Shown here: one piece after another, positions 1 to 64,000 of the stretch
Layout of the letters: every line of letters begins with the position of its first letter
How positions within the stretch are numbered: the first letter of the stretch is position 1
DNA from: Aequorivita vladivostokensis
Lineage (GTDB): Bacteria; Bacteroidota; Bacteroidia; Flavobacteriales; Flavobacteriaceae
Direction of reading: 5' to 3'
Assembly: GCF_000952855.1 (NCBI RefSeq)
Contig: NZ_JSVU01000003.1
Location: forward strand, 186,001 to 250,000
DNA: 64,000 bases
The notes under the pieces: model-generated
The model's database searches: none
What the model was told of the DNA's origin: nothing
Seen by the model: only the letters and a program-made list of their open reading frames with translations
Translations under genes and position numbers: made by a program

Positions 1-850
1 CCGCAATGGTTATATACAGCTTTTTTGAAGGCATAACCTGATTGTGCTTTACCGCGTTTTCCAACAAAAGCTGAAGCGACAATGGAACCACTTTTGCCTG
101 CGGGTTCTCCAATTTTGAAGGCAAAGTAAAAACAATACTGTCCTCAAAACGCACCGCCAATAGCGACATATAGAGTTCCGCAAATTTCAATTCCTCCTCC
201 AGGGTAACGAGCTCCTTGTTTTTTTGTTCCAAAACGTAGCGATACACTTTTGAAAGCGAAGTGGTAAAACGCGTTGCGGCTTCGGGATTTTCTTCAATCA
301 GGCTGGTGAGCACATTCAAACTGTTGAAAAGAAAATGCGGATCTAATTGATTCTTCAACGCATCAAACTTTGCGGAGGCCGTGCCGGCTATTATTTTCTG
401 CTCCTTTACAATAGTCTGCTGCTTGTTTCGGTAATAATAAACTGCGTAAAAAATGGTCGTAACCACAACCGAAATAATAAACGAGATGTAGTAATACTCC
501 ATCTTTTCGGCGGCAATAAATTCAGCAAAACCTCGACCGTCTATTATGACTTCTGTTATAAAACGAATAAGCAGTAGTGCAAAAAGTGTAACCAAAACGC
601 CTCCCAAAAGTCCTTTCAACAGATTTTTTGTTTGAAAAACCTGGTCTGGGAATATTTTCAATAAGAAAACAAAATAATACGCATTGACCATATACAGTAT
701 TACTGAATACAATTGATTGTAAAGGAAAGCAACCAGAATATCACGTCCGTTATCATATTGATAACCATTGGCATATTGAATCAAACCGAGGATGATGAAA
801 ACCAGGGTTCCCACAAAAAATGCTTTTCCAAATTCTTTTAGTATGCGCAT
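1..850 (-). CDS. LytS-type sensor histidine kinase (3' part cut by window edge)
   Basis: The frame is open from an ATG at 850 down to base 1, so about 283 residues are seen and the C-terminal end of the ATPase domain lies outside. Translation shows four membrane segments in roughly the first 140 residues, then the His_kinase (PF06580) signature: LDPHFLFNSLNVL with the phospho-acceptor His, the helix with EEELKFAELYMSL, and the N-box LLENAVKHN. Kinases of this family phosphorylate a LytTR response regulator, usually encoded directly downstream; here that gene would lie beyond the left edge. The ligand is not readable from the sequence. Family assignment is secure; the role is unknown. Confidence 0.9.
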   Translation of the reverse strand, partial: MRILKEFGKAFFVGTLVFIILGLIQYANGYQYDNGRDILVAFLYNQLYSVILYMVNAYYFVFLLKIFPDQVFQTKNLLKGLLGGVLVTLFALLLIRFITEVIIDGRGFAEFIAAEKMEYYYISFIISVVVTTIFYAVYYYRNKQQTIVKEQKIIAGTASAKFDALKNQLDPHFLFNSLNVLTSLIEENPEAATRFTTSLSKVYRYVLEQKNKELVTLEEELKFAELYMSLLAVRFEDSIVFTLPSKLENPQAKVVPLSLQLLLENAVKHNQVMPSKKLYITIA

Positions 851-933
851 AAATATGTTTCCTTTTTTATACCTACAAAGTCTTTAAGACCTTGCACGAG
901 GATGGGGAGTATTCGTGAATTGGCGGCAAAATT

Positions 934-1593
934 TTAGTTACAGCTTTCTGCCTGTATTTGTTTGGCTCGTTCCCCGCCATACGTCGGATAGAACTCACCT
1001 GCTGGTTTAAAGGTAGCAAAAAGTTCAATGGCCCGTTGAATGTCTTTGCAGTACGGCTCCAGACTTTGCCCAAAATATTTGGCGCCGCCCATATCCCATT
1101 CTGCCTTTGCCAAAATAATCCGCGGATTGTCAGGCGCAAGGGCCAGGGCTTTGTTGTAAAGCTCTGAAGCTTTAGGGGAATAGGTCATTCCGTATTTCTG
1201 ACCGTCAAAAACAATCCAGGCCGTGTACAAATGCGCCTGCAAAACCAATAAATCTGGGTTGTCTTTTGAAATTGCCGTAGCATCATTGATGAAATCCTGA
1301 GCCTTGTCCAATTGGGCTTTCAGTTTGGCCTCGTCCTTTTCCGTGAAGCTGTTGATTACGTTAATTTGGGCCACATAGTACGGCGGCAACCAATTGTCCG
1401 GTTCGGCCGCTGCTATTCTTTCAAAAACATTGGCAGCTTCCCACGATTTATTTTCCTGCCAAAGTTGGAATGCCTTTCGCATTCCCTGTTGGTATTTTGA
1501 GGGCGCGGCAGCCGTATTTACCGCTGAATCTGTCTGCCCCTGCATTATAAGAGCAGTGAAAAAAATCATTAAATAAGTGACTACATTTTGCAT
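934..1593 (-). CDS. Exported tetratricopeptide-repeat protein
   Basis: A 219-residue protein with an N-terminal signal-like segment (MQNVVTYLMIFFTALIMQGQ) and TPR-like helical pairs: AFQLWQENKSWEAANVFERI around residues 42-61 and ASELYNKALALAPDNPRIILA around 141-161. Probably periplasmic. It sits 83 bp downstream-strand of the histidine kinase gene and 210 bp from a TonB receptor, both on the same strand. TPRs mediate protein contacts, so no reaction can be assigned. In Flavobacteria such small TPR lipoproteins or exported proteins often accompany TonB receptors; a link to the receptor upstream is only inference from position. Confidence 0.75.
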   Translation of the reverse strand: MQNVVTYLMIFFTALIMQGQTDSAVNTAAAPSKYQQGMRKAFQLWQENKSWEAANVFERIAAAEPDNWLPPYYVAQINVINSFTEKDEAKLKAQLDKAQDFINDATAISKDNPDLLVLQAHLYTAWIVFDGQKYGMTYSPKASELYNKALALAPDNPRIILAKAEWDMGGAKYFGQSLEPYCKDIQRAIELFATFKPAGEFYPTYGGERAKQIQAESCN

Positions 1594-1803
1594 GGTTTCT
1601 ATTTTTTGTTGGTTATTATTTATTGGTTATTGTTATTTTTTATTGTTGTTCAAATTTCGATCAAAATATTTCTTTTGAAAAAATCCTTCAACCCAACTGT
1701 TGTTTTTGTAGGCTGAATTGTATTCCTCCATTCCAACTTTGACAAATTTTAAAAACTTTGTCAAAGTTCCCTCGTCGAATATCCCATTTTGAGCGTTAGA
1801 AGG

Positions 1804-3957
1804 CTACAGATTATCAAGCTGATTGTCCCTGCCATCATCACTAATAGTCCAGAAAAAGCCCACGAAAAAGAACTGATCGGCTGCGGGAAGCAACTCCCGC
1901 CGCGCAAAGTTTCCATTTGCATCCGGGATGTTCGAATATTGATAGCCATTCACATTTTTAAATGCAAAAACGTTGTTCACAGAAACATATAGAATCTTCT
2001 GTGGAGAGAGTAAATATGCCCAATTCAGGCTCACACTGTTATAGTCGCGGGTTTTATCCTGAAGAAATCCGGGTGTGTTCAAATCGGTATAGGTCCGGCC
2101 GCTGCCGTATTGATAACTGAACCCGATCTGGCTTTTCCAATCGTTGATCCAATATTTTCCAACTACCGAAAGGTTATGCGTATTTGCAAAACTCGGCGTG
2201 GCCGCAATGGGGTAATTTTTATACTTCCGTTCAGTGTCCAAATAGGAATAGCTTACCCAGTAATCTATATTTTTAAGTGTTTCATTGTCGCGCCAAAACA
2301 AATCCAGTCCCTGTGCGTAGCCATCGCCCTTGTTTGAGAATGTAGTATTTATGTCGGGAAATTCATCGTTATATGTCACAAGATTGCTGTACTGCTTTCT
2401 ATAAACCTCAGCGCGAAAAATCCTATCCTTGGCTGCGTATTGATAGTTCATTATATAATGTTGGGTATGCTGCGCTTCCAGATTATTTGTGAATTTGAGC
2501 ACTTCACTTTCGGGTTGCTGGAAGAAATCGCCATAGGCAAGGGAAAGCTGGCTATGCTTTCCGGTTTTATATGCAAAAGAAATTCTCGGTGAAACTGTAA
2601 ATTCCTTAAACAACTGGCTGTACTCCCCGCGAACGCCCAGTTTTAAGGCAAGTTTCCGCGAAAAAATAATATCGGCCTCCGTAAATGCTGCGGAAATATT
2701 ATTGTTGTAACCCAGTTTTGCGGCAAAATTCGGTTCGTCATAATTTTCATTGAAATCGGTCACAAATTGCTCTGCGCCAAAATTCAATTTAAACCGATTG
2801 CTGATGCGTTTTCTCACATTTAATTTAAGGTGTGCGGAGTTTTCAACATCCTTTATATCGGCCCGGTCTATCCCAACTTTTGTATTTGCATAGGTATAAC
2901 TTCCGCCACCGAAGATGGACCATCCCTTGCTCAATCTTTGGCTGTAACTGGCATTAGTATAAAAATTTTGGTTGTTTAATTTAAAACGCGCGCCGTCGGG
3001 TTGGTTAATGTCTTCCTGCGTAAGTTCAAAGTCGGAAGTATCAAAAGCTCCGTAAATTTTCAAAAGCCCATCCCCTATTTTCTGACGGAAAACGGCCTCA
3101 CCCGAAGCGGTTTCAAATGGTTTTTGCCAATCATTCCTGTCGGGCAACAACGCGATGTAGGGCGCCAAATTTATATAGGAAGCGTTCACGCTCAACGAAT
3201 TGTTTTCCCACTTTTCGGTATGCCCCAAACCTGCGCCCACGCTCATAATGGCAATGTCGGTCTTTTCCTGGTTCGGCTCATCAATCGTATTCAAAAGCAA
3301 TACGGATGACAGTGCCTGCCCATATTCTGCAGAATACCCGCCAGTGGAAAACGTAATGCCGTCAAAGAGAAAAGGGCTGTAACGACCGCGCGTGGGTATG
3401 TTATTGGTGGTGGGCGAATAGGGCGTAAAAACGCGAATGCCATCAATAAAAATCTGGGTTTCGCCTGCATCGCCCCCGCGGACAAATAGGCGACCGTCCT
3501 CGGCAACGGTCGTGGTTCCGGGAAGGGTTTGCAATGCGCCCACAAAATCGCCCAAAGCACTGGCTGTTGTTACAATATCCAAAGGTTTTAAAACCGAAAT
3601 CCTACTGTTATCGCCCGCAGAAAAGGAACCCGCTGAAATGGTTACGGTCTCTAAGGAATTTACATCTTCGCGAAGTGTGATTTTTAAGTTTTTCATTTTC
3701 GTAACATCGTCCACAAACTTAAAGGGCTCAAAAGAAACGTAAGAAATAATCAAGACCTGCGTGCCTGTTTCGGTAGTTTCAAAAGAAAAATTTCCGTTCG
3801 CTTCGGTTGTGCTTCCATCATAAGCACCTTCCAAATATACGTTGGCTCCAAAAACCGGCATTCCCTTGTTGTCCATAACCGTCCCTGAAATGGTGGTTTG
3901 TGCCAATAACAAGCCCGGCAAAATAGCTAGTAAAAAAGTAATAACTGAAATCTTCAT
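1804..3957 (-). CDS. TonB-dependent outer-membrane receptor with N-terminal CarboxypepD_reg-like domain
   Basis: A 717-residue receptor. Residues 1-19 form a signal peptide (MKISVITFLLAILPGLLLAQ), followed by a carboxypeptidase-regulatory-like beta-sandwich (about 20-105, ISGTVMDNKGMPVFGANVYLEGA), a plug domain (about 115-220, with the TLPGTTTVAEDGRLFVRGGDAGETQIFIDG signature split here over the plug loop) and a 22-strand barrel to the C-terminus. It imports a TonB-energised substrate that cannot be named from sequence; no SusD partner is adjacent, which argues against a glycan PUL and for a metal chelate, haem or vitamin substrate. The gap 1594-1803 has short ttggtta heptads near 1609-1636. 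Confidence 0.88.
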   Translation of the reverse strand: MKISVITFLLAILPGLLLAQTTISGTVMDNKGMPVFGANVYLEGAYDGSTTEANGNFSFETTETGTQVLIISYVSFEPFKFVDDVTKMKNLKITLREDVNSLETVTISAGSFSAGDNSRISVLKPLDIVTTASALGDFVGALQTLPGTTTVAEDGRLFVRGGDAGETQIFIDGIRVFTPYSPTTNNIPTRGRYSPFLFDGITFSTGGYSAEYGQALSSVLLLNTIDEPNQEKTDIAIMSVGAGLGHTEKWENNSLSVNASYINLAPYIALLPDRNDWQKPFETASGEAVFRQKIGDGLLKIYGAFDTSDFELTQEDINQPDGARFKLNNQNFYTNASYSQRLSKGWSIFGGGSYTYANTKVGIDRADIKDVENSAHLKLNVRKRISNRFKLNFGAEQFVTDFNENYDEPNFAAKLGYNNNISAAFTEADIIFSRKLALKLGVRGEYSQLFKEFTVSPRISFAYKTGKHSQLSLAYGDFFQQPESEVLKFTNNLEAQHTQHYIMNYQYAAKDRIFRAEVYRKQYSNLVTYNDEFPDINTTFSNKGDGYAQGLDLFWRDNETLKNIDYWVSYSYLDTERKYKNYPIAATPSFANTHNLSVVGKYWINDWKSQIGFSYQYGSGRTYTDLNTPGFLQDKTRDYNSVSLNWAYLLSPQKILYVSVNNVFAFKNVNGYQYSNIPDANGNFARRELLPAADQFFFVGFFWTISDDGRDNQLDNL

Positions 3958-4057
3958 AAAATGGTTGGTTTTATTTTCAGGTCAAAGATTAAATTTTGGT
4001 GTATTTTTTCAGAATAAAATAGACCGAACTGTAGAATTTAGGTCTTCAAATGTAGAT

Positions 4058-4261
4058 TCACTCCACAAACTCCAAAATATCCCCAGGCTGGCATTCCAAA
4101 GCTTCGCAAATAGCCTCCAGCGTGCTAAAGCGCACTGCTTTTGCTTTTCCGGTTTTCAAAATGGAAAGATTGGAAAGCGTAAGTCCTACTTTTTCGGAAA
4201 GTTCGTTTAATGACATCTTCCGTTTGGCCATCATTACGTCCAAGTTTACTATTATAGGCAT
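4058..4261 (-). CDS. Small Xre-family (YozG-like) transcriptional regulator
   Basis: A 67-residue protein that is almost only a helix-turn-helix: MAKRKMSLNELSEKVGLTLSNLSILKTGKAKAVRF is the HTH, and EALECQPGDILEF the usual C-terminal end of the YozG/YvaO-like small Xre family. It lies 3 bp after a DUF2975 membrane protein gene on the same strand; this two-gene pairing is common in Bacteroidota and Firmicutes, and the small Xre protein is thought to control the pair. A 10-bp inverted repeat in the shared promoter (4825-4849) is a likely operator. Confidence 0.88.
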   Translation of the reverse strand: MPIIVNLDVMMAKRKMSLNELSEKVGLTLSNLSILKTGKAKAVRFSTLEAICEALECQPGDILEFVE

Positions 4262-4264
4262 AAT

Positions 4265-4786
4265 TTAAATTGTTAGTTCGTTTTCGCTTTGTATTTCCAC
4301 TCCCTTTTTAAAAACCAATGCTATAATGTAAATAATTCCCGCAAAGAATAGAAATTGCTCGGCACCCCAGTCTATTTGGAGGGTGAGTCCCTGCCTCATT
4401 ATACGGTTTGCATAATTTTCCGCAATGATGGCCACAACCCCAATGCTCAGGGCGTAATGGCTCATTAGTGTAATGACCGAGGCTGTTTTTTCGTTGAAAG
4501 GATAGTTTAAATCAAACTTCATAAAAAGCTTGATGACAAGGTAGGCAAGATAAGCTTTCAGGGCAGATAAGGTTATTGAAAAGCTGGCTACACCAATGTA
4601 GTGCTCCACGTTGAAATTGTACAAATCCAAAAGGTTGAGCCCCATATACGTATCTTCGGCACCATTAGAATTGATAAAAAGGGTCACAAAAAGAGAAACG
4701 AGTAAAGCTCCAGTTTCTAGGCACAAACCGATGAATACGATCCAAAATATAATATTCATCACTTTCATTATAATATTTGTTTTCAT
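4265..4786 (-). CDS. DUF2975 family membrane protein
   Basis: A 173-residue inner-membrane protein with four hydrophobic segments (about 10-35, 62-88, 103-123 and 140-160) and the conserved FDLNYPFNEKTASVI stretch typical of DUF2975. No enzymatic residues are visible. First gene of a two-gene operon with the small Xre regulator (3 bp gap). The family is frequent next to YozG-like regulators; its function is not established. Start 4786 gives MKTNIIMKV; the internal ATG at residue 7 is equally possible. Confidence 0.85.
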   Translation of the reverse strand: MKTNIIMKVMNIIFWIVFIGLCLETGALLVSLFVTLFINSNGAEDTYMGLNLLDLYNFNVEHYIGVASFSITLSALKAYLAYLVIKLFMKFDLNYPFNEKTASVITLMSHYALSIGVVAIIAENYANRIMRQGLTLQIDWGAEQFLFFAGIIYIIALVFKKGVEIQSENELTI

Positions 4787-4811
4787 TTAAGATTGATTTA
4801 AAATTACTTTG

Positions 4812-4849
4812 CGAAAGTAAATAAATATTTATTGATAAACAATAAATAT
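4812..4849 (-). promoter_or_regulatory. Promoter and candidate operator of the DUF2975-Xre operon
   Basis: Read on the minus strand, TACTTTCG (4812-4819) fits the Bacteroidota -7 element TAnnTTTG. Directly upstream, ATATTTATTG (4825-4834) and CAATAAATAT (4840-4849) form a perfect 10-bp inverted repeat with a 5-bp spacer. The repeat covers the spacer/-33 region, the position expected for a repressor. A second nested repeat TTGATAAA / TTTATCAA spans 4832-4863. Assigning it to the Xre protein is inference from position. Confidence 0.5.
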
Positions 4850-5007
4850 ATTTTATTTATCAACAATTATTTTTCTAAAGGACTAATTTTTTTAAATGTA
4901 ATTATCTAAGCCTTTTTGGAACTTACGGTTTTTACTAAAAAATTCAACAAAGCTTTTTTAGGAAGGAAGAAATGGAAAATTGTATCTTCGGAAGAAAAGA
5001 AAGCACC

Positions 5008-5598
5008 ATGACCGATTCACAAAAAATAGATGCTTTTATTGCGAAGCAAAAAAAATGGAAGGAAAAACTAGAAAAGTTGCGTGAAATAATATTGCAAACA
5101 GATTTGAAAGAAGAATTAAAATGGGGCAAACCCACCTACACCCTCACCGGAAAAATGGTAGTGGGAATGGCCGATTTCAAAAACCATATGGCGCTGTGGT
5201 TCCATCAAGGGGTGTTTTTAAAAGACAAACACAACAAGCTCATAAACGCTAAGGAGGCCAAAGCCCTTCGGCAATGGCGCTTTGAAGAAAATGATAAAAT
5301 TGAACAAAAAATTGTTTTGGAATATGTAGAAGAAGCCATAGCAAACTGCAAAGCTGGAAAGGAATTAAAACCCGTGCGAAAAAAAGGTGTTTCAATCCCG
5401 CCGTTACTGGATGAAGCTTTTAAAAAAGACACAACTTTAAAAGAACATTTCCAAAAACTGACTCCCGGTAAACAGCGGGAATATGCCGAATATATAACCG
5501 AGGCGAAACAGGAAAAAACCAAATTGAGTAGATTGGAAAAGTGTATGCCAATGATAAAAAATGGTGTCGGCCTTCACGATAAATACAAAAACTGTTAA
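5008..5598 (+). CDS. YdeI/DUF1801-type protein with OmdA-like C-terminal domain
   Basis: About 196 residues. Residues 1-110 form the DUF1801/YdhG fold (LKEELKWGKPTYTL, FKNHMALWFHQGVFLKD), and the C-terminal part LTPGKQREYAEYITEAKQEKTKLSRLEKC is the bacteriocin-protection/OmdA (YdeI) signature. The start at 5008 (MTDSQKIDAF) is preferred over the upstream ATG at 4972 because 4972 lies at a TATCTTCG promoter-like element (about 4982) and family members start like this. Molecular function is unproven; YdeI of enterobacteria is linked to antimicrobial peptide tolerance. Single gene. Confidence 0.85.
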   Translation: MTDSQKIDAFIAKQKKWKEKLEKLREIILQTDLKEELKWGKPTYTLTGKMVVGMADFKNHMALWFHQGVFLKDKHNKLINAKEAKALRQWRFEENDKIEQKIVLEYVEEAIANCKAGKELKPVRKKGVSIPPLLDEAFKKDTTLKEHFQKLTPGKQREYAEYITEAKQEKTKLSRLEKCMPMIKNGVGLHDKYKNC

Positions 5599-5667
5599 TC
5601 TGGCTCGATTCCTTCGTAATCAGGTTTTTGCATATCTTTAACCGATAATCTCCTAAATTTTTGAAAT

Positions 5668-6003
5668 ATGAAAACCGATATGTACACAAAAACCATCCTG
5701 ACCATTATCGCAGTTTGTTTAACGATAAACGTAGTAAAGGATTTTGAACTATTCCCTTCTGCCTACGCTTCAGAAAATATTGAGCCCAAACCAATCAATC
5801 AGGTAATGGACGTGCGGCTGGTAGATATAAATACTTCCGATGAACTCAATGTAAACCTAAAAAGCGTGGACACTTACGACGAGGTAAAGGTAAATGTGAA
5901 AAAACTTGAAACCTCGGACGTGTTGGATGTAAATATTAAAGAAGTGGGCGGCAGTTGGATAACAAGCGGCTCATCAATTCCCGTACAATTGAAAAGACAA
6001 TAA
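5668..6003 (+). CDS. Small exported protein with four 13-residue repeats
   Basis: A 111-residue protein of no recognised family. Residues 6-25 are a hydrophobic signal or anchor (MYTKTILTIIAVCLTINVV). From residue 49 on there are four tandem units of 13 residues: VRLVDINTSDELN, VNLKSVDTYDEVK, VNVKKLETSDVLD and VNIKEVGGSWITS, each alternating hydrophobic and polar residues with a conserved acidic turn, as expected for stacked beta-hairpins. A TATCTTTA promoter-like element lies near 5632. Exported or membrane-anchored location is likely; the function is unknown. Confidence 0.7.
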   Translation: MKTDMYTKTILTIIAVCLTINVVKDFELFPSAYASENIEPKPINQVMDVRLVDINTSDELNVNLKSVDTYDEVKVNVKKLETSDVLDVNIKEVGGSWITSGSSIPVQLKRQ

Positions 6004-6036
6004 TGAACAGTGCCTTCTGGCCCGTAAAAGTGAAGA

Positions 6037-7311
6037 CTAGTTCTTTTTAAAAGGCCTGATGATCAACCGTGCGGCGCGATCATAATTGATGTAACTATAC
6101 GTCCAGTTAAAAAAAGTAACGACCCTATTTCGGAAACCGACCAAAAACCAGAGGTGGACAAACATCCATAGGAACCAAGCTATGGCCCCGCCAAAGTGCA
6201 ACTTGCGTATATCCACAACCGCTTTGTTTCTACCAACAGTGGCCATGGTTCCCTTATCGAAATATTCAAAAGGTTCCATTTTTTCACCCTTCAGCATTTT
6301 TCTGAAGTTCTTTCCAAGATGTTTCCCCTGCTGGATGGCAGGCTGCGCAACTTGCGGATGGCCTTTGGGATATTCCTCGGTTTCCATCAAGGCAATATCG
6401 CCTAACGCATAAATATTGTCAAAACCTTCCACTTTGTTATACCTGTCCACTCGGTAACGATTGGCTTTTTCCACAAGCGCCTTTCCGTCTATTCCGTTTA
6501 TCAACGCGCCCGTTACCCCGGCAGCCCAGATAAATGTTGCGGTTTCAAACTTTTGACCATCTTTTGTAGTAACGGTCTTTCCGTCGTAATCGCTTATAAA
6601 TGTTTCCAAATGAAGTTGCACGCCAAGATTTTCTAGAAATTTTTGCGCCTTTGCCGAAGCTTCCTTGCTCATAGGAGGCAACACCCTGTCCAACCCTTCA
6701 ATAAGGTGAACGTTCATTTCTTCTTCCTCGAGCTCGGGATAATCATTTTCCAGAATTCCTTTTCTAAATTCAGCCAAAGCTCCCGCAAGTTCGACGCCAG
6801 TTGGTCCGGCCCCGGCAATTACAAAGTTCAGCAGGCGCTTTCTCTCCCTTGCATCAGGGGTCATATCGGCTTTTTCGATATTTTGGAGCATCAGGCTGCG
6901 GATGTTCAATGCTTGGGGCACCGTCTTCATAGGCATACTGTTTTCGGCTATGCTGTCATTTCCGAAGAAATTGGTACGCGTACCCGTAGCAATCACCAAA
7001 AAATCATAATGTAAACTTCCTATTGAGGTATGGATTGTATTGTTTTCAGCCTGGATGGTTTCAACCTCAGCCATTCTGAAGTGGAAATCCACGTTTTTTC
7101 TGAAAATTTTGCGAAGCGGATATGCTATGGAGTCCGGTTCAAGCCCCGCTGTGGAAACTTGGTATAGCAATGGCTGGAATGTATGGTAGTTATGCCTGTC
7201 AAAAAGTACGATCTGCACTTTTTCTTTTTGAAGCTTTTTTATGAAGGAAATACCAGCAAATCCGCCACCTATAACTACAATTCGGGGCACACTGGTTTCT
7301 GGAATATTCAT
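6037..7311 (-). CDS. ndh: Type II NADH:quinone oxidoreductase (NDH-2)
   Basis: A 424-residue FAD enzyme that passes electrons from NADH to quinone without pumping protons. The FAD motif GGGFAGISFIKKL is at residues 15-27 and the NADH motif GAGPTGVELAGALAE near 166-180; the second FAD contact is YALGDIAL near 303. The C-terminus (AIAWFLWMFVHLWFLVGFRNR) is an amphipathic/hydrophobic anchor typical of membrane-bound NDH-2. Length fits the family. It is transcribed away from the ECF sigma gene. Assignment as NDH-2 is strong; the gene symbol is by family. Confidence 0.92.
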   Translation of the reverse strand: MNIPETSVPRIVVIGGGFAGISFIKKLQKEKVQIVLFDRHNYHTFQPLLYQVSTAGLEPDSIAYPLRKIFRKNVDFHFRMAEVETIQAENNTIHTSIGSLHYDFLVIATGTRTNFFGNDSIAENSMPMKTVPQALNIRSLMLQNIEKADMTPDARERKRLLNFVIAGAGPTGVELAGALAEFRKGILENDYPELEEEEMNVHLIEGLDRVLPPMSKEASAKAQKFLENLGVQLHLETFISDYDGKTVTTKDGQKFETATFIWAAGVTGALINGIDGKALVEKANRYRVDRYNKVEGFDNIYALGDIALMETEEYPKGHPQVAQPAIQQGKHLGKNFRKMLKGEKMEPFEYFDKGTMATVGRNKAVVDIRKLHFGGAIAWFLWMFVHLWFLVGFRNRVVTFFNWTYSYINYDRAARLIIRPFKKN

Positions 7312-7423
7312 CGTTTTTTTTATAGCTTAAATTTAGGCATTGTAAAGGGAGTTCGTTTAATTTTTATGATTTTTGTAACAAAGCTCTTTTGGCAAATACT
7401 AATCAAAAGCTAACAAACTACCA

Positions 7424-7918
7424 TTGAACAAAGAACTGGAACATAGTTTTGTGACCCAGCTTGAGGAGAATCAAAACATTGTACATAAAATCTGTAGGTT
7501 ATACACCAATGACAGTGACGCTCACAACGATCTGTTTCAGGAAATAACCATTCAGCTTTGGCGTGCGTATCCTAAATTTCGGGGCGATTCAAAATTCAGC
7601 ACGTGGATGTACCGTGTGGCTTTAAATACCGCGATTACACTTTACAGAAAATCAAAACGCACCATAAAAACGCAGGATTATGAGGGGGTTAGCTTTAAAA
7701 TTTCCTCAGAGCCCTATGATGATACAACAGAACAACAATTAAAACTTATGTACAGTGCCGTGAAGGATCTGAACGATATTGACAAAGCATTGGTCTTCCT
7801 CTATTTGGAAGACAAAAACTATAGGGAAATTTCTGAAACCCTGGGTATAACCGAAGTAAATGCACGCGTGAAGATGAACAGGATAAAGGAAAAATTACGA
7901 ACCATTTTAAATCCGTAA
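7424..7918 (+). CDS. ECF-type RNA polymerase sigma factor
   Basis: A 164-residue sigma-70 family protein. Region 2 spans about residues 10-80 (DLFQEITIQLWRAYPKFRGDSKFSTWMYRVALNTA), region 4 about 105-160 (LNDIDKALVFLYLEDKNYREISETLGITEVNARVKMNRIK, given here as the region-4 stretch). The only usable start is TTG at 7424; an in-frame stop lies at 7400 and there is no ATG. It is followed after 6 bp by a four-helix membrane protein, which takes the place usually held by an anti-sigma factor. The promoter region 7370-7423 contains TGTAACAAA, similar to ECF -35 sites, so self-regulation is possible. Confidence 0.9.
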   Translation: MNKELEHSFVTQLEENQNIVHKICRLYTNDSDAHNDLFQEITIQLWRAYPKFRGDSKFSTWMYRVALNTAITLYRKSKRTIKTQDYEGVSFKISSEPYDDTTEQQLKLMYSAVKDLNDIDKALVFLYLEDKNYREISETLGITEVNARVKMNRIKEKLRTILNP

Positions 7919-7924
7919 CCCACT

Positions 7925-8569
7925 ATGGATCAACTTGAACTATTAAAAAAACAATGGCAAAGCACGGAGCAGGAGCTCCCCAAGCTTTCCTATGAAGATA
8001 TTTATAAAATGCTGTTGAAGAAATCCTCTTCAATCGTAAAATGGATATTCTATATAAGTATAGCGGAGATTCTCTTTTGGACGCTCCTTTCCTTCCTGGT
8101 GCCCGAATCCAGCACCAAGTTTAGCGATGACATTGGGCTTCACAATATTCTGGTGGGGGTAAACGTGCTCAACTATACGGTCTTTGGAGTTTTTATCATT
8201 CTTTTTTACCGAAACTATCGCAAAATCTCCACTACCGATTCCATAAGAGATTTGATGAAGAATATTCTCCGTACGCGTAAAACGGTAAAGTATTTTGTGA
8301 TCTGCAATGTTACCGCCTCCGTTTTGCTCATAATAGGAATAAACATTTTCTACTATTTCAACCAAGATATAGTATTTCATTTTATGACCGAAGATTACGG
8401 GATCACAAAAATTTCACAAGAAAGATTTATGAAGATGTTTTTCGCAATACAAATACTTTTTGGAATTGTGATGATCGGTTTTATTCTGCTGTTCTACAGG
8501 ATTGTTTACGGTATTCTTTTAAGAAGACTGCACAAAAACTATAAGGAATTGAAGAAGATAGAGATTTAA
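7925..8569 (+). CDS. Four-helix membrane protein co-transcribed with the ECF sigma factor
   Basis: A 214-residue inner-membrane protein with a cytoplasmic N-terminal segment (MDQLELLKKQWQ, about 35 residues) and four transmembrane helices (about 38-60, 76-97, 122-145 and 173-197), ending in a basic tail. Such proteins follow ECF sigma genes in many Flavobacteriaceae and are sometimes misnamed beta-carotene monooxygenase in databases; no oxygenase residues are present. It may act as the anti-sigma factor, but it lacks a recognisable ASD or zinc motif, so this is inference from the operon (6 bp gap). Confidence 0.75.
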   Translation: MDQLELLKKQWQSTEQELPKLSYEDIYKMLLKKSSSIVKWIFYISIAEILFWTLLSFLVPESSTKFSDDIGLHNILVGVNVLNYTVFGVFIILFYRNYRKISTTDSIRDLMKNILRTRKTVKYFVICNVTASVLLIIGINIFYYFNQDIVFHFMTEDYGITKISQERFMKMFFAIQILFGIVMIGFILLFYRIVYGILLRRLHKNYKELKKIEI

Positions 8570-8659
8570 AGAAAGGGAGTCAGAGAATAAAGCTGTAATA
8601 ATCCAATCCATCCCGACCAGCAAGGTTTTTTGATGGGTTTGTTCGCAATATTTTTACAA

Positions 8660-8690
8660 CTACCGTCTACAGACTACCGACTACCGACTA
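8660..8690. repeat. Heptanucleotide tandem repeat, unit ctaccga
   Basis: Four consecutive 7-bp units (ctaccgt, ctacaga, ctaccga, ctaccga) plus cta. It lies between the converging ends of the ECF-linked membrane gene and the acyltransferase gene. See the heptad-repeat finding. Confidence 0.75.
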
Positions 8691-8693
8691 AAT

Positions 8694-9497
8694 TTAATAC
8701 CGCCATTCCCGCTCCTTGTTGAGTTCCTCCTCGCTCTGGATTTCGGAGGTTGGGATCACCTTTAGGAAAGATGGATGCTGCTCTATGGCGTACTCCAACT
8801 TTTCCACAATCTGTTCCATTGTTTCATTTTCGTAATCAATATCCAAGGGAGGTTTAATTTCCATCGATTGGAGGATGCCGCGTTTTTTTATTCGAATTCC
8901 CTTTTTATCAAAAGACCTTCTGAAACCGTCTATGACGATAGGCACTACCACAGGTTTATTTTTTTTGATAATGTGCGCGGTGCCCCTTCGAATAGGCTTC
9001 CAAGGTTTGGTGGTGCCCTGCGGAAAGGTTATCACCCAGCCATCATTGAGTGCTTTGGTAATGTTACTAACATCGCTCATCTTTACCTGTTTATTGACTT
9101 CCTTTCCTTTTTCACGCCAAGTGCGCTCAATACTTACGGAGCCGGCGTAGGCCAGAATTTTCGGCAACAAACCATCTTTCATGGTTTCCTTTGCCGCAAC
9201 AAAATAAATATTCAGTTTTGGATTCCACAGGTAACCAATGTTTTTGATGCTATCCTCCCGCCCGTGCAGGCTCGCATTAAATACGTGCAGCATCGCCGCA
9301 ACATCGGCAAAATAGGTTTGATGGTTGCTTACAAAGAGTACATTTTTGTCCGGCAGTTCCCTTAGAATTTCACTACCGTCAATTTTCAATTCATTAAAAC
9401 CCTTAAAGCGTCTGTGTGTCAACAGACCCGCTATCCGTATCAGCCAGAGTTTTAAGAAAAGTATGTGTCCAAAAGGATTTTTTTTGAAGAGACTCAT
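8694..9497 (-). CDS. 1-acyl-sn-glycerol-3-phosphate acyltransferase-like (PlsC family)
   Basis: A 267-residue membrane-bound acyltransferase. Motif I is VSNHQTYFAD near residues 56-65, with one residue more between His and Asp (HX5D) than in the classical HX4D; motif III is FPQGTTKPW near 160-168, where FPEGT would be usual; VVPIVIDG near 186 is motif IV. It should transfer an acyl chain to a lysophospholipid or related acceptor at the inner membrane. The altered motifs place it in a PlsC-like subfamily common in Bacteroidota rather than canonical PlsC. Single gene; the upstream gap 9498-9632 holds heptad repeats. Confidence 0.85.
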   Translation of the reverse strand: MSLFKKNPFGHILFLKLWLIRIAGLLTHRRFKGFNELKIDGSEILRELPDKNVLFVSNHQTYFADVAAMLHVFNASLHGREDSIKNIGYLWNPKLNIYFVAAKETMKDGLLPKILAYAGSVSIERTWREKGKEVNKQVKMSDVSNITKALNDGWVITFPQGTTKPWKPIRRGTAHIIKKNKPVVVPIVIDGFRRSFDKKGIRIKKRGILQSMEIKPPLDIDYENETMEQIVEKLEYAIEQHPSFLKVIPTSEIQSEEELNKEREWRY

Positions 9498-9502
9498 TTT
9501 TT

Positions 9503-9547
9503 CAGTAATCAGTATTCAGTAATCAGTGGTCTGTGCTCAGTACGCAG
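9503..9547. repeat. Heptanucleotide tandem repeat, unit cagtaat
   Basis: Six units in strict 7-bp register (cagtaat, cagtatt, cagtaat, cagtggt, ctgtgct, cagtacg), just upstream of the acyltransferase start at 9497, so it lies in or next to its promoter region. Confidence 0.75.
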
Positions 9548-9632
9548 GTATGGTTTTCAAGTTGGGGCTATTAAATTTCGTACTTCCTGTTTTGAATTTC
9601 GTTTAACCCAGCAAATATACTAAAATAAGCTG

Positions 9633-10274
9633 TTACAGTGCCATTTTCAACAATTCCCGCACTTCGTTGAGCATCATAGCGGTAGCGCCCCAAACGATAT
9701 GCCCGTTCAATTGAAAGGCTGGTACTTCAATGCTTTCGGCGTAGGATGTGGACAGGGTTTGGGTGGTTATGTTCAGGTCGTCCATAAAATCGCGCAAGTT
9801 CACTTCTATTAAGGCTTCCACCTCCTTTTCCTCGGGAACAAATTTTGGAGACTGGGAAGTGATTCCCAAAAAGGGTTGTACAAAAAAATTGCTCGGCGGA
9901 ATGTAGATTTCAGTGAGTTGCTTCAAGACCGATATAGCGCTGCGCGGCACGCCCACTTCTTCCTCTGTTTCGCGGAGGGCCGCATCCTGAATGGTTTCGT
10001 CCTCGGGCTCCAATTTGCCACCGGGAAAACCAACTTGCGCGGAATGAACCCCGTGATACGTTTTCCGAAGAATTAAAATCAATCGCGTTTCAAAATCTTC
10101 CGAAGGATAAAAAAGAGACAGTACACCGGCCCTTTTTGCGGAATTTTGATTGCGCGCCACACGTTTTAATTCCTGAAGGCGTTCCATTGGCGCCATTTTA
10201 AATTGGACCGTTTCGCCGGGAAGTTCCATTTTTGTTACTTTTACAATCCGTTTTTCAAAATCGCGAAAATCCAT
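9633..10274 (-). CDS. Nudix hydrolase, CoA pyrophosphatase (NudL) type
   Basis: A 213-residue protein. The Nudix box GGKLEPEDETIQDAALRETEEE is complete near residues 94-115 (Gx5Ex7REUxEE pattern), preceded by VHSAQVGFPGG, the NudL/CoAse signature (LxxHxGQvaFPGG). Such enzymes split CoA or its acyl derivatives to phosphopantetheine and 3',5'-ADP, cleaning damaged CoA. The start codon at 10272-10274 is only 2 bp from the divergent PPIase ATG, so at least one promoter lies inside the other gene, unless a later start such as MELPGETV is used. Confidence 0.88.
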   Translation of the reverse strand: MDFRDFEKRIVKVTKMELPGETVQFKMAPMERLQELKRVARNQNSAKRAGVLSLFYPSEDFETRLILILRKTYHGVHSAQVGFPGGKLEPEDETIQDAALRETEEEVGVPRSAISVLKQLTEIYIPPSNFFVQPFLGITSQSPKFVPEEKEVEALIEVNLRDFMDDLNITTQTLSTSYAESIEVPAFQLNGHIVWGATAMMLNEVRELLKMAL

Positions 10275-10276
10275 TT

Positions 10277-10990
10277 ATGAGAAAGTTGATTATTTATTGC
10301 TTGGGAATTGTGTTGTTCTTCGGAAGCTGTGAAGATAAGAAAAAGGCTTCCCAAACTGAAACTGAAATCGAAAACGAAATCAAAACTGAAGGAGAAAAAA
10401 AAATTGAATCCAAAAAAGAAGAAACTCAAAATTTTCCGGAAATCACGAATGAAAACGCAGTTTCCTTTTTAACTGAATACGGAGAGAAAAATCCCGAAAC
10501 CAAAGTTTTGATTACCACCCGTTTTGGCGATATTGAAATTGAACTTTACAAAGATACCCCACTGCACCGCGCCAATTTTATCTATTTGGTAAAGCAGCAT
10601 TATTTTGATGAAACATTCTTTCACCGCGTTGTTCCAAATTTTATAATCCAGGCGGGGAATAGCGACCTTACCTCAACCCAAAAAAAGCGCGCGGAGCTAG
10701 GAAAGGAATATTTGCTTCCCGCAGAAATAATTCCCGGGCGTGTGCACGAATATGGCACGGTTTCCGGCGCAAAGGAATACCGAGAAAACCCCGATAACAG
10801 AACGGCGCCGTATGAATTTTTTATATTTCTTGGGCCAAAATCTTCAACCACACATTTAAACGGAAAATACACCATCTTCGGAAAGGTGACCAAGGGAATG
10901 GACGTGGTGGAGGAAATCTCAAAAGTGAAAGCGGATGATGGGGATTGGCCGTTGAACAATATTTATATTTCGGCAAAAGTGATAGAGTAG
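10277..10990 (+). CDS. Peptidyl-prolyl cis-trans isomerase, cyclophilin-type lipoprotein
   Basis: About 237 residues. The ATG at 10277 gives a lipoprotein signal (MRKLIIYCLGIVLFFGSC, lipobox FGSC), a long charged linker rich in Glu/Lys (about 20-75) and a cyclophilin domain (about 80-235) with TRFGDIEIELYKDTPLHRANF, FHRVVPNFIIQAG and the FGKVTKGMDVVEEI end. It catalyses proline isomerisation, probably in the periplasm, anchored to the inner or outer membrane. The upstream ATG at 10232 lies inside the Nudix gene and would destroy the signal peptide, so it was rejected. Confidence 0.9.
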   Translation: MRKLIIYCLGIVLFFGSCEDKKKASQTETEIENEIKTEGEKKIESKKEETQNFPEITNENAVSFLTEYGEKNPETKVLITTRFGDIEIELYKDTPLHRANFIYLVKQHYFDETFFHRVVPNFIIQAGNSDLTSTQKKRAELGKEYLLPAEIIPGRVHEYGTVSGAKEYRENPDNRTAPYEFFIFLGPKSSTTHLNGKYTIFGKVTKGMDVVEEISKVKADDGDWPLNNIYISAKVIE

Positions 10991-10991
10991 A

Positions 10992-11061
10992 AAATTCCAA
11001 ATTACAAATTCCAAATCACAAATTCCAAATCACAAATTCCAAATCACAAATTCCAAATTTC
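10992..11061. repeat. Heptanucleotide tandem repeat (aaattcc/aaatcac, 14-bp double unit)
   Basis: Ten heptads in five 14-bp double units (aaattccaaatcac and variants), starting right at the stop codon of the PPIase gene. AT-rich. Confidence 0.85.
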
Positions 11062-11115
11062 AAGCAAAAGATCAGAGGGTTTTATCTTTTAAAAAATTTA
11101 TTCGATTATTCTTCG

Positions 11116-11171
11116 AAACTTTTAAACTCATAAACTTTTAAACCCGTAAACTTCTCAACCCATCAACTTCC
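11116..11171. repeat. Octanucleotide tandem repeat, unit aaactttt
   Basis: Seven 8-bp units (aaactttt, aaactcat, aaactttt, aaacccgt, aaacttct, caacccat, caacttcc). The last two units overlap the stop codon and final codons of the TRIC-like gene (minus strand, end at 11163), so the repeat partly enters coding sequence. Confidence 0.65.
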
Positions 11172-11786
11172 TTCCAATTCATCCTTCCTGTAGATACTCG
11201 GCAACGAAAGATTGAAATAAACCGCCAATAATCTAACTATCATTACGATGGAGCCTGAAATAATGACGATAAAATCTTCGGGTATGGGGGAATACTGCAA
11301 CAGAAAGTACGCAGACGCGCCCAGGATACAGGCCGTGGCATAAATTTCTTTTCTGAAGATAATCGGGATCTCATTACAGAGAATATCCCTCAAAACACCG
11401 CCAAAACAGGCTGTCATGGTTCCCAACGCGATGCAAATTATAGGGTGAAAACCAGCGGCAATCCCCTTTTCCACACCTACAATAGTGTATAGCGCGATCC
11501 CGATAGTGTCAAACAAAAACAATGATCTGCGTATGTAACCCAGTCTTTTTCTGAAAATAACTGCAAAAATTGTGGAGCCAAAAATTACATAAACATAGGT
11601 AAGGTTGCGCATCCATGCCACGTTGGCATCAATAAGAATATCGCGCAATGTTCCACCGCCAACAGCCGTTACAAAGGCAATTATCAAAATCCCGAATGGA
11701 TCCAACCGTTTATTGAGGGCCGTAAGCACCCCTGAAATAGCGAACGCGATGGTCCCTAAAATGTCTATGAGTAATATCAGCTTCAC
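11163..11786 (-). CDS. TRIC-like cation channel family protein (UPF0126/YicG)
   Basis: A 207-residue membrane protein with seven hydrophobic helices arranged as two homologous halves. Each half holds a conserved glycine/aspartate motif: VGGGTLRDILI near residues 42-52 and CFGGVLRDILC near 127-137. Bacterial members form homotrimeric monovalent-cation channels; the physiological role is unclear. The start overlaps the RDD gene's stop by 4 bp, indicating translational coupling. Confidence 0.9.
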   Translation of the reverse strand: MKLILLIDILGTIAFAISGVLTALNKRLDPFGILIIAFVTAVGGGTLRDILIDANVAWMRNLTYVYVIFGSTIFAVIFRKRLGYIRRSLFLFDTIGIALYTIVGVEKGIAAGFHPIICIALGTMTACFGGVLRDILCNEIPIIFRKEIYATACILGASAYFLLQYSPIPEDFIVIISGSIVMIVRLLAVYFNLSLPSIYRKDELEGS

Positions 11787-12508
11787 ATGTTCTGTGTAAA
11801 ATGGTTATAATCGCGCAGTACGGTATCTATGTATTGTTTATCGTATAAATCTGAAGACGTTTCCAAAACGCTTTCCACTTTTTTCCGAAGCGCGTTCAAG
11901 GTTTTGAAATCGTTGGATTTCATTGCAATAAAATAGGTTTCCTTTATAAGTCTGGCGTCTTTGTCGCTCAGTTTGGTTACGTTTAAAAACTTGGGTTGAT
12001 AGTCTTCAGCTATTTCTTCCAAAATAGTGTGGCTTATTTTTACCTTGCTTTTTGTACTTATCACAACAGTTCCCGCAGCATGGTCACCCACCCTTTGTCT
12101 TTTATCGGAAAAAATAATCGACAGCAAGCCAATGGAACCCAAAAAAATCCAAATATCTACCAACCGGAGCATCCACAAAACCATATAATCGCTCCAGCGC
12201 GCGGGACTTCCGTCCACTTTTACCACGCGGGTTTTCATCGCCATCTTTCCTACGGTCCTTCCGTTGAAAAGGATGTGCATATAAAGCGAATAGAACATTA
12301 CCGGCAAAAGCAACAATTGCTGAAGCCCAAAAACAGTCCAATTATCACTAAATGCCATATTCATTGCCTCGGTGGCCAATTCTACGATATAGAAATACAC
12401 AAAAAACAGGAAAAGGTCTATAAGAAAAGCCAAAATACGCTCGCCCACACTTACTATCTTATAATCCAGATTTACGTTTTGGGTAGTATTGATTTCTAAG
12501 TTTGCCAT
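11783..12508 (-). CDS. RDD family membrane protein
   Basis: About 241 residues from ATG 12508 (MANLEINTTQNVNL); the longer frame reaching 12574 overlaps the divergent gene and is not supported. The RDD domain covers about residues 15-150 with membrane helices near 25-45, 68-88 and 120-140 and the typical GERILAFLIDLFLFF and NGRTVGKMAMKTRVV stretches. The C-terminal 80 residues are cytoplasmic and helical. RDD proteins are often encoded beside SpoIIM/DUF4129/MoxR/DUF58 clusters, as here, where that cluster starts divergently 39 bp away. Coupled to the TRIC-like gene downstream. Confidence 0.88.
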   Translation of the reverse strand: MANLEINTTQNVNLDYKIVSVGERILAFLIDLFLFFVYFYIVELATEAMNMAFSDNWTVFGLQQLLLLPVMFYSLYMHILFNGRTVGKMAMKTRVVKVDGSPARWSDYMVLWMLRLVDIWIFLGSIGLLSIIFSDKRQRVGDHAAGTVVISTKSKVKISHTILEEIAEDYQPKFLNVTKLSDKDARLIKETYFIAMKSNDFKTLNALRKKVESVLETSSDLYDKQYIDTVLRDYNHFTQNM

Positions 12509-12547
12509 GTAAAAGCAAGTGGTTATATTTATCGAAAATTTAAGAAG

Positions 12548-13522
12548 ATGCGCGAAGCGGCATTCGTCAAGCAAAATAAGGAAAAATGGATTGCATTTGA
12601 AAAAGCAATCACACTTAATTCAAAAATAAGTCCAGACCAGCTTGCGGACCATTACATTCAGCTCACTAACGACCTTGCCTATGCGCAAACTTATTACCCT
12701 GACAGCAAGGCACTTCAGTATTTAAATTCGTTGGCTTCGCAAGCGCACCAAAAGATTTACAAGAATAAAAAAGAAACCAAAAACCGCATTGTGAGTTTTT
12801 GGAAATACGAATTTCCGCTGTTTTTCCGGCAGCATCAGCGTATGTTGCTCTTTTCGTTTTTGCTGTTCGCTACCGCCACGGCAATTGGCGCTATTTCCGC
12901 AGTAAACGATGATTCATTCGTTCGGTTGATTCTGGGCGATAGTTATGTAAACGAAACCTTGAACAATATCGACAAAGGCGACCCGACCGCCATTTACAAA
13001 AGCGGAAGTGAAATAGGTACCTTTTTGGGAATTACCATCAACAACATCCGCGTGGCGTTTTTGGCGTATGCCTTTGGCGTGATTACCTCTTTGGGAACGG
13101 CCTACATATTATTCAGCAATGGCGTTATGCTCGGGGCCTTTTTCACCTTTTTCTACAACCGCGACCTTCTTTTTGAAGCCTCTAAAAGCGTTTGGTTGCA
13201 CGGTACCATTGAGATTTCGGTTATCGTTATTGCAGGCTGTGCGGGAATGGTAATGGGCAACAGCATTCTTTTCCCCAAAACATATTCACGGAAAGTTTCA
13301 TTTTTGAAAGGCGCAAAGGACGGTCTTAAAATTGTGGTCAGCACCATTCCCTTTTTCATCATTGCCGGTTTTATTGAAGGGTTCATAACCCGCTATAGCA
13401 ATATGCCCGTTTGGTTGGCAATGACCATTATTTTTAGTTCCTTGGCGCTTATTATTTATTATTACGTTATTTATCCCATTATCCTCAACAAAAAGCATGC
13501 AGCACAAACATATACCGCTTAA
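12548..13522 (+). CDS. Stage II sporulation protein M-like membrane protein
   Basis: A 324-residue protein with a cytoplasmic N-terminus (about 1-95) and about six membrane helices; the SpoIIM signature is seen as NNIRVAFLAYAFGVITSLGTAY and LHGTIEISVIVIAG. The organism is not a spore former; in Bacteroidota and Actinobacteria these proteins are part of a conserved cluster with MoxR and DUF58. First gene of a six-gene operon; its 3' end overlaps the next gene by 26 bp. Function unproven; envelope remodelling or transport is suspected from the cluster. Confidence 0.88.
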   Translation: MREAAFVKQNKEKWIAFEKAITLNSKISPDQLADHYIQLTNDLAYAQTYYPDSKALQYLNSLASQAHQKIYKNKKETKNRIVSFWKYEFPLFFRQHQRMLLFSFLLFATATAIGAISAVNDDSFVRLILGDSYVNETLNNIDKGDPTAIYKSGSEIGTFLGITINNIRVAFLAYAFGVITSLGTAYILFSNGVMLGAFFTFFYNRDLLFEASKSVWLHGTIEISVIVIAGCAGMVMGNSILFPKTYSRKVSFLKGAKDGLKIVVSTIPFFIIAGFIEGFITRYSNMPVWLAMTIIFSSLALIIYYYVIYPIILNKKHAAQTYTA

Positions 13523-14423
13523 ACGGCAGCGCGACGTAGGCGAAATAATTACCGTCTATTTCGAGTTTTTTAAACAGAATTTCAAGCCTTTTTTAAACAT
13601 TTTCATCAGCTACAATGGGCTCTTTATTCTCGGATTTTTGGGAGTAAGCTACCTTTTGGTTACAGGGTTTGTCGGCACTTTTGTCAATACGCCCGTTTAT
13701 GGAATTGATACTGATACTTCAAACTATCAGGCCTATTTTATCGGCGGTATCATTGGGTTTATAATTCTTTTCGTAGTCACCGCAATTCTCAATTACAGTC
13801 TGGCCGCGGCTTATATGATTCAATATGAAAAAAATAAAGGTGAAACCGTAGAAAAAAGCCAAGTGTGGGAAACCGTAAAACAAAACCTCGGCAAAATAAT
13901 TCTCTTTATCGTTTTGATGATTTTGATGTATTTCTTGGTTATGGTGGTCGGGATGGTTATTTCTTTCATTCCACTTTTGGGCACCATTGCATACTACATC
14001 TTGGTTTTGGCATACAACGGCTGGATGGGCCTTTCATTTATGGCCATGATAAACGACAATAAAGAAGTAACCGACGCTTTCGGGGAAGGCTGGAAACTTT
14101 TGAAAAGTTTCTTTTGGAAAAGCGTGCTCTCAAATCTGGTAATCGGAATGCTGCTCGGCATTTTAATGATGGTCGTTTTGATGGTTCCGGGCATTTTGAT
14201 TGGTGTCTATGCCTTTCACTCTTTGGATACAGGGGTGGACCTTGCCAATTCCGCCGTGGCAAACGTAATATGGACACTGGCTCTCGCACTGCTCCTAATA
14301 CTTTACACACTCAACCAGTCCATGATACAATTTGTGAATGGGTTGCTATATTATTCCCTGCACGAAGAAACCTATAACGAAGCCACGCGCGAGCGTATCG
14401 AAAATATTGGCGCCGGTGAATAG
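13497..14423 (+). CDS. Polytopic membrane protein of the MoxR-DUF58 cluster
   Basis: A 308-residue inner-membrane protein with about six long helices, glycine- and beta-branched-rich, and a soluble segment near residues 100-125. It resembles the membrane domain found with glycerophosphodiester phosphodiesterases (DUF4013-like); no catalytic residues are seen. It begins inside the SpoIIM-like gene (26 bp overlap) and overlaps the DUF4129 gene by 8 bp, so it is translationally tied to both. It has no assigned activity; presence in the same slot of this cluster across Flavobacteriaceae suggests a subunit role. Confidence 0.8.
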   Translation: MQHKHIPLKRQRDVGEIITVYFEFFKQNFKPFLNIFISYNGLFILGFLGVSYLLVTGFVGTFVNTPVYGIDTDTSNYQAYFIGGIIGFIILFVVTAILNYSLAAAYMIQYEKNKGETVEKSQVWETVKQNLGKIILFIVLMILMYFLVMVVGMVISFIPLLGTIAYYILVLAYNGWMGLSFMAMINDNKEVTDAFGEGWKLLKSFFWKSVLSNLVIGMLLGILMMVVLMVPGILIGVYAFHSLDTGVDLANSAVANVIWTLALALLLILYTLNQSMIQFVNGLLYYSLHEETYNEATRERIENIGAGE

Positions 14424-15141
14424 ATACCTCCTCATATTATTCATTCTTTTGAATTCCCTCGCTGCAACCGCATTTGGAGCGGATAGTTTGACCGTTGCGG
14501 TGGACAGCACTAAGGTTGCTCCAAAACATTTTTCTGAAAATTTAAGTGAAAAATATTCCGAAAGTGATTTTGAATACGATTCCATGGAAGGCGAGGCCGA
14601 AAACTTCTTGGGCCGCGCAATCCAATGGTTTTTCAAAAAAATTGGGGAAATTTTCGGCATCCATCTTTCACCGGAAATGTACCAAGTCGTTAAATTCATT
14701 ATTTATGGCCTGCTCATCGTTTTCGCAATTTATATTTTGGTGAAATTGCTCGTGGGCGATAATGCTTCGTCCTTTTTCAGCAGAAAAAGTAAAATGGTGG
14801 CACCGCTCAATATTCAAGAAGAACACATTGAAAATATTGATTTGGACAGCTATATAAAAAATGCCCTAAAGGAAGAAAATTACCGCTTGGCAATTCGCTA
14901 TATGTATCTTAAATCGTTGAAATTACTGTCGCTGAACAACATCATCGATTGGCATTTTGAAAAAACCAATAGCGACTATTACCGCGAAATTGAGAATATT
15001 ACCTTAAAGGAAAACTTCAAAAAAACCTCCTATCTCTACGACAACATTTGGTATGGCGAATACGCACTGGATAAGGCCGGTTTTGAAAACGCCGAAAAAG
15101 ATTTTGAACGACTCAACCAAAACCTGAAAAATGCTGGATAA
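14416..15141 (+). CDS. DUF4129 domain protein
   Basis: About 241 residues from a GTG at 14416, which gives a clean signal peptide (VNRYLLILFILLNSLAATAFG); the track-length frame from 14338 would lie inside the previous gene. A membrane helix lies near residues 97-118 (VKFIIYGLLIVFAIYILVKLL), followed by the DUF4129 domain at the C-terminus (about 150-235; LKEENYRLAIRYMYLKSLKLLS, WHFEKTNSDYYREI). DUF4129 often sits in transglutaminase-like or MoxR/DUF58 systems. The gene overlaps its neighbours on both sides (8 and 11 bp). Confidence 0.88.
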   Translation: MNRYLLILFILLNSLAATAFGADSLTVAVDSTKVAPKHFSENLSEKYSESDFEYDSMEGEAENFLGRAIQWFFKKIGEIFGIHLSPEMYQVVKFIIYGLLIVFAIYILVKLLVGDNASSFFSRKSKMVAPLNIQEEHIENIDLDSYIKNALKEENYRLAIRYMYLKSLKLLSLNNIIDWHFEKTNSDYYREIENITLKENFKKTSYLYDNIWYGEYALDKAGFENAEKDFERLNQNLKNAG

Positions 15142-16318
15142 ACGTTCAAAAAGGGTACTGTGGATTTTCGGAATCACGTTGCTGGTCATCGTGATTACGG
15201 AGCTCGTGCGCCCAAAACCTATCGATTGGCGCGCCAGTTACACTTCGGCAGATAAAATTCCGTTCGGCGGGTTTGTGCTTTTTGAGGAAGCTCCTTCCCT
15301 ATTCAAAAATGCCGAAATAGAAAAGATTGCCAAAGACCCCTATGAGTTTTTGACGGACAGCACCTATGCGCAAAATTCGGCCTATATATTTATCAACGAC
15401 GAAATATTCTTTGATGAAAGACAGACCGATGAAATTTTAAAATATGTGGAAAACGGAAACACAGTATTTATCGCTTCCCGTAGCATTGGTTACATTCTGC
15501 GGGATTCCCTGGGCATCGAATCCACGGCCAATTACAATATTTTGGAAGAAGAAATTCGCCCTCAATTTTTCTCGCCTTCTCTAAAGCAGGATTCGCTTCC
15601 CGCTTTCAAAAAAGGCGTTTTTAAAGCTTCATTTAACGAAATTGACACCTTAAAAACCACGGCCCTGGGATATTTTGAAAATGCCGAAAGTGTATTGGGA
15701 GATTTGAATTATGTGAAAGTAAACTTCGGAAAAGGACAGTTTTTATTGCACAACCTACCCGAAGCTTTTTCGAATTATTACCTGCTAAAAGGCAACGAGC
15801 AATACGCCGCCAACGTACTTTCATACATTGATGCGGACAAAATTTATTGGGACGAATATTTAAAATCAGGCCGAAAAGTAGTAACCTCGCCCATGCGGTT
15901 CGTTTTGGACCAAGCACCGCTTACTTGGGCATATTATGTTTTGATTGGCGGATTGTTGATTTTTGTACTTTTCAAGGGAAAAAGGGAACAGCGGATTGTG
16001 GAAGTGATTGAGCCGTTGGAAAATACTTCGGTTGAATTCACCAAAACCATCGGCGACCTATATTTTCAGCATAAGGATTACAGCAATATTATAGCGAAGA
16101 AGATTACTTATTTTTTGGAAACCCTTCGCTCAAAATACTATGTGAACACAAATGAAATTACGGAAGATTTCATCAAAAAACTGGCATTAAAAAGTGGAAA
16201 TACGTTGGAAAAAACCCAGAAATTGATGCACTTAATAAAACATTTAAAAGAAAAATCAGTCCACAGTGAAGCCGATTTACTGGAACTGAACAAGCGAATA
16301 GAAGCATTTAGACTATAA
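15131..16318 (+). CDS. DUF4350 domain protein
   Basis: A 395-residue protein anchored by an N-terminal helix (about 8-25, VLWIFGITLLVIVITELV) and a second one near 263-282 (WAYYVLIGGLLIFVLF). The stretch from 40 to 235 is the DUF4350 extracytoplasmic domain (FGGFVLFEEAP, VENGNTVFIASRSI), related to the GATase-like fold of GldG/ABC-associated proteins. The C-terminal 100 residues are cytoplasmic and helical. It overlaps DUF4129 by 11 bp and precedes MoxR by 4 bp. Function unknown; a substrate-binding or scaffold role is inferred. Confidence 0.87.
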   Translation: MLDKRSKRVLWIFGITLLVIVITELVRPKPIDWRASYTSADKIPFGGFVLFEEAPSLFKNAEIEKIAKDPYEFLTDSTYAQNSAYIFINDEIFFDERQTDEILKYVENGNTVFIASRSIGYILRDSLGIESTANYNILEEEIRPQFFSPSLKQDSLPAFKKGVFKASFNEIDTLKTTALGYFENAESVLGDLNYVKVNFGKGQFLLHNLPEAFSNYYLLKGNEQYAANVLSYIDADKIYWDEYLKSGRKVVTSPMRFVLDQAPLTWAYYVLIGGLLIFVLFKGKREQRIVEVIEPLENTSVEFTKTIGDLYFQHKDYSNIIAKKITYFLETLRSKYYVNTNEITEDFIKKLALKSGNTLEKTQKLMHLIKHLKEKSVHSEADLLELNKRIEAFRL

Positions 16319-16322
16319 AATT

Positions 16323-17315
16323 ATGGAAGAAACACAGGAAAATCCGTTGGAATTCAACACGCGAATCGATTTAAAAAATCTGCAGGAAGCTGTTGAAAAA
16401 ATAAAAGCCGAACTCGGAAAGGTAATCGTTGGACAGCACGATATGCTGGAAATGCTCATCATTTCAATACTTACCGATGGCCATTCGTTGATTGAAGGCG
16501 TACCCGGCGTTGCGAAAACATTGACCGCAAAGTTGTTGGCTAAAACGTTGGCGGTAGATTTCAGCAGAATCCAATTCACGCCAGATTTGATGCCGAGCGA
16601 TATTTTGGGAACTTCAATCTTCAACGTAAAAACGAGCGAGTTTGAATTCAAGCAAGGTCCCGTTTTCTCAAATATTGTTTTGATTGACGAAATAAACCGC
16701 GCCCCCGCAAAAACACAGGCCGCGCTTTTCGAAATTATGGAAGAGCGCCAAGTAACGATGGATGGTACCGAATATAAAATGGAACCGCCATTTTTGGTCT
16801 TCGCAACCCAAAACCCTGTGGAACAGGAAGGCACTTACGCCCTGCCGGAAGCGCAATTGGACCGTTTTCTTTTTAAAATAAATGTGCCCTATCCCACTTT
16901 GGAAGAGGAAATCCACATTCTTGAAAACGAACACCACAGGAAAGATGCTTTCGTCTTGGATAGCGTGACACAAGTGCTGAACGCAAAACAGATTGCGGAA
17001 TATCAACACACCATTAAACAAATAATCATTGAAAGCAATTTGCTAAAATACATCGCCGCAATTGTGGACAATACGCGAACCAACGCAAATCTATTTTTGG
17101 GTGCCTCGCCACGTGCATCGTTGGCAATTATGAATGCTTCCAAAGCATTGGCTGCAATGAACGGCCGCGATTTTGTAACGCCGGACGATATTAAAAAAAT
17201 AGCGCCTTCGGTTTTAAGGCATAGAATAATGCTAACCCCAGAGCGTGAAATGGAAGGAATAACGGCAGATAAAGTTGTGCAACAGATCATTGAAACTATT
17301 GAAATTCCGCGATAG
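16323..17315 (+). CDS. MoxR family AAA+ ATPase
   Basis: A 330-residue ATPase. Walker A is EGVPGVAKTLTAKLLAK near residues 59-75 (GVPGVAKT), Walker B is NIVLIDEINRAP near 117-128, sensor 1 ATQNP near 160 and the MoxR lid DDIKKIAPSVLRHRI near 284-298. MoxR proteins act as chaperones for cofactor insertion or complex assembly, normally with the VWA/DUF58 protein encoded next door. Here DUF58 follows after 411 bp that hold a repeat-rich ORF and heptads, an unusually wide gap for this pair. Confidence 0.94.
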   Translation: MEETQENPLEFNTRIDLKNLQEAVEKIKAELGKVIVGQHDMLEMLIISILTDGHSLIEGVPGVAKTLTAKLLAKTLAVDFSRIQFTPDLMPSDILGTSIFNVKTSEFEFKQGPVFSNIVLIDEINRAPAKTQAALFEIMEERQVTMDGTEYKMEPPFLVFATQNPVEQEGTYALPEAQLDRFLFKINVPYPTLEEEIHILENEHHRKDAFVLDSVTQVLNAKQIAEYQHTIKQIIIESNLLKYIAAIVDNTRTNANLFLGASPRASLAIMNASKALAAMNGRDFVTPDDIKKIAPSVLRHRIMLTPEREMEGITADKVVQQIIETIEIPR

Positions 17316-17369
17316 ATAGTGTAAATATATGAGTTTGCAAACTGCATTTAAAAAACATAAGATCTGAAT

Positions 17370-17648
17370 ATGGCGGGAAAAAATGCAATTCTTGAAGTAA
17401 AAGGTGAAGTTTTTAAAGTAAAAGATACAATTCTTGAGGTGAAAGATGAAGATCTTCAAATGAAAGATGCAATTCTTGAAGTGAAAGATGCAATTCTTGA
17501 ACTTTCAGATATAATTAATGAAAAGAAAGGTGTCATTATGACACTACAAGATGAAATTCTGGCAGTAAAAGATGAAATTCTGGCAGACAAACACCCAATT
17601 CCGAAGATAAAAGACCCAATTCATTTAAACCTGAAACCAGAAACCTGA
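17370..17648 (+). CDS. Repeat-derived 92-residue ORF, coiled-coil-like (doubtful gene)
   Basis: The frame encodes 92 residues made of seven-residue units (AILEVKD and variants, at least eight), so its DNA has a 21-bp period. A heptad of this kind would form an amphipathic coiled coil with I/L/V at spaced positions. No family is recognised. The last 7 residues run into a tract of non-coding-looking aaacctg heptads. Since 21 is three times 7, the ORF may simply be the heptad repeat type of this genome read in frame. It lies between MoxR and DUF58 on their strand; whether it is translated is open. Confidence 0.35.
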   Translation: MAGKNAILEVKGEVFKVKDTILEVKDEDLQMKDAILEVKDAILELSDIINEKKGVIMTLQDEILAVKDEILADKHPIPKIKDPIHLNLKPET

Positions 17649-17710
17649 AACCTGAAACTTGGAACCTGAAACCTGAAACCTGAATCCAGAAACCAGAAAC
17701 CAGAAACCAG
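17627..17710. repeat. Heptanucleotide tandem repeat, units aaacctg / aaaccag
   Basis: Twelve uninterrupted 7-bp units (aaacctg, aaaccag and single-base variants), ending 17 bp before the GTG start of the DUF58 gene. The whole 17316-17726 gap also contains the 12-bp palindrome AGTTTGCAAACT at 17332-17343. Confidence 0.9.
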
Positions 17711-17726
17711 AAATAAATTATAAAAA

Positions 17727-19061
17727 GTGATAAAACCCCTAAAGAGCCTATACCTTAACAAACAATTTTTCATTGTCCTGTTCTCCCTTGCGGTGCTGTT
17801 TGTAGTATCATACTTCTTTCAGGAACTGTTTGGCGTGGCCAAGCTTCTGTTTTATTTGCTTTTGGTGTTTCTTATTTTCGATATTTTCCTATTATATCGA
17901 AATAAAACTGGAATCCAGGCACAGCGAATACTGCCCGAAAAACTTTCCAACGGTGATGATAATTCCATTGAAATTAAGGTTGTAAATAGGTTTCAGTTTA
18001 AAACTTCCGTAAAAATTATTGACGAATTGCCCATTCAGTGGCAGATTCGCGATTTTAAGATTGAAGCTATTTTGAATGCTTCCGAAGAAAAGAAATTCAC
18101 CTATCAAGTTCGGCCAACAGAGCGTGGCGAATATCACTTCGGAAATTTGAATATCTTTTCTTCTACGGTTTTGGGATTGGTTGCCCGGAAACAACAGTTT
18201 TCCGCGGAAGCGATGGTGCCAAATTACCCTTCGTTTCTTCAGCTTAAAAAATATGATTTTATTGCCTTTACGAATCGACTGAAACTTTTCGGACTTAAGA
18301 AAATCCGAAGAATTGGCCATACCATGGAGTTTGAGCAAATAAAGGATTACACTTCTGGCGATGACGTGCGGAACATAAATTGGAAAGCCACGGCAAAACG
18401 AAACAGTTTGATGGTGAACCAATTTCAGGACGAGAAATCGCAGCCGGTTTATTCGGTAATCGATAAAGGAAGGGTGATGAAAATGCCCTTCAACCAACTG
18501 AGTTTGCTGGATTATGCAATTAATGCTACGCTTGTTATTTCAAACATAGTCCTCAAAAAACACGACAAAGCCGGAATGTTCACCTTTTCCCGAAAAGTGG
18601 AAGACCGTGTCATCGCGCAACGGCGGAGTGCCCAAATGCACCTTATATTGGAAACACTTTACAATGTGGAAACCGATTTCTCGGAAAGTGATTTTTCGAG
18701 ATTATATGTTGATGTGAAGCGACATATTAAGCAACGAAGCCTGCTTTTGCTTTTCACAAATTTTGAAACGATGGATGCGCTGCACCGTCAGTTGTCGTAT
18801 TTGCAGGCAATCAACAAAACGCATCTTTTGGTCGTTATCTTTTTTGAGAATACCGAATTGAAGTCTTTTATGCACAAAAAAGCAACCACCACCCATCAAG
18901 TTTTTGAGAAGACAATTGCCGAAAAATTCATTTATGAAAAGAAGCTAATCGTAAACGAGCTACACAAATACGGCATCCAATCTATTCTTACCGCACCTGA
19001 AAACCTTACGGTGAACACCATCAATAAGTATTTGGAAATAAAGGCGAGAGGGCTTCTTTAA
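17727..19061 (+). CDS. DUF58 domain protein (MoxR partner)
   Basis: A 444-residue protein from a GTG start. Two membrane helices lie near residues 13-31 and 36-55; the middle part is a beta-sandwich (VRPTERGEYHFGNLNIFS near 130) and the DUF58/VWA-like domain follows with the signature DYTSGDDVRNINWKATAKRN near 208-227 and FQDEKSQPVYSVIDKG near 231-246, where the MIDAS-like aspartate of canonical VWA (DxSxS) reads DKGRV. It is thought to be the substrate-contacting partner of MoxR at the inner membrane. Last gene of the cluster. Confidence 0.9.
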   Translation: MIKPLKSLYLNKQFFIVLFSLAVLFVVSYFFQELFGVAKLLFYLLLVFLIFDIFLLYRNKTGIQAQRILPEKLSNGDDNSIEIKVVNRFQFKTSVKIIDELPIQWQIRDFKIEAILNASEEKKFTYQVRPTERGEYHFGNLNIFSSTVLGLVARKQQFSAEAMVPNYPSFLQLKKYDFIAFTNRLKLFGLKKIRRIGHTMEFEQIKDYTSGDDVRNINWKATAKRNSLMVNQFQDEKSQPVYSVIDKGRVMKMPFNQLSLLDYAINATLVISNIVLKKHDKAGMFTFSRKVEDRVIAQRRSAQMHLILETLYNVETDFSESDFSRLYVDVKRHIKQRSLLLLFTNFETMDALHRQLSYLQAINKTHLLVVIFFENTELKSFMHKKATTTHQVFEKTIAEKFIYEKKLIVNELHKYGIQSILTAPENLTVNTINKYLEIKARGLL

Positions 19062-19118
19062 ATTTTCATTATAAATTATATTGATTAAACATGTAAATTT
19101 GCATAAATATAATTTACA

Positions 19119-20057
19119 ATGACAATCACCCAACTTAAATACGTGCTGGCAGTTGCGGAACAACAGAATTTCACAAAAGCCGCCGAAAAAACATTTGTTA
19201 CGCAACCCACGCTAAGTATGCAGATTCAAAAACTGGAGGAGGAATTGGAAATCCAGATTTTTGACCGAAGCAAAAAACCAATTGAACTTACGGGCGTCGG
19301 TAAAAAAATTGTGGAGCAGGCTCGAAACATTGTCAATGAGTCCGAACGCATGCAGGATGTGGTGGACCAGGAAAAAGGCTTTATAGGCGGGACTTTCAAA
19401 CTCGGCATCATTCCTACCGTAATGCCAACATTGCTTCCTATGTTTTTGAAGAATTTTTCAAACCGCTATCCAAAGGTGCAATTGAAAATTGAAGAACTGA
19501 ACACAGACGAAATCATTACAAAAATTAACGATGGCTATTTGGATGCCGCCATTGCAGCCACTCCGCTGGAACAGGAAAAAATAAAAGAAAGACCCATTTA
19601 TTATGAGCCATTTGTGGGCTACATTCCGGAAAATCACCGTTTGGCCACAAAGGAAAAGTTGGAAACCAATGACCTTGACATTGAGGATATATTATTGCTG
19701 GAAGACGGGCATTGTTTCCGCGATGGAATTATAAACCTCTGCAAAGCTTCAAAAAACGGGGGAAGTGAAAAATTTCAATTGGAGAGCGGCAGTTTTGAAA
19801 CGTTAATAAAACTTGCCGATGAAGGTTTGGGCATGACGCTCCTTCCCTATTTACATACCTTGGATATTTTGCCTTCGCAAACCAAGAATTTAAGATATTT
19901 TAAGGAACCTTCGCCTGCGCGCGAAGTGAGCTTGATTTACAGTAAAAGTGAGTTGAAAATGCAAATTATCAATGCGCTGCACGATATTATTTCTGGCGTA
20001 ATCCGCGGGGCAATTGCTTTTCAGGATGTGAAAATTATAAGTCCGACTAAAAAGTAG
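19119..20057 (+). CDS. oxyR: OxyR, LysR-type hydrogen peroxide regulator
   Basis: A 312-residue LysR protein: winged HTH at residues 1-60 (NFTKAAEKTFVTQPTLSMQIQKLE, split by the recognition helix) and a periplasmic-binding-like sensor domain. The redox pair is present at exactly the E. coli positions, Cys199 in EDGHCFRD and Cys208 in INLCKA; oxidation to a disulfide switches the protein on. Target genes are expected to include peroxidases and catalase; a catalase lies 18 kb downstream. A TAAATTTG promoter-like element is at 19094-19101. Confidence 0.93.
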   Translation: MTITQLKYVLAVAEQQNFTKAAEKTFVTQPTLSMQIQKLEEELEIQIFDRSKKPIELTGVGKKIVEQARNIVNESERMQDVVDQEKGFIGGTFKLGIIPTVMPTLLPMFLKNFSNRYPKVQLKIEELNTDEIITKINDGYLDAAIAATPLEQEKIKERPIYYEPFVGYIPENHRLATKEKLETNDLDIEDILLLEDGHCFRDGIINLCKASKNGGSEKFQLESGSFETLIKLADEGLGMTLLPYLHTLDILPSQTKNLRYFKEPSPAREVSLIYSKSELKMQIINALHDIISGVIRGAIAFQDVKIISPTKK

Positions 20058-20060
20058 CCC

Positions 20061-20123
20061 TTATTCAGAGGTCAGTATTCAATGGTCAGTGAAATAACTT
20101 AATAACCCATTAACTATTAACTA
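20061..20123. repeat. Heptanucleotide repeat tract upstream of the oxyR terminator
   Basis: Nine units in 7-bp register with drifting sequence (ttattca, gaggtca, gtattca, atggtca, then aacttaa, taaccca, ttaacta, ttaacta). It lies between the oxyR stop and the terminator hairpin. Confidence 0.6.
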
Positions 20124-20156
20124 AAAAAATCCCGCCGAAAAAGGCGGGATTTTTTT
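20123..20156 (+). terminator. Rho-independent terminator of oxyR
   Basis: Arm AAAAATCCCGCC, loop GAAAAA, arm GGCGGGATTTTTTT. It is nearly symmetrical, so it can also serve the small gene ending at 20155 on the minus strand. Confidence 0.92.
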
Positions 20157-20352
20157 ATGGGTTTAGATAAATTAGACATTGATTTAATTGGGGGTTCTGC
20201 TTGATAAGCGAATCAATCCAGACTTTTAGTTCTTCTACTTCGTAGGGAAGTAATCTGGTTAACGCTTTCTTCAACTCCTTGCAAAACAAATTGACGTCAA
20301 AACTTACTTTTGAAAGTACAGCTTTGGTGTAATCAAACATTGCTCTTGCCAT
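20155..20352 (-). CDS. Conserved small flavobacterial protein
   Basis: A 65-residue protein, MARAMFDYTKAVLSKVSFD at the N-terminus and LLPYEVEELKVWIDSLI in the middle. Proteins of this length and pattern are, from memory, widespread single genes in Flavobacteriaceae; no domain or function is known. Predicted soluble and mostly helical, with no signal peptide. Its stop touches the oxyR terminator. Confidence 0.72.
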   Translation of the reverse strand: MARAMFDYTKAVLSKVSFDVNLFCKELKKALTRLLPYEVEELKVWIDSLIKQNPQLNQCLIYLNP

Positions 20353-20542
20353 AGCTAATTGAGGTTTAGTTAAAAATTTAAGTAGGTAGATTTTTACAAT
20401 AGGCAGAAGATTTTGTTTTAATGCGTTTTAAATATAACCATTTTTTTCGAATTAAATTCTGTTTGCGCACCAATTAAGCTTGTTAAAAAATTGTTAATCA
20501 CCTCTCTGTGTTTCGCAAACCTTTGCACAATTGAGGTTTACA

Positions 20543-20995
20543 CTATTTAATCTTTAAAGTCCATTCAAATTCAAAAGTAGAAACGACATCCCCGGCCGCA
20601 TCCTTTCCTTCAGATTTCATCCAAATGGTTTGGCCTTCCCCCGTAGAAATGGTTTTGTGTATTGCGGCATGAATTAATTGGCCATCATTGCAGGTGAACA
20701 GAATTCTGCCCTTTGCCTTTTTTGTGAAGGTCGCTCTATTATTCGCCACAAGCATCGAGATGTTTTTATTGCTCTCCTTTATTTTCGCCATAACCATAGC
20801 TCCGGTACTGAGCTCTGCAGCCATCCCCTGTACCGCCCAAAAAATGGATTTGAACGGGTTTTGATTTATCCATCGATGTTTTACCGTGGTTATGCAAGTT
20901 GTTTCTGAAATTGATTTTACCCGAACACCGGTAAAGTAAGCGGAAGGTAATTTGAATAATAAAAAAGTATTGATTTTACTTGGGCTCAGTTTCAT
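20543..20995 (-). CDS. DUF4442 hotdog-fold protein
   Basis: A 150-residue hotdog-type protein (about residues 25-145) with HRWINQNPFKSIFWAVQGMAAELSTG, the DUF4442 pattern related to the PaaI/YiiD thioesterase fold, but without a clear catalytic acid. It may bind or hydrolyse an acyl thioester; unproven. Monocistronic. The 190-bp gap 20353-20542 shows no further gene. Confidence 0.85.
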   Translation of the reverse strand: MKLSPSKINTFLLFKLPSAYFTGVRVKSISETTCITTVKHRWINQNPFKSIFWAVQGMAAELSTGAMVMAKIKESNKNISMLVANNRATFTKKAKGRILFTCNDGQLIHAAIHKTISTGEGQTIWMKSEGKDAAGDVVSTFEFEWTLKIK

Positions 20996-21090
20996 TTCGA
21001 CTTAAATAATTCACGAAGATATTCAATATAATCTACACTTCCTATTTGTTAAAAATATGTTAATTATAGTACTATGCGTAACACACTACT

Positions 21091-21111
21091 GTCTTTTAGA
21101 CATATATTTGC
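21091..21111 (+). promoter_or_regulatory. Promoter with palindrome upstream of the DUF4870-PadR operon
   Basis: TGTCTTTTAGACA (21091-21103) is a perfect palindrome (TGTCT/AGACA), followed at once by TATATTTG (21104-21111), a full match to the TAnnTTTG -7 element. A site just upstream of -7 would block polymerase, as expected for the PadR repressor encoded in the operon. Confidence 0.55.
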
Positions 21112-21129
21112 ATAAGAAAATAACAAGCA

Positions 21130-21630
21130 ATGGAAACTACAATTTCAGAAAACCAGAAAAACGTAAGTGCATTTATTCACTTATCTACCTTTTTAAAATA
21201 CTTTTTCCCGTTCGCGAATTTTATCGCGCCATTATTGATTTGGACATTCAATAAGGAAAAGGCTTTTGTGGACGAGCACGGAAAGCAGGCAATCAATTTT
21301 CAACTGAGTGTTTTAATCTACACTATACTTATTGGATTGATTTGTCTCCCCTTCTTTATCATTTTCGCAACGGATTTTATCTCTTTGATTGAGACCATTG
21401 ATAACAATGCTGGCGAATTTTCAATAAACAATATACAGAATTTGTCCGGTTACATTTTATTGTTCGGATTGGCCATTTTATTGCTTTTGGCATTGTTCGT
21501 TTTTGAACTCTATGCCGTAATAAATGCGTCCATCCACGCTTCGCGCGGGCAACTTTATCAATACCCACTTTGTATTCCATTTATAAAAACCAACCTTAAA
21601 AACCCTATTCAAAATGAGCACATTAGTTAG
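21130..21630 (+). CDS. DUF4870 domain membrane protein
   Basis: A 166-residue inner-membrane protein with three helices (about 15-35, 58-82 and 105-140); the signature is the segment FVDEHGKQAINFQLS near residues 45-60, typical of DUF4870/Tic20-like proteins. Function unknown. First gene of a five-gene operon with a small ORF, PadR, PspC and GIN-domain genes, an arrangement frequent in Bacteroidota and linked to envelope stress. Confidence 0.87.
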   Translation: METTISENQKNVSAFIHLSTFLKYFFPFANFIAPLLIWTFNKEKAFVDEHGKQAINFQLSVLIYTILIGLICLPFFIIFATDFISLIETIDNNAGEFSINNIQNLSGYILLFGLAILLLLALFVFELYAVINASIHASRGQLYQYPLCIPFIKTNLKNPIQNEHIS

Positions 21631-21799
21631 TTACCTATTGGCCGCCATTTTACAATTTATAGGCGTAAGTATGCCCACGGAACAGGAAACTGTTAGCGCA
21701 TTGACTCATCAACATTGCGAAGAGACCGCCAGTGTGCTCCCCTATTCATTCATCATCAATAGCGAACAAGAATTAAAAACAAGTAAAAACGAATTATGA
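21614..21799 (+). CDS. Small membrane-anchored protein, translationally coupled to PadR
   Basis: A 61-residue ORF with an N-terminal helix (MSTLVSYLLAAILQFIGVSM) and a polar tail. No family is recognised. Support comes from context: it starts 17 bp inside the DUF4870 gene and its TGA overlaps the PadR ATG in an ATGA junction, the same coupling seen between PadR and PspC. It may be real or just a coupling leader. Confidence 0.5.
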   Translation: MSTLVSYLLAAILQFIGVSMPTEQETVSALTHQHCEETASVLPYSFIINSEQELKTSKNEL

Positions 21800-22134
21800 A
21801 AATCGAAAACACAAAAGCACAGATGCGAAAAGGAGTTTTGGAGTTCTGTATCCTTTCCGTTTTAAAAGACGGCGAGGCATATACCTCAGACATTCTTGAA
21901 ACTCTAAAGGACGCAAAAATGCTTGTCGTGGAAGGCACCATCTACCCGCTGCTTACAAGGCTGAAAAATGCGGGGCTGCTTTCCTACCGTTGGGAAGAAT
22001 CCACCGGCGGACCGCCACGCAAGTATTACGAACTTACCGATACCGGTAAACTATTTTTAACCGAATTGAACGATACCTGGGCAGAACTGCAACAGGCCGT
22101 GAACAAAGTAACCAGCGAAAAAAACACAAAATGA
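21796..22134 (+). CDS. PadR family transcriptional regulator
   Basis: A 112-residue winged-helix protein: KGVLEFCILSVLKDGEAYTSDIL is helix 1-2, EGTIYPLLTRLKNAGLL the recognition helix (residues about 47-63) and WEESTGGPPRKYYELTDTG the wing. It most likely represses its own operon; a palindrome at the operon promoter is a candidate site. Its end overlaps pspC by 4 bp (ATGA). Confidence 0.93.
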   Translation: MKIENTKAQMRKGVLEFCILSVLKDGEAYTSDILETLKDAKMLVVEGTIYPLLTRLKNAGLLSYRWEESTGGPPRKYYELTDTGKLFLTELNDTWAELQQAVNKVTSEKNTK

Positions 22135-23894
22135 ACAAGACTGTAAATATAAATTTGGCAGGCACTTCTTTTCACATAGACGAAGATGCCTTCGGGAAAC
22201 TTTCGCGCTACTTGGACGCCATCCGCAAATCGCTGAAAGGAGCTGACGGTAGTGAAGAAATCATGCAGGACATTGAAGCCCGCATCGGCGAACTTTTTTC
22301 CGAAAAAATTGAAAGCCCTTCACAGGTAGTCACTTTAAAAGATCTTGACGAAGTGATTTCAGTGATGGGACAACCTGAAGATTATGAAGTTGATGACGAA
22401 ATTTTTGAGGACGTACCGCCTTCCTCAAAAACCTATACCAAATCCCGAGCAAATGCTTCGCACAAGCAACTTTTCCGTGATGTGGATAACAAATATATTT
22501 CTGGGGTATCCTCCGGAATTGGGCACTACATCGGCATAGACGCTATTTGGATCCGTCTTTTGTGGATACTATTGGTCGTAGCCGGAATGGGCTCCCCCAT
22601 AGTAGTGTATATCCTGCTGTGGATACTGGTCCCGCCAGCGCTCACCACTTCGGAAAAATTGAAAATGACGGGCCAACCTGTGAATATTTCGAACATAGAG
22701 CGAAAATTCAAAGAAGGTTTTGACAATGTTGCCGATCGCGTAAAAAACGTGGATTACGACAAGTACGGCAACAAAGTGAAAAGTGGCACATCCAGTTTTT
22801 TCGATGGCTTGGGAAACGTAATCATGACCCTATTTAAAGTATTCGTCAAGTTTATTGGTGTGCTGATAATCATCGTTTCACTTTTTACGATTATTGGGCT
22901 TGTAGTAGGGTTTTTCACCTTTGGTTCAATCGATTTTTGGGGCAATTCCGAATTGACAGAGTATATCGCGCTGGTTGATACAACCAATGTTCCTCTGTGG
23001 CTGATTGCTTTATTATCGCTGTTTGCAGTGGGTATTCCGTTTTTTGTATTGTTCATTTTAGGATTGAAACTTTTAATTAGCAATCTGAAATCAATGAGCT
23101 CTACCGTTAAAATCCTACTGATTGTAGTTTGGGCACTATCCGTAATTGGTTTGGCCGTTTTGGGAATAAAACAGGCAACCGAACAAGCTTACGATGGCAA
23201 TTTCATTGAAGAGCAGACCCTTGCTGTTCGCACAGGAGACACCCTGAGAATTGCGATGCGCGCCGATAAACAATATAGTTATGAAGTGAGTCGTGAAAAC
23301 GGTCTTGAATTGAAATATACCGAAGATGACAAAAGAGTAATTTATTCAAGCGATATTCTATTGAATATTGAGCCTACAAAAGATTCCATAGGAAAAATCG
23401 TAATTGATAAAACGGCGGAGGGCAACAATCAGCTGGACGCAAAAAAGCGTGCCGAAGCCATTATGTACAATTATTCATTTGATAACAGCAGCTTATTGCT
23501 GGATGGGTTCTTTACAACCGATACCAAAAACAAATACCGCGACCAGCAAATTGAAATAACGGTTTATGTACCCGAAGGCACGGTGATTTATTCTGAAGAG
23601 AACGCAAATTCCTATTATGGATATAACTCAGAATTTGATGAGTTGAGCAATTGGGACAATGAAGCTCACTATTACAGAATTTTAAAAAGCGAGGTGCAGT
23701 GCCTGGATTGCAAAGCAAAGGGAGAAATGACGAAAGAAGCGGATTCAACCGAAATCATCAATTCCGAAATTATTGTTGACAGTGTGAAAACAATCAAAAA
23801 TAAAAACTGGGAGGAAGAGGTAAAAGAAGGCTTCAACAATAAAAATAGCGCTTCGGCCAATACCAGTGAGACGCTTACAATTACAATAGATTAA
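22131..23894 (+). CDS. PspC domain envelope-stress protein
   Basis: A 587-residue membrane protein. Residues 1-95 are a cytoplasmic HAAS/DUF1700-like region (ARIGELFSEKIESPSQVVTLKDLDEVI), 105-175 is the PspC domain (DVDNKYISGVSSGIGHYIGI, WIRLLWILLVVAGMG), followed by further membrane helices near 240-265, 285-315 and 330-345 and a periplasmic domain of about 230 residues. In enterobacteria PspC senses membrane damage; here it works with PadR and the GIN protein. No PspA or PspF is nearby. Confidence 0.9.
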   Translation: MNKTVNINLAGTSFHIDEDAFGKLSRYLDAIRKSLKGADGSEEIMQDIEARIGELFSEKIESPSQVVTLKDLDEVISVMGQPEDYEVDDEIFEDVPPSSKTYTKSRANASHKQLFRDVDNKYISGVSSGIGHYIGIDAIWIRLLWILLVVAGMGSPIVVYILLWILVPPALTTSEKLKMTGQPVNISNIERKFKEGFDNVADRVKNVDYDKYGNKVKSGTSSFFDGLGNVIMTLFKVFVKFIGVLIIIVSLFTIIGLVVGFFTFGSIDFWGNSELTEYIALVDTTNVPLWLIALLSLFAVGIPFFVLFILGLKLLISNLKSMSSTVKILLIVVWALSVIGLAVLGIKQATEQAYDGNFIEEQTLAVRTGDTLRIAMRADKQYSYEVSRENGLELKYTEDDKRVIYSSDILLNIEPTKDSIGKIVIDKTAEGNNQLDAKKRAEAIMYNYSFDNSSLLLDGFFTTDTKNKYRDQQIEITVYVPEGTVIYSEENANSYYGYNSEFDELSNWDNEAHYYRILKSEVQCLDCKAKGEMTKEADSTEIINSEIIVDSVKTIKNKNWEEEVKEGFNNKNSASANTSETLTITID

Positions 23895-23911
23895 AACTAA
23901 AACCAATCGAT

Positions 23912-24631
23912 ATGAAAACAAAAAACTTGATAATCGCAATGGGTGCGGCACTAATCTTGAGCGCCTGTAACTTAAATATTACTACCGGAGAAAACGGCAA
24001 CGGAAAGGTAGTTACCCAAGAACGGGAAGTGACGTCAGATTTCACGGAAGTACGTGGAAGTGCGGGGCTTGACGTTTACCTTACCCAAGGTGATGAAAAT
24101 AAAATTGTAGTGGAAGCCGACGAAAATTTGCTTCAATATATTGAAACCGATATTGAAGGCGGAAAGCTCCACGTTACCACTTCTGAAAATATTGGGCGTT
24201 CTAAAGCCAAAAAGGTTTATGTTACCTTCAAGGAACTCAACACGGTGGAAGCCAGCAGCGGCGCCGACGTTACTGGGAATTCTGTAATAAAAAGCCAGAA
24301 TTTGAACCTAAAAAGCAGCAGCGGTGCAGAACTGGAAGTAGAAGTTTTTGCGCAAGAACTAATAGCAAAATCCAGTAGCGGTGCCGATTTAAAAGTTTCC
24401 GGAAAAGCATCGTCCCTCAATGCCGACGCCTCCAGCGGAAGTGAACTGGACGCAAAGGAACTCTTGGTGCTAAATTGCAATGCCGAAGCCTCCAGCGGGG
24501 CCGAAGTAAGCGTAAACGTGCAGGATAAATTGGAAACACACGTAAGTAGCGGTGGCGAAATAAATTATTACGGCAATCCTGTATCCGTAAATTCAAACAA
24601 AAGCCATTCGGGAAGCGTAAATAAAATGTAG
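23912..24631 (+). CDS. GIN domain (DUF2807) lipoprotein
   Basis: A 239-residue exported protein with a lipobox (LILSACN, Cys near residue 19) and a DUF2807 auto-transporter-adhesin-head fold from about 40 to 225: the repeating SSGAD / SSGAE / SSGSE motifs (at least eight) mark turns of a right-handed beta-helix. Likely anchored at the outer membrane. Last gene of the operon, 17 bp after pspC. Role in envelope stress is inferred from the operon. Confidence 0.9.
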   Translation: MKTKNLIIAMGAALILSACNLNITTGENGNGKVVTQEREVTSDFTEVRGSAGLDVYLTQGDENKIVVEADENLLQYIETDIEGGKLHVTTSENIGRSKAKKVYVTFKELNTVEASSGADVTGNSVIKSQNLNLKSSSGAELEVEVFAQELIAKSSSGADLKVSGKASSLNADASSGSELDAKELLVLNCNAEASSGAEVSVNVQDKLETHVSSGGEINYYGNPVSVNSNKSHSGSVNKM

Positions 24632-24680
24632 AGCTATCGACCGGAGTTCATTTTAAAAATACCCCCGAATTGCTAAAAAA

Positions 24681-24716
24681 GGCTTAACAGTTCGCTAAAT
24701 TACTGTTAGGTCTTTT
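24681..24716 (+). terminator. Probable terminator of the PadR-PspC-GIN operon
   Basis: GGCTTAACAG (24681-24690) pairs with CTGTTAGGTC (24703-24712), 10 pairs with two G-U, and is followed by TTTTG. The T-run is short. Confidence 0.45.
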
Positions 24717-24781
24717 GTCATTTATCATAATTTTAAGAGGTTTTAAATGCTAAACCCACATCTTTGGAAAAAACAAAAATT

Positions 24782-25210
24782 ATGAAAAAGATATTGATAT
24801 TATTCGCAATCGTAACATTCGCATCCTGCAGCTCTGATGATGACTCGGGAAATGTAAACACCAACGAATTTGAGAACATAAAAACCACACTCCCACAAGG
24901 TGAGTGGAAGGTGAGCAAATTGATAGATGGACAGTCTGACCACACTATGGATTTTGAAAGCTTCATTTTCACTTTTAATGGTGATGGCACCGTAAAGGCA
25001 CAAAATGATCTTTTAACTGAAAATGGTACTTGGGCTTACGATAATTCTTCCAGTAGCGAGGAGTTGGTATTGCAGTTCAGCGAGCAAACACCATTTGACG
25101 AAATAAATGACGATTGGGATATTGTGTCTGTCACCAATTCGCAAATTGAACTTTCCGATATAAGCGGAGGCGATGGAGATGTTGAATTGTTGACCTTTAT
25201 TAAACTCTAA
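24782..25210 (+). CDS. Lipocalin-like lipoprotein
   Basis: About 142 residues from ATG 24782: a lipoprotein signal (MKKILILFAIVTFASC), an acidic linker (SSDDDSGN) typical of exported Bacteroidota lipoproteins, and a small beta-barrel with LPQGEWKVSKLIDGQ and FTFNGDGTVKA, the pattern of lipocalin-like/DUF4923-type domains. Ligand unknown. Single gene ended by a strong hairpin. Confidence 0.82.
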   Translation: MKKILILFAIVTFASCSSDDDSGNVNTNEFENIKTTLPQGEWKVSKLIDGQSDHTMDFESFIFTFNGDGTVKAQNDLLTENGTWAYDNSSSSEELVLQFSEQTPFDEINDDWDIVSVTNSQIELSDISGGDGDVELLTFIKL

Positions 25211-25222
25211 AGAAAAGTTTAA

Positions 25223-25264
25223 ACAAACAAAAAATGCCGCTAAACTGCGGCATTTTTTGTTTGT
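25223..25264. terminator. Bidirectional terminator between the lipoprotein gene and trxB
   Basis: Perfect 18-bp stem with arm ACAAACAAAAAATGCCGC, loop TAAACT and its complement, flanked by A- and T-runs, between convergent genes. Confidence 0.95.
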
Positions 25265-25275
25265 AAAATTTCTCC

Positions 25276-26238
25276 TTAAGCCGTCACCTCAGTCTCGATT
25301 GTCGCCAAGTAACGCTCCGCGTCCAAAGCCGCCATACAACCTGTACCCGCAGCAGTTACCGCTTGGCGGTATTCCTTATCCTGCACGTCGCCGCTGGCAA
25401 ATACGCCGGGCTTATTGGTTTTAGTGGTCTTACCTTTAGTAATTATATAGCCCGTATCGTCCATATCCAATTGTCCCTTAAATATTTCAGTATTCGGTTT
25501 GTGACCAATGGCTATAAATAAACCAGTAATTGCTATCTCCTTCTTTTCACCGGTTTGATTGTTTACCATTCGTAAACCTTCCACTACTTGGCCGCCTAAA
25601 ACTTCGTCCACTTCAGTGTTATAAAGTACTTCAAGGTTTTTGGTATTGTTTACACGATGCTGCATAGCTTTGGAAGCCTTCATATAATCCTTTCGAACAA
25701 GCATAGTGACCTTGTTACAAATATTGGCAAGATAAGTAGCTTCCTCCGCAGCGGTATCACCCGCTCCCACAATGGCAACATCCTGTCCTTTATAGAAAAA
25801 TCCATCACATACCGCACAGGCAGACACGCCGCCACCACGCAATCTTTGTTCGCTTGGCAATCCGAGATACTTCGCGGTTGCACCGGTGGAAATAATCACT
25901 GTTTCTGCCTCCAATTTCGTGGCATTGTCCACGGTGATTTTATGGATTCCTCCCACTTCATCGCTAAACTCAACAGCTGTAACCATTCCTATTCTAACCT
26001 CTGTTCCAAAGCGTTCCGCTTGTTGCTGTAACTGCACCATCATTGTAGGACCGTCAATTCCTTCGGGATAACCGGGAAAATTGTCAACTTCGGTGGTAGT
26101 AGTCAATTGTCCACCAGGCTCCAAACCTGTGTAAAGTACAGGCTTTAGGTCGGCACGCGCGGCATATATTGCGGCAGTGTATCCTGCTGGGCCAGAGCCA
26201 ATAATAAGGCATTTTATTCTTTCTATGGTTTCGCTCAT
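25276..26238 (-). CDS. trxB: Thioredoxin reductase
   Basis: About 320 residues from ATG 26238 (MSETIERIKCLIIGSGPAG); the longer frame to 26280 adds a non-conserved leader. FAD motif GSGPAGYTAAIYAARA at residues 12-27, redox-active CAVC in SACAVCDGFFY near 137, NADPH motif GAGDTAAEEA near 157 and the C-terminal FASGDVQDKEYRQAVTAAGTG. It reduces thioredoxin with NADPH in the cytoplasm. The gene is 102 bp downstream of mqo. Confidence 0.96.
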   Translation of the reverse strand: MSETIERIKCLIIGSGPAGYTAAIYAARADLKPVLYTGLEPGGQLTTTTEVDNFPGYPEGIDGPTMMVQLQQQAERFGTEVRIGMVTAVEFSDEVGGIHKITVDNATKLEAETVIISTGATAKYLGLPSEQRLRGGGVSACAVCDGFFYKGQDVAIVGAGDTAAEEATYLANICNKVTMLVRKDYMKASKAMQHRVNNTKNLEVLYNTEVDEVLGGQVVEGLRMVNNQTGEKKEIAITGLFIAIGHKPNTEIFKGQLDMDDTGYIITKGKTTKTNKPGVFASGDVQDKEYRQAVTAAGTGCMAALDAERYLATIETEVTA

Positions 26239-26340
26239 GATTGTTTTCTTCAATATTTTTCTAAATGGCAAAAATAACAACTTTCAAAACAATTGGCATC
26301 CAAAAGTTCTGAAGAATTGTTATTTGGAAATTGGAAGGGT

Positions 26341-27855
26341 CTATATGTATTTAGGCGGAAGATTTATTTGAAGTGTTTCGGAACACTGCGCCCGTATTTT
26401 TTTGAACATTTCGGGATTTGATTCTATTTCCTGATTCCACAAAGGAATCATTTCAGAAAATTTCCGTTGCCATTCCTTGGTCTCGGCCTTTAATGGATAG
26501 ACGAAATGGAGCAAGTTTACCATAATATCCACCGCCACCGAAGCGCCGGGCGATGCTCCCAAAAGAGCTGTAATCCTGCCATCCTTACTGTGGACAACCT
26601 CGGTACCAAATTCCAAGGTGCCTCCCTCCTCCTCGTCCCTTTTAATAATCTGTACCCGTTGTCCGGCAACTTTAAGGTCCCAATCGTGGCTTTTGGCGTT
26701 CTTCACAAATTTTCGCAGTGTTTCCATTCTATCCTCGTGGCCCATCCGCACTTGTTCGATTAAATATTTGGTAAGAGGAATATTATGCCAAAAAACACCC
26801 CACATAGAAGGAATATTGTCCCATTTAATACTTTTGAACAGGTCCAGATAGGAACCCTGCTTTAAGAATTTTGTGCTAAACCCCGCAAAGGGGCCAAACA
26901 ACAGCTCCCTTTTTCCATCTATGTAGCGCGTGTCCAAATGTGGCATGCTCATTGGCGGTGCGCCTACTTCGGCCTTGCCATATACCTTGGCGTGGTGTTT
27001 TTCGATTATCTCACGCTTATTGCAGATAAGCCACTCGCCGCTCACCGGAAAGCCTCCATAGCCCTCTTTTTCTTCAATTTCCACTTTTTGGAGCAACGGC
27101 AGGGCACCACCGCCGGCACCTATAAAAACGTGTTCGGCATCGCAGTGGATTTTTTCCTTTGTTGCCAAATTTTTTATCTTAACCAGCCAATCGTCATTTT
27201 TTTCGGGATCTACATCTTCCACCTCGTGCTGCGTAAATACGGGCGTATCAAATTTTTCTTCCAAAATTCTAAAATAAGTCCGAGTAAGTTCCCCGTAATT
27301 GACCTCGGTTCCGAGTTCCATTCGGCTGGCGGCAATTTTTTCGGTAGCGTCCCTCGCCGTCATCATCAACGGAAACCATTTTTGCATTTCAGCAGCATCC
27401 TCGGTAAACTGCATCCCCTCAAACATTGGGTACCTTTTCATTTCCGCAACGCGTTTTTTCAGGAAAGCTACATTGAGCTCCCCTTCCACCCAACTGTGGT
27501 GTGGAACCGCATGAATAAAGGTTTTAGGATTTTCAATAAAATTCCTTTCGACCAAAAAAGACCAAAATTGTTTCGATTTTTCAAATTGCGCACACACTTT
27601 TATTGCTTTTGAAATGTCTATGGAACCATCCTCCCGCTCGGGTGTATAGTTCATTTCGCAAAAGGCGGAGTGGCCAGTCCCCGCATTGTTCCAGGCTGCG
27701 GAACTCTCAAGCGCCACTTGGTCCAGCCGTTCCAGAATTAGTATTTTTTGGTTCTTGTCTATCAGTTTCAGCATTAGCGCAAGGGTGGCGCTCATAATGC
27801 CCCCGCCCGCGCAGATAAGGTCGTAGTGTTCGTTGATTTTTTCTGAAGAATTCAT
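26341..27855 (-). CDS. mqo: Malate:quinone oxidoreductase
   Basis: About 504 residues from ATG 27855 (MNSSEKINEHYDLICAGGGIM). FAD motif CAGGGIMSATLALML at residues 15-29, followed by LERLDQVALESSAAWNNAGTGHS, the typical Mqo block, and GASPGASVAVDIMVNLL near the C-terminus. It oxidises malate to oxaloacetate and feeds electrons to quinone at the inner membrane, bypassing NAD-dependent malate dehydrogenase. Length fits the family. Confidence 0.95.
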   Translation of the reverse strand: MNSSEKINEHYDLICAGGGIMSATLALMLKLIDKNQKILILERLDQVALESSAAWNNAGTGHSAFCEMNYTPEREDGSIDISKAIKVCAQFEKSKQFWSFLVERNFIENPKTFIHAVPHHSWVEGELNVAFLKKRVAEMKRYPMFEGMQFTEDAAEMQKWFPLMMTARDATEKIAASRMELGTEVNYGELTRTYFRILEEKFDTPVFTQHEVEDVDPEKNDDWLVKIKNLATKEKIHCDAEHVFIGAGGGALPLLQKVEIEEKEGYGGFPVSGEWLICNKREIIEKHHAKVYGKAEVGAPPMSMPHLDTRYIDGKRELLFGPFAGFSTKFLKQGSYLDLFKSIKWDNIPSMWGVFWHNIPLTKYLIEQVRMGHEDRMETLRKFVKNAKSHDWDLKVAGQRVQIIKRDEEEGGTLEFGTEVVHSKDGRITALLGASPGASVAVDIMVNLLHFVYPLKAETKEWQRKFSEMIPLWNQEIESNPEMFKKIRAQCSETLQINLPPKYI

Positions 27856-28015
27856 TTTAAGAGCAGTTTCTTCAAAATTAGAGATTGTAATTTCCAAAAT
27901 ACCTTAAGAAGATGCTAATTAACCAAGGAAATTTCAGCTTTTGAAATATTCGAATATTAATTGAAGTACTTTATTGCGAAACTTCATATTTTGGTTATTT
28001 TTGCACTTCCAAATT

Positions 28016-28106
28016 CGGATTTACGATTTACGATTTACGATTTACGATTTACGATTTACGATTTACGATTTACGATTTGGAATTTGGAATTTGGAATTTG
28101 GAATTT
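28016..28106. repeat. Heptanucleotide tandem repeat, acgattt x8 then ggaattt x4
   Basis: Thirteen heptads without interruption: cggattt once, acgattt eight times (28023-28078), ggaattt four times (28079-28106). The unit changes abruptly while the 7-bp register is kept, so two repeat types share one tract. Confidence 0.95.
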
Positions 28107-28114
28107 TTTAAAAA

Positions 28115-28165
28115 ATCGGGATGTGGCACTTCGACTGCGCTCAGTGTAAACTGCACCACTCGAAG
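28115..28165. repeat. REP-like palindrome fused to a copy of the tRNA-Pro 5' end
   Basis: ATCGGGATGTGGC (28115-28127) repeats exactly the first 11 bases of tRNA-Pro plus two upstream bases (28223-28235). It runs into CACTTCGACTGCGCTCAGTG, similar to short palindromic extragenic elements of Bacteroidota, closed by CTTCGA (28129-28134) and TCGAAG (28160-28165). Confidence 0.5.
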
Positions 28166-28185
28166 ATTCCGAAAAAAATATTGCC

Positions 28186-28214
28186 AATCATACTTAATTG
28201 AAAAGTATGATTTT
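28186..28214 (+). other. Terminator-like hairpin directly before tRNA-Pro
   Basis: AATCATACTT and AAGTATGATT form a perfect 10-bp stem with a 7-nt loop and a TTTT tail, ending 10 bp before the tRNA. It could end transcription from upstream, or be part of the tRNA precursor leader. Confidence 0.5.
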
Positions 28215-28224
28215 AAACATCAAT

Positions 28225-28301
<77 letters not shown>

Positions 28302-28306
28302 AACGG

Positions 28307-28338
28307 AAAATGATCTGGCTTAGCCAGGTCATTTTTTA
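28307..28338 (+). terminator. Terminator of tRNA-Pro
   Basis: AAAATGATCTGG pairs with CCAGGTCATTTT around a short CTTAG loop and is followed by TTATTTT. Confidence 0.85.
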
Positions 28339-28625
28339 TTTTGAGTAATGTCAAAAGTATTGCTTTTGTAAGTGGATGGATGGGAACGTGAAAAGCGTTC
28401 ATTTTCCATTTGCACCGAGGATTTCTCTAATATTATGAAAATCCTGTCATCGCAACTTCTTTTCAAAGAGAGTATCGGGAACAGCGACTCCCAATACCAA
28501 CCTCCTATTAAAGGTCTGTTTTACAAAACCTTATCTTCTTATCATACATCAATGCGCAGGTCTATTTTGCGCCGTAGTTTTGTATCAAATAAAAATCCTT
28601 AGCATAACAAAACCTTTTAAGACAA
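28339..28625. other. Non-coding gap before the DoxX gene
   Basis: No gene is supported here. A full -7 match TAGTTTTG lies at 28575-28582, 43 bp before the DoxX ATG, and is the likely promoter of the stress-gene run. At the place where other promoters of the window have TGAY-N4-RTCA (28540-28551) only the right half ATCA is present. Confidence 0.4.
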
Positions 28626-29069
28626 ATGATGAAACACATTTTTACTTCCGGCACTTATCCTAAACAACTTGATTTATTGCTTTTTATACTTCGGTTGACG
28701 GTAGGTATTTTCATGCTTACCCACGGCATGGGAAAATTTCAAACTCTATTCGGCGGTGAGCCCATACAATTTTTAGACCCTCTTGGCGTAGGAGCCACAG
28801 CTTCACTTGCGCTTACGGTTTTTGCAGAGGTAGTGTGTTCCATTCTTTTAATCTTCGGATTGGGAACCCGCCTGGCCGCCCTACCATTACTAATTACCAT
28901 GCTGGTCGCAACCTTTATAATCCATAGTAACGATGGGTTCGCAAAACAGGAATTGCCGCTACTCTACGCAGCAATCTACATCACGATTATGGTAATGGGT
29001 GCTGGCAAGTATTCTATGGACTACTTGTTATTGAGAAACAAAAAATTAATTCAAACAAATAATAATTAA
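28626..29069 (+). CDS. DoxX family membrane protein
   Basis: A 147-residue protein with four membrane helices; LRLTVGIFMLTHGMGKFQTLFGG is the DoxX/DUF417-like N-terminal signature and VFAEVVCSILLIFGLGTRLAAL the second conserved block. Family members are linked to thiol or oxidative stress membrane complexes, but the reaction is undefined. First gene of the stress run; followed after 11 bp by a YceI gene, a pairing also common elsewhere. The next codon is also ATG (28629), so the exact start is open. Confidence 0.88.
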   Translation: MMKHIFTSGTYPKQLDLLLFILRLTVGIFMLTHGMGKFQTLFGGEPIQFLDPLGVGATASLALTVFAEVVCSILLIFGLGTRLAALPLLITMLVATFIIHSNDGFAKQELPLLYAAIYITIMVMGAGKYSMDYLLLRNKKLIQTNNN

Positions 29070-29080
29070 AACTTAAAAAA

Positions 29081-29599
29081 ATGGAGAACAAAACAAATTG
29101 GTCAGTAGACACCGCACATTCTGAAATCGAATTCAAAGTAAAGCACATGATGATTTCAACAGTAACCGGAAGTTTTAGCGATTTTGACGCCTCTATCGAA
29201 GCGGCTGATGACAGCTTTAAAAATGCTAAATTCCGCTTTAGCGCAAAAATTGATTCTATCAGCACAAAAAATAAGGATAGAGATACGCATTTAAAGTCGG
29301 ATGATTTTTTCAATGCCGAAAAATTCCCAAAACTCACTTTTGAATCAAAATCCTTTGACGGTGAGAAAATGGTCGGCGATATGACTATAAGAGACGTAAC
29401 CAAGGAAATTACGCTTGACGTAGATTTTAATGGAATAGCCGTGGACCCTTACGGGCAGACCAAAGCTGGTTTTGAGGCTACTGGAACCATTAACCGAAAA
29501 GATTTCAACCTAAACTGGAGCGCGGTAACCGAAGCGGGTAGCATTGTGGTGAGCGATAAGGTTAGACTTATTGCCAATCTTCAATTTATCAAGCAGTAA
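29081..29599 (+). CDS. YceI family protein
   Basis: A 172-residue lipocalin-like barrel: WSVDTAHSEIEFKVKHMMISTVTGSFSDF at the N-terminus (given here in two parts: the VDxxHS start and the VxG-F block) and SAKIDSISTKNKDRDTHLKSDDFF are diagnostic. Binds polyisoprenoid or amide-type lipids in known members. No signal peptide is visible, so this copy is probably cytoplasmic. Same operon as DoxX (11 bp). Confidence 0.93.
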   Translation: MENKTNWSVDTAHSEIEFKVKHMMISTVTGSFSDFDASIEAADDSFKNAKFRFSAKIDSISTKNKDRDTHLKSDDFFNAEKFPKLTFESKSFDGEKMVGDMTIRDVTKEITLDVDFNGIAVDPYGQTKAGFEATGTINRKDFNLNWSAVTEAGSIVVSDKVRLIANLQFIKQ

Positions 29600-29609
29600 A
29601 AATAGAAAA

Positions 29610-29726
29610 GGCTTTGGTTTAATCAGTTCTTAGGTTTGAAAACCTTAACTTTAAAAGTTACGAAGGGTATATAAACTTTCGCGATGGAAAATTTCCTAAA
29701 TAACACGAAACGATTAGACCAAAGCC
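29610..29726 (+). ncRNA. Structured intergenic element (candidate cis-RNA)
   Basis: The 166-bp gap between the YceI and DUF5996 genes can fold into a closed multibranch structure. The outer helix is GGCTTTGGTTTAATC (29610-29624) with GATTAGACCAAAGCC (29712-29726), 15 pairs including one G-U. Inside are hairpins GGTTTGAAAACC (29633-29644), AACTTTAAAAGTT (29647-29659) and GGAAAATTTCC (29686-29696). No known riboswitch was recognised. Confidence 0.4.
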
Positions 29727-29765
29727 CACTATTTTAAACGAGTTCCAATCTAAAACCAAAACAGT

Positions 29766-30695
29766 ATGCAAAATCAAATTCAATTGCCAAGCCTTCATTA
29801 TAAAGGAAATGTAGAAAAGAAAATGACCCTGCATATTTTTTTGCAGATTATGGGAAAGGTCCGGTTAAAAATGACGCCCCGAAAAAACCATTGGTGGTAC
29901 ATTACGGAATATATTGGAACCACTGGGTTTACCACGGGCCCCATTCCTTATAAATCAGGTACGGAACAGTTTGATATTACAATAAATGTGAAGAAACACC
30001 AACTGGAAGTCAACACCAGCGAAGGTCATTCAGAACATTTTCCACTTCACAATTCGCTTACCGTTGCCGCTTTTTATCAAAATCTTATGAAGATGCTCCA
30101 AAAAGCGAATATTTCCGTATCCATCGTTGATGTCCCGTTTGATTTGGATATCGACAAACCTTTTGACGAAATCACCGAATACCATCATTATGACCAAGAT
30201 TACACCCACAAACTTTGGAAAACCATGTTGTGGACCAGTAATGTTTTTAAAGAATTCAGTGGACGTTTTTACGGCAAAACCTGTCCGGTCCATCTTTATT
30301 GGCACTCCATGGATTTGGTGGTAACGCGATTTTCCGGACACGAAGCCCCACCAATGCCCGCAGACGCGAGAATTTCAGATAAAGATGCGTACTCGCACGA
30401 GTGTATAAGTTTTGGATTTTGGGCTGGCGACGAAAATGTGCCCGAACCCGCTTTCTATTCCTATACATTTCCTGCACCGGATGGTTTGGAGAAAGAAACC
30501 ATAAAACCCACATCGGCACAATGGATTGACAACAATGGCAGCCCCATGGCGCTTCTAAAATACAAGGATTTAGTGAACACTGAAGACCCAAGAAAGGAAT
30601 TGTTAGCGTTTTTGGAATCTACGTATCTCGCGGGTGCCAAAAAAGCCAACTGGGATATTGAAAAACTCAAGGTTCCAGATCTCAAGGAAATGTAA
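29766..30695 (+). CDS. DUF5996 family protein
   Basis: A 309-residue soluble protein. Visible conserved blocks: RLKMTPRKNHWWYITEYIGTTGF near residues 34-56, FPLHNSLTVAAFYQNL near 96-111, LYWHSMDLVVTRFSG near 177-191 and ECISFGFWAGD near 216-226, all typical of DUF5996. No cofactor motif is evident and the function is unknown. It follows the structured element and precedes GNAT and pirin genes on the same strand. Confidence 0.85.
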   Translation: MQNQIQLPSLHYKGNVEKKMTLHIFLQIMGKVRLKMTPRKNHWWYITEYIGTTGFTTGPIPYKSGTEQFDITINVKKHQLEVNTSEGHSEHFPLHNSLTVAAFYQNLMKMLQKANISVSIVDVPFDLDIDKPFDEITEYHHYDQDYTHKLWKTMLWTSNVFKEFSGRFYGKTCPVHLYWHSMDLVVTRFSGHEAPPMPADARISDKDAYSHECISFGFWAGDENVPEPAFYSYTFPAPDGLEKETIKPTSAQWIDNNGSPMALLKYKDLVNTEDPRKELLAFLESTYLAGAKKANWDIEKLKVPDLKEM

Positions 30696-30738
30696 TTGCG
30701 TATTCAACATTTTCAATAACCTAAAAACACTGATAATT

Positions 30739-31023
30739 ATGACTAAAATAGAACGCGAAGACAACGGAAAGAAAGGACGCTTTGTAATTTATGAAAACGA
30801 TGAATTTGCCGGTGAAATGACCTTTACCTGGGCCGGTAAGAATAAATTCATAATTGACCATACGGGCGTTGAGGAAGCGTTTGGCGGAAAAGGCCTTGCC
30901 AAACAATTGGTAATGGCAACCGTAGATTACGCGCGGAAGCACGATTTAAAGATTATCCCACTCTGCCCTTATGCCAAGAAAACTTTCGATAGGGATGATA
31001 GCCTTTCTGACGTACTTGCATAG
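30739..31023 (+). CDS. Small GNAT acetyltransferase (PF14542, YidJ-like)
   Basis: About 94 residues from ATG 30739 (MTKIEREDNGKKGRF); the upstream frame overlaps the DUF5996 gene and is not needed. The minimal GNAT fold shows FIIDHTGVEEAFGGKGLAKQLVMATVDYAR, with the acetyl-CoA loop GGKGLAKQL, and IIPLCPYAKKTF, the conserved Cys-Pro-Tyr end. Such short enzymes lack an acceptor domain; substrate unknown. Confidence 0.9.
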   Translation: MTKIEREDNGKKGRFVIYENDEFAGEMTFTWAGKNKFIIDHTGVEEAFGGKGLAKQLVMATVDYARKHDLKIIPLCPYAKKTFDRDDSLSDVLA

Positions 31024-31056
31024 AGCAGACTTCAAAAACAATTAATAAAAAAAATC

Positions 31057-31779
31057 ATGAAAACCATTTATCATAAAGCAGACAGCAGAGGCCACGCCAA
31101 TCACGGCTGGTTAGATTCCTATCACACCTTTAGCTTTGCGAATTATTACAATCCGGAACGTATGAACTTCGGCGTATTGCGCGTCCTGAATGACGATACG
31201 GTATCAGGAAATATGGGGTTTGGTACCCATCCGCATAAGGATATGGAAATTGTTTCCATACCCTTGGAAGGCGATCTGAGGCACAAGGACAATATGGGCA
31301 ACGAAACCATCATAAAGGCTGGCGATATCCAAGTTATGAGCGCCGGCACTGGAGTGATGCACTCCGAATACAATAACGATCCCGACAAGCCCGTAAAGTT
31401 TCTGCAGATTTGGGTAATTCCAAATAAAATGAACGTTACGCCACGCTATGGGCAAATAGACGCCACAGCCAATGCCAAACCGAATGACTTTCAACAGATC
31501 GTTTCTCCAAATAAGGATGATGACGGCGTCTGGATACATCAAGATGCGTGGTTTCATTTGGCAAAATTTGAAAAGGGTATTTCAAAGGAATATTTCCTGA
31601 AAAAGGAAGGAAATGGCGTGTATGTTTTTATCCTTGAGGGAAAGGCGAAAATTGGCGAACAAATTTTGGAAAGAAGGGACGGCCTCGGCATCAGCTATAC
31701 CAATTCATTCAAAATTGAAGCGCTTGAAAACTCCGAAATACTTTTGATGGAAGTGCCCATGATGCTTCCAAACGCCTAA
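31057..31779 (+). CDS. Pirin family protein (possible quercetinase)
   Basis: A 240-residue bicupin. Metal ligands are present: THPHKDME (two His) near residues 56-63 and GVMHSEYN (His, Glu) near 103-110. Start motif GWLDSYHTFSFANYYNP is diagnostic. YhhW/YhaK-type pirins cleave quercetin or act in redox stress; the natural substrate here is not known. It closes the first part of the stress run. Confidence 0.93.
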   Translation: MKTIYHKADSRGHANHGWLDSYHTFSFANYYNPERMNFGVLRVLNDDTVSGNMGFGTHPHKDMEIVSIPLEGDLRHKDNMGNETIIKAGDIQVMSAGTGVMHSEYNNDPDKPVKFLQIWVIPNKMNVTPRYGQIDATANAKPNDFQQIVSPNKDDDGVWIHQDAWFHLAKFEKGISKEYFLKKEGNGVYVFILEGKAKIGEQILERRDGLGISYTNSFKIEALENSEILLMEVPMMLPNA

Positions 31780-31872
31780 ATAGATTAATTTAACTTTTTG
31801 CAAATTAGGATATTCTTCAAAGTAATTTTAAAAAGAATAGAAATCTCAGCATAAAAGTCCAATCGCGCAATA

Positions 31873-31915
31873 TGATATAAGTCATTAATTGTCAGGTAAA
31901 CATTTCGTATCTTTA
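31873..31915 (+). promoter_or_regulatory. CRP/FNR-type box and -7 element of the PepSY-like gene
   Basis: TGATATAAGTCA (31873-31884) fits TGAY-N4-RTCA. TATCTTTA (31908-31915) fits TAnnTTTG with one mismatch; centre-to-centre 33 bp. Predicted transcription start about 31919, 16 bp before the ATG. Confidence 0.6.
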
Positions 31916-31934
31916 ACAAATAACGATAAAAACT

Positions 31935-32381
31935 ATGAATATGAAAAAATTGACATTAGTACTTTTCGCAATGCTTGCCACGGTGGCAATGAATGCGCAG
32001 GATTTAAAATCGAGCGAAGTTCCAAAAAGTTTTACCGAAGGTCTTTTAAAGGTCTATCCTAACGCTACCGATATTGAATGGGAAAGAAGCGGAACGGATT
32101 ATAAAGTAGAGTTTGAAGTTGGCAAAATGGAGCACGAAATATGGTTCAACAAAGACGGCAATATGGTAAAAGTGGAAAAAAACATTACACGAGCCCAGAT
32201 TCCAGCAAATTTAATGGAAATCATAAAGAGAGATTATCCCAACTATAAAATTGACTCCGTTGAATCCGTAGAAAAAGGAGGAGATACAACTTTTGTAGTT
32301 GAATTGGAAAAAAGCTGGAACGAAAGTATTGTAATTACCTTCAACACAAATGGGCAGATTTTAAAGGCTATGCGCGACTAA
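31935..32381 (+). CDS. Exported PepSY-like (DUF2874) protein
   Basis: A 148-residue periplasmic protein: signal peptide MNMKKLTLVLFAMLATVAMN, then two PepSY-like/BLIP-fold halves with the pattern YPNATDIEWERSGTDYKVEFE and YPNYKIDSVESVEKGGDTTFVVELE. Members inhibit or bind unknown partners. It has its own FNR-type promoter and a strong terminator, so it is a single transcript inside the stress run and, by its promoter, belongs to the low-oxygen regulon. Confidence 0.87.
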   Translation: MNMKKLTLVLFAMLATVAMNAQDLKSSEVPKSFTEGLLKVYPNATDIEWERSGTDYKVEFEVGKMEHEIWFNKDGNMVKVEKNITRAQIPANLMEIIKRDYPNYKIDSVESVEKGGDTTFVVELEKSWNESIVITFNTNGQILKAMRD

Positions 32382-32408
32382 ATTCATAACCGTAAATTTA
32401 AAATTGAA

Positions 32409-32436
32409 GGGGTTGAATTATTTCAGTCCCTTTTTT
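32409..32436 (+). terminator. Terminator of the PepSY-like gene
   Basis: GGGGTTGAA, loop TTAT, TTCAGTCCC (nine pairs, two G-U) and a run of six T. Confidence 0.88.
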
Positions 32437-32496
32437 AATAGGAAAAATTGAAGTCCATTAATTCCAAAAAAGATCAACCATTAAAAAATTGTCACT

Positions 32497-33570
32497 ATGA
32501 ATACAACATTAAAAAAACTAAAGAATATATATTCTGAAAATTGCATTACCATAATCCTAAATACCCACAGAACCAAACCGGGATACCTAAAGGACGAATT
32601 AACCCTTAAAAATCTAATAAAAGAAGCCGAAGACAGGCTTATGGCAGATACTTCAAAAAGGGATGCCACCGCTCTGGCAGACAGGCTAAAAACACTTGCC
32701 GCGCAGATTGACCATAGCCATAACCTAGAAAGTTTGTTGCTTTTCGTAAATCACGACATCGCCGAATTTACACGACTACTCATACCGGTAACAGACCGCG
32801 TTATAATTGACAACACCTTTGCCACCAGAGATTTGGTGAGGGCCATGCATATTGAAGCCAACTATTATGTACTGGTTTTGAGCCAGGACAAAGTTCGGTT
32901 GATAGAGGCAATGAACGACAAGGTGGTAAAGGAGTTTGGGTCGCCGTTTCCTATGCAAAACACCCAATTCGATAATATAAACACCATGGAACCTGTGGTT
33001 TCTTCCAGGCAGCGCAATCTGATTGCCGAGTTCTTTAACAGGGTGGATAAGGAAGTGAATGCCATAAGAAACCAGAACCCGCTTCCGGTCCTGATCTGTA
33101 CGGTAGGGGAAAATTATCCCGAATACCTGAAGATCGCCGATCAAAAGGACAGCATTTTCGATATCTTTTTAAATAACAACAGAATTGCCGACAAGGCCCA
33201 AGCGATTGTATCTGATGCCTGGAAAATAATGGAAGCCCATATCAAAGAAAGAAATACGGAAAGAAAATCAGAATTGCTGAAAGCGGTTACCCACAACAAA
33301 TTTTTGAGCGATACTAATGAAATTTTCAAGGCGATCAATGAAGGTCGAATCCAGACGCTCTTTGTAGAAAAAGGCCTGTTCCAACCGGCAGTTTTGGAAA
33401 ACGGCAAAATTAGATATGTATCAGTTGCCGAACGAAATGACAAGGATGTGATTGATAATATATATGACGAAATGATTGAGATGAACATGGATTTTGCCGG
33501 CGATGTAGTCTTTCTTCCGAAGGGAGAATTGGCAAAATTCAACGGCTTTGGAGCTATAACGAGATATTAA
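32497..33570 (+). CDS. baeRF-family protein (bacterial aeRF1/Pelota homologue, Balon-like)
   Basis: A 357-residue soluble protein. The pattern of an N-terminal alpha/beta domain (ITIILNTHRTKPGYLKDELTL, where baeRF proteins start with a TxYL-like strand), a central RNase-H-like domain (HIEANYYVLVLSQDKVRLIEA near 128-148; LPVLICTVGENYPEYLKIA near 196-214) and a C-terminal eL30-like domain (GRIQTLFVEKGLF near 285-297; end FNGFGAITRY) matches the bacterial archaeo-eukaryotic release factor families. No GGQ motif is present, so peptide release is not expected. Balon of Psychrobacter, from such a family, binds idle ribosomes during stress. The neighbours are stress genes. Family call moderate, hibernation role inferred. 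Confidence 0.7.
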   Translation: MNTTLKKLKNIYSENCITIILNTHRTKPGYLKDELTLKNLIKEAEDRLMADTSKRDATALADRLKTLAAQIDHSHNLESLLLFVNHDIAEFTRLLIPVTDRVIIDNTFATRDLVRAMHIEANYYVLVLSQDKVRLIEAMNDKVVKEFGSPFPMQNTQFDNINTMEPVVSSRQRNLIAEFFNRVDKEVNAIRNQNPLPVLICTVGENYPEYLKIADQKDSIFDIFLNNNRIADKAQAIVSDAWKIMEAHIKERNTERKSELLKAVTHNKFLSDTNEIFKAINEGRIQTLFVEKGLFQPAVLENGKIRYVSVAERNDKDVIDNIYDEMIEMNMDFAGDVVFLPKGELAKFNGFGAITRY

Positions 33571-33582
33571 GAAATGTAAGAA

Positions 33583-34395
33583 ATGAAAGATTCTAAAAAA
33601 CTGATTGTAATTACCGGAGGCGCCGGAGGCATAGGTCAAGCTTGTGCAAAAGCCTTTAAGGACCAGCCTATAATCCTAACCGATTATTCGCAGGAAAAAG
33701 TGGATGAAGCCGTAGCAAAATTTTCAAAGGAAGGTTTTGATGTTTCGGGGATTGCCTGCGATATAACCGATAAGAACGATATAAAAAAACTGACGGACTA
33801 CGTTGCCCAAAAAAGCCGCTTAAAAGCCCTGGTCCATACCGCCGGCGTTAGCGGAACGGTAAAGGACATCAAAAAAGTATATACCATAGATTTGGTGGCG
33901 ACTGAACTTTTGATTGATGCTTTTTACGAACTTGCCAACACGGGCTCGGTTGCAATTTTGCTTTCTTCCATGATGGCACACACGGTGCCCGAAAACAAGG
34001 AATACGACGCGGCGCTCACAAACCCACAGGCATCGGGTTCTTTTGAAACCGTAGCCAAATTTGTGAATGACGATTCCGACACTATGTACAATTTCGCTAA
34101 ACGGGGCGTGCAACTGCTCACCCATAAAAACGCCGATAAATGGGGAGAAAAAGGAGCCAGAATTGTATCGGTCTCGCCCGGAGTTATTGAAACCCCAATG
34201 GCGCTAAAAGCCGCAGAGGAACATCCCGAAAGAATGGATATGATTAAACAGGCCACTCCCCTAAAACGCAACGGACAGCCCGAGGACATCGCCGACGTAG
34301 TCCAATTTTTGGCGAGTGATGCCGCACGCTTTATTACAAGTACCGATATTTTGGTGGATGGCGGCGTGGTCCATAATATTAAAAAAATGGCATAA
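33583..34395 (+). CDS. Short-chain dehydrogenase/reductase
   Basis: A 270-residue Rossmann enzyme: TGGAGGIGQACAKAF near residues 10-24 binds NAD(P), SS of ILLSSMMAH is the catalytic serine block and YNFAKRG the YxxxK pair near 167-173, with PGVIETPM following. The C-terminal FLASDAARFITSTDILVDGG is typical of classical SDRs. Substrate unknown. It follows the baeRF gene after 12 bp and is likely co-transcribed. Confidence 0.92.
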   Translation: MKDSKKLIVITGGAGGIGQACAKAFKDQPIILTDYSQEKVDEAVAKFSKEGFDVSGIACDITDKNDIKKLTDYVAQKSRLKALVHTAGVSGTVKDIKKVYTIDLVATELLIDAFYELANTGSVAILLSSMMAHTVPENKEYDAALTNPQASGSFETVAKFVNDDSDTMYNFAKRGVQLLTHKNADKWGEKGARIVSVSPGVIETPMALKAAEEHPERMDMIKQATPLKRNGQPEDIADVVQFLASDAARFITSTDILVDGGVVHNIKKMA

Positions 34396-34468
34396 TGGTA
34401 TTTTGGAAGGGCGCAAGAAAATTAAATGCCTATTTGCGAATTTAACTTAACAATTAAAAAATATAATT

Positions 34469-35107
34469 ATGGAAACATCATTTTTAAAGAGCTTAAAACA
34501 AACCATTAAACACTGGTATATTCCGTTGCTCGTGGGTATTTTCTTTGTGGTGGTTAGCATCGTGGTATTTTCCTCGCCCGCGGGTTCGCTCGTGGCCTTA
34601 TCGTTGCTGTTTGCCCTTTCCTTTTTGTTCAGCGGCCTGTCTGAAAGCCTATTCGCGCTTGCCAACAAGGACCATTTGGACAACTGGGGTTGGTCCCTCG
34701 CATTAGGCATTATCACGTTGATTGTAGGATTTCTATTACTCTTAAATCCCGCTTTGTCGTTGACCGTACTGGCTTTCTATATCGGTTTTGTAATTCTCTT
34801 CCGCTCCATTTCCACAATCGGCTTTGCCATAGATGTCAAAAAATATGGCAGCAAAAATTGGGGCGGTCTTTTGGTATTGGGCATAATCGGTACAATTGTA
34901 TCATTCATCTTGATTTGGAATCCGTTATTCGCAGGCCTCAGTGTTGTAATTTTAGTAGCGCTAAGCTTCCTGTTTGCAGGACTTTTCAGCATTCTATTGG
35001 CTTTTCAATTGAGAAAACTCCACAAATCTTCCAAAAGAATATCAGCCAATTTGGTAGAACGGTATGATGCGATTGTGAAAGAAATCCGTGCCGAGTGGGA
35101 TGATTAA
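34469..35107 (+). CDS. HdeD family (DUF308) membrane protein
   Basis: A 212-residue protein with six helices arranged as three similar hairpins (YIPLLVGIFFVVVSIVVF; GWSLALGIITLIVGFLLLLNP; GGLLVLGIIGTIVSFILIWNP), the DUF308 repeat. HdeD in E. coli supports acid resistance at high cell density; here it is one of several stress genes in a row. Its C-terminal tail is basic and cytoplasmic. Confidence 0.9.
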   Translation: METSFLKSLKQTIKHWYIPLLVGIFFVVVSIVVFSSPAGSLVALSLLFALSFLFSGLSESLFALANKDHLDNWGWSLALGIITLIVGFLLLLNPALSLTVLAFYIGFVILFRSISTIGFAIDVKKYGSKNWGGLLVLGIIGTIVSFILIWNPLFAGLSVVILVALSFLFAGLFSILLAFQLRKLHKSSKRISANLVERYDAIVKEIRAEWDD

Positions 35108-35177
35108 TCATTAGTTTAACAATTTTTGAAATATGTAGAATTTTGACAGCTTTTTTGAAACCCATTTATCACGTTTT

Positions 35178-36632
35178 ATGAAGTGGATTTTACTCTTCGA
35201 GATTGCTTATATAATTTTGGTCATTTTGGTCATTCTTCGGGTGCTTTATGATACGCGCAGCAGTACCAAGGCATTGGCTTACATTCTGTTTATTTTATTT
35301 ATTCCTTTCGTAGGAATAATCTTCTATTTTTCCTTCGGAATTAATTATAGAAAACGAAAACTGTATTCCAAAAAAATTGTAGAGGATGAGCCGCTTCGGC
35401 AAAGCATCAAAAACCGAATGAACGCCTATTCTGAAACGATAAGCAATTCGGGATTAATCAAAAGAAAGAGTAAGACTTTGGTTGAATATTTACGGAATGC
35501 CGGCAACTGTCCGCTTACCGCAAATAACGATGTGAAACTCCTGATAAATGGCGAAGAAAAATTTCCGGAATTATTAAAGGCCATAGAAAACGCCAAATAC
35601 CACATCCACATTGAATACTATATTTATGAGAATGACGTAACGGGAAAACAAGGGGCCGACCTGCTAATCAAAAAAGCAAAGCAAGGGGTGGAAGTACGCT
35701 TTTTATACGATGATTTTGGAAGCCACCGGCTGGGAAAAAAGTTCATTAAAAAATTGCGCGATGCCGGGGTGCAGACCGCTCCTTTTTACAAAATAATTTG
35801 GTACGCCTTTGCCAGCCGCATCAATTATAGAAACCATAGAAAAATAGTCATCATTGACGGAATGGTCAGCTTTATCGGGGGCATCAACATGAGCGACAAA
35901 TATAGAAACGATTTAAACAGGGAAAACCATCTGTTTTGGAGGGACACGCATTTAATGATAAGAGGCCAGGCCAGTGCCTATCTGCAATATCTATTTATGT
36001 GCGATTGGAATTTTTGCAGTGCGTCGCATTTGGAATATTCAGAATATTATTTTCCGGACAATACGAACCAGGAAACCTTAGAAGATAAGATTGTACAGTT
36101 TGCGGCCTCCGGGCCAGACAGCGAGCAACCCGTCATCTTTTACTCCCTTTTGGAGGCCATTAGCTCCGCGAAATCGAGTATCTTTATAACGAGTCCCTAT
36201 TTTATTCCCGACGAAAGCCTTATGGATGCCTTGATTATTGCCGTGCAAGGCGGGCTAGATGTAAAGATTATTATTCCGGGGGTTTCAGATTCAAGAATGG
36301 TGAATGCCGCGGCAAATTCCTATTATTCGGAACTGCTGCAATTCGGTGCAAAAATTTATAGATATAACAAAGGCTTCGTTCACGCAAAAACAATGGTTAT
36401 TGATGACGATTTGGCCATCGTGGGTTCCGCAAATATGGATTACCGCAGTTTTGACCTAAATTTTGAAGTAAACGCAATGGTTTACAGTAAAGATACCGCC
36501 GCCCAACTGAGGGAGGCCTTTGAAAAAGATTTGCAAGAGTCTGAACTAATTGATGCAAAAACCTGGCTGAAAAGACCAACCTATATTCATTTGTGGGAGA
36601 AGTTGGTGCGCTTGACGTCGCCATTCCTGTAA
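35178..36632 (+). CDS. cls: Cardiolipin synthase
   Basis: A 484-residue membrane enzyme with two N-terminal helices (about 2-22 and 32-52) and two phospholipase-D HKD motifs: HRKIVIID near residues 217-224 and HAKTMVIDD near 398-406. It condenses two phosphatidylglycerol molecules (or PG with another lipid) to cardiolipin at the inner membrane. Length and order fit bacterial Cls. Its position between HdeD and USP genes suggests membrane adjustment under stress. Confidence 0.92.
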   Translation: MKWILLFEIAYIILVILVILRVLYDTRSSTKALAYILFILFIPFVGIIFYFSFGINYRKRKLYSKKIVEDEPLRQSIKNRMNAYSETISNSGLIKRKSKTLVEYLRNAGNCPLTANNDVKLLINGEEKFPELLKAIENAKYHIHIEYYIYENDVTGKQGADLLIKKAKQGVEVRFLYDDFGSHRLGKKFIKKLRDAGVQTAPFYKIIWYAFASRINYRNHRKIVIIDGMVSFIGGINMSDKYRNDLNRENHLFWRDTHLMIRGQASAYLQYLFMCDWNFCSASHLEYSEYYFPDNTNQETLEDKIVQFAASGPDSEQPVIFYSLLEAISSAKSSIFITSPYFIPDESLMDALIIAVQGGLDVKIIIPGVSDSRMVNAAANSYYSELLQFGAKIYRYNKGFVHAKTMVIDDDLAIVGSANMDYRSFDLNFEVNAMVYSKDTAAQLREAFEKDLQESELIDAKTWLKRPTYIHLWEKLVRLTSPFL

Positions 36633-36713
36633 TTTAAAGCAATTGAAAACTAAGAATGAGCTAAATAGAGCAATCTAAATTTATTAAAGTATAAACCATA
36701 AAAAATATAAAAA

Positions 36714-37532
36714 ATGAAAAACATTATTATTCCTGTTGATTTTTCAAAGCAATCAGAATTTGCTCTGGAAACCGGAGCCATTTTGGCAAAAGAGCACAAT
36801 GCAACACTTCACGTTTTGCACATGTTGGAGCTATCTGAATCCATAATTTCAAAATCAGATTCCCAAAATATGAACAAAATGCTATTCATGCTCGCATTGG
36901 CCGAAAAGCAGCTCGAGCCGTTTTTGGACAAAAAATATTTGGAAGGCGTGAACGTAATACCCGTAATAAAGCGCCATAAAGTTTACAACGAAGTGGATGC
37001 CTTGGCCCACGAAATAAATGCCGATTTGATAATTATGGGATCCCAGGGACTTTCGTTACAAGACGGAATTTTCGCAGGGTCCAACGCCGAAAAAATGGTG
37101 CGGAACAGCAGTACTCCAGTGCTCATTATAAAATCGCCGCCAGGGGATTTCAGCCTTAAAAAAGTAATTTTCGCGACGGATATGAGCGTAGAAAGTGTAC
37201 CCGCCTACAAAAAGGCGAAGTCGCTTCTAACAAAATTGGGCTGTGCAATACAACCCGTTTATGTAAACCGTCCGTTCAATGATTTTCTCAGTTCCAAGCA
37301 ATTTTCCGCCAAATTGAAAAAGTTTTCCGAAGCCGGTGGAGCAAATGAGGTGAAATTTATAGCCGGACATTCCATCGAGGATGGGCTGATGCAGTATGCT
37401 GAAGAAACCAATGCCGACGTAATCGCCATAAGCACCAACGCCAGAAAAGGATTGAATAGGCTTTTGAGGGGAAGTATTTCTGAAGATTTGGCCAACCAAT
37501 CAAAACTTCCGGTGATGACCTTTAAGTTATAA
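36714..37532 (+). CDS. Universal stress protein with two USP domains
   Basis: A 272-residue tandem UspA: domain 1 about residues 1-140 (NIIIPVDFSKQSEFALETG; ADLIIMGSQGLSLQDGIFAGSNAEKMVRNSSTPVLII, given as the G-2x-G-9x-G(S/T) loop) and domain 2 about 146-272 (KKVIFATDMS; ADVIAISTNARKGLNRLLRGS). Domain 1 keeps the ATP-loop G-x2-G-x9-G-type pattern loosely; domain 2 is more divergent. Cytoplasmic; role in stress survival is by family. Confidence 0.9.
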   Translation: MKNIIIPVDFSKQSEFALETGAILAKEHNATLHVLHMLELSESIISKSDSQNMNKMLFMLALAEKQLEPFLDKKYLEGVNVIPVIKRHKVYNEVDALAHEINADLIIMGSQGLSLQDGIFAGSNAEKMVRNSSTPVLIIKSPPGDFSLKKVIFATDMSVESVPAYKKAKSLLTKLGCAIQPVYVNRPFNDFLSSKQFSAKLKKFSEAGGANEVKFIAGHSIEDGLMQYAEETNADVIAISTNARKGLNRLLRGSISEDLANQSKLPVMTFKL

Positions 37533-37731
37533 AATTGGGTCAGAAAAAGTAAATCTGGAATCGGTCGTAAACTGGCAAGATGCTAAACCTTGCGTTTTTT
37601 AAAATTCGATTAATTAAAGACCTCCCCTTCTGCACTTACTTTTCAAACTCATGAAAAATTCAACAAAAAGTCTCATTTCAGAAGGCTGTAAACCTTAATC
37701 CTTTGGCAAATATTGAAAAGGGTCATACCGA

Positions 37732-39306
37732 TTGACTAAGAAATTTCGTAAATTGATAAGCTATTTAATAACTTTAAAATCAAAAGCAATAGAGGATAAA
37801 AAATCAAAACTCACAAGACAGACCGGCGCCCCAGTTGGTGATAACCAAAACTCACAAACCGCAGGACCTCGCGGCCCTTTGCTTATGCAGGACGCCTGGT
37901 TTCTTGAGAAAATGGCAAATTTTGACAGAGAGGTAATTCCCGAGAGAAGGATGCATGCCAAGGGCTCAGGTGCGTTCGGCACGTTTACCGTAACCCACGA
38001 TATTACCAAATACTCCAAGGCTAAGATTTTTAGCGAAGTGGGGAAAAAGACCGAAATGTTCAGCCGCTTTTCCACCGTTGCGGGAGAAAGGGGCGCAGCC
38101 GATGCGGAACGCGATATCAGGGGGTTTGCGCTGAAATTTTATACCGAGGAAGGTATTTGGGATATGGTGGGCAATAACACCCCCGTATTTTTTTTCCGCG
38201 ACCCAATGAAATTCCCAGACTTGAACCACGCGGTAAAGCGCGATCCTAAAACCAATCTGAGAAGCGCAAACAACAACTGGGATTTCTGGACACTCCTTCC
38301 AGAAGCCTTGCACCAAGTTACCATTGTAATGAGCGACCGCGGAATCCCGAAAGGTTACAGGCATATGCACGGCTTTGGGAGCCATACCTATAGCTTCATC
38401 AACAAAGATAATGTGAGGCATTGGGTAAAATTTCATTTTATAACCCAGCAGGGCATCGAGAACCTAACTGACAAAGAAGCAGTGGAATTGGTGGGCATCG
38501 ACCGCGAGTCTTCCCAAAGAGACCTTTTTGATGCCATTGAAAATAAAGATTTCCCTAAATGGAAAATGTTCATTCAAGTAATGACCGAAGAAGAGGCAAA
38601 GACCTACCGCTTCCATCCTTTCGATTTGACCAAAGTGTGGTCCAAAAAAGATTTTCCGCTGATTCCGGTCGGTGAATTTGAGTTGAACAGAAATCCCGAA
38701 AATTATTTTCAGGATGTGGAGCAGGCTGCCTTCAACCCGACCAATATTGTTCCCGGCATAGGCTTTTCACCAGACAAAATGCTTCAGGGAAGGTTGTTTT
38801 CCTACGGAGATGCGCAACGGTACAGATTGGGCGTAAACCATTATCAAATTCCCGTAAATAAACCCACTTGTCCGTACCACGCCTTCCATCGCGATGGGGC
38901 AATGCGCGTGGACGGCAACTATGGCGGCACCAATCATTATGAACCAAACAGCTATGGCGAATGGCAGGAACAGCCAAAGGCAAAGGAGCCGCCGCTGGAA
39001 TTGGACGGCACTGCCTATGCGCACAATTTCAGGGATGACGATGAGGACTACTTCACCCAGCCGGGCGATCTGTTCCGAATCATTAAGGCCGATGGAAAAG
39101 AGCAACAATTGTTTGACAATACGGCCGCCCAAATTGGCGGTGCCGAAAAATTTATTCAGATACGCCATATTAGAAATTGCCATAAAGCCGATCCCGAATA
39201 CGGAGAAGGCGTGGCAAAGGCACTGGGATTAAGTATGGAAGAAGTAAACAGCTTCGATATGACGCCCTATAACAAATGGGCGCCAAAACCTTCTGACGAG
39301 ACATAA
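37732..39306 (+). CDS. Catalase, clade with small subunit, unusual start
   Basis: A monofunctional haem catalase. Active-site His in [12 protein letters not shown], distal Asn in [14 protein letters not shown] and the proximal haem Tyr in [14 protein letters not shown] are all present; the total length of about 505-525 residues is normal. No ATG is available upstream of the conserved part: the frame opens with TTG at 37732, but the sequence that matches the normal catalase N-terminus (EDKKSKLT) is preceded by ATA at 37789-37791, exactly where family members have their ATG. True start is therefore uncertain. It degrades hydrogen peroxide; OxyR is encoded 18 kb away. No FNR box was found. Confidence 0.93.
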
Positions 39307-39365
39307 TATTTTTATAATTGGACAATACAGAGAAATAATTATAATAGTGACATTTCCTATTTCAC

Positions 39366-39401
39366 AAATCCCCGTTAATCCAATGATTTTCAGGGATTTT
39401 T
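39366..39401 (+). terminator. Possible terminator of the catalase gene
   Basis: AAATCCC (39366-39372) pairs with GGGATTT (39393-39399), then TT. The loop is long (20 nt). Confidence 0.4.
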
Positions 39402-39425
39402 ATTGAACTCGACAATCTTTTAAAC

Positions 39426-39468
39426 TGATATTTATCATTTTATATTAAATGCTTCAAAAGTACTTTTG
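39426..39468 (+). promoter_or_regulatory. CRP/FNR-type box and -7 element of hemN
   Basis: TGATATTTATCA (39426-39437) is a perfect palindrome and matches the core of the E. coli FNR site. TACTTTTG (39461-39468) is a perfect TAnnTTTG -7 element. Centre-to-centre 33 bp; a transcript start near 39472 would put the box at about -41.5 and leave a 16-nt leader. Confidence 0.75.
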
Positions 39469-39487
39469 ACACCAGAATTGACAAAAG

Positions 39488-40852
39488 ATGCAAAACAGTT
39501 TAGTTTCAAAATATAATGTCGCGGGCCCGAGATACACGAGTTATCCAACGGTTCCCTATTGGAATAATGAAGGTTTTTCCCTGAATGAATGGAAAAAAGG
39601 GGTAATGCAGAGTTTTTCGGAGAGCAACTCCAAAGAAGGCATAAGTCTATATATTCATCTGCCCTTCTGCGAAAGTCTTTGCACTTTTTGTGGCTGCAAC
39701 AAGCGCATTACAAAAAACCATAACGTAGAAACCCCCTATCTCGAATCGGTTTTAAAGGAATGGCGGCTTTATTTGGAAATGTTCCCCGAACGCCCAATTA
39801 TAAAGGAATTACATCTTGGCGGTGGCACGCCTACTTTTTTTTCTGCCGAAAATTTAAGACTGCTCATAAAGGGAATTTTTCGCGACGCCACCATGGCCGA
39901 AAATCCCTCCTTCAGTTTTGAAGGCCATCCCAACAATACCAAGGGCGACCATCTACAGACGCTTTACGATTGCGGTTTTACCCGTGTAAGCTATGGCGTG
40001 CAGGATTATAATCCCACGGTGCAAGTAGCCATCCATAGGCTGCAACCCTTTGTAAACGTAAAAAATGTAACCGAAACCGCCCGCGAAATTGGCTACACTT
40101 CCGTAGGCCACGACATTATTTTCGGGCTTCCCTTTCAGAAAAAGGAACACGTTATTTATTCCATAGAAAAAACCAAGGAATTGATGCCAGACCGCATTGC
40201 CTTCTACAGCTACGCCCACGTGCCGTGGATAAAAGGAAATGGCCAGCGCGGCTTTAAAGAGGAAGATTTGCCCAGTGCCGCAGAAAAGCGCGAAATGTAC
40301 GAAACCGGCAAAAAAATGCTGGAAGAGGCTGGTTATATTGAAATCGGGATGGACCACTTTGCCCTTAAAACCGATAGCCTCTACCAAGCCGTGGAAAGCA
40401 AAAAACTGCACCGCAATTTTATGGGCTATACCGATAGCAAGACCCAACTCATGCTGGGGCTTGGCGTTTCTGCCATTGGGGACAGTTGGTACAGTTTTGG
40501 TCAAAATGTGAAAAACGTAGAGGAATATCAGGAATTGGTGGAGCAAAATATTATTCCTGTATATCGCGGACACATCCTGAATGCTGAGGATTTAATTATC
40601 CGCAAACACATTCTCAATATGATGTGCAAGCTGGAAACTTCTTGGGAAGAAAAGGCCATGCAATTTGAGGAACTGCCCGAAGCACTTTCCAAACTCAAGG
40701 AAATGGAAGACGACGGCCTGGTAAAAGTAGGTTCCAATCAACTTCAGATTACCGAAAAAGGAAGGCCTTACGTGCGAAACATCTGCATGGCGTTTGATGT
40801 GCTCCTGCAACGAAGCCAGCCCGAAACACAGTTGTTTTCAATGACGGTTTAG
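39488..40852 (+). CDS. hemN: Oxygen-independent coproporphyrinogen III oxidase
   Basis: A 454-residue radical-SAM enzyme. The cluster motif is CESLCTFCGCN (CxxxCxxC) near residues 61-71, preceded by LYIHLPF, and GGGTPTFF follows near 110. It converts coproporphyrinogen III to protoporphyrinogen IX without O2, which is the haem route needed for cbb3 oxidase and cytochromes at low oxygen. HemN rather than HemW is supported by the length and the N-terminal YNVAGPRYTSYP (start of true HemN). It has its own FNR-type promoter. Confidence 0.95.
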   Translation: MQNSLVSKYNVAGPRYTSYPTVPYWNNEGFSLNEWKKGVMQSFSESNSKEGISLYIHLPFCESLCTFCGCNKRITKNHNVETPYLESVLKEWRLYLEMFPERPIIKELHLGGGTPTFFSAENLRLLIKGIFRDATMAENPSFSFEGHPNNTKGDHLQTLYDCGFTRVSYGVQDYNPTVQVAIHRLQPFVNVKNVTETAREIGYTSVGHDIIFGLPFQKKEHVIYSIEKTKELMPDRIAFYSYAHVPWIKGNGQRGFKEEDLPSAAEKREMYETGKKMLEEAGYIEIGMDHFALKTDSLYQAVESKKLHRNFMGYTDSKTQLMLGLGVSAIGDSWYSFGQNVKNVEEYQELVEQNIIPVYRGHILNAEDLIIRKHILNMMCKLETSWEEKAMQFEELPEALSKLKEMEDDGLVKVGSNQLQITEKGRPYVRNICMAFDVLLQRSQPETQLFSMTV

Positions 40853-40881
40853 TCAATTTTACAAAAGATTGAGTTTTTTTT
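40853..40881 (+). terminator. Probable terminator of hemN
   Basis: TCAATTTT and AAAGATTGA form a stem with one bulge, followed by eight or more T. It ends just before the next FNR-type box. Confidence 0.5.
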
Positions 40882-40888
40882 CATTTTG

Positions 40889-40931
40889 TGACTTACGTCA
40901 TATTTTACCGCAAACACAATACTGACCTTTG
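40889..40931 (+). promoter_or_regulatory. CRP/FNR-type box and -7 element of the nirK operon
   Basis: TGACTTACGTCA (40889-40900) and GACCTTTG (40924-40931, one mismatch to TAnnTTTG), centre distance 33 bp. The predicted start near 40935 is 22 bp before the ATG at 40957. Confidence 0.7.
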
Positions 40932-40956
40932 TATCAGAAATCAAAAAAAACATTTT

Positions 40957-42240
40957 ATGAAGGTTTCAAAAAGTGTGTTTCTCTTCCTACTGTTACTTAG
41001 TTTCACCAAGGGATTTTCACAGTTTACCATTGACGCCGAATTGCGTCCCCGCTTTGAATACAGGCACGGTTACAAAACCCTCTTTCCAGATAATGCAGAC
41101 CCCGCGACCTTCGTTTCGCAGCGCACGCGATTGAACTTCGGTTACAAAACCGAAAAACTTCATTTCTATTTAAGTCCCCAGGACGTGAGGGTTTGGGGCG
41201 ATGTGCCACAGCTGAACGTTGCAGACGAAAACGGATTTTCATTGCACCAAGCCTGGGCAGATGTCTTGTTGATTTCAGACCTTTCCCTAAAAATTGGCCG
41301 CCAGGAAATTATATACGATGACCAGCGTTTCTTCGGAAATGTGGGTTGGGCACAGCAAGGCAGAAGCCACGATGCCGCTATTTTAAAATATGAACCCAGC
41401 TTTTTGAAGTTTCATTTTGGTGCGGCATACAATCAGGATGGGGAAGCCTTGACTGGAAATATGCTTACCACAAATACCTATAAAAGTCTTCAATATCTAT
41501 GGCTTCACAAGGATTGGGAGCAACTTTCGGCGAGCTTCCTATTTGTGAACAATGGTTTGCAATATATAGACGAAATAGACGAATCAAAAAACGATACGCG
41601 CTATAGCCAAACTGCGGGACTTCATTTAAAGGCTAATTTGAGTAAATTCAATTTTGCCTCAAATCTTTACTATCAATTCGGGAAGGACGTGGCAAATAAT
41701 GATTTGAGCGCTTACCTCCTTTCACTTGAAGCAAATTATTCCGCATTGGAAAGTTTAAAAATTGGCTTAGGCGGCGAGTTGCAGAGCGGAAATGATTACG
41801 GCGCCACTTCCGATGGAGAAAACAAAGCTTTTAACCCATTGTATGGTACCAATCATAAATTTAATGGGTTTATGGATTACTTCTATGTAGGCAACCACAT
41901 CAACAATGTAGGCTTGCTGGACTTATATGGAAATATGAAATATGCTTTCAATAAACAGTCTAACGTTCAATTGGCACTTCATCAGTTTTTCGCTGCCGCG
42001 GAAATAGATGACAATACGTCAAAAGATTTGGGCTTTGAATTGGATTTGGTAACTTCGCACAAATTGAGCCAATTCGTGGGTATCCAAGCTGGGTATTCAC
42101 ACTTTTTTGCGGCAGAAGGTATAGAAATCGTAAAAAATAATTTTGACAAGAATACAAATAACTGGGGCTGGTTAATGGTGACCATAAACCCTGTACTATT
42201 CACTTGGCAAAAACCCGAAACTGATAATAATAACCAATAA
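40957..42240 (+). CDS. Outer-membrane beta-barrel, alginate-export-like (PF13372)
   Basis: About 427 residues from ATG 40957: signal peptide MKVSKSVFLFLLLLSFTKGFS, then repeated amphipathic strands of a barrel with ELRPRFEYRHGY, RTRLNFGYKTEKLHFYLSPQDVRVWGD (in part) and LKIGRQEIIYDDQRFFGNVGWAQQ, the Alginate_exp pattern. First gene of the nirK operon, so a role as porin or channel for nitrite or copper is more likely than alginate export. The longer frame to 40888 overlaps the FNR box. Confidence 0.85.
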   Translation: MKVSKSVFLFLLLLSFTKGFSQFTIDAELRPRFEYRHGYKTLFPDNADPATFVSQRTRLNFGYKTEKLHFYLSPQDVRVWGDVPQLNVADENGFSLHQAWADVLLISDLSLKIGRQEIIYDDQRFFGNVGWAQQGRSHDAAILKYEPSFLKFHFGAAYNQDGEALTGNMLTTNTYKSLQYLWLHKDWEQLSASFLFVNNGLQYIDEIDESKNDTRYSQTAGLHLKANLSKFNFASNLYYQFGKDVANNDLSAYLLSLEANYSALESLKIGLGGELQSGNDYGATSDGENKAFNPLYGTNHKFNGFMDYFYVGNHINNVGLLDLYGNMKYAFNKQSNVQLALHQFFAAAEIDDNTSKDLGFELDLVTSHKLSQFVGIQAGYSHFFAAEGIEIVKNNFDKNTNNWGWLMVTINPVLFTWQKPETDNNNQ

Positions 42241-42267
42241 AACAACCACATTTTAAAAACCGAACCT

Positions 42268-43734
42268 ATGAAATTAGTTATCAAACAAAAATTAATTACC
42301 AATATGCTTCTGGGCCTTGGCGCGGTGGCATTTCTTTCGGGCTGCGTAAACGACCAGTCAGACAAAAAATATAACGATACGGTGGAAATTCCCGTAAATC
42401 AGGAAATGATTGCGGAACTTACCTCCCCACCCAACGTACCTACTCCCGTAGGAAAACGAATGGCCAAAAAACTAATCGTGGACTTGGAAATTCAAGAACG
42501 TGAGGGCGAAATGACCAATGGCGTAAAATATGTTTATTGGACTTTCGGGGGAACTGTTCCAGGAAGTTTTATCAGAACCCGCGTGGGCGACGAGGTGGAA
42601 TTTCACCTGAAAAATCACCCGGACAACAAACTTCCGCACAACATTGACCTTCACGCTGTGAATGGTCCCGGTGGTGGTGCAGAATCTTCATTTGTAGCTC
42701 CCGGCCACGAAAAAGTATTCTCCTTTAAGGTGCTTAACCCAGGTCTTTATGTGTACCACTGTGCTACCGCGCCCGTGGGAATGCACATTGCCAACGGAAT
42801 GTACGGGCTTATTTTGGTAGAGCCGGAAGGTGGCTTACCTCCAGTGGACAAAGAATATTATATTATGCAGGGTGATTTCTATACCGAAGGCAAATACGGC
42901 GATCGTGGCCTACAGGCGTTCGATATGCAAAAAGCCATCGATGAAAAGGCAGATTATGTGGTATTCAATGGTCACGTAGGTGCAATGACAGGCGACAATG
43001 CCATAACCGCGAAGGTTGGTGAAAAAGTCCGTCTTTTTGTTGGAAATGGCGGGCCTAACTTGGTTTCTTCATTCCACGTTATTGGAGAAATTTTTGACAA
43101 AGTATATGTGGAAGGCGGTGACTTAGTAAACGATAATGTACAGACAACACTAATTCCTGCGGGTGGCGCGGCAATTGTGGAGTTCCGCGTGGATGTTCCC
43201 GGTACATTTATACTTGTGGACCACTCCATTTTCAGAGCCTTTAATAAAGGTGCTTTGGCTATGTTGAAAGTAGAAGGTGAAGAAGACAAGCGTATCTATT
43301 CTGGTGAAATTCACGATGGAATTTACCTGCCGGAAGGTGGAGCTATCCAGTCTATGCCAAACGGAGCGAGAAAAGAACCCAAGGAAGAAGTAAAAGCCTT
43401 AAGTTTTGAGGAGCGTATGACCTTTGGTAAAGATAAATATATGGCTACTTGTTCTGCATGTCACCAAGCTGATGGTAAAGGTATTGAAAACGCCTTTCCT
43501 CCATTGGCAAATTCAGACTATTTAAATGCTGATGTGGACAGGGCTATTGATATTGTTTTGCACGGAAAATCGGGCGAAATAACCGTAAACGGCAAAAAAT
43601 ACAATAGCGTAATGACTGCTCAGGCACTTACAGATGAAGAAGTATCAAACGTACTTACTTACGTTTATAATAGTTGGGGCAACTCCAAAAAAGAGGTTAC
43701 TCCAGAAATGGTTAAAGCCGTTAGAAATAAATAA
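42268..43734 (+). CDS. nirK: Copper nitrite reductase NirK with C-terminal cytochrome c domain
   Basis: A 488-residue lipoprotein (LSGC, Cys near residue 26). Two cupredoxin domains span about 70-210 and 215-350; type 1 and type 2 copper ligands are seen in [15 protein letters not shown] (catalytic Asp and His), [11 protein letters not shown] (His, Cys, His/Met) and SSFHVIGE (His). A class I cytochrome c domain follows from about 385 with CSACH near 406-410. It reduces nitrite to NO in the periplasm, and the tethered haem probably delivers electrons. Second gene of the operon. Confidence 0.96.
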
Positions 43735-43739
43735 TAAAT

Positions 43740-44516
43740 TTGATCAGATTGAAGTTTAATAGCGCCGCCCTTTCCGTAGTCCTTTCTTTAATATTTTGTG
43801 GAGTTACCGCACAAAATAATAAGATGAGCTTAGTGAAGGGCGGTGTTTATTTACCGCTTTACGGTGCTGAGGACAGAACTGTAAAAGTGGAGCCATTTTT
43901 AATGGACGTATATCCAGTAACTAATGCAGATTTTCTAAAATTCGTTGAAGAAAATCCGCAGTGGAAAAAGAGCAACGTAAAACCCCTATTTGCCGATAAA
44001 AGTTATTTGACCAATTGGAAAAATGACCAAACCTTTCAAGGGCTACCAAATGCCCCAGTAACTAACATTTCGTGGTTTGCTGCCAAAAAATACTGCGAAT
44101 GCCAAGGCAAACGTTTACCGACCATGGACGAATGGGAATTCGCCGCTATGGCCAATGAAAAAGTGCAGGATGCCCGAAGGATAGAATCCTACAACCAGTT
44201 TATTTTAAACTGGTATGAAACCCCAAAAACATTTAAAAACCCCATAGGTGAAACCTTCAAAAATTATTGGGGAATCTATGATCTTCACGGTTTGGTGTGG
44301 GAATGGACATTGGATTTTAATTCTGTCCTAATCTCAGGGGAATCCCGAAAAGACGGAGACAAAGACTCAAATCTATTCTGCGGAAGCGCGGCCATCGGTG
44401 CTTCAGACTTAATGAATTACGCAGCCTTTATGCGCTATGCCTTTCGCGGAAGTATGAAAGCGCGCTATTCTTCCCAAAACTTAGGCTTTCGTTGTGCGAA
44501 GGATGTTGAAAACTAA
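43740..44516 (+). CDS. NirV-like formylglycine-generating-enzyme-fold (SUMF1) protein
   Basis: A 258-residue exported protein from a TTG start (in-frame ATGs occur only inside the mature part). Signal peptide LKFNSAALSVVLSLIFCGVTA, then the FGE-sulfatase fold with MDVYPVTNADFLKFV, PVTNISWFAAKKYCECQGKRLPTMDEWEFAA (given in blocks) and the C-terminal NLGFRCAKD. NirV proteins of this fold accompany nirK in many denitrifiers, with unknown function. Only 5 bp after nirK. Confidence 0.9.
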   Translation: MIRLKFNSAALSVVLSLIFCGVTAQNNKMSLVKGGVYLPLYGAEDRTVKVEPFLMDVYPVTNADFLKFVEENPQWKKSNVKPLFADKSYLTNWKNDQTFQGLPNAPVTNISWFAAKKYCECQGKRLPTMDEWEFAAMANEKVQDARRIESYNQFILNWYETPKTFKNPIGETFKNYWGIYDLHGLVWEWTLDFNSVLISGESRKDGDKDSNLFCGSAAIGASDLMNYAAFMRYAFRGSMKARYSSQNLGFRCAKDVEN

Positions 44517-44527
44517 AAATTAGCAAG

Positions 44528-45148
44528 ATGAAATATTTAAGATATGTCGCAATAATAATTGCATTGGTGGGTTTATTTTCATGCAATAATAATTCAGAAA
44601 AAGATGTTGAAGCCATAACAGCTTCTAAAGTAAAAAAGGCAGCGAATGAAGCAATTCCGGAAATGTCCATCTATAACCTTCCCTCCCACTGGACTACAAA
44701 GAATGGTGAAGAAATTGAACTAAAGGATTTGCAGGGAAAAGTTGTGGTTATGGTTATGATCTATACCACCTGTAAGGCCGCTTGCCCGCGTTTGGTTGCA
44801 GATATGCGAAATATTGAAAAACAAGTGCCTGAGGAAAAAAAGGACGACGTACAATATGTTTTTGTAAGTATAGATCCAGAAACCGATACGCCTGAAAGAC
44901 TCAAAGCTTTTAGTAAAGAAAATGAAATGGAAGATGATAAATGGCTCTTCCTGCGAGGCACAGAAGCCGACACGCGTGAATTTGCGGCTGTCTTAGCGGT
45001 TAATTACAAAGAGATTTCGCCAATGGATTTTTCGCACTCAAACATAATAAGTGTTTTTGACCAGCGCGGCGAAATGGTTCATCAGCAAGAAGGGCTGGGC
45101 GTGGACAACAAAGAAACCATTGCAGCAATTATTGAATTGGCAAAATAA
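44528..45148 (+). CDS. SCO1/SenC family copper chaperone
   Basis: A 206-residue lipoprotein (LFSCN lipobox). Thioredoxin-like fold with the copper-binding CxxxC in TTCKAACPRLVADM near residues 81-94 and the third ligand His in DFSHSNIISVF near 165. It delivers copper or reduces Cys of copper sites; in this operon NirK is the natural client, though cbb3 oxidase needs copper too. Last gene of the operon, 11 bp after the NirV-like gene. Confidence 0.92.
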   Translation: MKYLRYVAIIIALVGLFSCNNNSEKDVEAITASKVKKAANEAIPEMSIYNLPSHWTTKNGEEIELKDLQGKVVVMVMIYTTCKAACPRLVADMRNIEKQVPEEKKDDVQYVFVSIDPETDTPERLKAFSKENEMEDDKWLFLRGTEADTREFAAVLAVNYKEISPMDFSHSNIISVFDQRGEMVHQQEGLGVDNKETIAAIIELAK

Positions 45149-45167
45149 AAATTTTTGGCAATCCGTC

Positions 45168-45205
45168 AAAAAAGTCTGTTTCCATTATGAAGCAGACTTT
45201 TTTTT
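45168..45205. terminator. Bidirectional terminator, nirK operon / cbb3 operon
   Basis: AAAAAAGTCTGTTTC pairs with GAAGCAGACTTTTTT (one G-U) around CATTAT, with A- and T-runs on both sides. It separates the two convergent operons; the minus-strand stop codon at 45204 lies in its tail. Confidence 0.9.
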
Positions 45206-45392
45206 ACTTCAAATTCTCCGGGTGATCGTTCTTTTTAGGCTTGTTATGAACCATCCCTTTTTTGTTCCTGCGCTTTTTCTTAACATAAAAAAGCAGTCCG
45301 CCAATAATAGCAAAAGCTACAATTATGGAGATAATGGTAGCAATTACCCCTCCGGAATAGTCCACTAAGTAGATACTGTCTATATTTTGCAT
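45204..45392 (-). CDS. 62-residue single-helix membrane protein at the end of the cbb3 operon
   Basis: One membrane helix (VIATIISIIVAFAIIGGLLFYV, about residues 15-36) preceded by a short extracytoplasmic DYSGG segment and followed by a strongly basic cytoplasmic tail (KKKRRNKKG). No family name is known to me; the shape resembles CcoQ/CcoS-type accessory proteins. It is 41 bp after a 43-residue membrane ORF and on the cbb3 operon strand, so a role as oxidase accessory is a fair guess. Confidence 0.65.
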   Translation of the reverse strand: MQNIDSIYLVDYSGGVIATIISIIVAFAIIGGLLFYVKKKRRNKKGMVHNKPKKNDHPENLK

Positions 45393-45433
45393 AACGGTAA
45401 TTTTAAATTTAAGTTACTAAAAAATAAAGAGAA

Positions 45434-45565
45434 TTACTCATTCTTCTCCCCTTTCATCACAAAGTTTATTACCATCGCGCTCAGCACTACACAAACCACT
45501 GCGAAAACGATTATTAGTGCGGTACCTATGCCCCAATTTGCTAAAGGAATCATTGCATTTATCAT
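45434..45565 (-). CDS. 43-residue single-helix membrane protein in the cbb3 operon
   Basis: Read from ATG 45565 to TAA at 45434: MINAMIPLANWGIGTALIIV, then FAVVCVVLSAMVINFVMK and GEKNE. One long hydrophobic helix spans residues 12-37, with a charged C-terminal tail. It starts 19 bp after the TauE-like gene and is in the same direction. It is too short for standard gene finders. Small single-helix subunits are typical of haem-copper oxidases (CcoQ, CcoM), which makes the reading plausible. Confidence 0.55.
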   Translation of the reverse strand: MINAMIPLANWGIGTALIIVFAVVCVVLSAMVINFVMKGEKNE

Positions 45566-45584
45566 AATTTGAATATTTTATTGG

Positions 45585-46316
45585 TTACTGATTTGTTTTG
45601 TTTTCTGAGGCTACGGTCTTACAGTCATAATTGGCCTCAACGTTTTCGGTCATTGGTTTGGGTGATACATAGGGAATCCCCAGCCCCAAGCCTCGAACTA
45701 TAAAAAGACAGCCTATAATTACCATCAACACAGGAATGGCACGACGGATGCGCTGCCTTACCTGAGCGTTTAAAAAATTACCCAAATATATGGCGGAAGT
45801 CATTAAAGGAATGGTTCCCAGTCCGAAGACGGCCATATACAAACTTCCCTGTAGGGCATTGCCAGAAGCGATAGCTCCAAAAACTGCCATATATACCAAC
45901 CCACACGGTAGGAAACCGTTTAAGAAACCGATAGTCAAAAAAGTATCTGGAGTTTTCTTTTTGAGTTCCTTTCCCAGCGCCGACTTTACTTTGGAAATGA
46001 TACGATAAATTGGTTTAGAAAAATTGTAATTGTTGAAAGTTTTCTGCGGAATAAATATTACCGCAAGCATCAAAACTCCTATGAAAATAGAAAGTTGTTG
46101 CTGAAAACCGAAGAGATTCAAACTTTTTCCCACCAATCCGAAAACGAGCCCAATAATACTGTAAGCGAAAATTCTTCCGAAATGATAGAGAAAAATCTGC
46201 CCAACTTTCTTCACATTATTACTTCTGTCCACCGGCAACAGAAATGCTATGGGACCACACATTCCCACGCAGTGGAAGCTTCCCAGTAATCCGAATATGA
46301 GGGCGGTGTATAGCAT
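45585..46316 (-). CDS. Sulfite exporter TauE/SafE-like (DsbD_2/UreH-like) membrane protein
   Basis: A 243-residue protein with six helices. The N-terminal motif GSFHCVGMCGPIAF (His-Cys-x3-Cys) and the internal GFLNGFLPCGLVYMAVFGAIASG are typical of the CcoS-linked TauE-like group found next to cbb3 oxidase genes; the Cys-Met residues suggest copper handling. Probably helps copper supply to the oxidase; not shown. A 113-bp gap with heptads and octads separates it from the fixH gene upstream. Confidence 0.88.
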   Translation of the reverse strand: MLYTALIFGLLGSFHCVGMCGPIAFLLPVDRSNNVKKVGQIFLYHFGRIFAYSIIGLVFGLVGKSLNLFGFQQQLSIFIGVLMLAVIFIPQKTFNNYNFSKPIYRIISKVKSALGKELKKKTPDTFLTIGFLNGFLPCGLVYMAVFGAIASGNALQGSLYMAVFGLGTIPLMTSAIYLGNFLNAQVRQRIRRAIPVLMVIIGCLFIVRGLGLGIPYVSPKPMTENVEANYDCKTVASENKTNQ

Positions 46317-46322
46317 TTTTTT

Positions 46323-46371
46323 GTTTCTGGTTTCTGTGTTAAGCGTTAAGGGTTAAGGGTTAAGGGTTAAT
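46323..46371. repeat. Heptanucleotide tandem repeat, gtttctg x2 then ggttaag
   Basis: Seven heptads (gtttctg, gtttctg, tgttaag, cgttaag, ggttaag, ggttaag, ggttaat). Its first unit is the reverse complement of the cagaaac phase of the 17627-17710 tract. Confidence 0.85.
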
Positions 46372-46400
46372 TTAATACATTTTCAAAATTTGAATGAAAC

Positions 46401-46440
46401 CTAGACTTTTAAACTTCTCAACTCATCCACTAATAAACTA
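46401..46440. repeat. Degenerate octanucleotide repeat
   Basis: Five drifting 8-bp units (ctagactt, ttaaactt, ctcaactc, atccacta, ataaacta), similar to the octads at 11116-11171; it overlaps the 3' end of the FixH-like gene, whose stop is at 46430. Confidence 0.4.
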
Positions 46441-46876
46441 TTTCCTTTTTATATAAATAATCCTTTCCTTCATAACTCCATTGTACAATTGTGTTCCATC
46501 GTCCGGCTACCAATCGTTCATCGGGGATCAATAGTCTGTTAGACGAAAGCTTTAAAGGCTCTTGAAAATCAAGCTTTTTATTGGACGGTCTATACAGAAA
46601 AACAGTACCTGTAATTTTGGAATAATCCAAGTTTCCCGGAAACGTGAGCATCCAGCCTTGGTCCGTTTTTTCACCTGTAATATTGACCGTTAGGGAGTTT
46701 GAATTGGCTCTATCATCAATTTCCTTTTGATAGACCAATTCCTTCTTATAATATTCTTCGGTAACCAGATCGTAATCGTACTGCTTATCGGTACTTATTT
46801 TTATTACGAAAAATAGGATAAAGCCTATAAAAAGTACCATCCCAATCACCAATCCTGTTCCCCAATTTATTTTCAT
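46430..46876 (-). CDS. ccoH: FixH/CcoH family cbb3 assembly protein
   Basis: A 148-residue protein with one N-terminal helix (GLVIGMVLFIGFILFFVIKI, residues 7-26), DYDLVTEEYYKKELVYQKEID and a beta-sandwich domain facing the periplasm. This is the FixH pattern. CcoH is a cbb3 assembly or stability factor. It follows ccoG after 13 bp. Confidence 0.88.
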   Translation of the reverse strand: MKINWGTGLVIGMVLFIGFILFFVIKISTDKQYDYDLVTEEYYKKELVYQKEIDDRANSNSLTVNITGEKTDQGWMLTFPGNLDYSKITGTVFLYRPSNKKLDFQEPLKLSSNRLLIPDERLVAGRWNTIVQWSYEGKDYLYKKEIVY

Positions 46877-46889
46877 AGCTCGTTCTTAA

Positions 46890-48311
46890 TTAATTATAAC
46901 TTCTAGGCCCAAGGAAAGTGACGCTTGTGGTCTCTATTAGATCCTCACCACTATAAACCTCGATTACCGCACGGTTTTTATCGCCGCTCAAAGCTGCATT
47001 GTTAATTTCAATAAAAAGTGTTCCCTCAGCCAATCCCTGTGCGGGAACTACTATTTCCCCTTGTTTTACGCTGTGGATGGTTCCCTTTGGCGACTTCAAC
47101 TTAAAGTGGATGTTATCAATATTTTTCGTGGTTTTGTTGAGCAATTTATAGGTGAAAACATTGCTGATAATGTTGTTATCCTTGTGTTCGTAAAGCTGTC
47201 CTGGCAGTCTCAGAATATTTGCTTCCACATCACTTCTTAAAAATAACATCCCGGTAAGCACGCCAATTAGGATAACCAAAACTGCGGTGTATCCCTTCAA
47301 TCTGGGAGTAAATTTGAAAGGTGCTTTCTTTTCAATATTTTCCTCACTTGCATAGCGTATTAATCCTTTTGGAAGGTTTACCGCTTCCATTATACTATCG
47401 CAAGCATCAATACAAGCCGTACAGTTTACGCACTCCAGTTGTGTACCGTTCCGTATGTCGATGCCGGTAGGACAAACGTGAACGCATTGAAAGCAATCTA
47501 TACAATCTCCCTTTCCGGAAGCTTCGCGATCTTCGTTCTTTTTAAACTTTGCGCGGCCTACTTCCTTTTCCCCACGTTTGTGGTCATACGCCACAATTAT
47601 TGACTTATTGTCCAGCAACACGCCCTGTAATCTTCCATAGGGACAAGCTATAATACAGACTTGCTCTCGGAACCAAGCAAAGATGAAATAGAACACCGCC
47701 GTGAATATCAACAATGATATTAAGGTACTAATGTGCTCCAACGGTCCATCAACAATGTACTGAATCAACCGATCGCTACCTATCAAATAGGCAAGAAAAA
47801 TATTGGCAATGAGGAATGAAATGATAAAAAAGATAAACCATTTAAGGGCACGCTTTTTTATTTTATCGGCATTCCAGGGTTGCTTATCCAAGCGGATCTG
47901 TGCCCCGCGATCCCCATCTATCCAATATTCAATTCTTCGAAAAACCATTTCCATGAAAATGGTCTGGGGACAGATCCATCCGCAGAAAATTCTTCCAAAG
48001 GCGGCCGTAAAGAAAATAATGAATACGACCATTATAATCATCATGATCACAAAAAGATAAAAATCCTGCGGCCAGAATGGAAATCCAAAAATATTGAAAC
48101 GGCGCTCCAAAACGTTGAAGAGCAGAAATTGGTTCCCGTTAATCTTCACAAACGGTGCTACGAACAGAAACGCAAGCAAGATATAGCTTACATATTTTCT
48201 GTATTGATACAGTTTTCCGGAAGGCTTTTTTGGGTAAACCCATGCTCTCTTGCCTTCTTCATCGATGGTGCCTATACTATCGCGGAAACGTTCGTTTTCG
48301 GGGGTATCCAA
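46890..48311 (-). CDS. ccoG: Cytochrome c oxidase accessory protein CcoG (FixG/RdxA)
   Basis: A 473-residue membrane ferredoxin. Five or six helices, an NapH-like CGWICPQTIFMEMVFR motif near residues 112-127, and two 4Fe-4S motifs: CIDCFQCVHVCPTGIDI near 265-281 and CVNCTACIDACD near 290-301. The C-terminal 110 residues are an Ig-like FixG_C domain. It reduces copper (Cu2+ to Cu1+) for the cbb3 active site. Between ccoP (34 bp) and ccoH (13 bp). Confidence 0.95.
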   Translation of the reverse strand: MDTPENERFRDSIGTIDEEGKRAWVYPKKPSGKLYQYRKYVSYILLAFLFVAPFVKINGNQFLLFNVLERRFNIFGFPFWPQDFYLFVIMMIIMVVFIIFFTAAFGRIFCGWICPQTIFMEMVFRRIEYWIDGDRGAQIRLDKQPWNADKIKKRALKWFIFFIISFLIANIFLAYLIGSDRLIQYIVDGPLEHISTLISLLIFTAVFYFIFAWFREQVCIIACPYGRLQGVLLDNKSIIVAYDHKRGEKEVGRAKFKKNEDREASGKGDCIDCFQCVHVCPTGIDIRNGTQLECVNCTACIDACDSIMEAVNLPKGLIRYASEENIEKKAPFKFTPRLKGYTAVLVILIGVLTGMLFLRSDVEANILRLPGQLYEHKDNNIISNVFTYKLLNKTTKNIDNIHFKLKSPKGTIHSVKQGEIVVPAQGLAEGTLFIEINNAALSGDKNRAVIEVYSGEDLIETTSVTFLGPRSYN

Positions 48312-48345
48312 AATTTAATTTTTAATGGTTCCTATATATATAAAG

Positions 48346-49329
48346 TTACTTTCCATCTGCCTGTAAATCATCAATAACCGGATCGTTGGTCATTTCAATT
48401 TTAATGGTAGTAGAGTCTATAACTTTTACATCTACGTTATCAACAGGGGCATTTTCATCTACCCAAATGTCTCCTTCAGGCTCCTTGGCATCCACCGGAT
48501 TGGTGCCGTGAAGCGTCATAACATAACTTGCCACTTGGGCCATTTCGCTTGGTTTAAGGTCGGTCTTCCAAGCAATCATCCCTTTTCCGGCACGACCACC
48601 TTCGCTTATGGTATGGAAAATATTCTTTATACCACCACCTAAAATCCAATAGTCATCGGTAAGGTTTGGACCTATACCTCCTCCCCCGGTATCCTTATGA
48701 CAAGCTACACAATTGGCAATATATATGCTTTTTCCTGCCTCAATATCGCCCGCATCGGTAAGTAATTCTACGGTATTGGCATCGATTAAGTCTTTATTGT
48801 TCTTTTTATATTCATCTACCTCCGCCTTAGCCTGCGCGATTTCTATTTCATATTCCTCGGTTTGGTTTGTGCCATCAAAAATGTGGTACCGAACTAAATA
48901 GACAGCTGCGAAGATGATGGTCGCATAAAACATATACACCCACCACGGCGGAAGGTTATTGTCCAATTCACGAATGCCGTCATAGTTATGGTCCAATACA
49001 ATTTCCTGCTCTTTTGCCACAGGTTTGGCATCGAGCATTTCCTTGTATTTTCTTTTGAACCAACCGAAACGGCTATCTTCCCGCATTTTCTCGGCTAAAA
49101 GATACCGTTCTTGGGCTTCACCGGTCAAGCCGTCAAATAATACACGTTGTAGGGCAGCAACAATAATTTCCAATGCAATTGCGAAGAAGAACAACATGCC
49201 CAGAACAGCCCAAATAATAGGATATTTTACGATGGCCCATTGGTCACCGGAGTCAATGATTAATTCCAAGAGAAAAAAGGCGAGGATGATAAAGCCGATA
49301 ACTCTTAAATATGATGCTGTGGTTTTCAT
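48346..49329 (-). CDS. ccoP: cbb3 oxidase subunit III (CcoP), monohaem form
   Basis: A 327-residue membrane cytochrome. Two helices at the start and one near 145-162; the CcoP core HNYDGIRELDNNLPPWWVYMFY near 124-145; a cytochrome c domain with CVACH near 217-221 (CXXCH). Only one CXXCH is present, where proteobacterial CcoP has two. It passes electrons to the catalytic subunit. It overlaps the ccoQ-like gene by 4 bp. Confidence 0.93.
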   Translation of the reverse strand: MKTTASYLRVIGFIILAFFLLELIIDSGDQWAIVKYPIIWAVLGMLFFFAIALEIIVAALQRVLFDGLTGEAQERYLLAEKMREDSRFGWFKRKYKEMLDAKPVAKEQEIVLDHNYDGIRELDNNLPPWWVYMFYATIIFAAVYLVRYHIFDGTNQTEEYEIEIAQAKAEVDEYKKNNKDLIDANTVELLTDAGDIEAGKSIYIANCVACHKDTGGGGIGPNLTDDYWILGGGIKNIFHTISEGGRAGKGMIAWKTDLKPSEMAQVASYVMTLHGTNPVDAKEPEGDIWVDENAPVDNVDVKVIDSTTIKIEMTNDPVIDDLQADGK

Positions 49330-49523
49330 AGTAGTTCTTCGTTTTGGTTGTTAGTATCTAAGTCCAATGGAATATTGCTTACTTCCTTTATATGTTCTTT
49401 TTTGGCAGTAATTACCCAATAAAAGAGTACCACAAAAAAGATGAAGAATATCAATAGCGAAATCAATGGATATATTTGAACGTTGTCTATGTTCTCGAGG
49501 TTTCCTTTTACAAATTTCAACAT
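49326..49523 (-). CDS. ccoQ: Small CcoQ-like cbb3 subunit
   Basis: A 65-residue protein with one helix (IYPLISLLIFFIFFVVLFYWV, residues 17-37) and a polar tail. Placed 2 bp after ccoNO and overlapping ccoP by 4 bp, the position and shape of CcoQ; the sequence itself is too short to prove it. It probably stabilises the complex. Confidence 0.8.
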   Translation of the reverse strand: MLKFVKGNLENIDNVQIYPLISLLIFFIFFVVLFYWVITAKKEHIKEVSNIPLDLDTNNQNEELL

Positions 49524-49525
49524 AA

Positions 49526-51727
49526 CTATTCGTTTTTAGCCGAAGCATCTTCGGTGTTCTGTACTTTAATATCGGTTCCCAAACGTTGCAGATAAGCAAT
49601 AACGGCAACTATCTCACGGTTTTTCATTTCTACAAATGCTTCCCCATTTTCCTCAGCGTATTTCTTGCTGGCTTCATACGTAGCCACAAAATCTGGATCG
49701 CTGTATAGATTCTGTTCAATTTTTGCACCTTGCTCATCCATCCATTGTTGCGCATTCGCTATTTCCTCTTCGGTATAGGGAACTCCCAAGGTTACCATCG
49801 TGCGCATTTTTGTTTCGGTGTCTGATTTATCCAATTCTGAATTTATCAACCATTTATAGGAAGGCATAATTGAACCTGAGGAAGTACTCTGCGGATCGTA
49901 CATATGGTTCAAGTGCCAGTTATCTGAATACTTTCCACCCACGCGATGCAAATCAGGACCGGTACGCTTACTTCCCCATAGGAATGGGTGATCGTATACA
50001 TATTCCCCAGATTTTGAATACTCGCCATAACGTTCCACTTCACTTCTAAATGGTCTAATCATCTGCGAATGGCAGCCTACGCAACCTTCACGGATATAGA
50101 TATCCCTACCTTCCAATTCCAAAGGTGTGTATGGTTTCACACTTGAAATTTTCGGCACATAATCATCTACCATTAGCGAAGGTATAATTTGCACCATACC
50201 TCCAATTAAAATGGCGATGGTTGCGTAAATAGTTAATTTAACAGGGCGACGCTCAAGCCAAGTGTGCCAACCTTCGCCGGCAGTCTGCCTTTTCGTTACC
50301 GGCGCAAGTGGCGCAGCTTCGGCCAATTCATCAGTAACCTTGCTACCTTTTCTTGCCGTCATTACAACGTTATAAAGTAAAATGAAGGCTCCCGTAATAT
50401 AGAGCGTTCCACCTATGGCGCGCATCCAGTACATTGGGATAATTTGGGTAACGGTTTCCAGGAAGTTTCCGTAGGTAAGCGTACCGTCTGGGTTGAATTG
50501 GTTCCACATAGAAGCTTGCATAAAACCTGCTACATACATAGGAAGGGCATACATTATAATACCTAATGTTCCAATCCAGAAATGGGCGTTTGCCAATTTC
50601 ACGGAATATAATTTTGTTTTGAAAAGTCGCGGTACCAACCAATAGATCATACCAAAGGTCAGGAATCCGTTCCAGGCCAGTGCCCCAACGTGAACGTGGG
50701 CAATAATCCAATCGCTAAAGTGGGCAATTGCATTTACGTTTTTAAGCGAAAGCATTGGACCTTCAAAAGTTGCCATCCCGTAACCGGTAATTGCCACTAC
50801 CATAAATTTCAATACGGGGTCAACCCTTACTTTATCCCAAGCGCCCCGTAGGGTTAAAAGCCCGTTTATCATACCTCCCCAAGAAGGAGCAATAAGCATT
50901 ACGGAAAACGCAACGCCCAGGTTTTGGGCCCATTCCGGCAGTGCGGAATACAACAAGTGGTGTGGTCCGGCCCAGATATAAATAAAAATCAACGACCAAA
51001 AGTGTACAATGGATAGTCGGTAGGAATATACCGGCCTATTGGCCGCTTTCGGCACAAAATAATACATTAAACCAAGGAAAGGCGTGGTAAGGAAGAACGC
51101 AACCGCATTATGCCCGTACCACCATTGCACCAGCGCATCCTGTACACCGGAATACATGGAATAACTCTTCAGAGCGTTCACCGGAATGGCCATACTGTTC
51201 ACGATATGCAAAACAGCTACGGTTACCCAAGTTCCCAGATAGAACCACAAGGCAACGTATAAATGGCGTTGGCGCCTTTTCACCATAGTCATAATTAGGT
51301 TGATACCAAAAGCAACCCAGATTATTGCGATGGCAATATCAAATGGCCACTCAAGCTCCGCATATTCCTTTGAAGTTGTGTAGCCCAATGGAAGCGTTAT
51401 CGCAGCGCCAACAATGATCGCCTGCCAACCCCAAAAGTTTAGGTTACTTAGAAAATCACTCCACATTCGCGCTTTTAGCAAACGCTGGGTGGAATAATAA
51501 ACCCCTGCAAAAATGGCGTTACCCACAAAGGCGAAGATCACCGCGTTTGTATGCAGCGGACGTAAACGCCCGAAACTGAGCCACGAAATACCATCGGTCA
51601 GGTTTGGGAACAAAAACATAAAAGCGAGCAATAAGCCCACGCTCATACCAATGAGGCCCCAAAAAATGGTTGCATTGATGAATTTTTTGACAATCTGGTT
51701 GTCGTAGTAAAACTGTTCTGTTTGCAT
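49526..51727 (-). CDS. ccoN: Fused cbb3 oxidase subunits I and II (CcoN-CcoO)
   Basis: A 733-residue fusion. Residues 1-480 are CcoN with about 12-14 helices and haem-copper signatures RLRPLHTNAVIFAFVGN near 35-51, WWYGHNAVAFFLTTPFLG near 205-222 and HVHVGALAWNGFLTFGMIYW near 343-362; residues about 500-733 are CcoO with helix near 495-515 and a haem c site CVGCHSQMIRPF near 548-559. Such fusions are typical of Bacteroidota. It reduces O2 at high affinity and pumps protons. Confidence 0.96.
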   Translation of the reverse strand: MQTEQFYYDNQIVKKFINATIFWGLIGMSVGLLLAFMFLFPNLTDGISWLSFGRLRPLHTNAVIFAFVGNAIFAGVYYSTQRLLKARMWSDFLSNLNFWGWQAIIVGAAITLPLGYTTSKEYAELEWPFDIAIAIIWVAFGINLIMTMVKRRQRHLYVALWFYLGTWVTVAVLHIVNSMAIPVNALKSYSMYSGVQDALVQWWYGHNAVAFFLTTPFLGLMYYFVPKAANRPVYSYRLSIVHFWSLIFIYIWAGPHHLLYSALPEWAQNLGVAFSVMLIAPSWGGMINGLLTLRGAWDKVRVDPVLKFMVVAITGYGMATFEGPMLSLKNVNAIAHFSDWIIAHVHVGALAWNGFLTFGMIYWLVPRLFKTKLYSVKLANAHFWIGTLGIIMYALPMYVAGFMQASMWNQFNPDGTLTYGNFLETVTQIIPMYWMRAIGGTLYITGAFILLYNVVMTARKGSKVTDELAEAAPLAPVTKRQTAGEGWHTWLERRPVKLTIYATIAILIGGMVQIIPSLMVDDYVPKISSVKPYTPLELEGRDIYIREGCVGCHSQMIRPFRSEVERYGEYSKSGEYVYDHPFLWGSKRTGPDLHRVGGKYSDNWHLNHMYDPQSTSSGSIMPSYKWLINSELDKSDTETKMRTMVTLGVPYTEEEIANAQQWMDEQGAKIEQNLYSDPDFVATYEASKKYAEENGEAFVEMKNREIVAVIAYLQRLGTDIKVQNTEDASAKNE

Positions 51728-51740
51728 AGTTTTAATAGAA

Positions 51741-51968
51741 TTATTCCTGCCAGGTGGCAGGCTCGGTTTCTGGTTTGGTTATGGTTTTTTTTGAAGTGTT
51801 TTTTATGTTCGCGCTGCCTTCCTTTACCAGTTCATCCTCAAAAAGCATACGGATGGAAGGGGTATAGGTATCGTCATACTGGCCTTTTTTTACGGAATAG
51901 ATAAATAGCGCAAAAAAAATGAGCGCCACAAAAACGCTGATTGCCAATAGCATATAAATTATGGTCAT
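51741..51968 (-). CDS. ccoS: cbb3 oxidase maturation protein CcoS
   Basis: A 75-residue single-helix protein: TIIYMLLAISVFVALIFFALFIY at residues 2-24, then the conserved GQYDDTYTPSIRMLFED. CcoS is needed for haem and copper loading of CcoN. It heads the oxidase transcript, with its own FNR-type promoter, 13 bp before ccoNO. Confidence 0.93.
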   Translation of the reverse strand: MTIIYMLLAISVFVALIFFALFIYSVKKGQYDDTYTPSIRMLFEDELVKEGSANIKNTSKKTITKPETEPATWQE

Positions 51969-51985
51969 ACCTGAAAATTATGATT

Positions 51986-52028
51986 CAAAAATATTATTGC
52001 AAACGCCCTTAAAATATGACATTCGTCA
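51986..52028 (-). promoter_or_regulatory. CRP/FNR-type box and -7 element of ccoS-ccoNO
   Basis: On the minus strand TGACGAATGTCA (52017-52028) and TATTTTTG (51986-51993, a perfect TAnnTTTG), centre distance 33 bp; start near 51982, 14 bp before the ATG. The box begins 4 bp before the fixI stop. Confidence 0.78.
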
Positions 52029-52031
52029 ATT

Positions 52032-54440
52032 TTACTTATTTATATTCGTTCTTAATTTCTTTCCCGCATATTGGGTAGCTATTGTTGTAAAAATAACAAT
52101 ACTTATTGAACTTAGGGGCATCAAAATAGCAGCAACCACTGGTTTTAAATGTCCCGTAACCGCAAATGTCAACCCTATGAGATTGTAAAATAGGGAAAAT
52201 AAAAACGCCCATTTGATAATCTTTATGCCCTTTTTCGAAAAATTCAAAAAATCCCCTATTTTATTAAATCGGGTAGCGTCCAAGATCCCATCGCAAGCCG
52301 GGGAAAAAACGTTTGTGTTTTCCGAAATAACAAAACCTACATTGCTCTGTTTTAAGGCACCTGCATCGTTCAAACCGTCACCAATCATAAGTACCTGCTT
52401 TCCTTTTTGCTGATGTGTTTTTATAAAATTCAACTTGTCGTCCGGTTTTTGGTTGAAATATAGTTTTGTGCCTTTGGGCAGTAATTCTTCAAGCCGTTCA
52501 CGCTCGCCTTCGTTGTCGCCCGAAAGGACAACCACATCTTTATCGGCACCCAATTGTTCAAAAATTTCGGCAACACCATGTCTGTATTCGCTGTTGAATA
52601 TGTAACAACCCTTGTAAACCTGGTTGGCGCTAATATGGACGGTAGTTCTATTTTTTACTTCGGAAGTCAATTCATCATAATATCCCACAAATTCATAGGA
52701 TCCCACTTTTATGGAATTGTTTTTAGCAGTTGCGGAAATCCCCTTCCCTACTTCTTCTTCAAATTCATCCAAGGTTTGGATGTTATTTTTGTCTAGCATA
52801 TTGTAAAGCGAGCGGCTCAAGGGATGGCTCGATGCCCGTAGTGTACTCGTGAGCAATTGCTTTTCTTCCTCTGAAAGCGCAATACCTTCATAGCTAATCA
52901 TATTTTTTTGATTGGTAGTGAGGGTTCCCGTCTTGTCAAATACCACGGTGTCCAGCTTCGCCATTTGTTCGATTACTGAGGCTTCCTTCAAATAGAGTTT
53001 TTCCCTTCCGAAGATGCGCAGCACATTGCCCAAAGTGAATGGCGCAGCAAGGGCAATAGCGCACGGACAGGCCACGATCAAAACCGAGGTAAACACATTA
53101 AAGGCTTTGGAAGGATCGACCACAAGCCAAAAAATGGTAGAAATAAATGCTATGGTAAGCAGAACGACAGTGAATCGTTTGCTGATACTATCCGTAATCG
53201 ATTCAAAAATGCCGGATTTATCCTTGCTGAAAACGTCGTTGCTCCACAGTTGGGTAAGGTAGCTCTGGGCTACGGGTTTCAGAACTTCCACTTCCAAAAT
53301 ACCGGCTTGTTGCTTGCCGCCCGCAAAAAGTTTATCGCCACTCTGTTTTGAAATAGGCTCCGCTTCACCGGTAACAAAACTGTAATCAATGAGTGCATTT
53401 CCCTTAATTAAAATAGCATCTACGGGAATTATTTCGTTGTTGCGAATCAACAAGCGGTCGCCTTTCTGTACGGTATAAACTTCTGCTTGTTCCTCGATGG
53501 TATTTCCTTCAGCATTCTTAAAAAGTCTTGTAACGGCAATTGGGAAATACGATTTGTAATCCCGCTCAAAGGAAAGGTAGCTGTAGGTTTTCTGCTGAAA
53601 AAATTTCCCAAGCAATAAAAAGAAAACCAAGCCCGAGAGACTGTCAAAAAAGCCGGTGCCCAAGTCGAATACTATGTCTATCGTGCTTCGTATAAAAAGC
53701 ACCGCGATGCCCAAAGCGATGGGAACGTCTATGTTTAGGATTTTAGAACGAAGTCCTTTATATGCAGAGGTAAAATACCCGCTTCCTGAGTAAAAGACCA
53801 CGGGCAGCGAAAACGCGAACATCAACCAGCGGAAAAACGGCTTGAATTGGTCCAGCCAGAATTCGGAATGCTCAAAATATTCGGGAAATGAGAGGAACAT
53901 AATATTTCCAAAGGCAAAGCCCGCAATGCCCAGTTTGTAGATCAGGCTTCGGTTGATATATTTTTCCTTTTTTTCGGAATCGTCCAGCGAAATATAGGGT
54001 TCGTAACCTATTCGGCTTAAAAGAACCACTAAATTTTTGAGCGAATTCTCTTCAGCAGAAAAAGTAATCCGTACCGTTTTTTCGGGAAAGTTAACCTGTG
54101 AGGATTTAACGGAAGGATTTAGTTTATTGAGATTTTCCAATATCCAAATGCAACTACTGCAATGGATGGAAGGAATCAAAAAAGAAACAATCTGCATATT
54201 TCCGTCGTTAAATTCCAGCAATTTTTCCACAATTGCCTCATTGTCGAGAAAATCATATTTCCCCGCAATTTCCTTTGGGGAAATGCCGGGCGTATTTTCC
54301 AGATCGTAATAATAGCTTAAATCGTTGTCGTGCAGAATATCAAAAACCGTCTTGCAGCCGTGACAGCAGAAGGATTTATCCTCATGTTTGATTTCAACGT
54401 CCAAACACGCATCACCACAATGGAAACAGTTTACCATCAA
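52032..54440 (-). CDS. ccoI: Copper-exporting P-type ATPase CcoI (FixI)
   Basis: An 802-residue P1B-type ATPase. The N-terminus has a Cys-rich module (CFHCGDAC, CCHGC; residues 5-32), an HMA domain with CSSC near 95-98, the actuator TGEAEP near 345, the membrane CPC in ACPCAIAL near 452 and the phosphorylation site DKTGTLT near 495, ending with GDGLNDAGAL. It moves copper across the inner membrane for cbb3 assembly. It has its own FNR-type promoter upstream. Confidence 0.95.
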   Translation of the reverse strand: MMVNCFHCGDACLDVEIKHEDKSFCCHGCKTVFDILHDNDLSYYYDLENTPGISPKEIAGKYDFLDNEAIVEKLLEFNDGNMQIVSFLIPSIHCSSCIWILENLNKLNPSVKSSQVNFPEKTVRITFSAEENSLKNLVVLLSRIGYEPYISLDDSEKKEKYINRSLIYKLGIAGFAFGNIMFLSFPEYFEHSEFWLDQFKPFFRWLMFAFSLPVVFYSGSGYFTSAYKGLRSKILNIDVPIALGIAVLFIRSTIDIVFDLGTGFFDSLSGLVFFLLLGKFFQQKTYSYLSFERDYKSYFPIAVTRLFKNAEGNTIEEQAEVYTVQKGDRLLIRNNEIIPVDAILIKGNALIDYSFVTGEAEPISKQSGDKLFAGGKQQAGILEVEVLKPVAQSYLTQLWSNDVFSKDKSGIFESITDSISKRFTVVLLTIAFISTIFWLVVDPSKAFNVFTSVLIVACPCAIALAAPFTLGNVLRIFGREKLYLKEASVIEQMAKLDTVVFDKTGTLTTNQKNMISYEGIALSEEEKQLLTSTLRASSHPLSRSLYNMLDKNNIQTLDEFEEEVGKGISATAKNNSIKVGSYEFVGYYDELTSEVKNRTTVHISANQVYKGCYIFNSEYRHGVAEIFEQLGADKDVVVLSGDNEGERERLEELLPKGTKLYFNQKPDDKLNFIKTHQQKGKQVLMIGDGLNDAGALKQSNVGFVISENTNVFSPACDGILDATRFNKIGDFLNFSKKGIKIIKWAFLFSLFYNLIGLTFAVTGHLKPVVAAILMPLSSISIVIFTTIATQYAGKKLRTNINK

Positions 54441-54468
54441 TCTAAAAAATTGCTCGTTATACCTGTTG

Positions 54469-54510
54469 CAAAGGTTGCAAGAGATTTGGTTTCGAGAAAT
54501 GACAATTATC
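54469..54510 (-). promoter_or_regulatory. CRP/FNR-type box and -7 element of ccoI (fixI)
   Basis: On the minus strand TGATAATTGTCA (54499-54510) and AACCTTTG (54469-54476, one mismatch), centre distance 32 bp; start near 54465, 25 bp before the ATG. Confidence 0.68.
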
Positions 54511-54556
54511 AGCTTTTATCTTATTCTGTAATAACCGTTCGCACGATTATTTTGCC

Positions 54557-55771
54557 TTAAGCAGAAAGATATGAACTTTTAATGTTTCTGAAAAATAAAA
54601 TTCCCACCGCCAGCGGAAAGGCAAAGCTTAAAATGGCCAACAGCCAATAATATTCAGCGAAAAAAGGCAGGCCCAGCCAAAGCGCAAAGGCTTTATAGAA
54701 AATAAGCAGCTCGGTGCTGATGAAAGCGAAAAAGAAAATCCACAAAAAGTTTTTGGACAGTTTTATCAATTTGAAATATTCCAAAAAGGCGAGCATTGCC
54801 ATGATTACGATGCCGAGGAAAACCATATGCAGATAACCGATTACAAAATCCTTCAATCGAAATGCCAATTCAGCAACGTAGGGAAAGGCAGAGAAAAGCT
54901 GCATCAAAATCTTTAAAGCGAGTAAGGCTCCGGCAAATTTCAAAAGAAAAAAACAGGCTGGGCCAAATTCAGTTCTCAAAACCGAAAAATGGTTTTTCAA
55001 CAATGAATAAAGTTCAAAAAATGCCAAAAGCTGGGCCACGGCGCCGGCCAGTCCCAAAAGGTAAATAACCGTGGGCGGCACAAACCAAAGAAAGGAAAGA
55101 AAGACCGTAAGTATCACTCCAAAATTCAAAAGCAGAAAAAACGATTTCAATTTTTCGGGGTTGAAGTGGATTCCCTTTTCCTCAAAAAAATAGAACAAAA
55201 CGCTCAACAAAGCAATTAGGAACCAACCGTTATACTGAAAATGCAGATAAAAATAAATAGAGGATTTGTACCAAATGGATTCCGGGCCCAAAGTTGCCAT
55301 CACGCCCCCGATTGCCCACGGGCCAATACTGGAAATGACCAAATACCACAGCGCGGTTTTTATGAGTTTCCAAGAAAATCGCTGTTTAAAATGCTTCGGA
55401 ATATATTTCATTGTAAACCAGGCAAACCAATAGGAAGCGAACAAAAACAACGTGGAAAAAATGATGGAATACAACGCATACCCCTGAATTGGAAAGGTTA
55501 CAAGCATTCCCACAATACAAAGATTTGTAAATAAAAAAATGCGTTTATAAAGTTTCGGCTTCTGCGCTTCGGAAAGTAAGATTTTATAGACTAAAGTGGT
55601 CAGCCCTAAATAAATCCAGCCCAACAAAGCCGTGTGGGAATGTGCGTGGAGTATATATTTATAGTTAAGCGAAATGGGTGTTACAAAGAAAAAACGCAGC
55701 AATACGCCCATAAGCGCCACGAGCAAAAAATATAGGAGCGCTGCGGCTATGTGTTTTCTTAAATCCATCAA
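54557..55771 (-). CDS. Polytopic membrane protein with histidine-rich helices, possibly a haem-copper-oxidase-like relative
   Basis: A 404-residue protein with about 12 helices and no soluble domain. Conserved-looking motifs are LHAHSHTALLGW (His42, His44, His46) in helix II, YLHFQYNGWF (His177), IGYLHMVFLG (His315) and the FPIQGYALYSI stretch. The HxHxHxxLLGW helix resembles haem-ligand helices of haem-copper oxidases, but there is no second full set of ligands, so it may bind haem without being an oxidase. It is encoded between the ccoI operon and ric on the same strand. Unnamed in my knowledge; likely conserved in Flavobacteriaceae. Confidence 0.6.
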   Translation of the reverse strand: MMDLRKHIAAALLYFLLVALMGVLLRFFFVTPISLNYKYILHAHSHTALLGWIYLGLTTLVYKILLSEAQKPKLYKRIFLFTNLCIVGMLVTFPIQGYALYSIIFSTLFLFASYWFAWFTMKYIPKHFKQRFSWKLIKTALWYLVISSIGPWAIGGVMATLGPESIWYKSSIYFYLHFQYNGWFLIALLSVLFYFFEEKGIHFNPEKLKSFFLLLNFGVILTVFLSFLWFVPPTVIYLLGLAGAVAQLLAFFELYSLLKNHFSVLRTEFGPACFFLLKFAGALLALKILMQLFSAFPYVAELAFRLKDFVIGYLHMVFLGIVIMAMLAFLEYFKLIKLSKNFLWIFFFAFISTELLIFYKAFALWLGLPFFAEYYWLLAILSFAFPLAVGILFFRNIKSSYLSA

Positions 55772-55782
55772 GCTTCAAAATT

Positions 55783-55840
55783 AAAAAAACAGTCCGGATT
55801 TTTGGCAGCAAACATTCAAAGTTGCCAATTTTCCGAACTG
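55783..55840 (-). terminator. Long imperfect terminator downstream of ric
   Basis: On the minus strand CAGTTCGGAAAATTGGCAAC pairs with the segment ending at 55790 (15 of 20 positions pair) and is followed by seven T. It ends ric transcription before the 404-residue gene. Confidence 0.75.
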
Positions 55841-55904
55841 TCCTAAAAACCAATCAAATAAAAAAATCTACGATTTGGGGCCGGGGGATAATTTTAAAAG
55901 CAGG

Positions 55905-56630
55905 TTAATTTTTTTTAAGCTTTTTCTCCAAATTCAAGGCTTTTGGAAACAGAATGTTGTTTTCCAAATGCACGTGCTGGTGCAGATCCTGTTCAAATTC
56001 ATCAAGTTTCGCGTAAAAGGCACGATAGGTATTGCAAGCGCCTTGGGGCGGGGTGAAATTGTTACTTAACTTTGCTATATGTCTAAGTATTTCACCGGCT
56101 TCCTCGTGTTCCCCCTCCATCATTTTTATAGGATTTTCAACGGTTCCGAAATGGATTGCAGGAATGTCTCCACCTTCGCGTTCAGCCTTGACCAGCTTTT
56201 TGATAAAGGGGAAAAGAATCAATTCTTCCTTTTTCATATGCGAAGCCAATTCTTGCACAACTTGTTTTACCAAAGCCTCGATTTCTCCAAGTTCGGTATA
56301 ATGATGGCCGTGAACATGGTTTACTCGTTGCGCGTATTGTAACAGCATTGGGCTGTTTTCCTCCACGTAAGTATGGTGTACATTTATAATATGGTCTGTT
56401 AAGAAATCCAGTTTCCAACTGTTGTAGTCTTTGGCCCGGTCCTGTACCGCATCAAGGCTCAAAAGCTCAGCTTCCAGAATAGCGGGATCTATTTTTGCCT
56501 TTTCACAGGCTCTTTTAATGCTAATGCCACCACCACAGCAAAAATCGATGCCGTGCTTTTTGAAAATGTGGGCTGCCTTTATGTTCTCTGTAACCACATC
56601 GGCTACGGTTTTTTCTTGAAGTGTTGTCAT
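55905..56630 (-). CDS. ric: RIC/YtfE (ScdA/DnrN) iron-sulfur cluster repair protein
   Basis: About 241 residues from ATG 56630 (MTTLQEKTVADVVTENIKAA). The ScdA_N domain (about 1-65) has HGIDFCCGGG, and the hemerythrin-like domain (about 80-235) carries the di-iron ligands: HHTYVEENSP, HGHHYTEL, HMKKEELILFPFI and HLENNILFPKA. It repairs Fe-S centres damaged by NO or peroxide. The frame up to 56663 reaches the -7 element, so the later ATG is the start. FNR-type promoter upstream. Confidence 0.95.
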   Translation of the reverse strand: MTTLQEKTVADVVTENIKAAHIFKKHGIDFCCGGGISIKRACEKAKIDPAILEAELLSLDAVQDRAKDYNSWKLDFLTDHIINVHHTYVEENSPMLLQYAQRVNHVHGHHYTELGEIEALVKQVVQELASHMKKEELILFPFIKKLVKAEREGGDIPAIHFGTVENPIKMMEGEHEEAGEILRHIAKLSNNFTPPQGACNTYRAFYAKLDEFEQDLHQHVHLENNILFPKALNLEKKLKKN

Positions 56631-56660
56631 GGTATTTATCTTTTTATGAATAGTATGGGG

Positions 56661-56703
56661 CAAATTTCAGCATAAAATAACACCCAAAATATGACCTAAA
56701 TCA
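56661..56703 (-). promoter_or_regulatory. CRP/FNR-type box and -7 element of ric
   Basis: On the minus strand TGATTTAGGTCA (56692-56703) and GAAATTTG (56661-56668, one mismatch), centre distance 33 bp. Start near 56657, 27 bp before the ATG at 56630. Confidence 0.65.
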
Positions 56704-56741
56704 TAAAAGGATATTTTTATCTTAAAATATTTGAAAAAAGA

Positions 56742-57209
56742 TCAATTCTCCCAAAATGGATCGGAATATTCCGGGGGCGTTTCGGTTTCGGAATGGATTT
56801 CCGCAATTTTTTCAAGTTGGCTTTCGGTAGCCACTTTTTGGATTTCATTGAAGAGGATACGTTCCTCAAAACGAATGTGCGCATCCAGTTCTTCTTCCAG
56901 TTGGCTCAGGGATTTCTCGGGATTGTCTGCTTCTTTAAAAAGCCGTTCCAAGCGCCTGTGTTCCTTCAAGGCGCGCACGATCAACTCATTGTTTTCATCC
57001 AAAACGGGAAAGACATACTTTTCCTCGGCTTCAAAATGTGGCTTTATTTCTTCCTCAAAAAACCAGGCGGCATATTTTTGAAGTCTTTCGGGAGCAACAT
57101 TCTTGCTGAAACCTTTGCGCAATTTCCAACTAAAAAGTAGGCCAAAATGATGCTGGCGGCTCAAGGGCTGCAAGGCTTTGTGTCTTTTAATCGGTTTTTT
57201 CTTTTCCAT
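56742..57209 (-). CDS. Hemerythrin-like (HHE) domain protein
   Basis: A 155-residue helical bundle: LSRQHHFGLLFSWKLRKGF, HFEAEEKYVFPVLDENNE, ALKEHRRLERLF and HIRFEERILFNEI contain the His/Glu ligands of an HHE di-iron site. It probably binds or senses O2 or NO. Its ATG shares one base with the stop of the truncated haemoglobin gene, so the two are coupled. Confidence 0.88.
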   Translation of the reverse strand: MEKKKPIKRHKALQPLSRQHHFGLLFSWKLRKGFSKNVAPERLQKYAAWFFEEEIKPHFEAEEKYVFPVLDENNELIVRALKEHRRLERLFKEADNPEKSLSQLEEELDAHIRFEERILFNEIQKVATESQLEKIAEIHSETETPPEYSDPFWEN

Positions 57210-57601
57210 TATTGAACGTATTTAGAGCCCGATTTCTCACGGATATAATTAATTTTAAACTGAAACATTTCAGCCATCTTTGATGCCCGCCATTTTGCCT
57301 CGTCGGCTATTTCACCCGTAAAATTTTCGTCTATGGTGTCAAACCATAATTGCAGCCACCGGTCAAAGTGTTCTTTATCAATGGGCATTTTTGCGTGCGG
57401 TGGAAATGGACTGCCATAGTAAGTATGCTCACTCAATAAAACAGTCTGCCAAAAAGTGTACATCTTTTGCAAATGTTGCGGCCAGCGGTCTTGGATATTA
57501 CTGTTGAAAATTTCTTTCAGTAGCTTATCCTCTCGTATTTTTCCATAAAAGGAATCTACCAAATGCTTTACGTCATCTAATTTCAGTATATCCTTCGTCA
57601 T
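57209..57601 (-). CDS. Group III truncated haemoglobin
   Basis: A 130-residue 2-on-2 globin. Residues LVDSFYGKIREDKLL carry the B-helix Tyr, FWQTVLLSEHTYYGSPFPPHAKMPI is the CD-E region in blocks (the TFWQ Trp typical of group III) and HFDRWLQLWFDTI holds the proximal His. Likely binds NO or O2. Second gene of the Rrf2-globin-HHE operon (10 bp after rrf2). Confidence 0.92.
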   Translation of the reverse strand: MTKDILKLDDVKHLVDSFYGKIREDKLLKEIFNSNIQDRWPQHLQKMYTFWQTVLLSEHTYYGSPFPPHAKMPIDKEHFDRWLQLWFDTIDENFTGEIADEAKWRASKMAEMFQFKINYIREKSGSKYVQ

Positions 57602-57610
57602 TGTATAATT

Positions 57611-58039
57611 CTAAATTTTCAAAAATGTTTCGCCTTCTTCCAAATTAGCCGCAAGGTTCATCACCAAGGTATTTTCGCACATTTGCTTCAAACCATTCCG
57701 CACGTCCATAAATTGATCGTGAACCGGGCAGGGATGTTCCGATGAGCATTCGCGGAGGCCGAGGCTGCACCCGGTAAAGATTTGGTCACCGTCTATTTCA
57801 GAAACGATATCGGCCAATCTTAAAGTTGAATCCTTTTCCAAATAAAATCCTCCATTCGGCCCCTTCTTGGATAGGATTATTCCGGCCCGCGCCAACTGTT
57901 GGCAAACTTTAGCCGTAAAAGGTTCGGGTGAATCAACTGCTTTGGCTATTTCCGTAATATTGGGGCGCAAATCCTTTTGTGATTGTTTTGCGATAAAGAG
58001 CACCGCCCTTATGCCATATTCACACGCTTTTGAAAACAT
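57611..58039 (-). CDS. Rrf2 family regulator, likely Fe-S/NO-sensing (NsrR-like)
   Basis: A 142-residue winged-helix protein: CEYGIRAVLFIAKQS, VDSPEPFTAKVCQQLARAGI (recognition helix) and GPNGGFYL (wing). Three cysteines lie in FTGCSLGLRECSSEHPCPVH near residues 89-108 (C-x6-C-x5-C), matching an IscR/NsrR-like cluster site. It heads an operon with a globin and an HHE protein, both NO-binding families, so it probably senses NO and controls the operon. Promoter TACTTTTG at 58056-58063. Confidence 0.9.
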   Translation of the reverse strand: MFSKACEYGIRAVLFIAKQSQKDLRPNITEIAKAVDSPEPFTAKVCQQLARAGIILSKKGPNGGFYLEKDSTLRLADIVSEIDGDQIFTGCSLGLRECSSEHPCPVHDQFMDVRNGLKQMCENTLVMNLAANLEEGETFLKI

Positions 58040-58055
58040 ACAGATTTATTTTTTT

Positions 58056-58098
58056 CAAAAGTAAGTAATAACAATTTTATTCAAGGATAAATCTATCT
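58056..58098 (-). promoter_or_regulatory. Promoter of the Rrf2-globin-HHE operon with GATA-N4-TATC palindrome
   Basis: On the minus strand TACTTTTG (58056-58063) is a perfect -7 element. GATAGATTTATC (58087-58098) is a palindrome centred exactly 33 bp upstream, but it does not fit TGAY-N4-RTCA. A TTG in the -33 region lies 18 bp before the -7 box. Confidence 0.45.
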
Positions 58099-58146
58099 TA
58101 AAAAATACCAACCCCCTCTTTCGTTTTGGCAAGCAGGTTGAATTTT

Positions 58147-59415
58147 CTAATTGTGAAAACGCTTTTTAGCCTCGCGCTCCAAGGCTTCCCGATGGTCGGG
58201 ATGGGCAATGGAAATAAGCGCTTTGGCACGTTGCTCCAATCCTTTTCCAAAGAGATTCACCACTCCGTACTCCGTAACCACATAATGCACGTGTGCCCTC
58301 GTGGTTGTAACGCTGGCGCCTTCTTTTAAAAAGGGGGTGATTTTGGAAATGCCTTTATTGGTAATCGAAGGCATCGCAATTATAGGTTTTCCGCCTTCCG
58401 AAAGCGAGGCGCCACGGATAAAATCCATCTGTCCGCCCACCCCAGAATATTGGTACATCCCGATGCTATCGGCACAGACCTGGCCAGTCAAATCAATCTC
58501 AATGGCGCTGTTTATGGCCGTAACTTTCGGGTTTCGGCGAATAATGGCAGTATCATTGGTATAACCTGCTTCCTTGAAATGCACGATCGGGTTGTCGTCA
58601 ATAAAGTCGTATAATTTTTTGGTTCCCATTGCGAAACAGGTAACTATCTTACCCGTTTTTATCTCTTTATCCTCGCCAGTTATAATTCCTTTTTCAACCA
58701 ATGGAAGGATGCCGTCGCTGAACATCTCGGTGTGGATTCCCAATCGTTTATGGTTTCCCAGGTTGTGGAGTACCGCATTTGGAATATTGCCAATGCCCAT
58801 TTGAAGGGTGGCGCCATCCTCGACCAATTCGGCAACGTTTCGGCCTATGGTAGCCTCGATTTCAGAAGTTTCTCCCAAAATTGAAGCATAAATTGGCGTA
58901 TCTATTTCTACTCCAAAATCTACGTTGTTTATGTGAATAATGCCATCGCCGTGGGTTCTCGGAACGTTCGGATTGATGAGGGCAACCACACGTTTTGCAG
59001 TCTGGATGGCGGGCAGGGTAACATCAACTGAAACGCCAAGCGAGCAATACCCGTGCTTATCCGGCGGGGAAACTTGAATGAAAGCTACATCCAACGGTAG
59101 GATGTTTCTTCTGAAAAGCCAATGGATTTCACTTAAAAAGACCGGAATATAATCGCCGTGAATCGTGTTGACACCTTTCCGAACATTATCGCCCACAAAA
59201 CAACTGGAAAGCTTAAATGCCTCAGTGTAAGGCGCTTGGGTGTATTTGGCCTCGCCGTGGGTGTGGATTTGGATTATTTCAACATTTTTCAGCTCGCGAT
59301 AACGCTCACACAAAGTGTCTATCAACAAATTAGGCGTCATTGCCGCGCCCTGAAAAAATACGCGATTATTTGATTTTACTATGGATACGGCCTCTTGGGC
59401 GGAAACGATTTGCAT
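58147..59415 (-). CDS. Acetyl-CoA hydrolase/transferase family enzyme
   Basis: About 422 residues from ATG 59415 (MQIVSAQEAVSIVKSNNRVFFQG). The two CoA-transferase domains show GDGIIHINNVDFGVEID in the first, and GIGNIPNAVLHNL, EAGYTNDTAIIRRNP and HVHYVVTEYGVVNLFGKGLEQRA in the second; the active-site Glu is expected near 240-260. It could cleave acetyl-CoA or move CoA between acids (acetate, 4-hydroxybutyrate). The FNR-type promoter overlaps the alternative start at 59433, so 59415 is right. Confidence 0.88.
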   Translation of the reverse strand: MQIVSAQEAVSIVKSNNRVFFQGAAMTPNLLIDTLCERYRELKNVEIIQIHTHGEAKYTQAPYTEAFKLSSCFVGDNVRKGVNTIHGDYIPVFLSEIHWLFRRNILPLDVAFIQVSPPDKHGYCSLGVSVDVTLPAIQTAKRVVALINPNVPRTHGDGIIHINNVDFGVEIDTPIYASILGETSEIEATIGRNVAELVEDGATLQMGIGNIPNAVLHNLGNHKRLGIHTEMFSDGILPLVEKGIITGEDKEIKTGKIVTCFAMGTKKLYDFIDDNPIVHFKEAGYTNDTAIIRRNPKVTAINSAIEIDLTGQVCADSIGMYQYSGVGGQMDFIRGASLSEGGKPIIAMPSITNKGISKITPFLKEGASVTTTRAHVHYVVTEYGVVNLFGKGLEQRAKALISIAHPDHREALEREAKKRFHN

Positions 59416-59430
59416 AATTTTATTTTTATG

Positions 59431-59473
59431 CAAAGGTTGGTAATCTTATCTGCTTCTAAAATGATTTTAGTCA
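59431..59473 (-). promoter_or_regulatory. CRP/FNR-type box and -7 element of the acetyl-CoA hydrolase gene
   Basis: On the minus strand TGACTAAAATCA (59462-59473) and AACCTTTG (59431-59438, one mismatch), centre distance 33 bp; start near 59427, 12 bp before the ATG. Confidence 0.65.
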
Positions 59474-59502
59474 GATTTTAACGATTTAAAACGCAATATC
59501 AC

Positions 59503-59590
59503 TCTCTGCCCTCTGTGCAATTCTTAGCGTTCTTTGTGGTTTTTTTACGTCGATACTTTAACCACAAAGTTCACAGAGGGAGGCACGGAG
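59503..59590. repeat. Inverted pair of intergenic repeats
   Basis: CTTTGTGGTT (59532-59541) is complemented by AACCACAAAG (59560-59569) and CCCTCTGTG (59509-59517) by CACAGAGGG (59572-59580). The two halves are a direct and an inverted copy of an AACCACA-AAGTTCA-CAGAGGG heptad-like element, so the 180-bp gap can fold into a long hairpin. Confidence 0.7.
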
Positions 59591-59613
59591 AACACCCAAC
59601 TGTTCTTGTAAAA

Positions 59614-60210
59614 TCAGACCGAAACCTTGATGCACTCGGTAAGGTCATTTACTATTGAAATTCCTTTATCATTATTGTACCACACTTGCAGCATTTCCTT
59701 AAAGGCGTCGTCAATTTTTCCATGATGTTCCTTGTAATCAGCAACCAATTTTGTCGCAGCCCTCGAGCGCGGACCAAAAGTATTAATTACGTTGAAATCT
59801 TCATCAAGGATAATAACCACGGGAATGGAACGCGAACCATTGGTCAAAAATTCATCCATCAATTCCGGATTTTCATCGCGAAGCACAATCTTCAACTCGA
59901 TGTTTTCCGAAAGTTGCGCAATCTTGTTTAGGAATGGAAGCGTTTGCGCCGCATCCCCGCACCACGGTTCGCTGATTACCAACCAAGTCTGTTTTTCAGA
60001 AATGTTTTTGAAAACCTCCATGCTTTCTTCCGGAATTTCAGCGGTTTTGTCCAGTCGCTTGGTACGGCTAAAATTCAGCTTTGTATAATCAATCTTTTCT
60101 TGGGTTTCTTCTGCAGTGGTCCGGCCTTCGGCAACCAATTGTTTGAAAAGCAAGTTGTATTCGGAATAATCCATTGCTTTTTTTACGGAGTTTTCTATTA
60201 AATTTTTCAT
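59614..60210 (-). CDS. Thioredoxin-family protein with single active-site Cys
   Basis: A 198-residue protein. The N-terminal 65 residues are helical; the thioredoxin fold (about 70-170) has WLVISEPWCGDAAQTLPFLNKIA, where the CxxC of thioredoxin reads CGDA, and the cis-Pro loop SIPVVIILDED. With one Cys it may act like a monothiol protein. It starts 1 bp after nadB and ends an operon with the NorB-like gene, nadA and nadB. Confidence 0.85.
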   Translation of the reverse strand: MKNLIENSVKKAMDYSEYNLLFKQLVAEGRTTAEETQEKIDYTKLNFSRTKRLDKTAEIPEESMEVFKNISEKQTWLVISEPWCGDAAQTLPFLNKIAQLSENIELKIVLRDENPELMDEFLTNGSRSIPVVIILDEDFNVINTFGPRSRAATKLVADYKEHHGKIDDAFKEMLQVWYNNDKGISIVNDLTECIKVSV

Positions 60211-60211
60211 C

Positions 60212-61777
60212 TTATTTTTTTACTTTTTTATAATCTTCATTAAAATATCCGCCACGGTTTTCTTTTCGTTTCAGGGATTGCTGGATAATCAAATGCGCCA
60301 CATTTACCATATTGCGAAGTTCTGAGAGGGCCGTATTCAATTTGTGTTTTTGGTAGAGGGCTTCCATTTCAAAATATAAAACCTCCAACTGTGCTGAAGC
60401 TTTTTCTAAATCGCTATTGTTCCGAACCACGCCTGCATATCTTCGCATCAACCGTTGCAATTGCTCCGTTTTTTGCTGAAGGATTTCAGAGCCTTTCAAT
60501 AAAACCGTGCCTTCGTCATTCCATTCCGGAATGGCTTTGGTCGTGTGGGAAGGCTTATGTTTACAGAGATACTGAAAAATGCGGTCCGCATAGACCAATG
60601 CTTCCAGCAACGAATTGGATGCCAACCGGTTGGCGCCGTGCAAACCTGTGTACGAACATTCGCCACAGGCAAAAAGATTTTTCACCGAAGTCTTTCCATC
60701 CATATCCACAACCACTCCGCCGCACAAATAATGCGATGCGGGCACTACGGGAATCCAATCATTTGCCACATTGATGTTTCGTTTCAAACAGGTTTCGTAA
60801 ATAGTTGGGAAGTGTTTTTTGAAATCGTCAATATCCAAATGCGTACAATCCAGAAAAACACACTCGTCGCCCGATTTTTTCATCTCGGAATCTATGGCGC
60901 GCGAAACGATATCGCGGGAAGCCAATTCGCCGCGTTCGTCATATTTCAACATAAACCGTTCGCCCTTTTTATTCCGAAGAAATGCTCCAAAGCCACGCAC
61001 CGCTTCCGAAATCAAAAAGGAAGCGCCGTTGTTTCCGTCGTAAAGTGCTGTGGGGTGAAACTGTATAAACTCCATATTTTGAATGCGCGCCTTTGCGCGA
61101 TAGGCCATCGCAATGCCATCGCCCGTGGCAACGGCGGGATTGGTTGTGTGCCCGTAAACACGTCCCATTCCCCCGGAAGCCAGCGTGGTGCAGTCAGCCT
61201 TTATCGTAAAAATATTCCCGGAAATCTGGTCCAAAACATAGGCGCCGTAACACGAAAGATTCTCAGTTTTGTTTTCAGAAAAATGGTGTTCCGTAATCAA
61301 ATCTATCGCAAAATGATGCGGCAGCAAAGTTATATTCGGCAGTTGATTGGCGCGTTCCAAAAGTGTACGCTCAATCTCATTGCCCGTGGTGTCCTTATGG
61401 TGTATTACCCTAAATTCAGAATGGCCCCCTTCCCTACCGAGCGTCAGTTCGCCGTCGGCATCGGTGTCAAATTTGGCGCCCCACGCCATCAGTTCGCGCA
61501 ATCTTTTTGGGCCTTCTTTTATGACCATTTCCACTACGGAGGCGTCGCAAAGTCCATCGCCCGCAATCAGCGTATCCTCAATGTGTTTTTGAAAGGAATC
61601 TTCCTTCAAGTCAAAAACCGCCGCCACGCCGCCCTGTGCATATTTGGTGTTCGATTCCGATTGGTGCGCTTTGGTTACAACCGTTACTTTTTTCTTCGGA
61701 AATTCCGCCGCAAGTTTCACTGCGAGTGTTAAACCCGCAGCGCCCGAACCGATAATCAAAAAATTGGTTTCCAGCAT
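60212..61777 (-). CDS. nadB: L-aspartate oxidase
   Basis: A 521-residue FAD enzyme: GSGAAGLTLAVKLA near residues 9-22, the SESNTKYAQGGVAAVF block near 42-57, HPTALYDGN with the active His near 245 and EALVYADRIFQYL. It oxidises aspartate to iminoaspartate for NAD synthesis (O2 or fumarate as acceptor). It overlaps nadA by 1 bp and forms an operon with it. Confidence 0.95.
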   Translation of the reverse strand: MLETNFLIIGSGAAGLTLAVKLAAEFPKKKVTVVTKAHQSESNTKYAQGGVAAVFDLKEDSFQKHIEDTLIAGDGLCDASVVEMVIKEGPKRLRELMAWGAKFDTDADGELTLGREGGHSEFRVIHHKDTTGNEIERTLLERANQLPNITLLPHHFAIDLITEHHFSENKTENLSCYGAYVLDQISGNIFTIKADCTTLASGGMGRVYGHTTNPAVATGDGIAMAYRAKARIQNMEFIQFHPTALYDGNNGASFLISEAVRGFGAFLRNKKGERFMLKYDERGELASRDIVSRAIDSEMKKSGDECVFLDCTHLDIDDFKKHFPTIYETCLKRNINVANDWIPVVPASHYLCGGVVVDMDGKTSVKNLFACGECSYTGLHGANRLASNSLLEALVYADRIFQYLCKHKPSHTTKAIPEWNDEGTVLLKGSEILQQKTEQLQRLMRRYAGVVRNNSDLEKASAQLEVLYFEMEALYQKHKLNTALSELRNMVNVAHLIIQQSLKRKENRGGYFNEDYKKVKK

Positions 61778-62703
61778 TATTTCGATAGTTCCAGCATCCG
61801 CTCAATGGGCAGAATGGCTTTTTTCCGTATTTCCTCCGAAACTTCTATCTGCGGGGTTTCGTGCAACAGACAGTCGTAGAGTTTCTGCAAAGTATTCATC
61901 TTCATAAACGCGCATTCGCTGCAGGCACAGGTGTTGTCCTCTTCCGCAGGCGTGGGAATCAACACGGCTTGCGGTACTTCCTGTTGCATTTTATGAAGGA
62001 TTCCTGCTTCGGTAGCGACTATAAATTTTTCCGCAGGATGTTTTTTCACATAATCAATCATGCCCGCCGTGGAACCGATATAGGTCGCGGTCTCTAAAAT
62101 ATGGCTCTCACTTTCGGGGTGCGCAATAATTTTTGAACCGGGGTGCTCTTTGTAAAGTTTCAGCAATTTATCCATCGAAAACGCTTCGTGCACAATGCAG
62201 GCGCCGTCCCAAAGCAGCATTTTCCGACCGGTTTTTTTCTGAATATATTTCCCCAGATTTTTATCGGGCGCAAAGATAATTGGAACCTCCTTCGGCACGG
62301 AATTCACGATTTTTTCGGCATTGGAAGAGGTGCAGATAATATCGCTCAAGGCCTTTACTTCCGCAGAACAATTCACATAGGTTATTACCACGTGGTCCGG
62401 ATGCGCCTCCACCAATGTGCGGAAAGCATCGGGCGGACACGAATCTGCCAGCGAGCAGCCCGCCATCAAATCGGGCAACAACACTTTTTTGTCGGGGTTC
62501 AAAATCTTTGCGGTCTCGGCCATAAAATGCACACCGGCAAAGACAATCATATCGGCATCCGTTTCCGCAGCTTTTTGCGAAAGGCCCAAACTGTCGCCCA
62601 CATAATCCGCCACTTCCTGAATTTCGGGCACTTGGTAGTAGTGCGCTAGGATTACGGCGTTTTTCTGCTTTTTCAGTTCGGTTATTTTTTGATGTAAATC
62701 CAT
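61777..62703 (-). CDS. nadA: Quinolinate synthase
   Basis: A 308-residue enzyme. [21 protein letters not shown] near residues 19-39, the cysteines of the 4Fe-4S site in [12 protein letters not shown] near 79-90, [13 protein letters not shown] near 108-120 and [12 protein letters not shown] near 260-271 are characteristic. It condenses iminoaspartate with dihydroxyacetone phosphate to quinolinate; the exposed cluster is O2- and NO-sensitive. It lies 6 bp after the NorB-like gene. Confidence 0.95.
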
Positions 62704-62709
62704 CGGGAA

Positions 62710-64000
62710 TCAAGTTTTAATTTTTTGAAGTAATGCTTTGAAAATAGGCGTTGCAACGATCAACAGCGAAACAAAAATCCCTATTCCAAAGATGAAAAAT
62801 GAAATATAGTACGGCACGATTGAATCCTGCATTTCCGCAAACGATCCTTCCTTTGAAACGTACATCCAGTAGCTGCGCTTGGCCCCGGCAATTATCAACG
62901 AAACGAAAAAGATAAACAGCGAAATATTGAAAGCCACAAAGCCTCGTTTGACCCATTTGGTATCGGTCTGAAGGGTTGGCCGCACGTAATGGGCAATAAA
63001 GAAGAGGGCCGAAAATAGGATCGTCGTGTTGATACCGATCGTGGTTCCCATTGAATGCGCCACCGTAATATGGGTGCCGTGGGTAAAGAAATTGATGGCA
63101 GGAATGGAGAACAACAGCGCCAAAATAATGTTTATAAAAATCCAGAAATCGGTTGCCAGCAAAAACCGATATGCCATGGGGTGGTTTTCTTTTTCCACCT
63201 TTAAAACGGAACGTTTCCAATTGTAAATAATCGACGCCAAAACAATCCACTCAGTCATACTTATCGCATAGGCAACGTAGCGGATCCACGGCTGTGTGGG
63301 CAGTAAATAGGTGTGGTGCGCCCAGCCGAACATCAAATTGGTGAGTCCCAAAAAGTAGAAGAAAAACGCCATTTTATTGGTAGCCACGTCGGTATCCTTT
63401 TTGATTTTGGACATCAGATAAATTGAAATACCGTAAACCAGCATATTCCACGAGCCCGTAAACGAGCCGGTGGATTTCCATTGTACGGCGAAATCCTTTA
63501 TAAAATGCAACCTAAAAAAATCGAAAAGCCAAAAATGCGCCTCCATCAAATGGTAGCACATAAAGGCGATGCCCGTGCCCCACATCCAAAAATAGACGGG
63601 CCACCCTTTCATATTGGTGTAAAGCGTCTTGAAATAATTGATGCCGAAAAGTACCCAGCCCAGTAAAATCGGAATCATCAAAATGGGTTTAAAGGCGAAA
63701 TATTCGCGCCCCTCGGTATAATCGAAAGCGAAAGAGAAATAAATGGCGACGCCCGTCAACAGGAAAAGTATGAAATGCAGCGATTGTAATTTGGGCGAAA
63801 AAAGCTCAAATTTTTCAACCGAAGCGATAAAGAAATAGATGCTGCCCGTGGCTGCGAGCACGATCCACGAAGTTTGCGAAGTAACGTGAAAGGGCCGCAG
63901 TTTGGAGAAGGGAACCGTTTCCTTTAAAAAATCGGGCAAGAGGTATTGAAACGACGCGGTTAACCCAAAAAGCATCCCCAAAAACAGGGCGGTGAGCGCA
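62710..64000 (-). CDS. NorB-like haem-copper oxidase superfamily protein (5' end cut)
   Basis: The frame is open to the window edge (ALTALFLGMLFG precedes the first possible start), so at least 430 residues are seen and the N-terminus lies outside. About 11 helices. Motifs in order: LRPFHVTSQTSW (low-spin haem ligand region), MEAHFWLFDFFRLHF, FGWAHHTYLLP (His-His pair) and FFTHGTHITVAHSMGTTIGIN (helix X). The THGTxxTxAH pattern and absence of a Tyr cross-link motif point to NO reductase rather than oxidase. Helix X reads HSM where canonical NorB has HGH. No NorC is in view. Denitrification or NO removal is the likely role, fitting NirK nearby. Confidence 0.75.
   Translation of the reverse strand, partial: ALTALFLGMLFGLTASFQYLLPDFLKETVPFSKLRPFHVTSQTSWIVLAATGSIYFFIASVEKFELFSPKLQSLHFILFLLTGVAIYFSFAFDYTEGREYFAFKPILMIPILLGWVLFGINYFKTLYTNMKGWPVYFWMWGTGIAFMCYHLMEAHFWLFDFFRLHFIKDFAVQWKSTGSFTGSWNMLVYGISIYLMSKIKKDTDVATNKMAFFFYFLGLTNLMFGWAHHTYLLPTQPWIRYVAYAISMTEWIVLASIIYNWKRSVLKVEKENHPMAYRFLLATDFWIFINIILALLFSIPAINFFTHGTHITVAHSMGTTIGINTTILFSALFFIAHYVRPTLQTDTKWVKRGFVAFNISLFIFFVSLIIAGAKRSYWMYVSKEGSFAEMQDSIVPYYISFFIFGIGIFVSLLIVATPIFKALLQKIKT

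Follow-up and report, generated by a model that had tools for sequence, protein, structure and literature searches.

Flavobacteriaceae are widespread, and no described oxygen regulon of this family was found in the open-licence literature among the matches listed. A 64,000-nucleotide stretch of the Aequorivita vladivostokensis genome (hereafter, the window) carries genes for haem synthesis, nitrite reduction, cbb3 oxidase and iron-centre repair preceded by similar palindromic boxes, which raises the question of whether their promoters form one regulon and which protein would read it. We put the probability at about three in four that the seven boxes function as class II activator sites of an FNR-type regulon, served by a kinase resembling FixL and an activator in which FixJ-like and FixK-like parts are fused.

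Boxes and -7 elements in the window

A pattern scan of the 64-kb window returned seven matches to TGAYN4RTCA and no others, on the strands assigned by the original prediction, which had been made from the sequence alone. The boxes, the -7-like elements downstream of them and the target genes are as follows.

31873..31884, plus strand: activator box TGATATAAGTCA, predicted site 5′ of the PepSY-like gene (ATG 31935)
31908..31915, plus strand: -7 element TATCTTTA, PepSY-like promoter, centre 33 bp from the box centre
31935..32381, plus strand: PepSY-like protein gene (PF11396)
39426..39437, plus strand: activator box TGATATTTATCA, predicted site 5′ of hemN (ATG 39488)
39461..39468, plus strand: -7 element TACTTTTG, hemN promoter
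39488..40852, plus strand: hemN, oxygen-independent coproporphyrinogen III oxidase (TIGR00538 above cut-off)
40889..40900, plus strand: activator box TGACTTACGTCA, predicted site 5′ of the nirK operon (first ATG 40957)
40924..40931, plus strand: -7 element GACCTTTG, nirK operon promoter
40957..42240, plus strand: porin-like gene, first of the nirK operon (PF13372)
42268..43734, plus strand: nirK, copper nitrite reductase with a cytochrome-c-like C-terminal part (TIGR02376 above cut-off)
49526..51727, minus strand: fused CcoN-CcoO, cbb3 oxidase subunits (PF00115 and PF02433)
51986..51993, minus strand: -7 element TATTTTTG, ccoS promoter
52017..52028, minus strand: activator box TGACGAATGTCA, predicted site 5′ of ccoS (ATG 51968) and fused ccoNO
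52032..54437, minus strand: ccoI/fixI-like copper P-type ATPase gene (PF00122, PF12156)
54469..54476, minus strand: -7 element AACCTTTG, ccoI/fixI promoter
54500..54511, minus strand: activator box TGATAATTGTCA, predicted site 5′ of ccoI/fixI (ATG 54437)
55905..56630, minus strand: ric, iron-centre repair (ScdA_N and hemerythrin)
56661..56668, minus strand: -7 element GAAATTTG, ric promoter
56692..56703, minus strand: activator box TGATTTAGGTCA, predicted site 5′ of ric (ATG 56630)
58147..59415, minus strand: acetyl-CoA hydrolase/transferase gene (PF02550 and PF13336)
59431..59438, minus strand: -7 element AACCTTTG, acetyl-CoA hydrolase/transferase promoter
59462..59473, minus strand: activator box TGACTAAAATCA, predicted site 5′ of the acetyl-CoA hydrolase/transferase gene (ATG 59415)

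All seven 12-mers named in the original prediction were thus recovered as the sole matches, at the positions given except that the fixI/ccoI box begins at 54500 and not at 54499. Each has palindromic TGA-N6-TCA geometry and a T 3′ of TCA (7/7), and the base preceding TGA is, in order, A, C, G, T, C, A and C. The distance from the box centre to the centre of the -7-like 8-mer is 33 bp in all seven promoters, including the one for which 32 bp had been claimed. Six of the -7 elements end in TTTG and that of the PepSY-like promoter in TTTA; since just three of the seven 8-mers start with TA, several of these elements are loose.

The class II position of FNR and FixK is -41.5. As the -7 elements of F. 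johnsoniae span -12 to -5 (PMC6847099, in the portion available), a box 33 bp upstream has a predicted centre at -41.5, which agrees with the class II placement originally proposed.

Spacing, placement and conservation of the composite

A second-order Markov simulation gave 2.7 ± 1.7 boxes per 64 kb, with a maximum of seven in 60 runs, so that the observed seven are not striking and the number of boxes is by itself weak evidence. This count would suit the view that AT-rich Bacteroidota promoters give rise to the spacing incidentally and that the palindrome is a chance or unrelated feature. Placement is strong evidence, and it speaks against that view. With spacing defined from the box end to TTTG, values of 18-34 were scanned in the 3.27-Mb Aequorivita genome, and the composite gave 63 matches in all, compared with 25 for a reversed-pattern control. 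Spacing 27 contributed 17 matches at 16 distinct boxes (one box matched on both strands), six of them in the window, and the remaining 16 spacings together gave 46 (mean 2.9; Poisson P = 1.2e-8 for spacing 27), which upholds the claim that a spacing repeated in this way is unlikely by chance. All 17 spacing-27 matches were intergenic. The seven at spacing 26 or 28 comprised four intergenic and three coding matches, and the 39 outside spacings 26-28 comprised 29 coding, six intergenic and four ambiguous ones. In the genome scan, the composite therefore lies in promoters and not in genes, in line with the original prediction.

That prediction also expected the sites to be conserved upstream of the same genes in related species, and for hemN, the gene compared, this was not refuted. 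The box was kept in 19 of 19 Aequorivita loci and the box with TTTG in 18; column by column, TGA, TCAT and TAnnTTT occurred in 19/19 and TTTG in 18/19. Across these loci the 5′ flank and the spacer had mean column identities of 0.49 and 0.65, so the hemN footprint stands out in a diverged background. Among five flavobacterial loci outside Aequorivita, the composite was present in two and absent from both Salegentibacter loci and the single Crocinitomix locus. Exact spacing, intergenic placement and conservation led us to reject chance or AT-richness as the source of the pattern, and we give that explanation hardly any credence. The same three observations support a CRP/FNR-type class II regulon as the best explanation, as originally proposed. 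Its predicted targets genome-wide are nirK, norCB-like, nosZ-like, ccoS-ccoNO, ccoI, hemN, ric, cytochrome c and Usp genes, the norCB-like and nosZ-like genes being among those added beyond the window.

Candidate regulators in Aequorivita and its family

The regulator gene had been said to lie outside the window, and the top candidate was indeed located about 37 kb beyond it. Three CRP-family proteins in the genome score above Pfam cut-offs.

G000:C3:286900-287949, minus strand: receiver-CRP fusion (REC-CRP), 350 aa, ~37 kb beyond the window
C3:337075-337704: CRP-family protein B, helix SRVVVSR, in an Mla transporter cluster
C2:75862-76446: CRP-family protein C, helix RVETVIR

An FNR-like protein was not detected in the window genome by profile search; the best match was the fusion, at 6.6e-37, which compares with 1.7e-57 or better in the 121 of 179 family genomes that carry an FNR-like protein. 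The presence cut-off was set in the gap of a bimodal E-value distribution (weakest present 1.7e-57, next 2.2e-48), and for the fusion the search cut-off was 1e-60, with a weakest best match of 4.7e-112; G376 (partial fusion match) and G258 and G275 (FNR-like matches without the N-terminus) were counted as present. The recognition helix of the fusion, ATES-LIR, is nearest to the ATES-AIR of the FNR-like protein, while that of C (VETVIR) has E, I and R alone in common and that of B (SRVVVSR) has no E.

The REC-CRP gene comes after a gene for a histidine kinase whose PAS domain is FixL/DosP-like. This PAS piece has DosP (2.6e-18) and FixL (4.1e-17) as matches, and its His aligns with that of RPAHPEY, the DosP motif; HisKA and HATPase sit in the other piece. 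An in-frame stop separates PAS from HisKA in the window assembly, making kinase function doubtful in this strain, and the frame is open in A. aquimaris (G264). The REC-CRP fusion is most likely the activator in the Aequorivita lineage, and the regulon of the window organism is probably switched by a two-component relay rather than by the usual oxygen sensor FNR. In such a relay, the PAS domain of the kinase would sense low oxygen, the receiver would be phosphorylated and the fused CRP domain would become active; a CRP/FNR-family dimer would then bind TGAY-N4-RTCA(T) centred at -41.5 and contact the Bacteroidota housekeeping polymerase on the TAnnTTTG-like -7 element, with transcript starts at the corresponding predicted positions. 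Many other Flavobacteriaceae encode an FNR-like protein, with cysteines conserved in the sequences inspected, that may read this box by itself or together with the fusion.

Across the family, the composite co-occurs with either regulator. Mean composite counts per genome were 14.6 with both regulators (n = 59), 11.6 with REC-CRP only (n = 36), 7.3 with the FNR-like protein only (n = 62) and 1.4 with neither (n = 22; control 0.6), on a pattern whose T 3′ of TCA was picked on the window genome and may favour fusion-bearing genomes. The REC-only and neither groups differed by Mann-Whitney U test (P = 1e-9 on density; P = 1e-6 on counts in genomes of at least 2.5 Mb), and a regression on composite counts gave t = 10.8 for REC-CRP, 5.7 for the FNR-like protein and 1.0 for C; all of these counts, tests and coefficients are uncorrected for phylogeny. 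Reversed-pattern controls gave 0.6-1.0 matches per genome in all four groups. This, and the near disappearance of the composite from genomes with neither regulator, again tells against a by-product of AT-rich promoters. At least five matches to TGAYN4RTCAT-N26-TTTG occurred in 142 of the 179 genomes, and the pattern may thus serve as a simple rule for locating the low-oxygen regulon in genomes of this family.

The sites also neighbour the regulator genes. Among the 30 best-scoring loci for each regulator, which are not a random draw, a gap-27 site starts 14-38 bp past the fusion-gene stop in 25 of 30 (10 of 30 in an earlier, more distant locus set); of the 26 FNR-like loci with an identified start, 23 have such a site at most 400 bp upstream of the gene. 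In G160, one of seven FNR-like genes examined, the nearest site is ~800 bp off, beside a second CRP-family gene.

The regulon could instead be real and driven in the window genome by B or C. The first gene of B's cluster carries two gap-27 sites, yet sites are seldom near B genes in relatives (4 of 29 loci), small genomes with B have no match (G014, G024, G031) or one (G010, G022), and genomes without detected B have six (G228) or 11 (G244). For C, the residues in common with the helix of the fusion are joined by sites at spacing 26-28 within 1.5 kb of C genes at 9/9 and 12/18 relatives' loci in two sets, mostly pointing away from C to a divergent gene or downstream to the next gene. C was nevertheless found in 34 of the 179 genomes, and its presence is no predictor of the composite count; where C is missing, genomes with FNR and/or REC still reach medians between 7 and 13, C is lacking from 22 of the 36 REC-only genomes, and neither Aequorivita examined (the window genome and G264) has a site near C. 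As general regulators, B and C were rejected on genome presence and absence, the t value of C and the medians without C. Because relatives show an enrichment of sites around their C genes, C is not dismissed altogether, but control by B or C in the window genome appears quite unlikely.

Likely signals and relation to known systems

The preferred reading, a kinase and receiver-CRP relay acting on an FNR-type regulon, leaves room for signals other than oxygen. The LOV-type motif NCRFLQ occurs at six of 30 fusion loci and 18 of 30 upstream kinases match a loose heme-PAS pattern; oxygen may therefore be only one of the signals. One could suppose that the two proteins, fusion and FNR-like, share their boxes but respond, wholly or partly, to NO, redox, light or another kinase ligand. 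The targets ric, nirK and nor are NO-linked, 12 of the 30 kinases fall outside the heme-PAS pattern, and of the four FNR cluster cysteines one is missing from the FNR-like protein. Oxygen is indicated, however, by cbb3 oxidase and hemN and by a window-genome PAS piece closest to DosP and FixL, both of which sense oxygen through heme, and we regard a signal of this other kind as possible but doubtful.

The relatives' FNR-like profile aligns along its length with Aliivibrio FNR chains (PDB 5e44 and variants, 2.7e-32 and weaker). In the sequences inspected, a part of the 121, the CxxC and the C122-position Cys are kept as in Aliivibrio and E. coli FNR, whereas the third N-terminal Cys is replaced and an extra invariant Cys is present at position 53.

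The window boxes resemble those of Proteobacterial FNR/FixK anaerobox regulons (TTGAT-N4-ATCAA) in TGA-N6-TCA half-site geometry, and the target sets are similar (cbb3 oxidase, hemN, nirK, nor and nos). They differ in reading TGAY-N4-RTCA then T with no preference for an outer T before TGA, so that the outer T / A of the classical anaerobox is not found in the seven, and in belonging to promoters with a Bacteroidota -7 element. To judge from the -41.5 geometry, class II activation would work alike on the unusual Bacteroidota polymerase.

The candidate relay, with its putative FixL-type PAS kinase and CRP-family activator, resembles the rhizobial cascades (FixL-FixJ-FixK and hFixL-FxkR-FixK, with FnrN), in which FixK-type and FNR-type proteins can share one box, according to the available sections of PMC7888657. 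Unlike FixLJ-FixK, the Aequorivita candidate relay has receiver and CRP in one 350-aa protein, which places the rhizobial FixJ and FixK steps in a single polypeptide, and unlike systems with FnrN, no FNR-like protein was detected in the window genome. We lean towards the wider view that a subset of Flavobacteriaceae including Aequorivita runs an FNR regulon without an FNR-like iron-sulphur sensor, through a one-step FixL-like kinase/receiver-CRP relay acting at exactly -41.5, and that the genomes with both regulators (59/179) have two sensors converging on a single box, as in some rhizobia, some relays perhaps having LOV-type light input. The family would then offer a natural experiment, with a single regulon tied to two different sensors of which one or the other may be absent.

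Neither the motif nor its regulation by a receiver-CRP fusion was found described in the open-licence literature among the matches listed; a Flavobacteriales CRP/FNR homologue is assigned to carbon sensing in the accessible part of PMC8510549. HcpR, DNR and NnrR have related FNR-like boxes and an R180/E181 specificity rule (Rodionov 2005, PMC1274295, in extract). The main text of that study contains neither the word Flavobacteri nor Cytophaga, and the motif it gives for most HcpR2 genomes, Bacteroides included, is GTAACnnnnGTTAC.

Fixed spacing and intergenic placement of the boxes

All seven TGAY-N4-RTCA boxes of the original prediction, upstream of the PepSY-like gene, hemN, the nirK operon, ccoS, ccoI/fixI, ric and the acetyl-CoA hydrolase gene, were found, and they are the sole matches to this pattern within the 64 kb. 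Six of the coordinates were exact and one, correctly 54500, was shifted by 1. The 33 bp between the box centre and the centre of the -7 element, which had been proposed for six sites with 32 bp at the other, holds for all seven 8-mers; that of the PepSY-like gene terminates in TTTA. As 60 second-order Markov runs gave 2.7 ± 1.7 boxes per 64 kb versus 7 observed, the boxes are unremarkable by number alone; their placement is remarkable.

The whole 3.27-Mb genome was scanned for a box followed by TTTG 18 to 34 bp on, with the reversed pattern as control, and matches inside an open frame of at least 150 codons were classed as coding. There were 63 matches, versus 25 with the reversed pattern. Spacing 27 accounted for 17 matches at 16 boxes, 6 inside the window, and the remaining 16 spacings for 46 together (mean 2.9; Poisson P = 1.2e-8 for the excess at 27). 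All 17 matches at spacing 27 were intergenic, compared with four of seven at spacings 26 or 28 (three coding) and 6 of 39 at spacings outside 26-28 (29 coding, 4 ambiguous). The window is C3:186001-250000, and the respiratory region at 225-345 kb of this contig (C3) holds 14 of the 17.

Genes adjoining spacing-27 sites outside the window
Cytochrome c, then a COX1-family subunit (norCB-like)
Cytochrome c, then fasciclin and nos-propeller proteins (nosZ-like)
Two universal stress proteins
C3:340399-340472, MlaE-type permease and patatin genes with one common box, flanked on either side by TTTG at 27 bp
Outer-membrane protein
Pyridine-nucleotide oxidoreductase
Two genes without a Pfam match

Three further intergenic boxes, at C3:250510, 271253 and 328643, lack TTTG at 27 bp and neighbour a cytochrome c/acetate-CoA ligase-like pair, a TetR-family gene and an oxidoreductase gene; they are possibly weaker or repressing sites. 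Within the window, genes for a small globin-like protein and an Rrf2-family regulator lie upstream of ric (57209-58039, minus strand), which may point to a second, NO-responsive control.

Class II sites of CRP and FNR are centred at -41.5. In Flavobacterium johnsoniae the -7 elements extend from -12 to -5 (PMC6847099); counted in this way, a box whose centre is 33 bp upstream of that of the -7 element lies at -41.5, and the class II reading of the boxes is well supported.

Conservation upstream of hemN

The upstream regions of hemN were compared at 25 loci from named genomes, 19 of them counted as Aequorivita (including L222, titled Flavobacteriaceae); the window hemN shares 99% identity with hemN of Aequorivita aquimaris D-24. 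The box lies 60 to 64 bp before the start in 19/19 Aequorivita loci, with TTTG at 27 bp in 18/19. When these 19 sequences were stacked, TGA, TCAT and TAnnTTT were invariant, TTTG was present in 18, and C and T were about equally frequent at Y. The flank on the 5' side had a mean column identity of 0.49 and the spacer one of 0.65. The composite of box and TTTG occurs at about -105 in Nonlabens ulvanivorans and Flavobacteria bacterium BBFL7, a gammaproteobacterium locus has the box without TTTG, and no box was found within 300 bp in two Salegentibacter loci and one Crocinitomix locus. Over the 25 loci, which are largely orthologous so that counts are not independent, spacing 27 was seen 48 times and every other spacing from 12 to 42 at most twice. 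Fixed spacing, intergenic placement and hemN conservation speak against chance, and the regulon read from sequence is real.

Candidate regulators and family-wide counts

CRP-family proteins of the window genome above Pfam cut-offs
A: receiver-CRP fusion, 350 residues, helix IATES-LIR
B: 210 residues, helix SRVVVSR, in 140/246 genomes of the order at 1e-30
C: 195 residues, helix RVETVIR

In the seven relatives examined (L126, L127, L129-L133), an FNR-like protein of about 228 residues carries an N-terminal CxxC, a Cys that aligns with C122 of FNR and a helix TATES-xIR in which x is mostly A or C. The profile of this protein can be aligned from end to end with Aliivibrio FNR. Of the four FNR cluster cysteine positions it keeps three, but not the third N-terminal one, which is replaced; an invariant Cys53 is extra, possibly a variant cluster site. 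The protein was not found in the window genome, where the profile's best match is the fusion (6.6e-37). Among its 30 best-scoring family loci, the gene start was identified in 26; 23/26 have a spacing-27 site within 400 bp upstream, and 15/26 one box with -7 elements on both sides, as at the MlaE/patatin box. E181 together with a residue other than R at position 180 is found in C, the fusion and the FNR-like protein, and B has V181, in agreement with the half-site rule for these specificity positions as it appears in excerpts of Rodionov 2005 (PMC1274295).

Matches to TGAYN4RTCAT-N26-TTTG, its T after TCA picked from the window genome, were tallied in 246 genomes from the order and in a set of 179 family genomes, close to one for each genus. 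At least 5 matches occurred in 142/179 family genomes (maximum 32), and the reversed-pattern control averaged 0.64 to 0.97 per genome across the four regulator groups.

Mean composite count by regulator group, 179 family genomes, kinship ignored
FNR-like and fusion, 59 genomes: 14.6
Fusion without FNR-like, 36 genomes: 11.6
FNR-like without fusion, 62 genomes: 7.3
Neither, 22 genomes: 1.4

Kinship again ignored, fusion-only genomes differed from those with neither (Mann-Whitney P = 1e-9 for density; 1e-6 for counts in genomes of at least 2.5 Mb), and in a regression of the square-rooted count t was 10.8 (fusion), 5.7 (FNR-like), 4.9 (genome size) and 1.0 (C).

C, which did not predict motif counts, may act locally, or may adjoin a regulon member in many relatives. 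One finding weighs against the fusion as regulator: C genes have a site of spacing 26-28 no more than 1.5 kb away in 9/9 and 12/18 relatives' loci (two sets; L087-L095, L246-L258). Most of these sites point at a divergent gene that begins next to C or at the gene that follows C, and they often sit some 20 bp ahead of the C start and face the divergent gene; however, no site lies near C in the window genome or A. aquimaris. B was rejected as a general regulator, being present in genomes without the motif and, in two motif-bearing genomes, not found; a site lies near B genes in just 4/29 relatives' loci. Judged by sequence, the receiver-CRP fusion is the likely candidate activator in the window's lineage, a variant of the FNR/FixK theme. 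As a two-component protein it would activate the box promoters there, its binding, phosphorylation and oxygen dependence being putative.

Neighbourhood of the fusion gene

According to excerpts of PMC7888657, rhizobial FixL-FixJ or hFixL-FxkR make FixK, and FixK and FnrN read one anaerobox; in the window genome, unlike this cascade, receiver and FixK-like part are joined in one protein. Of the 375 matches to the fusion among solved structures, none of the best 60 is listed as spanning both the receiver and the CRP part.

A spacing-27 site starts 14 to 38 bp past the fusion stop in 25/30 best-scoring loci and in 10/30 of a more distant locus set; the site of the window genome is followed by a gene for a universal stress protein. 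A histidine kinase gene lies directly before the fusion gene. Its PAS piece matches solved structures of DosP (2.6e-18) and FixL (4.1e-17 and weaker), and its His aligns with that of the DosP motif RPAHPEY, presumably the heme ligand. A loose heme-PAS pattern occurs in 18/30 kinase loci upstream of the fusion. In 6/30 (L188, L193, L206, L210, L213, L214) the DNA ahead of the fusion has an open frame encoding NCRFLQ, a motif by which LOV light sensors bind flavin; blue-light input to the kinase/receiver-CRP relay is possible there. In this assembly the kinase has an in-frame stop between PAS and HisKA (window-genome locus L035, ~18644-18646; C3 ~288645; minus strand), and the frame is open in A. 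aquimaris. Upstream of the kinase and receiver-CRP genes lies a box, TGATATAAATCA (L035 ~19225-19236; C3:289225), with TTTG at 20 bp, not 27, which possibly serves autoregulation of another kind.
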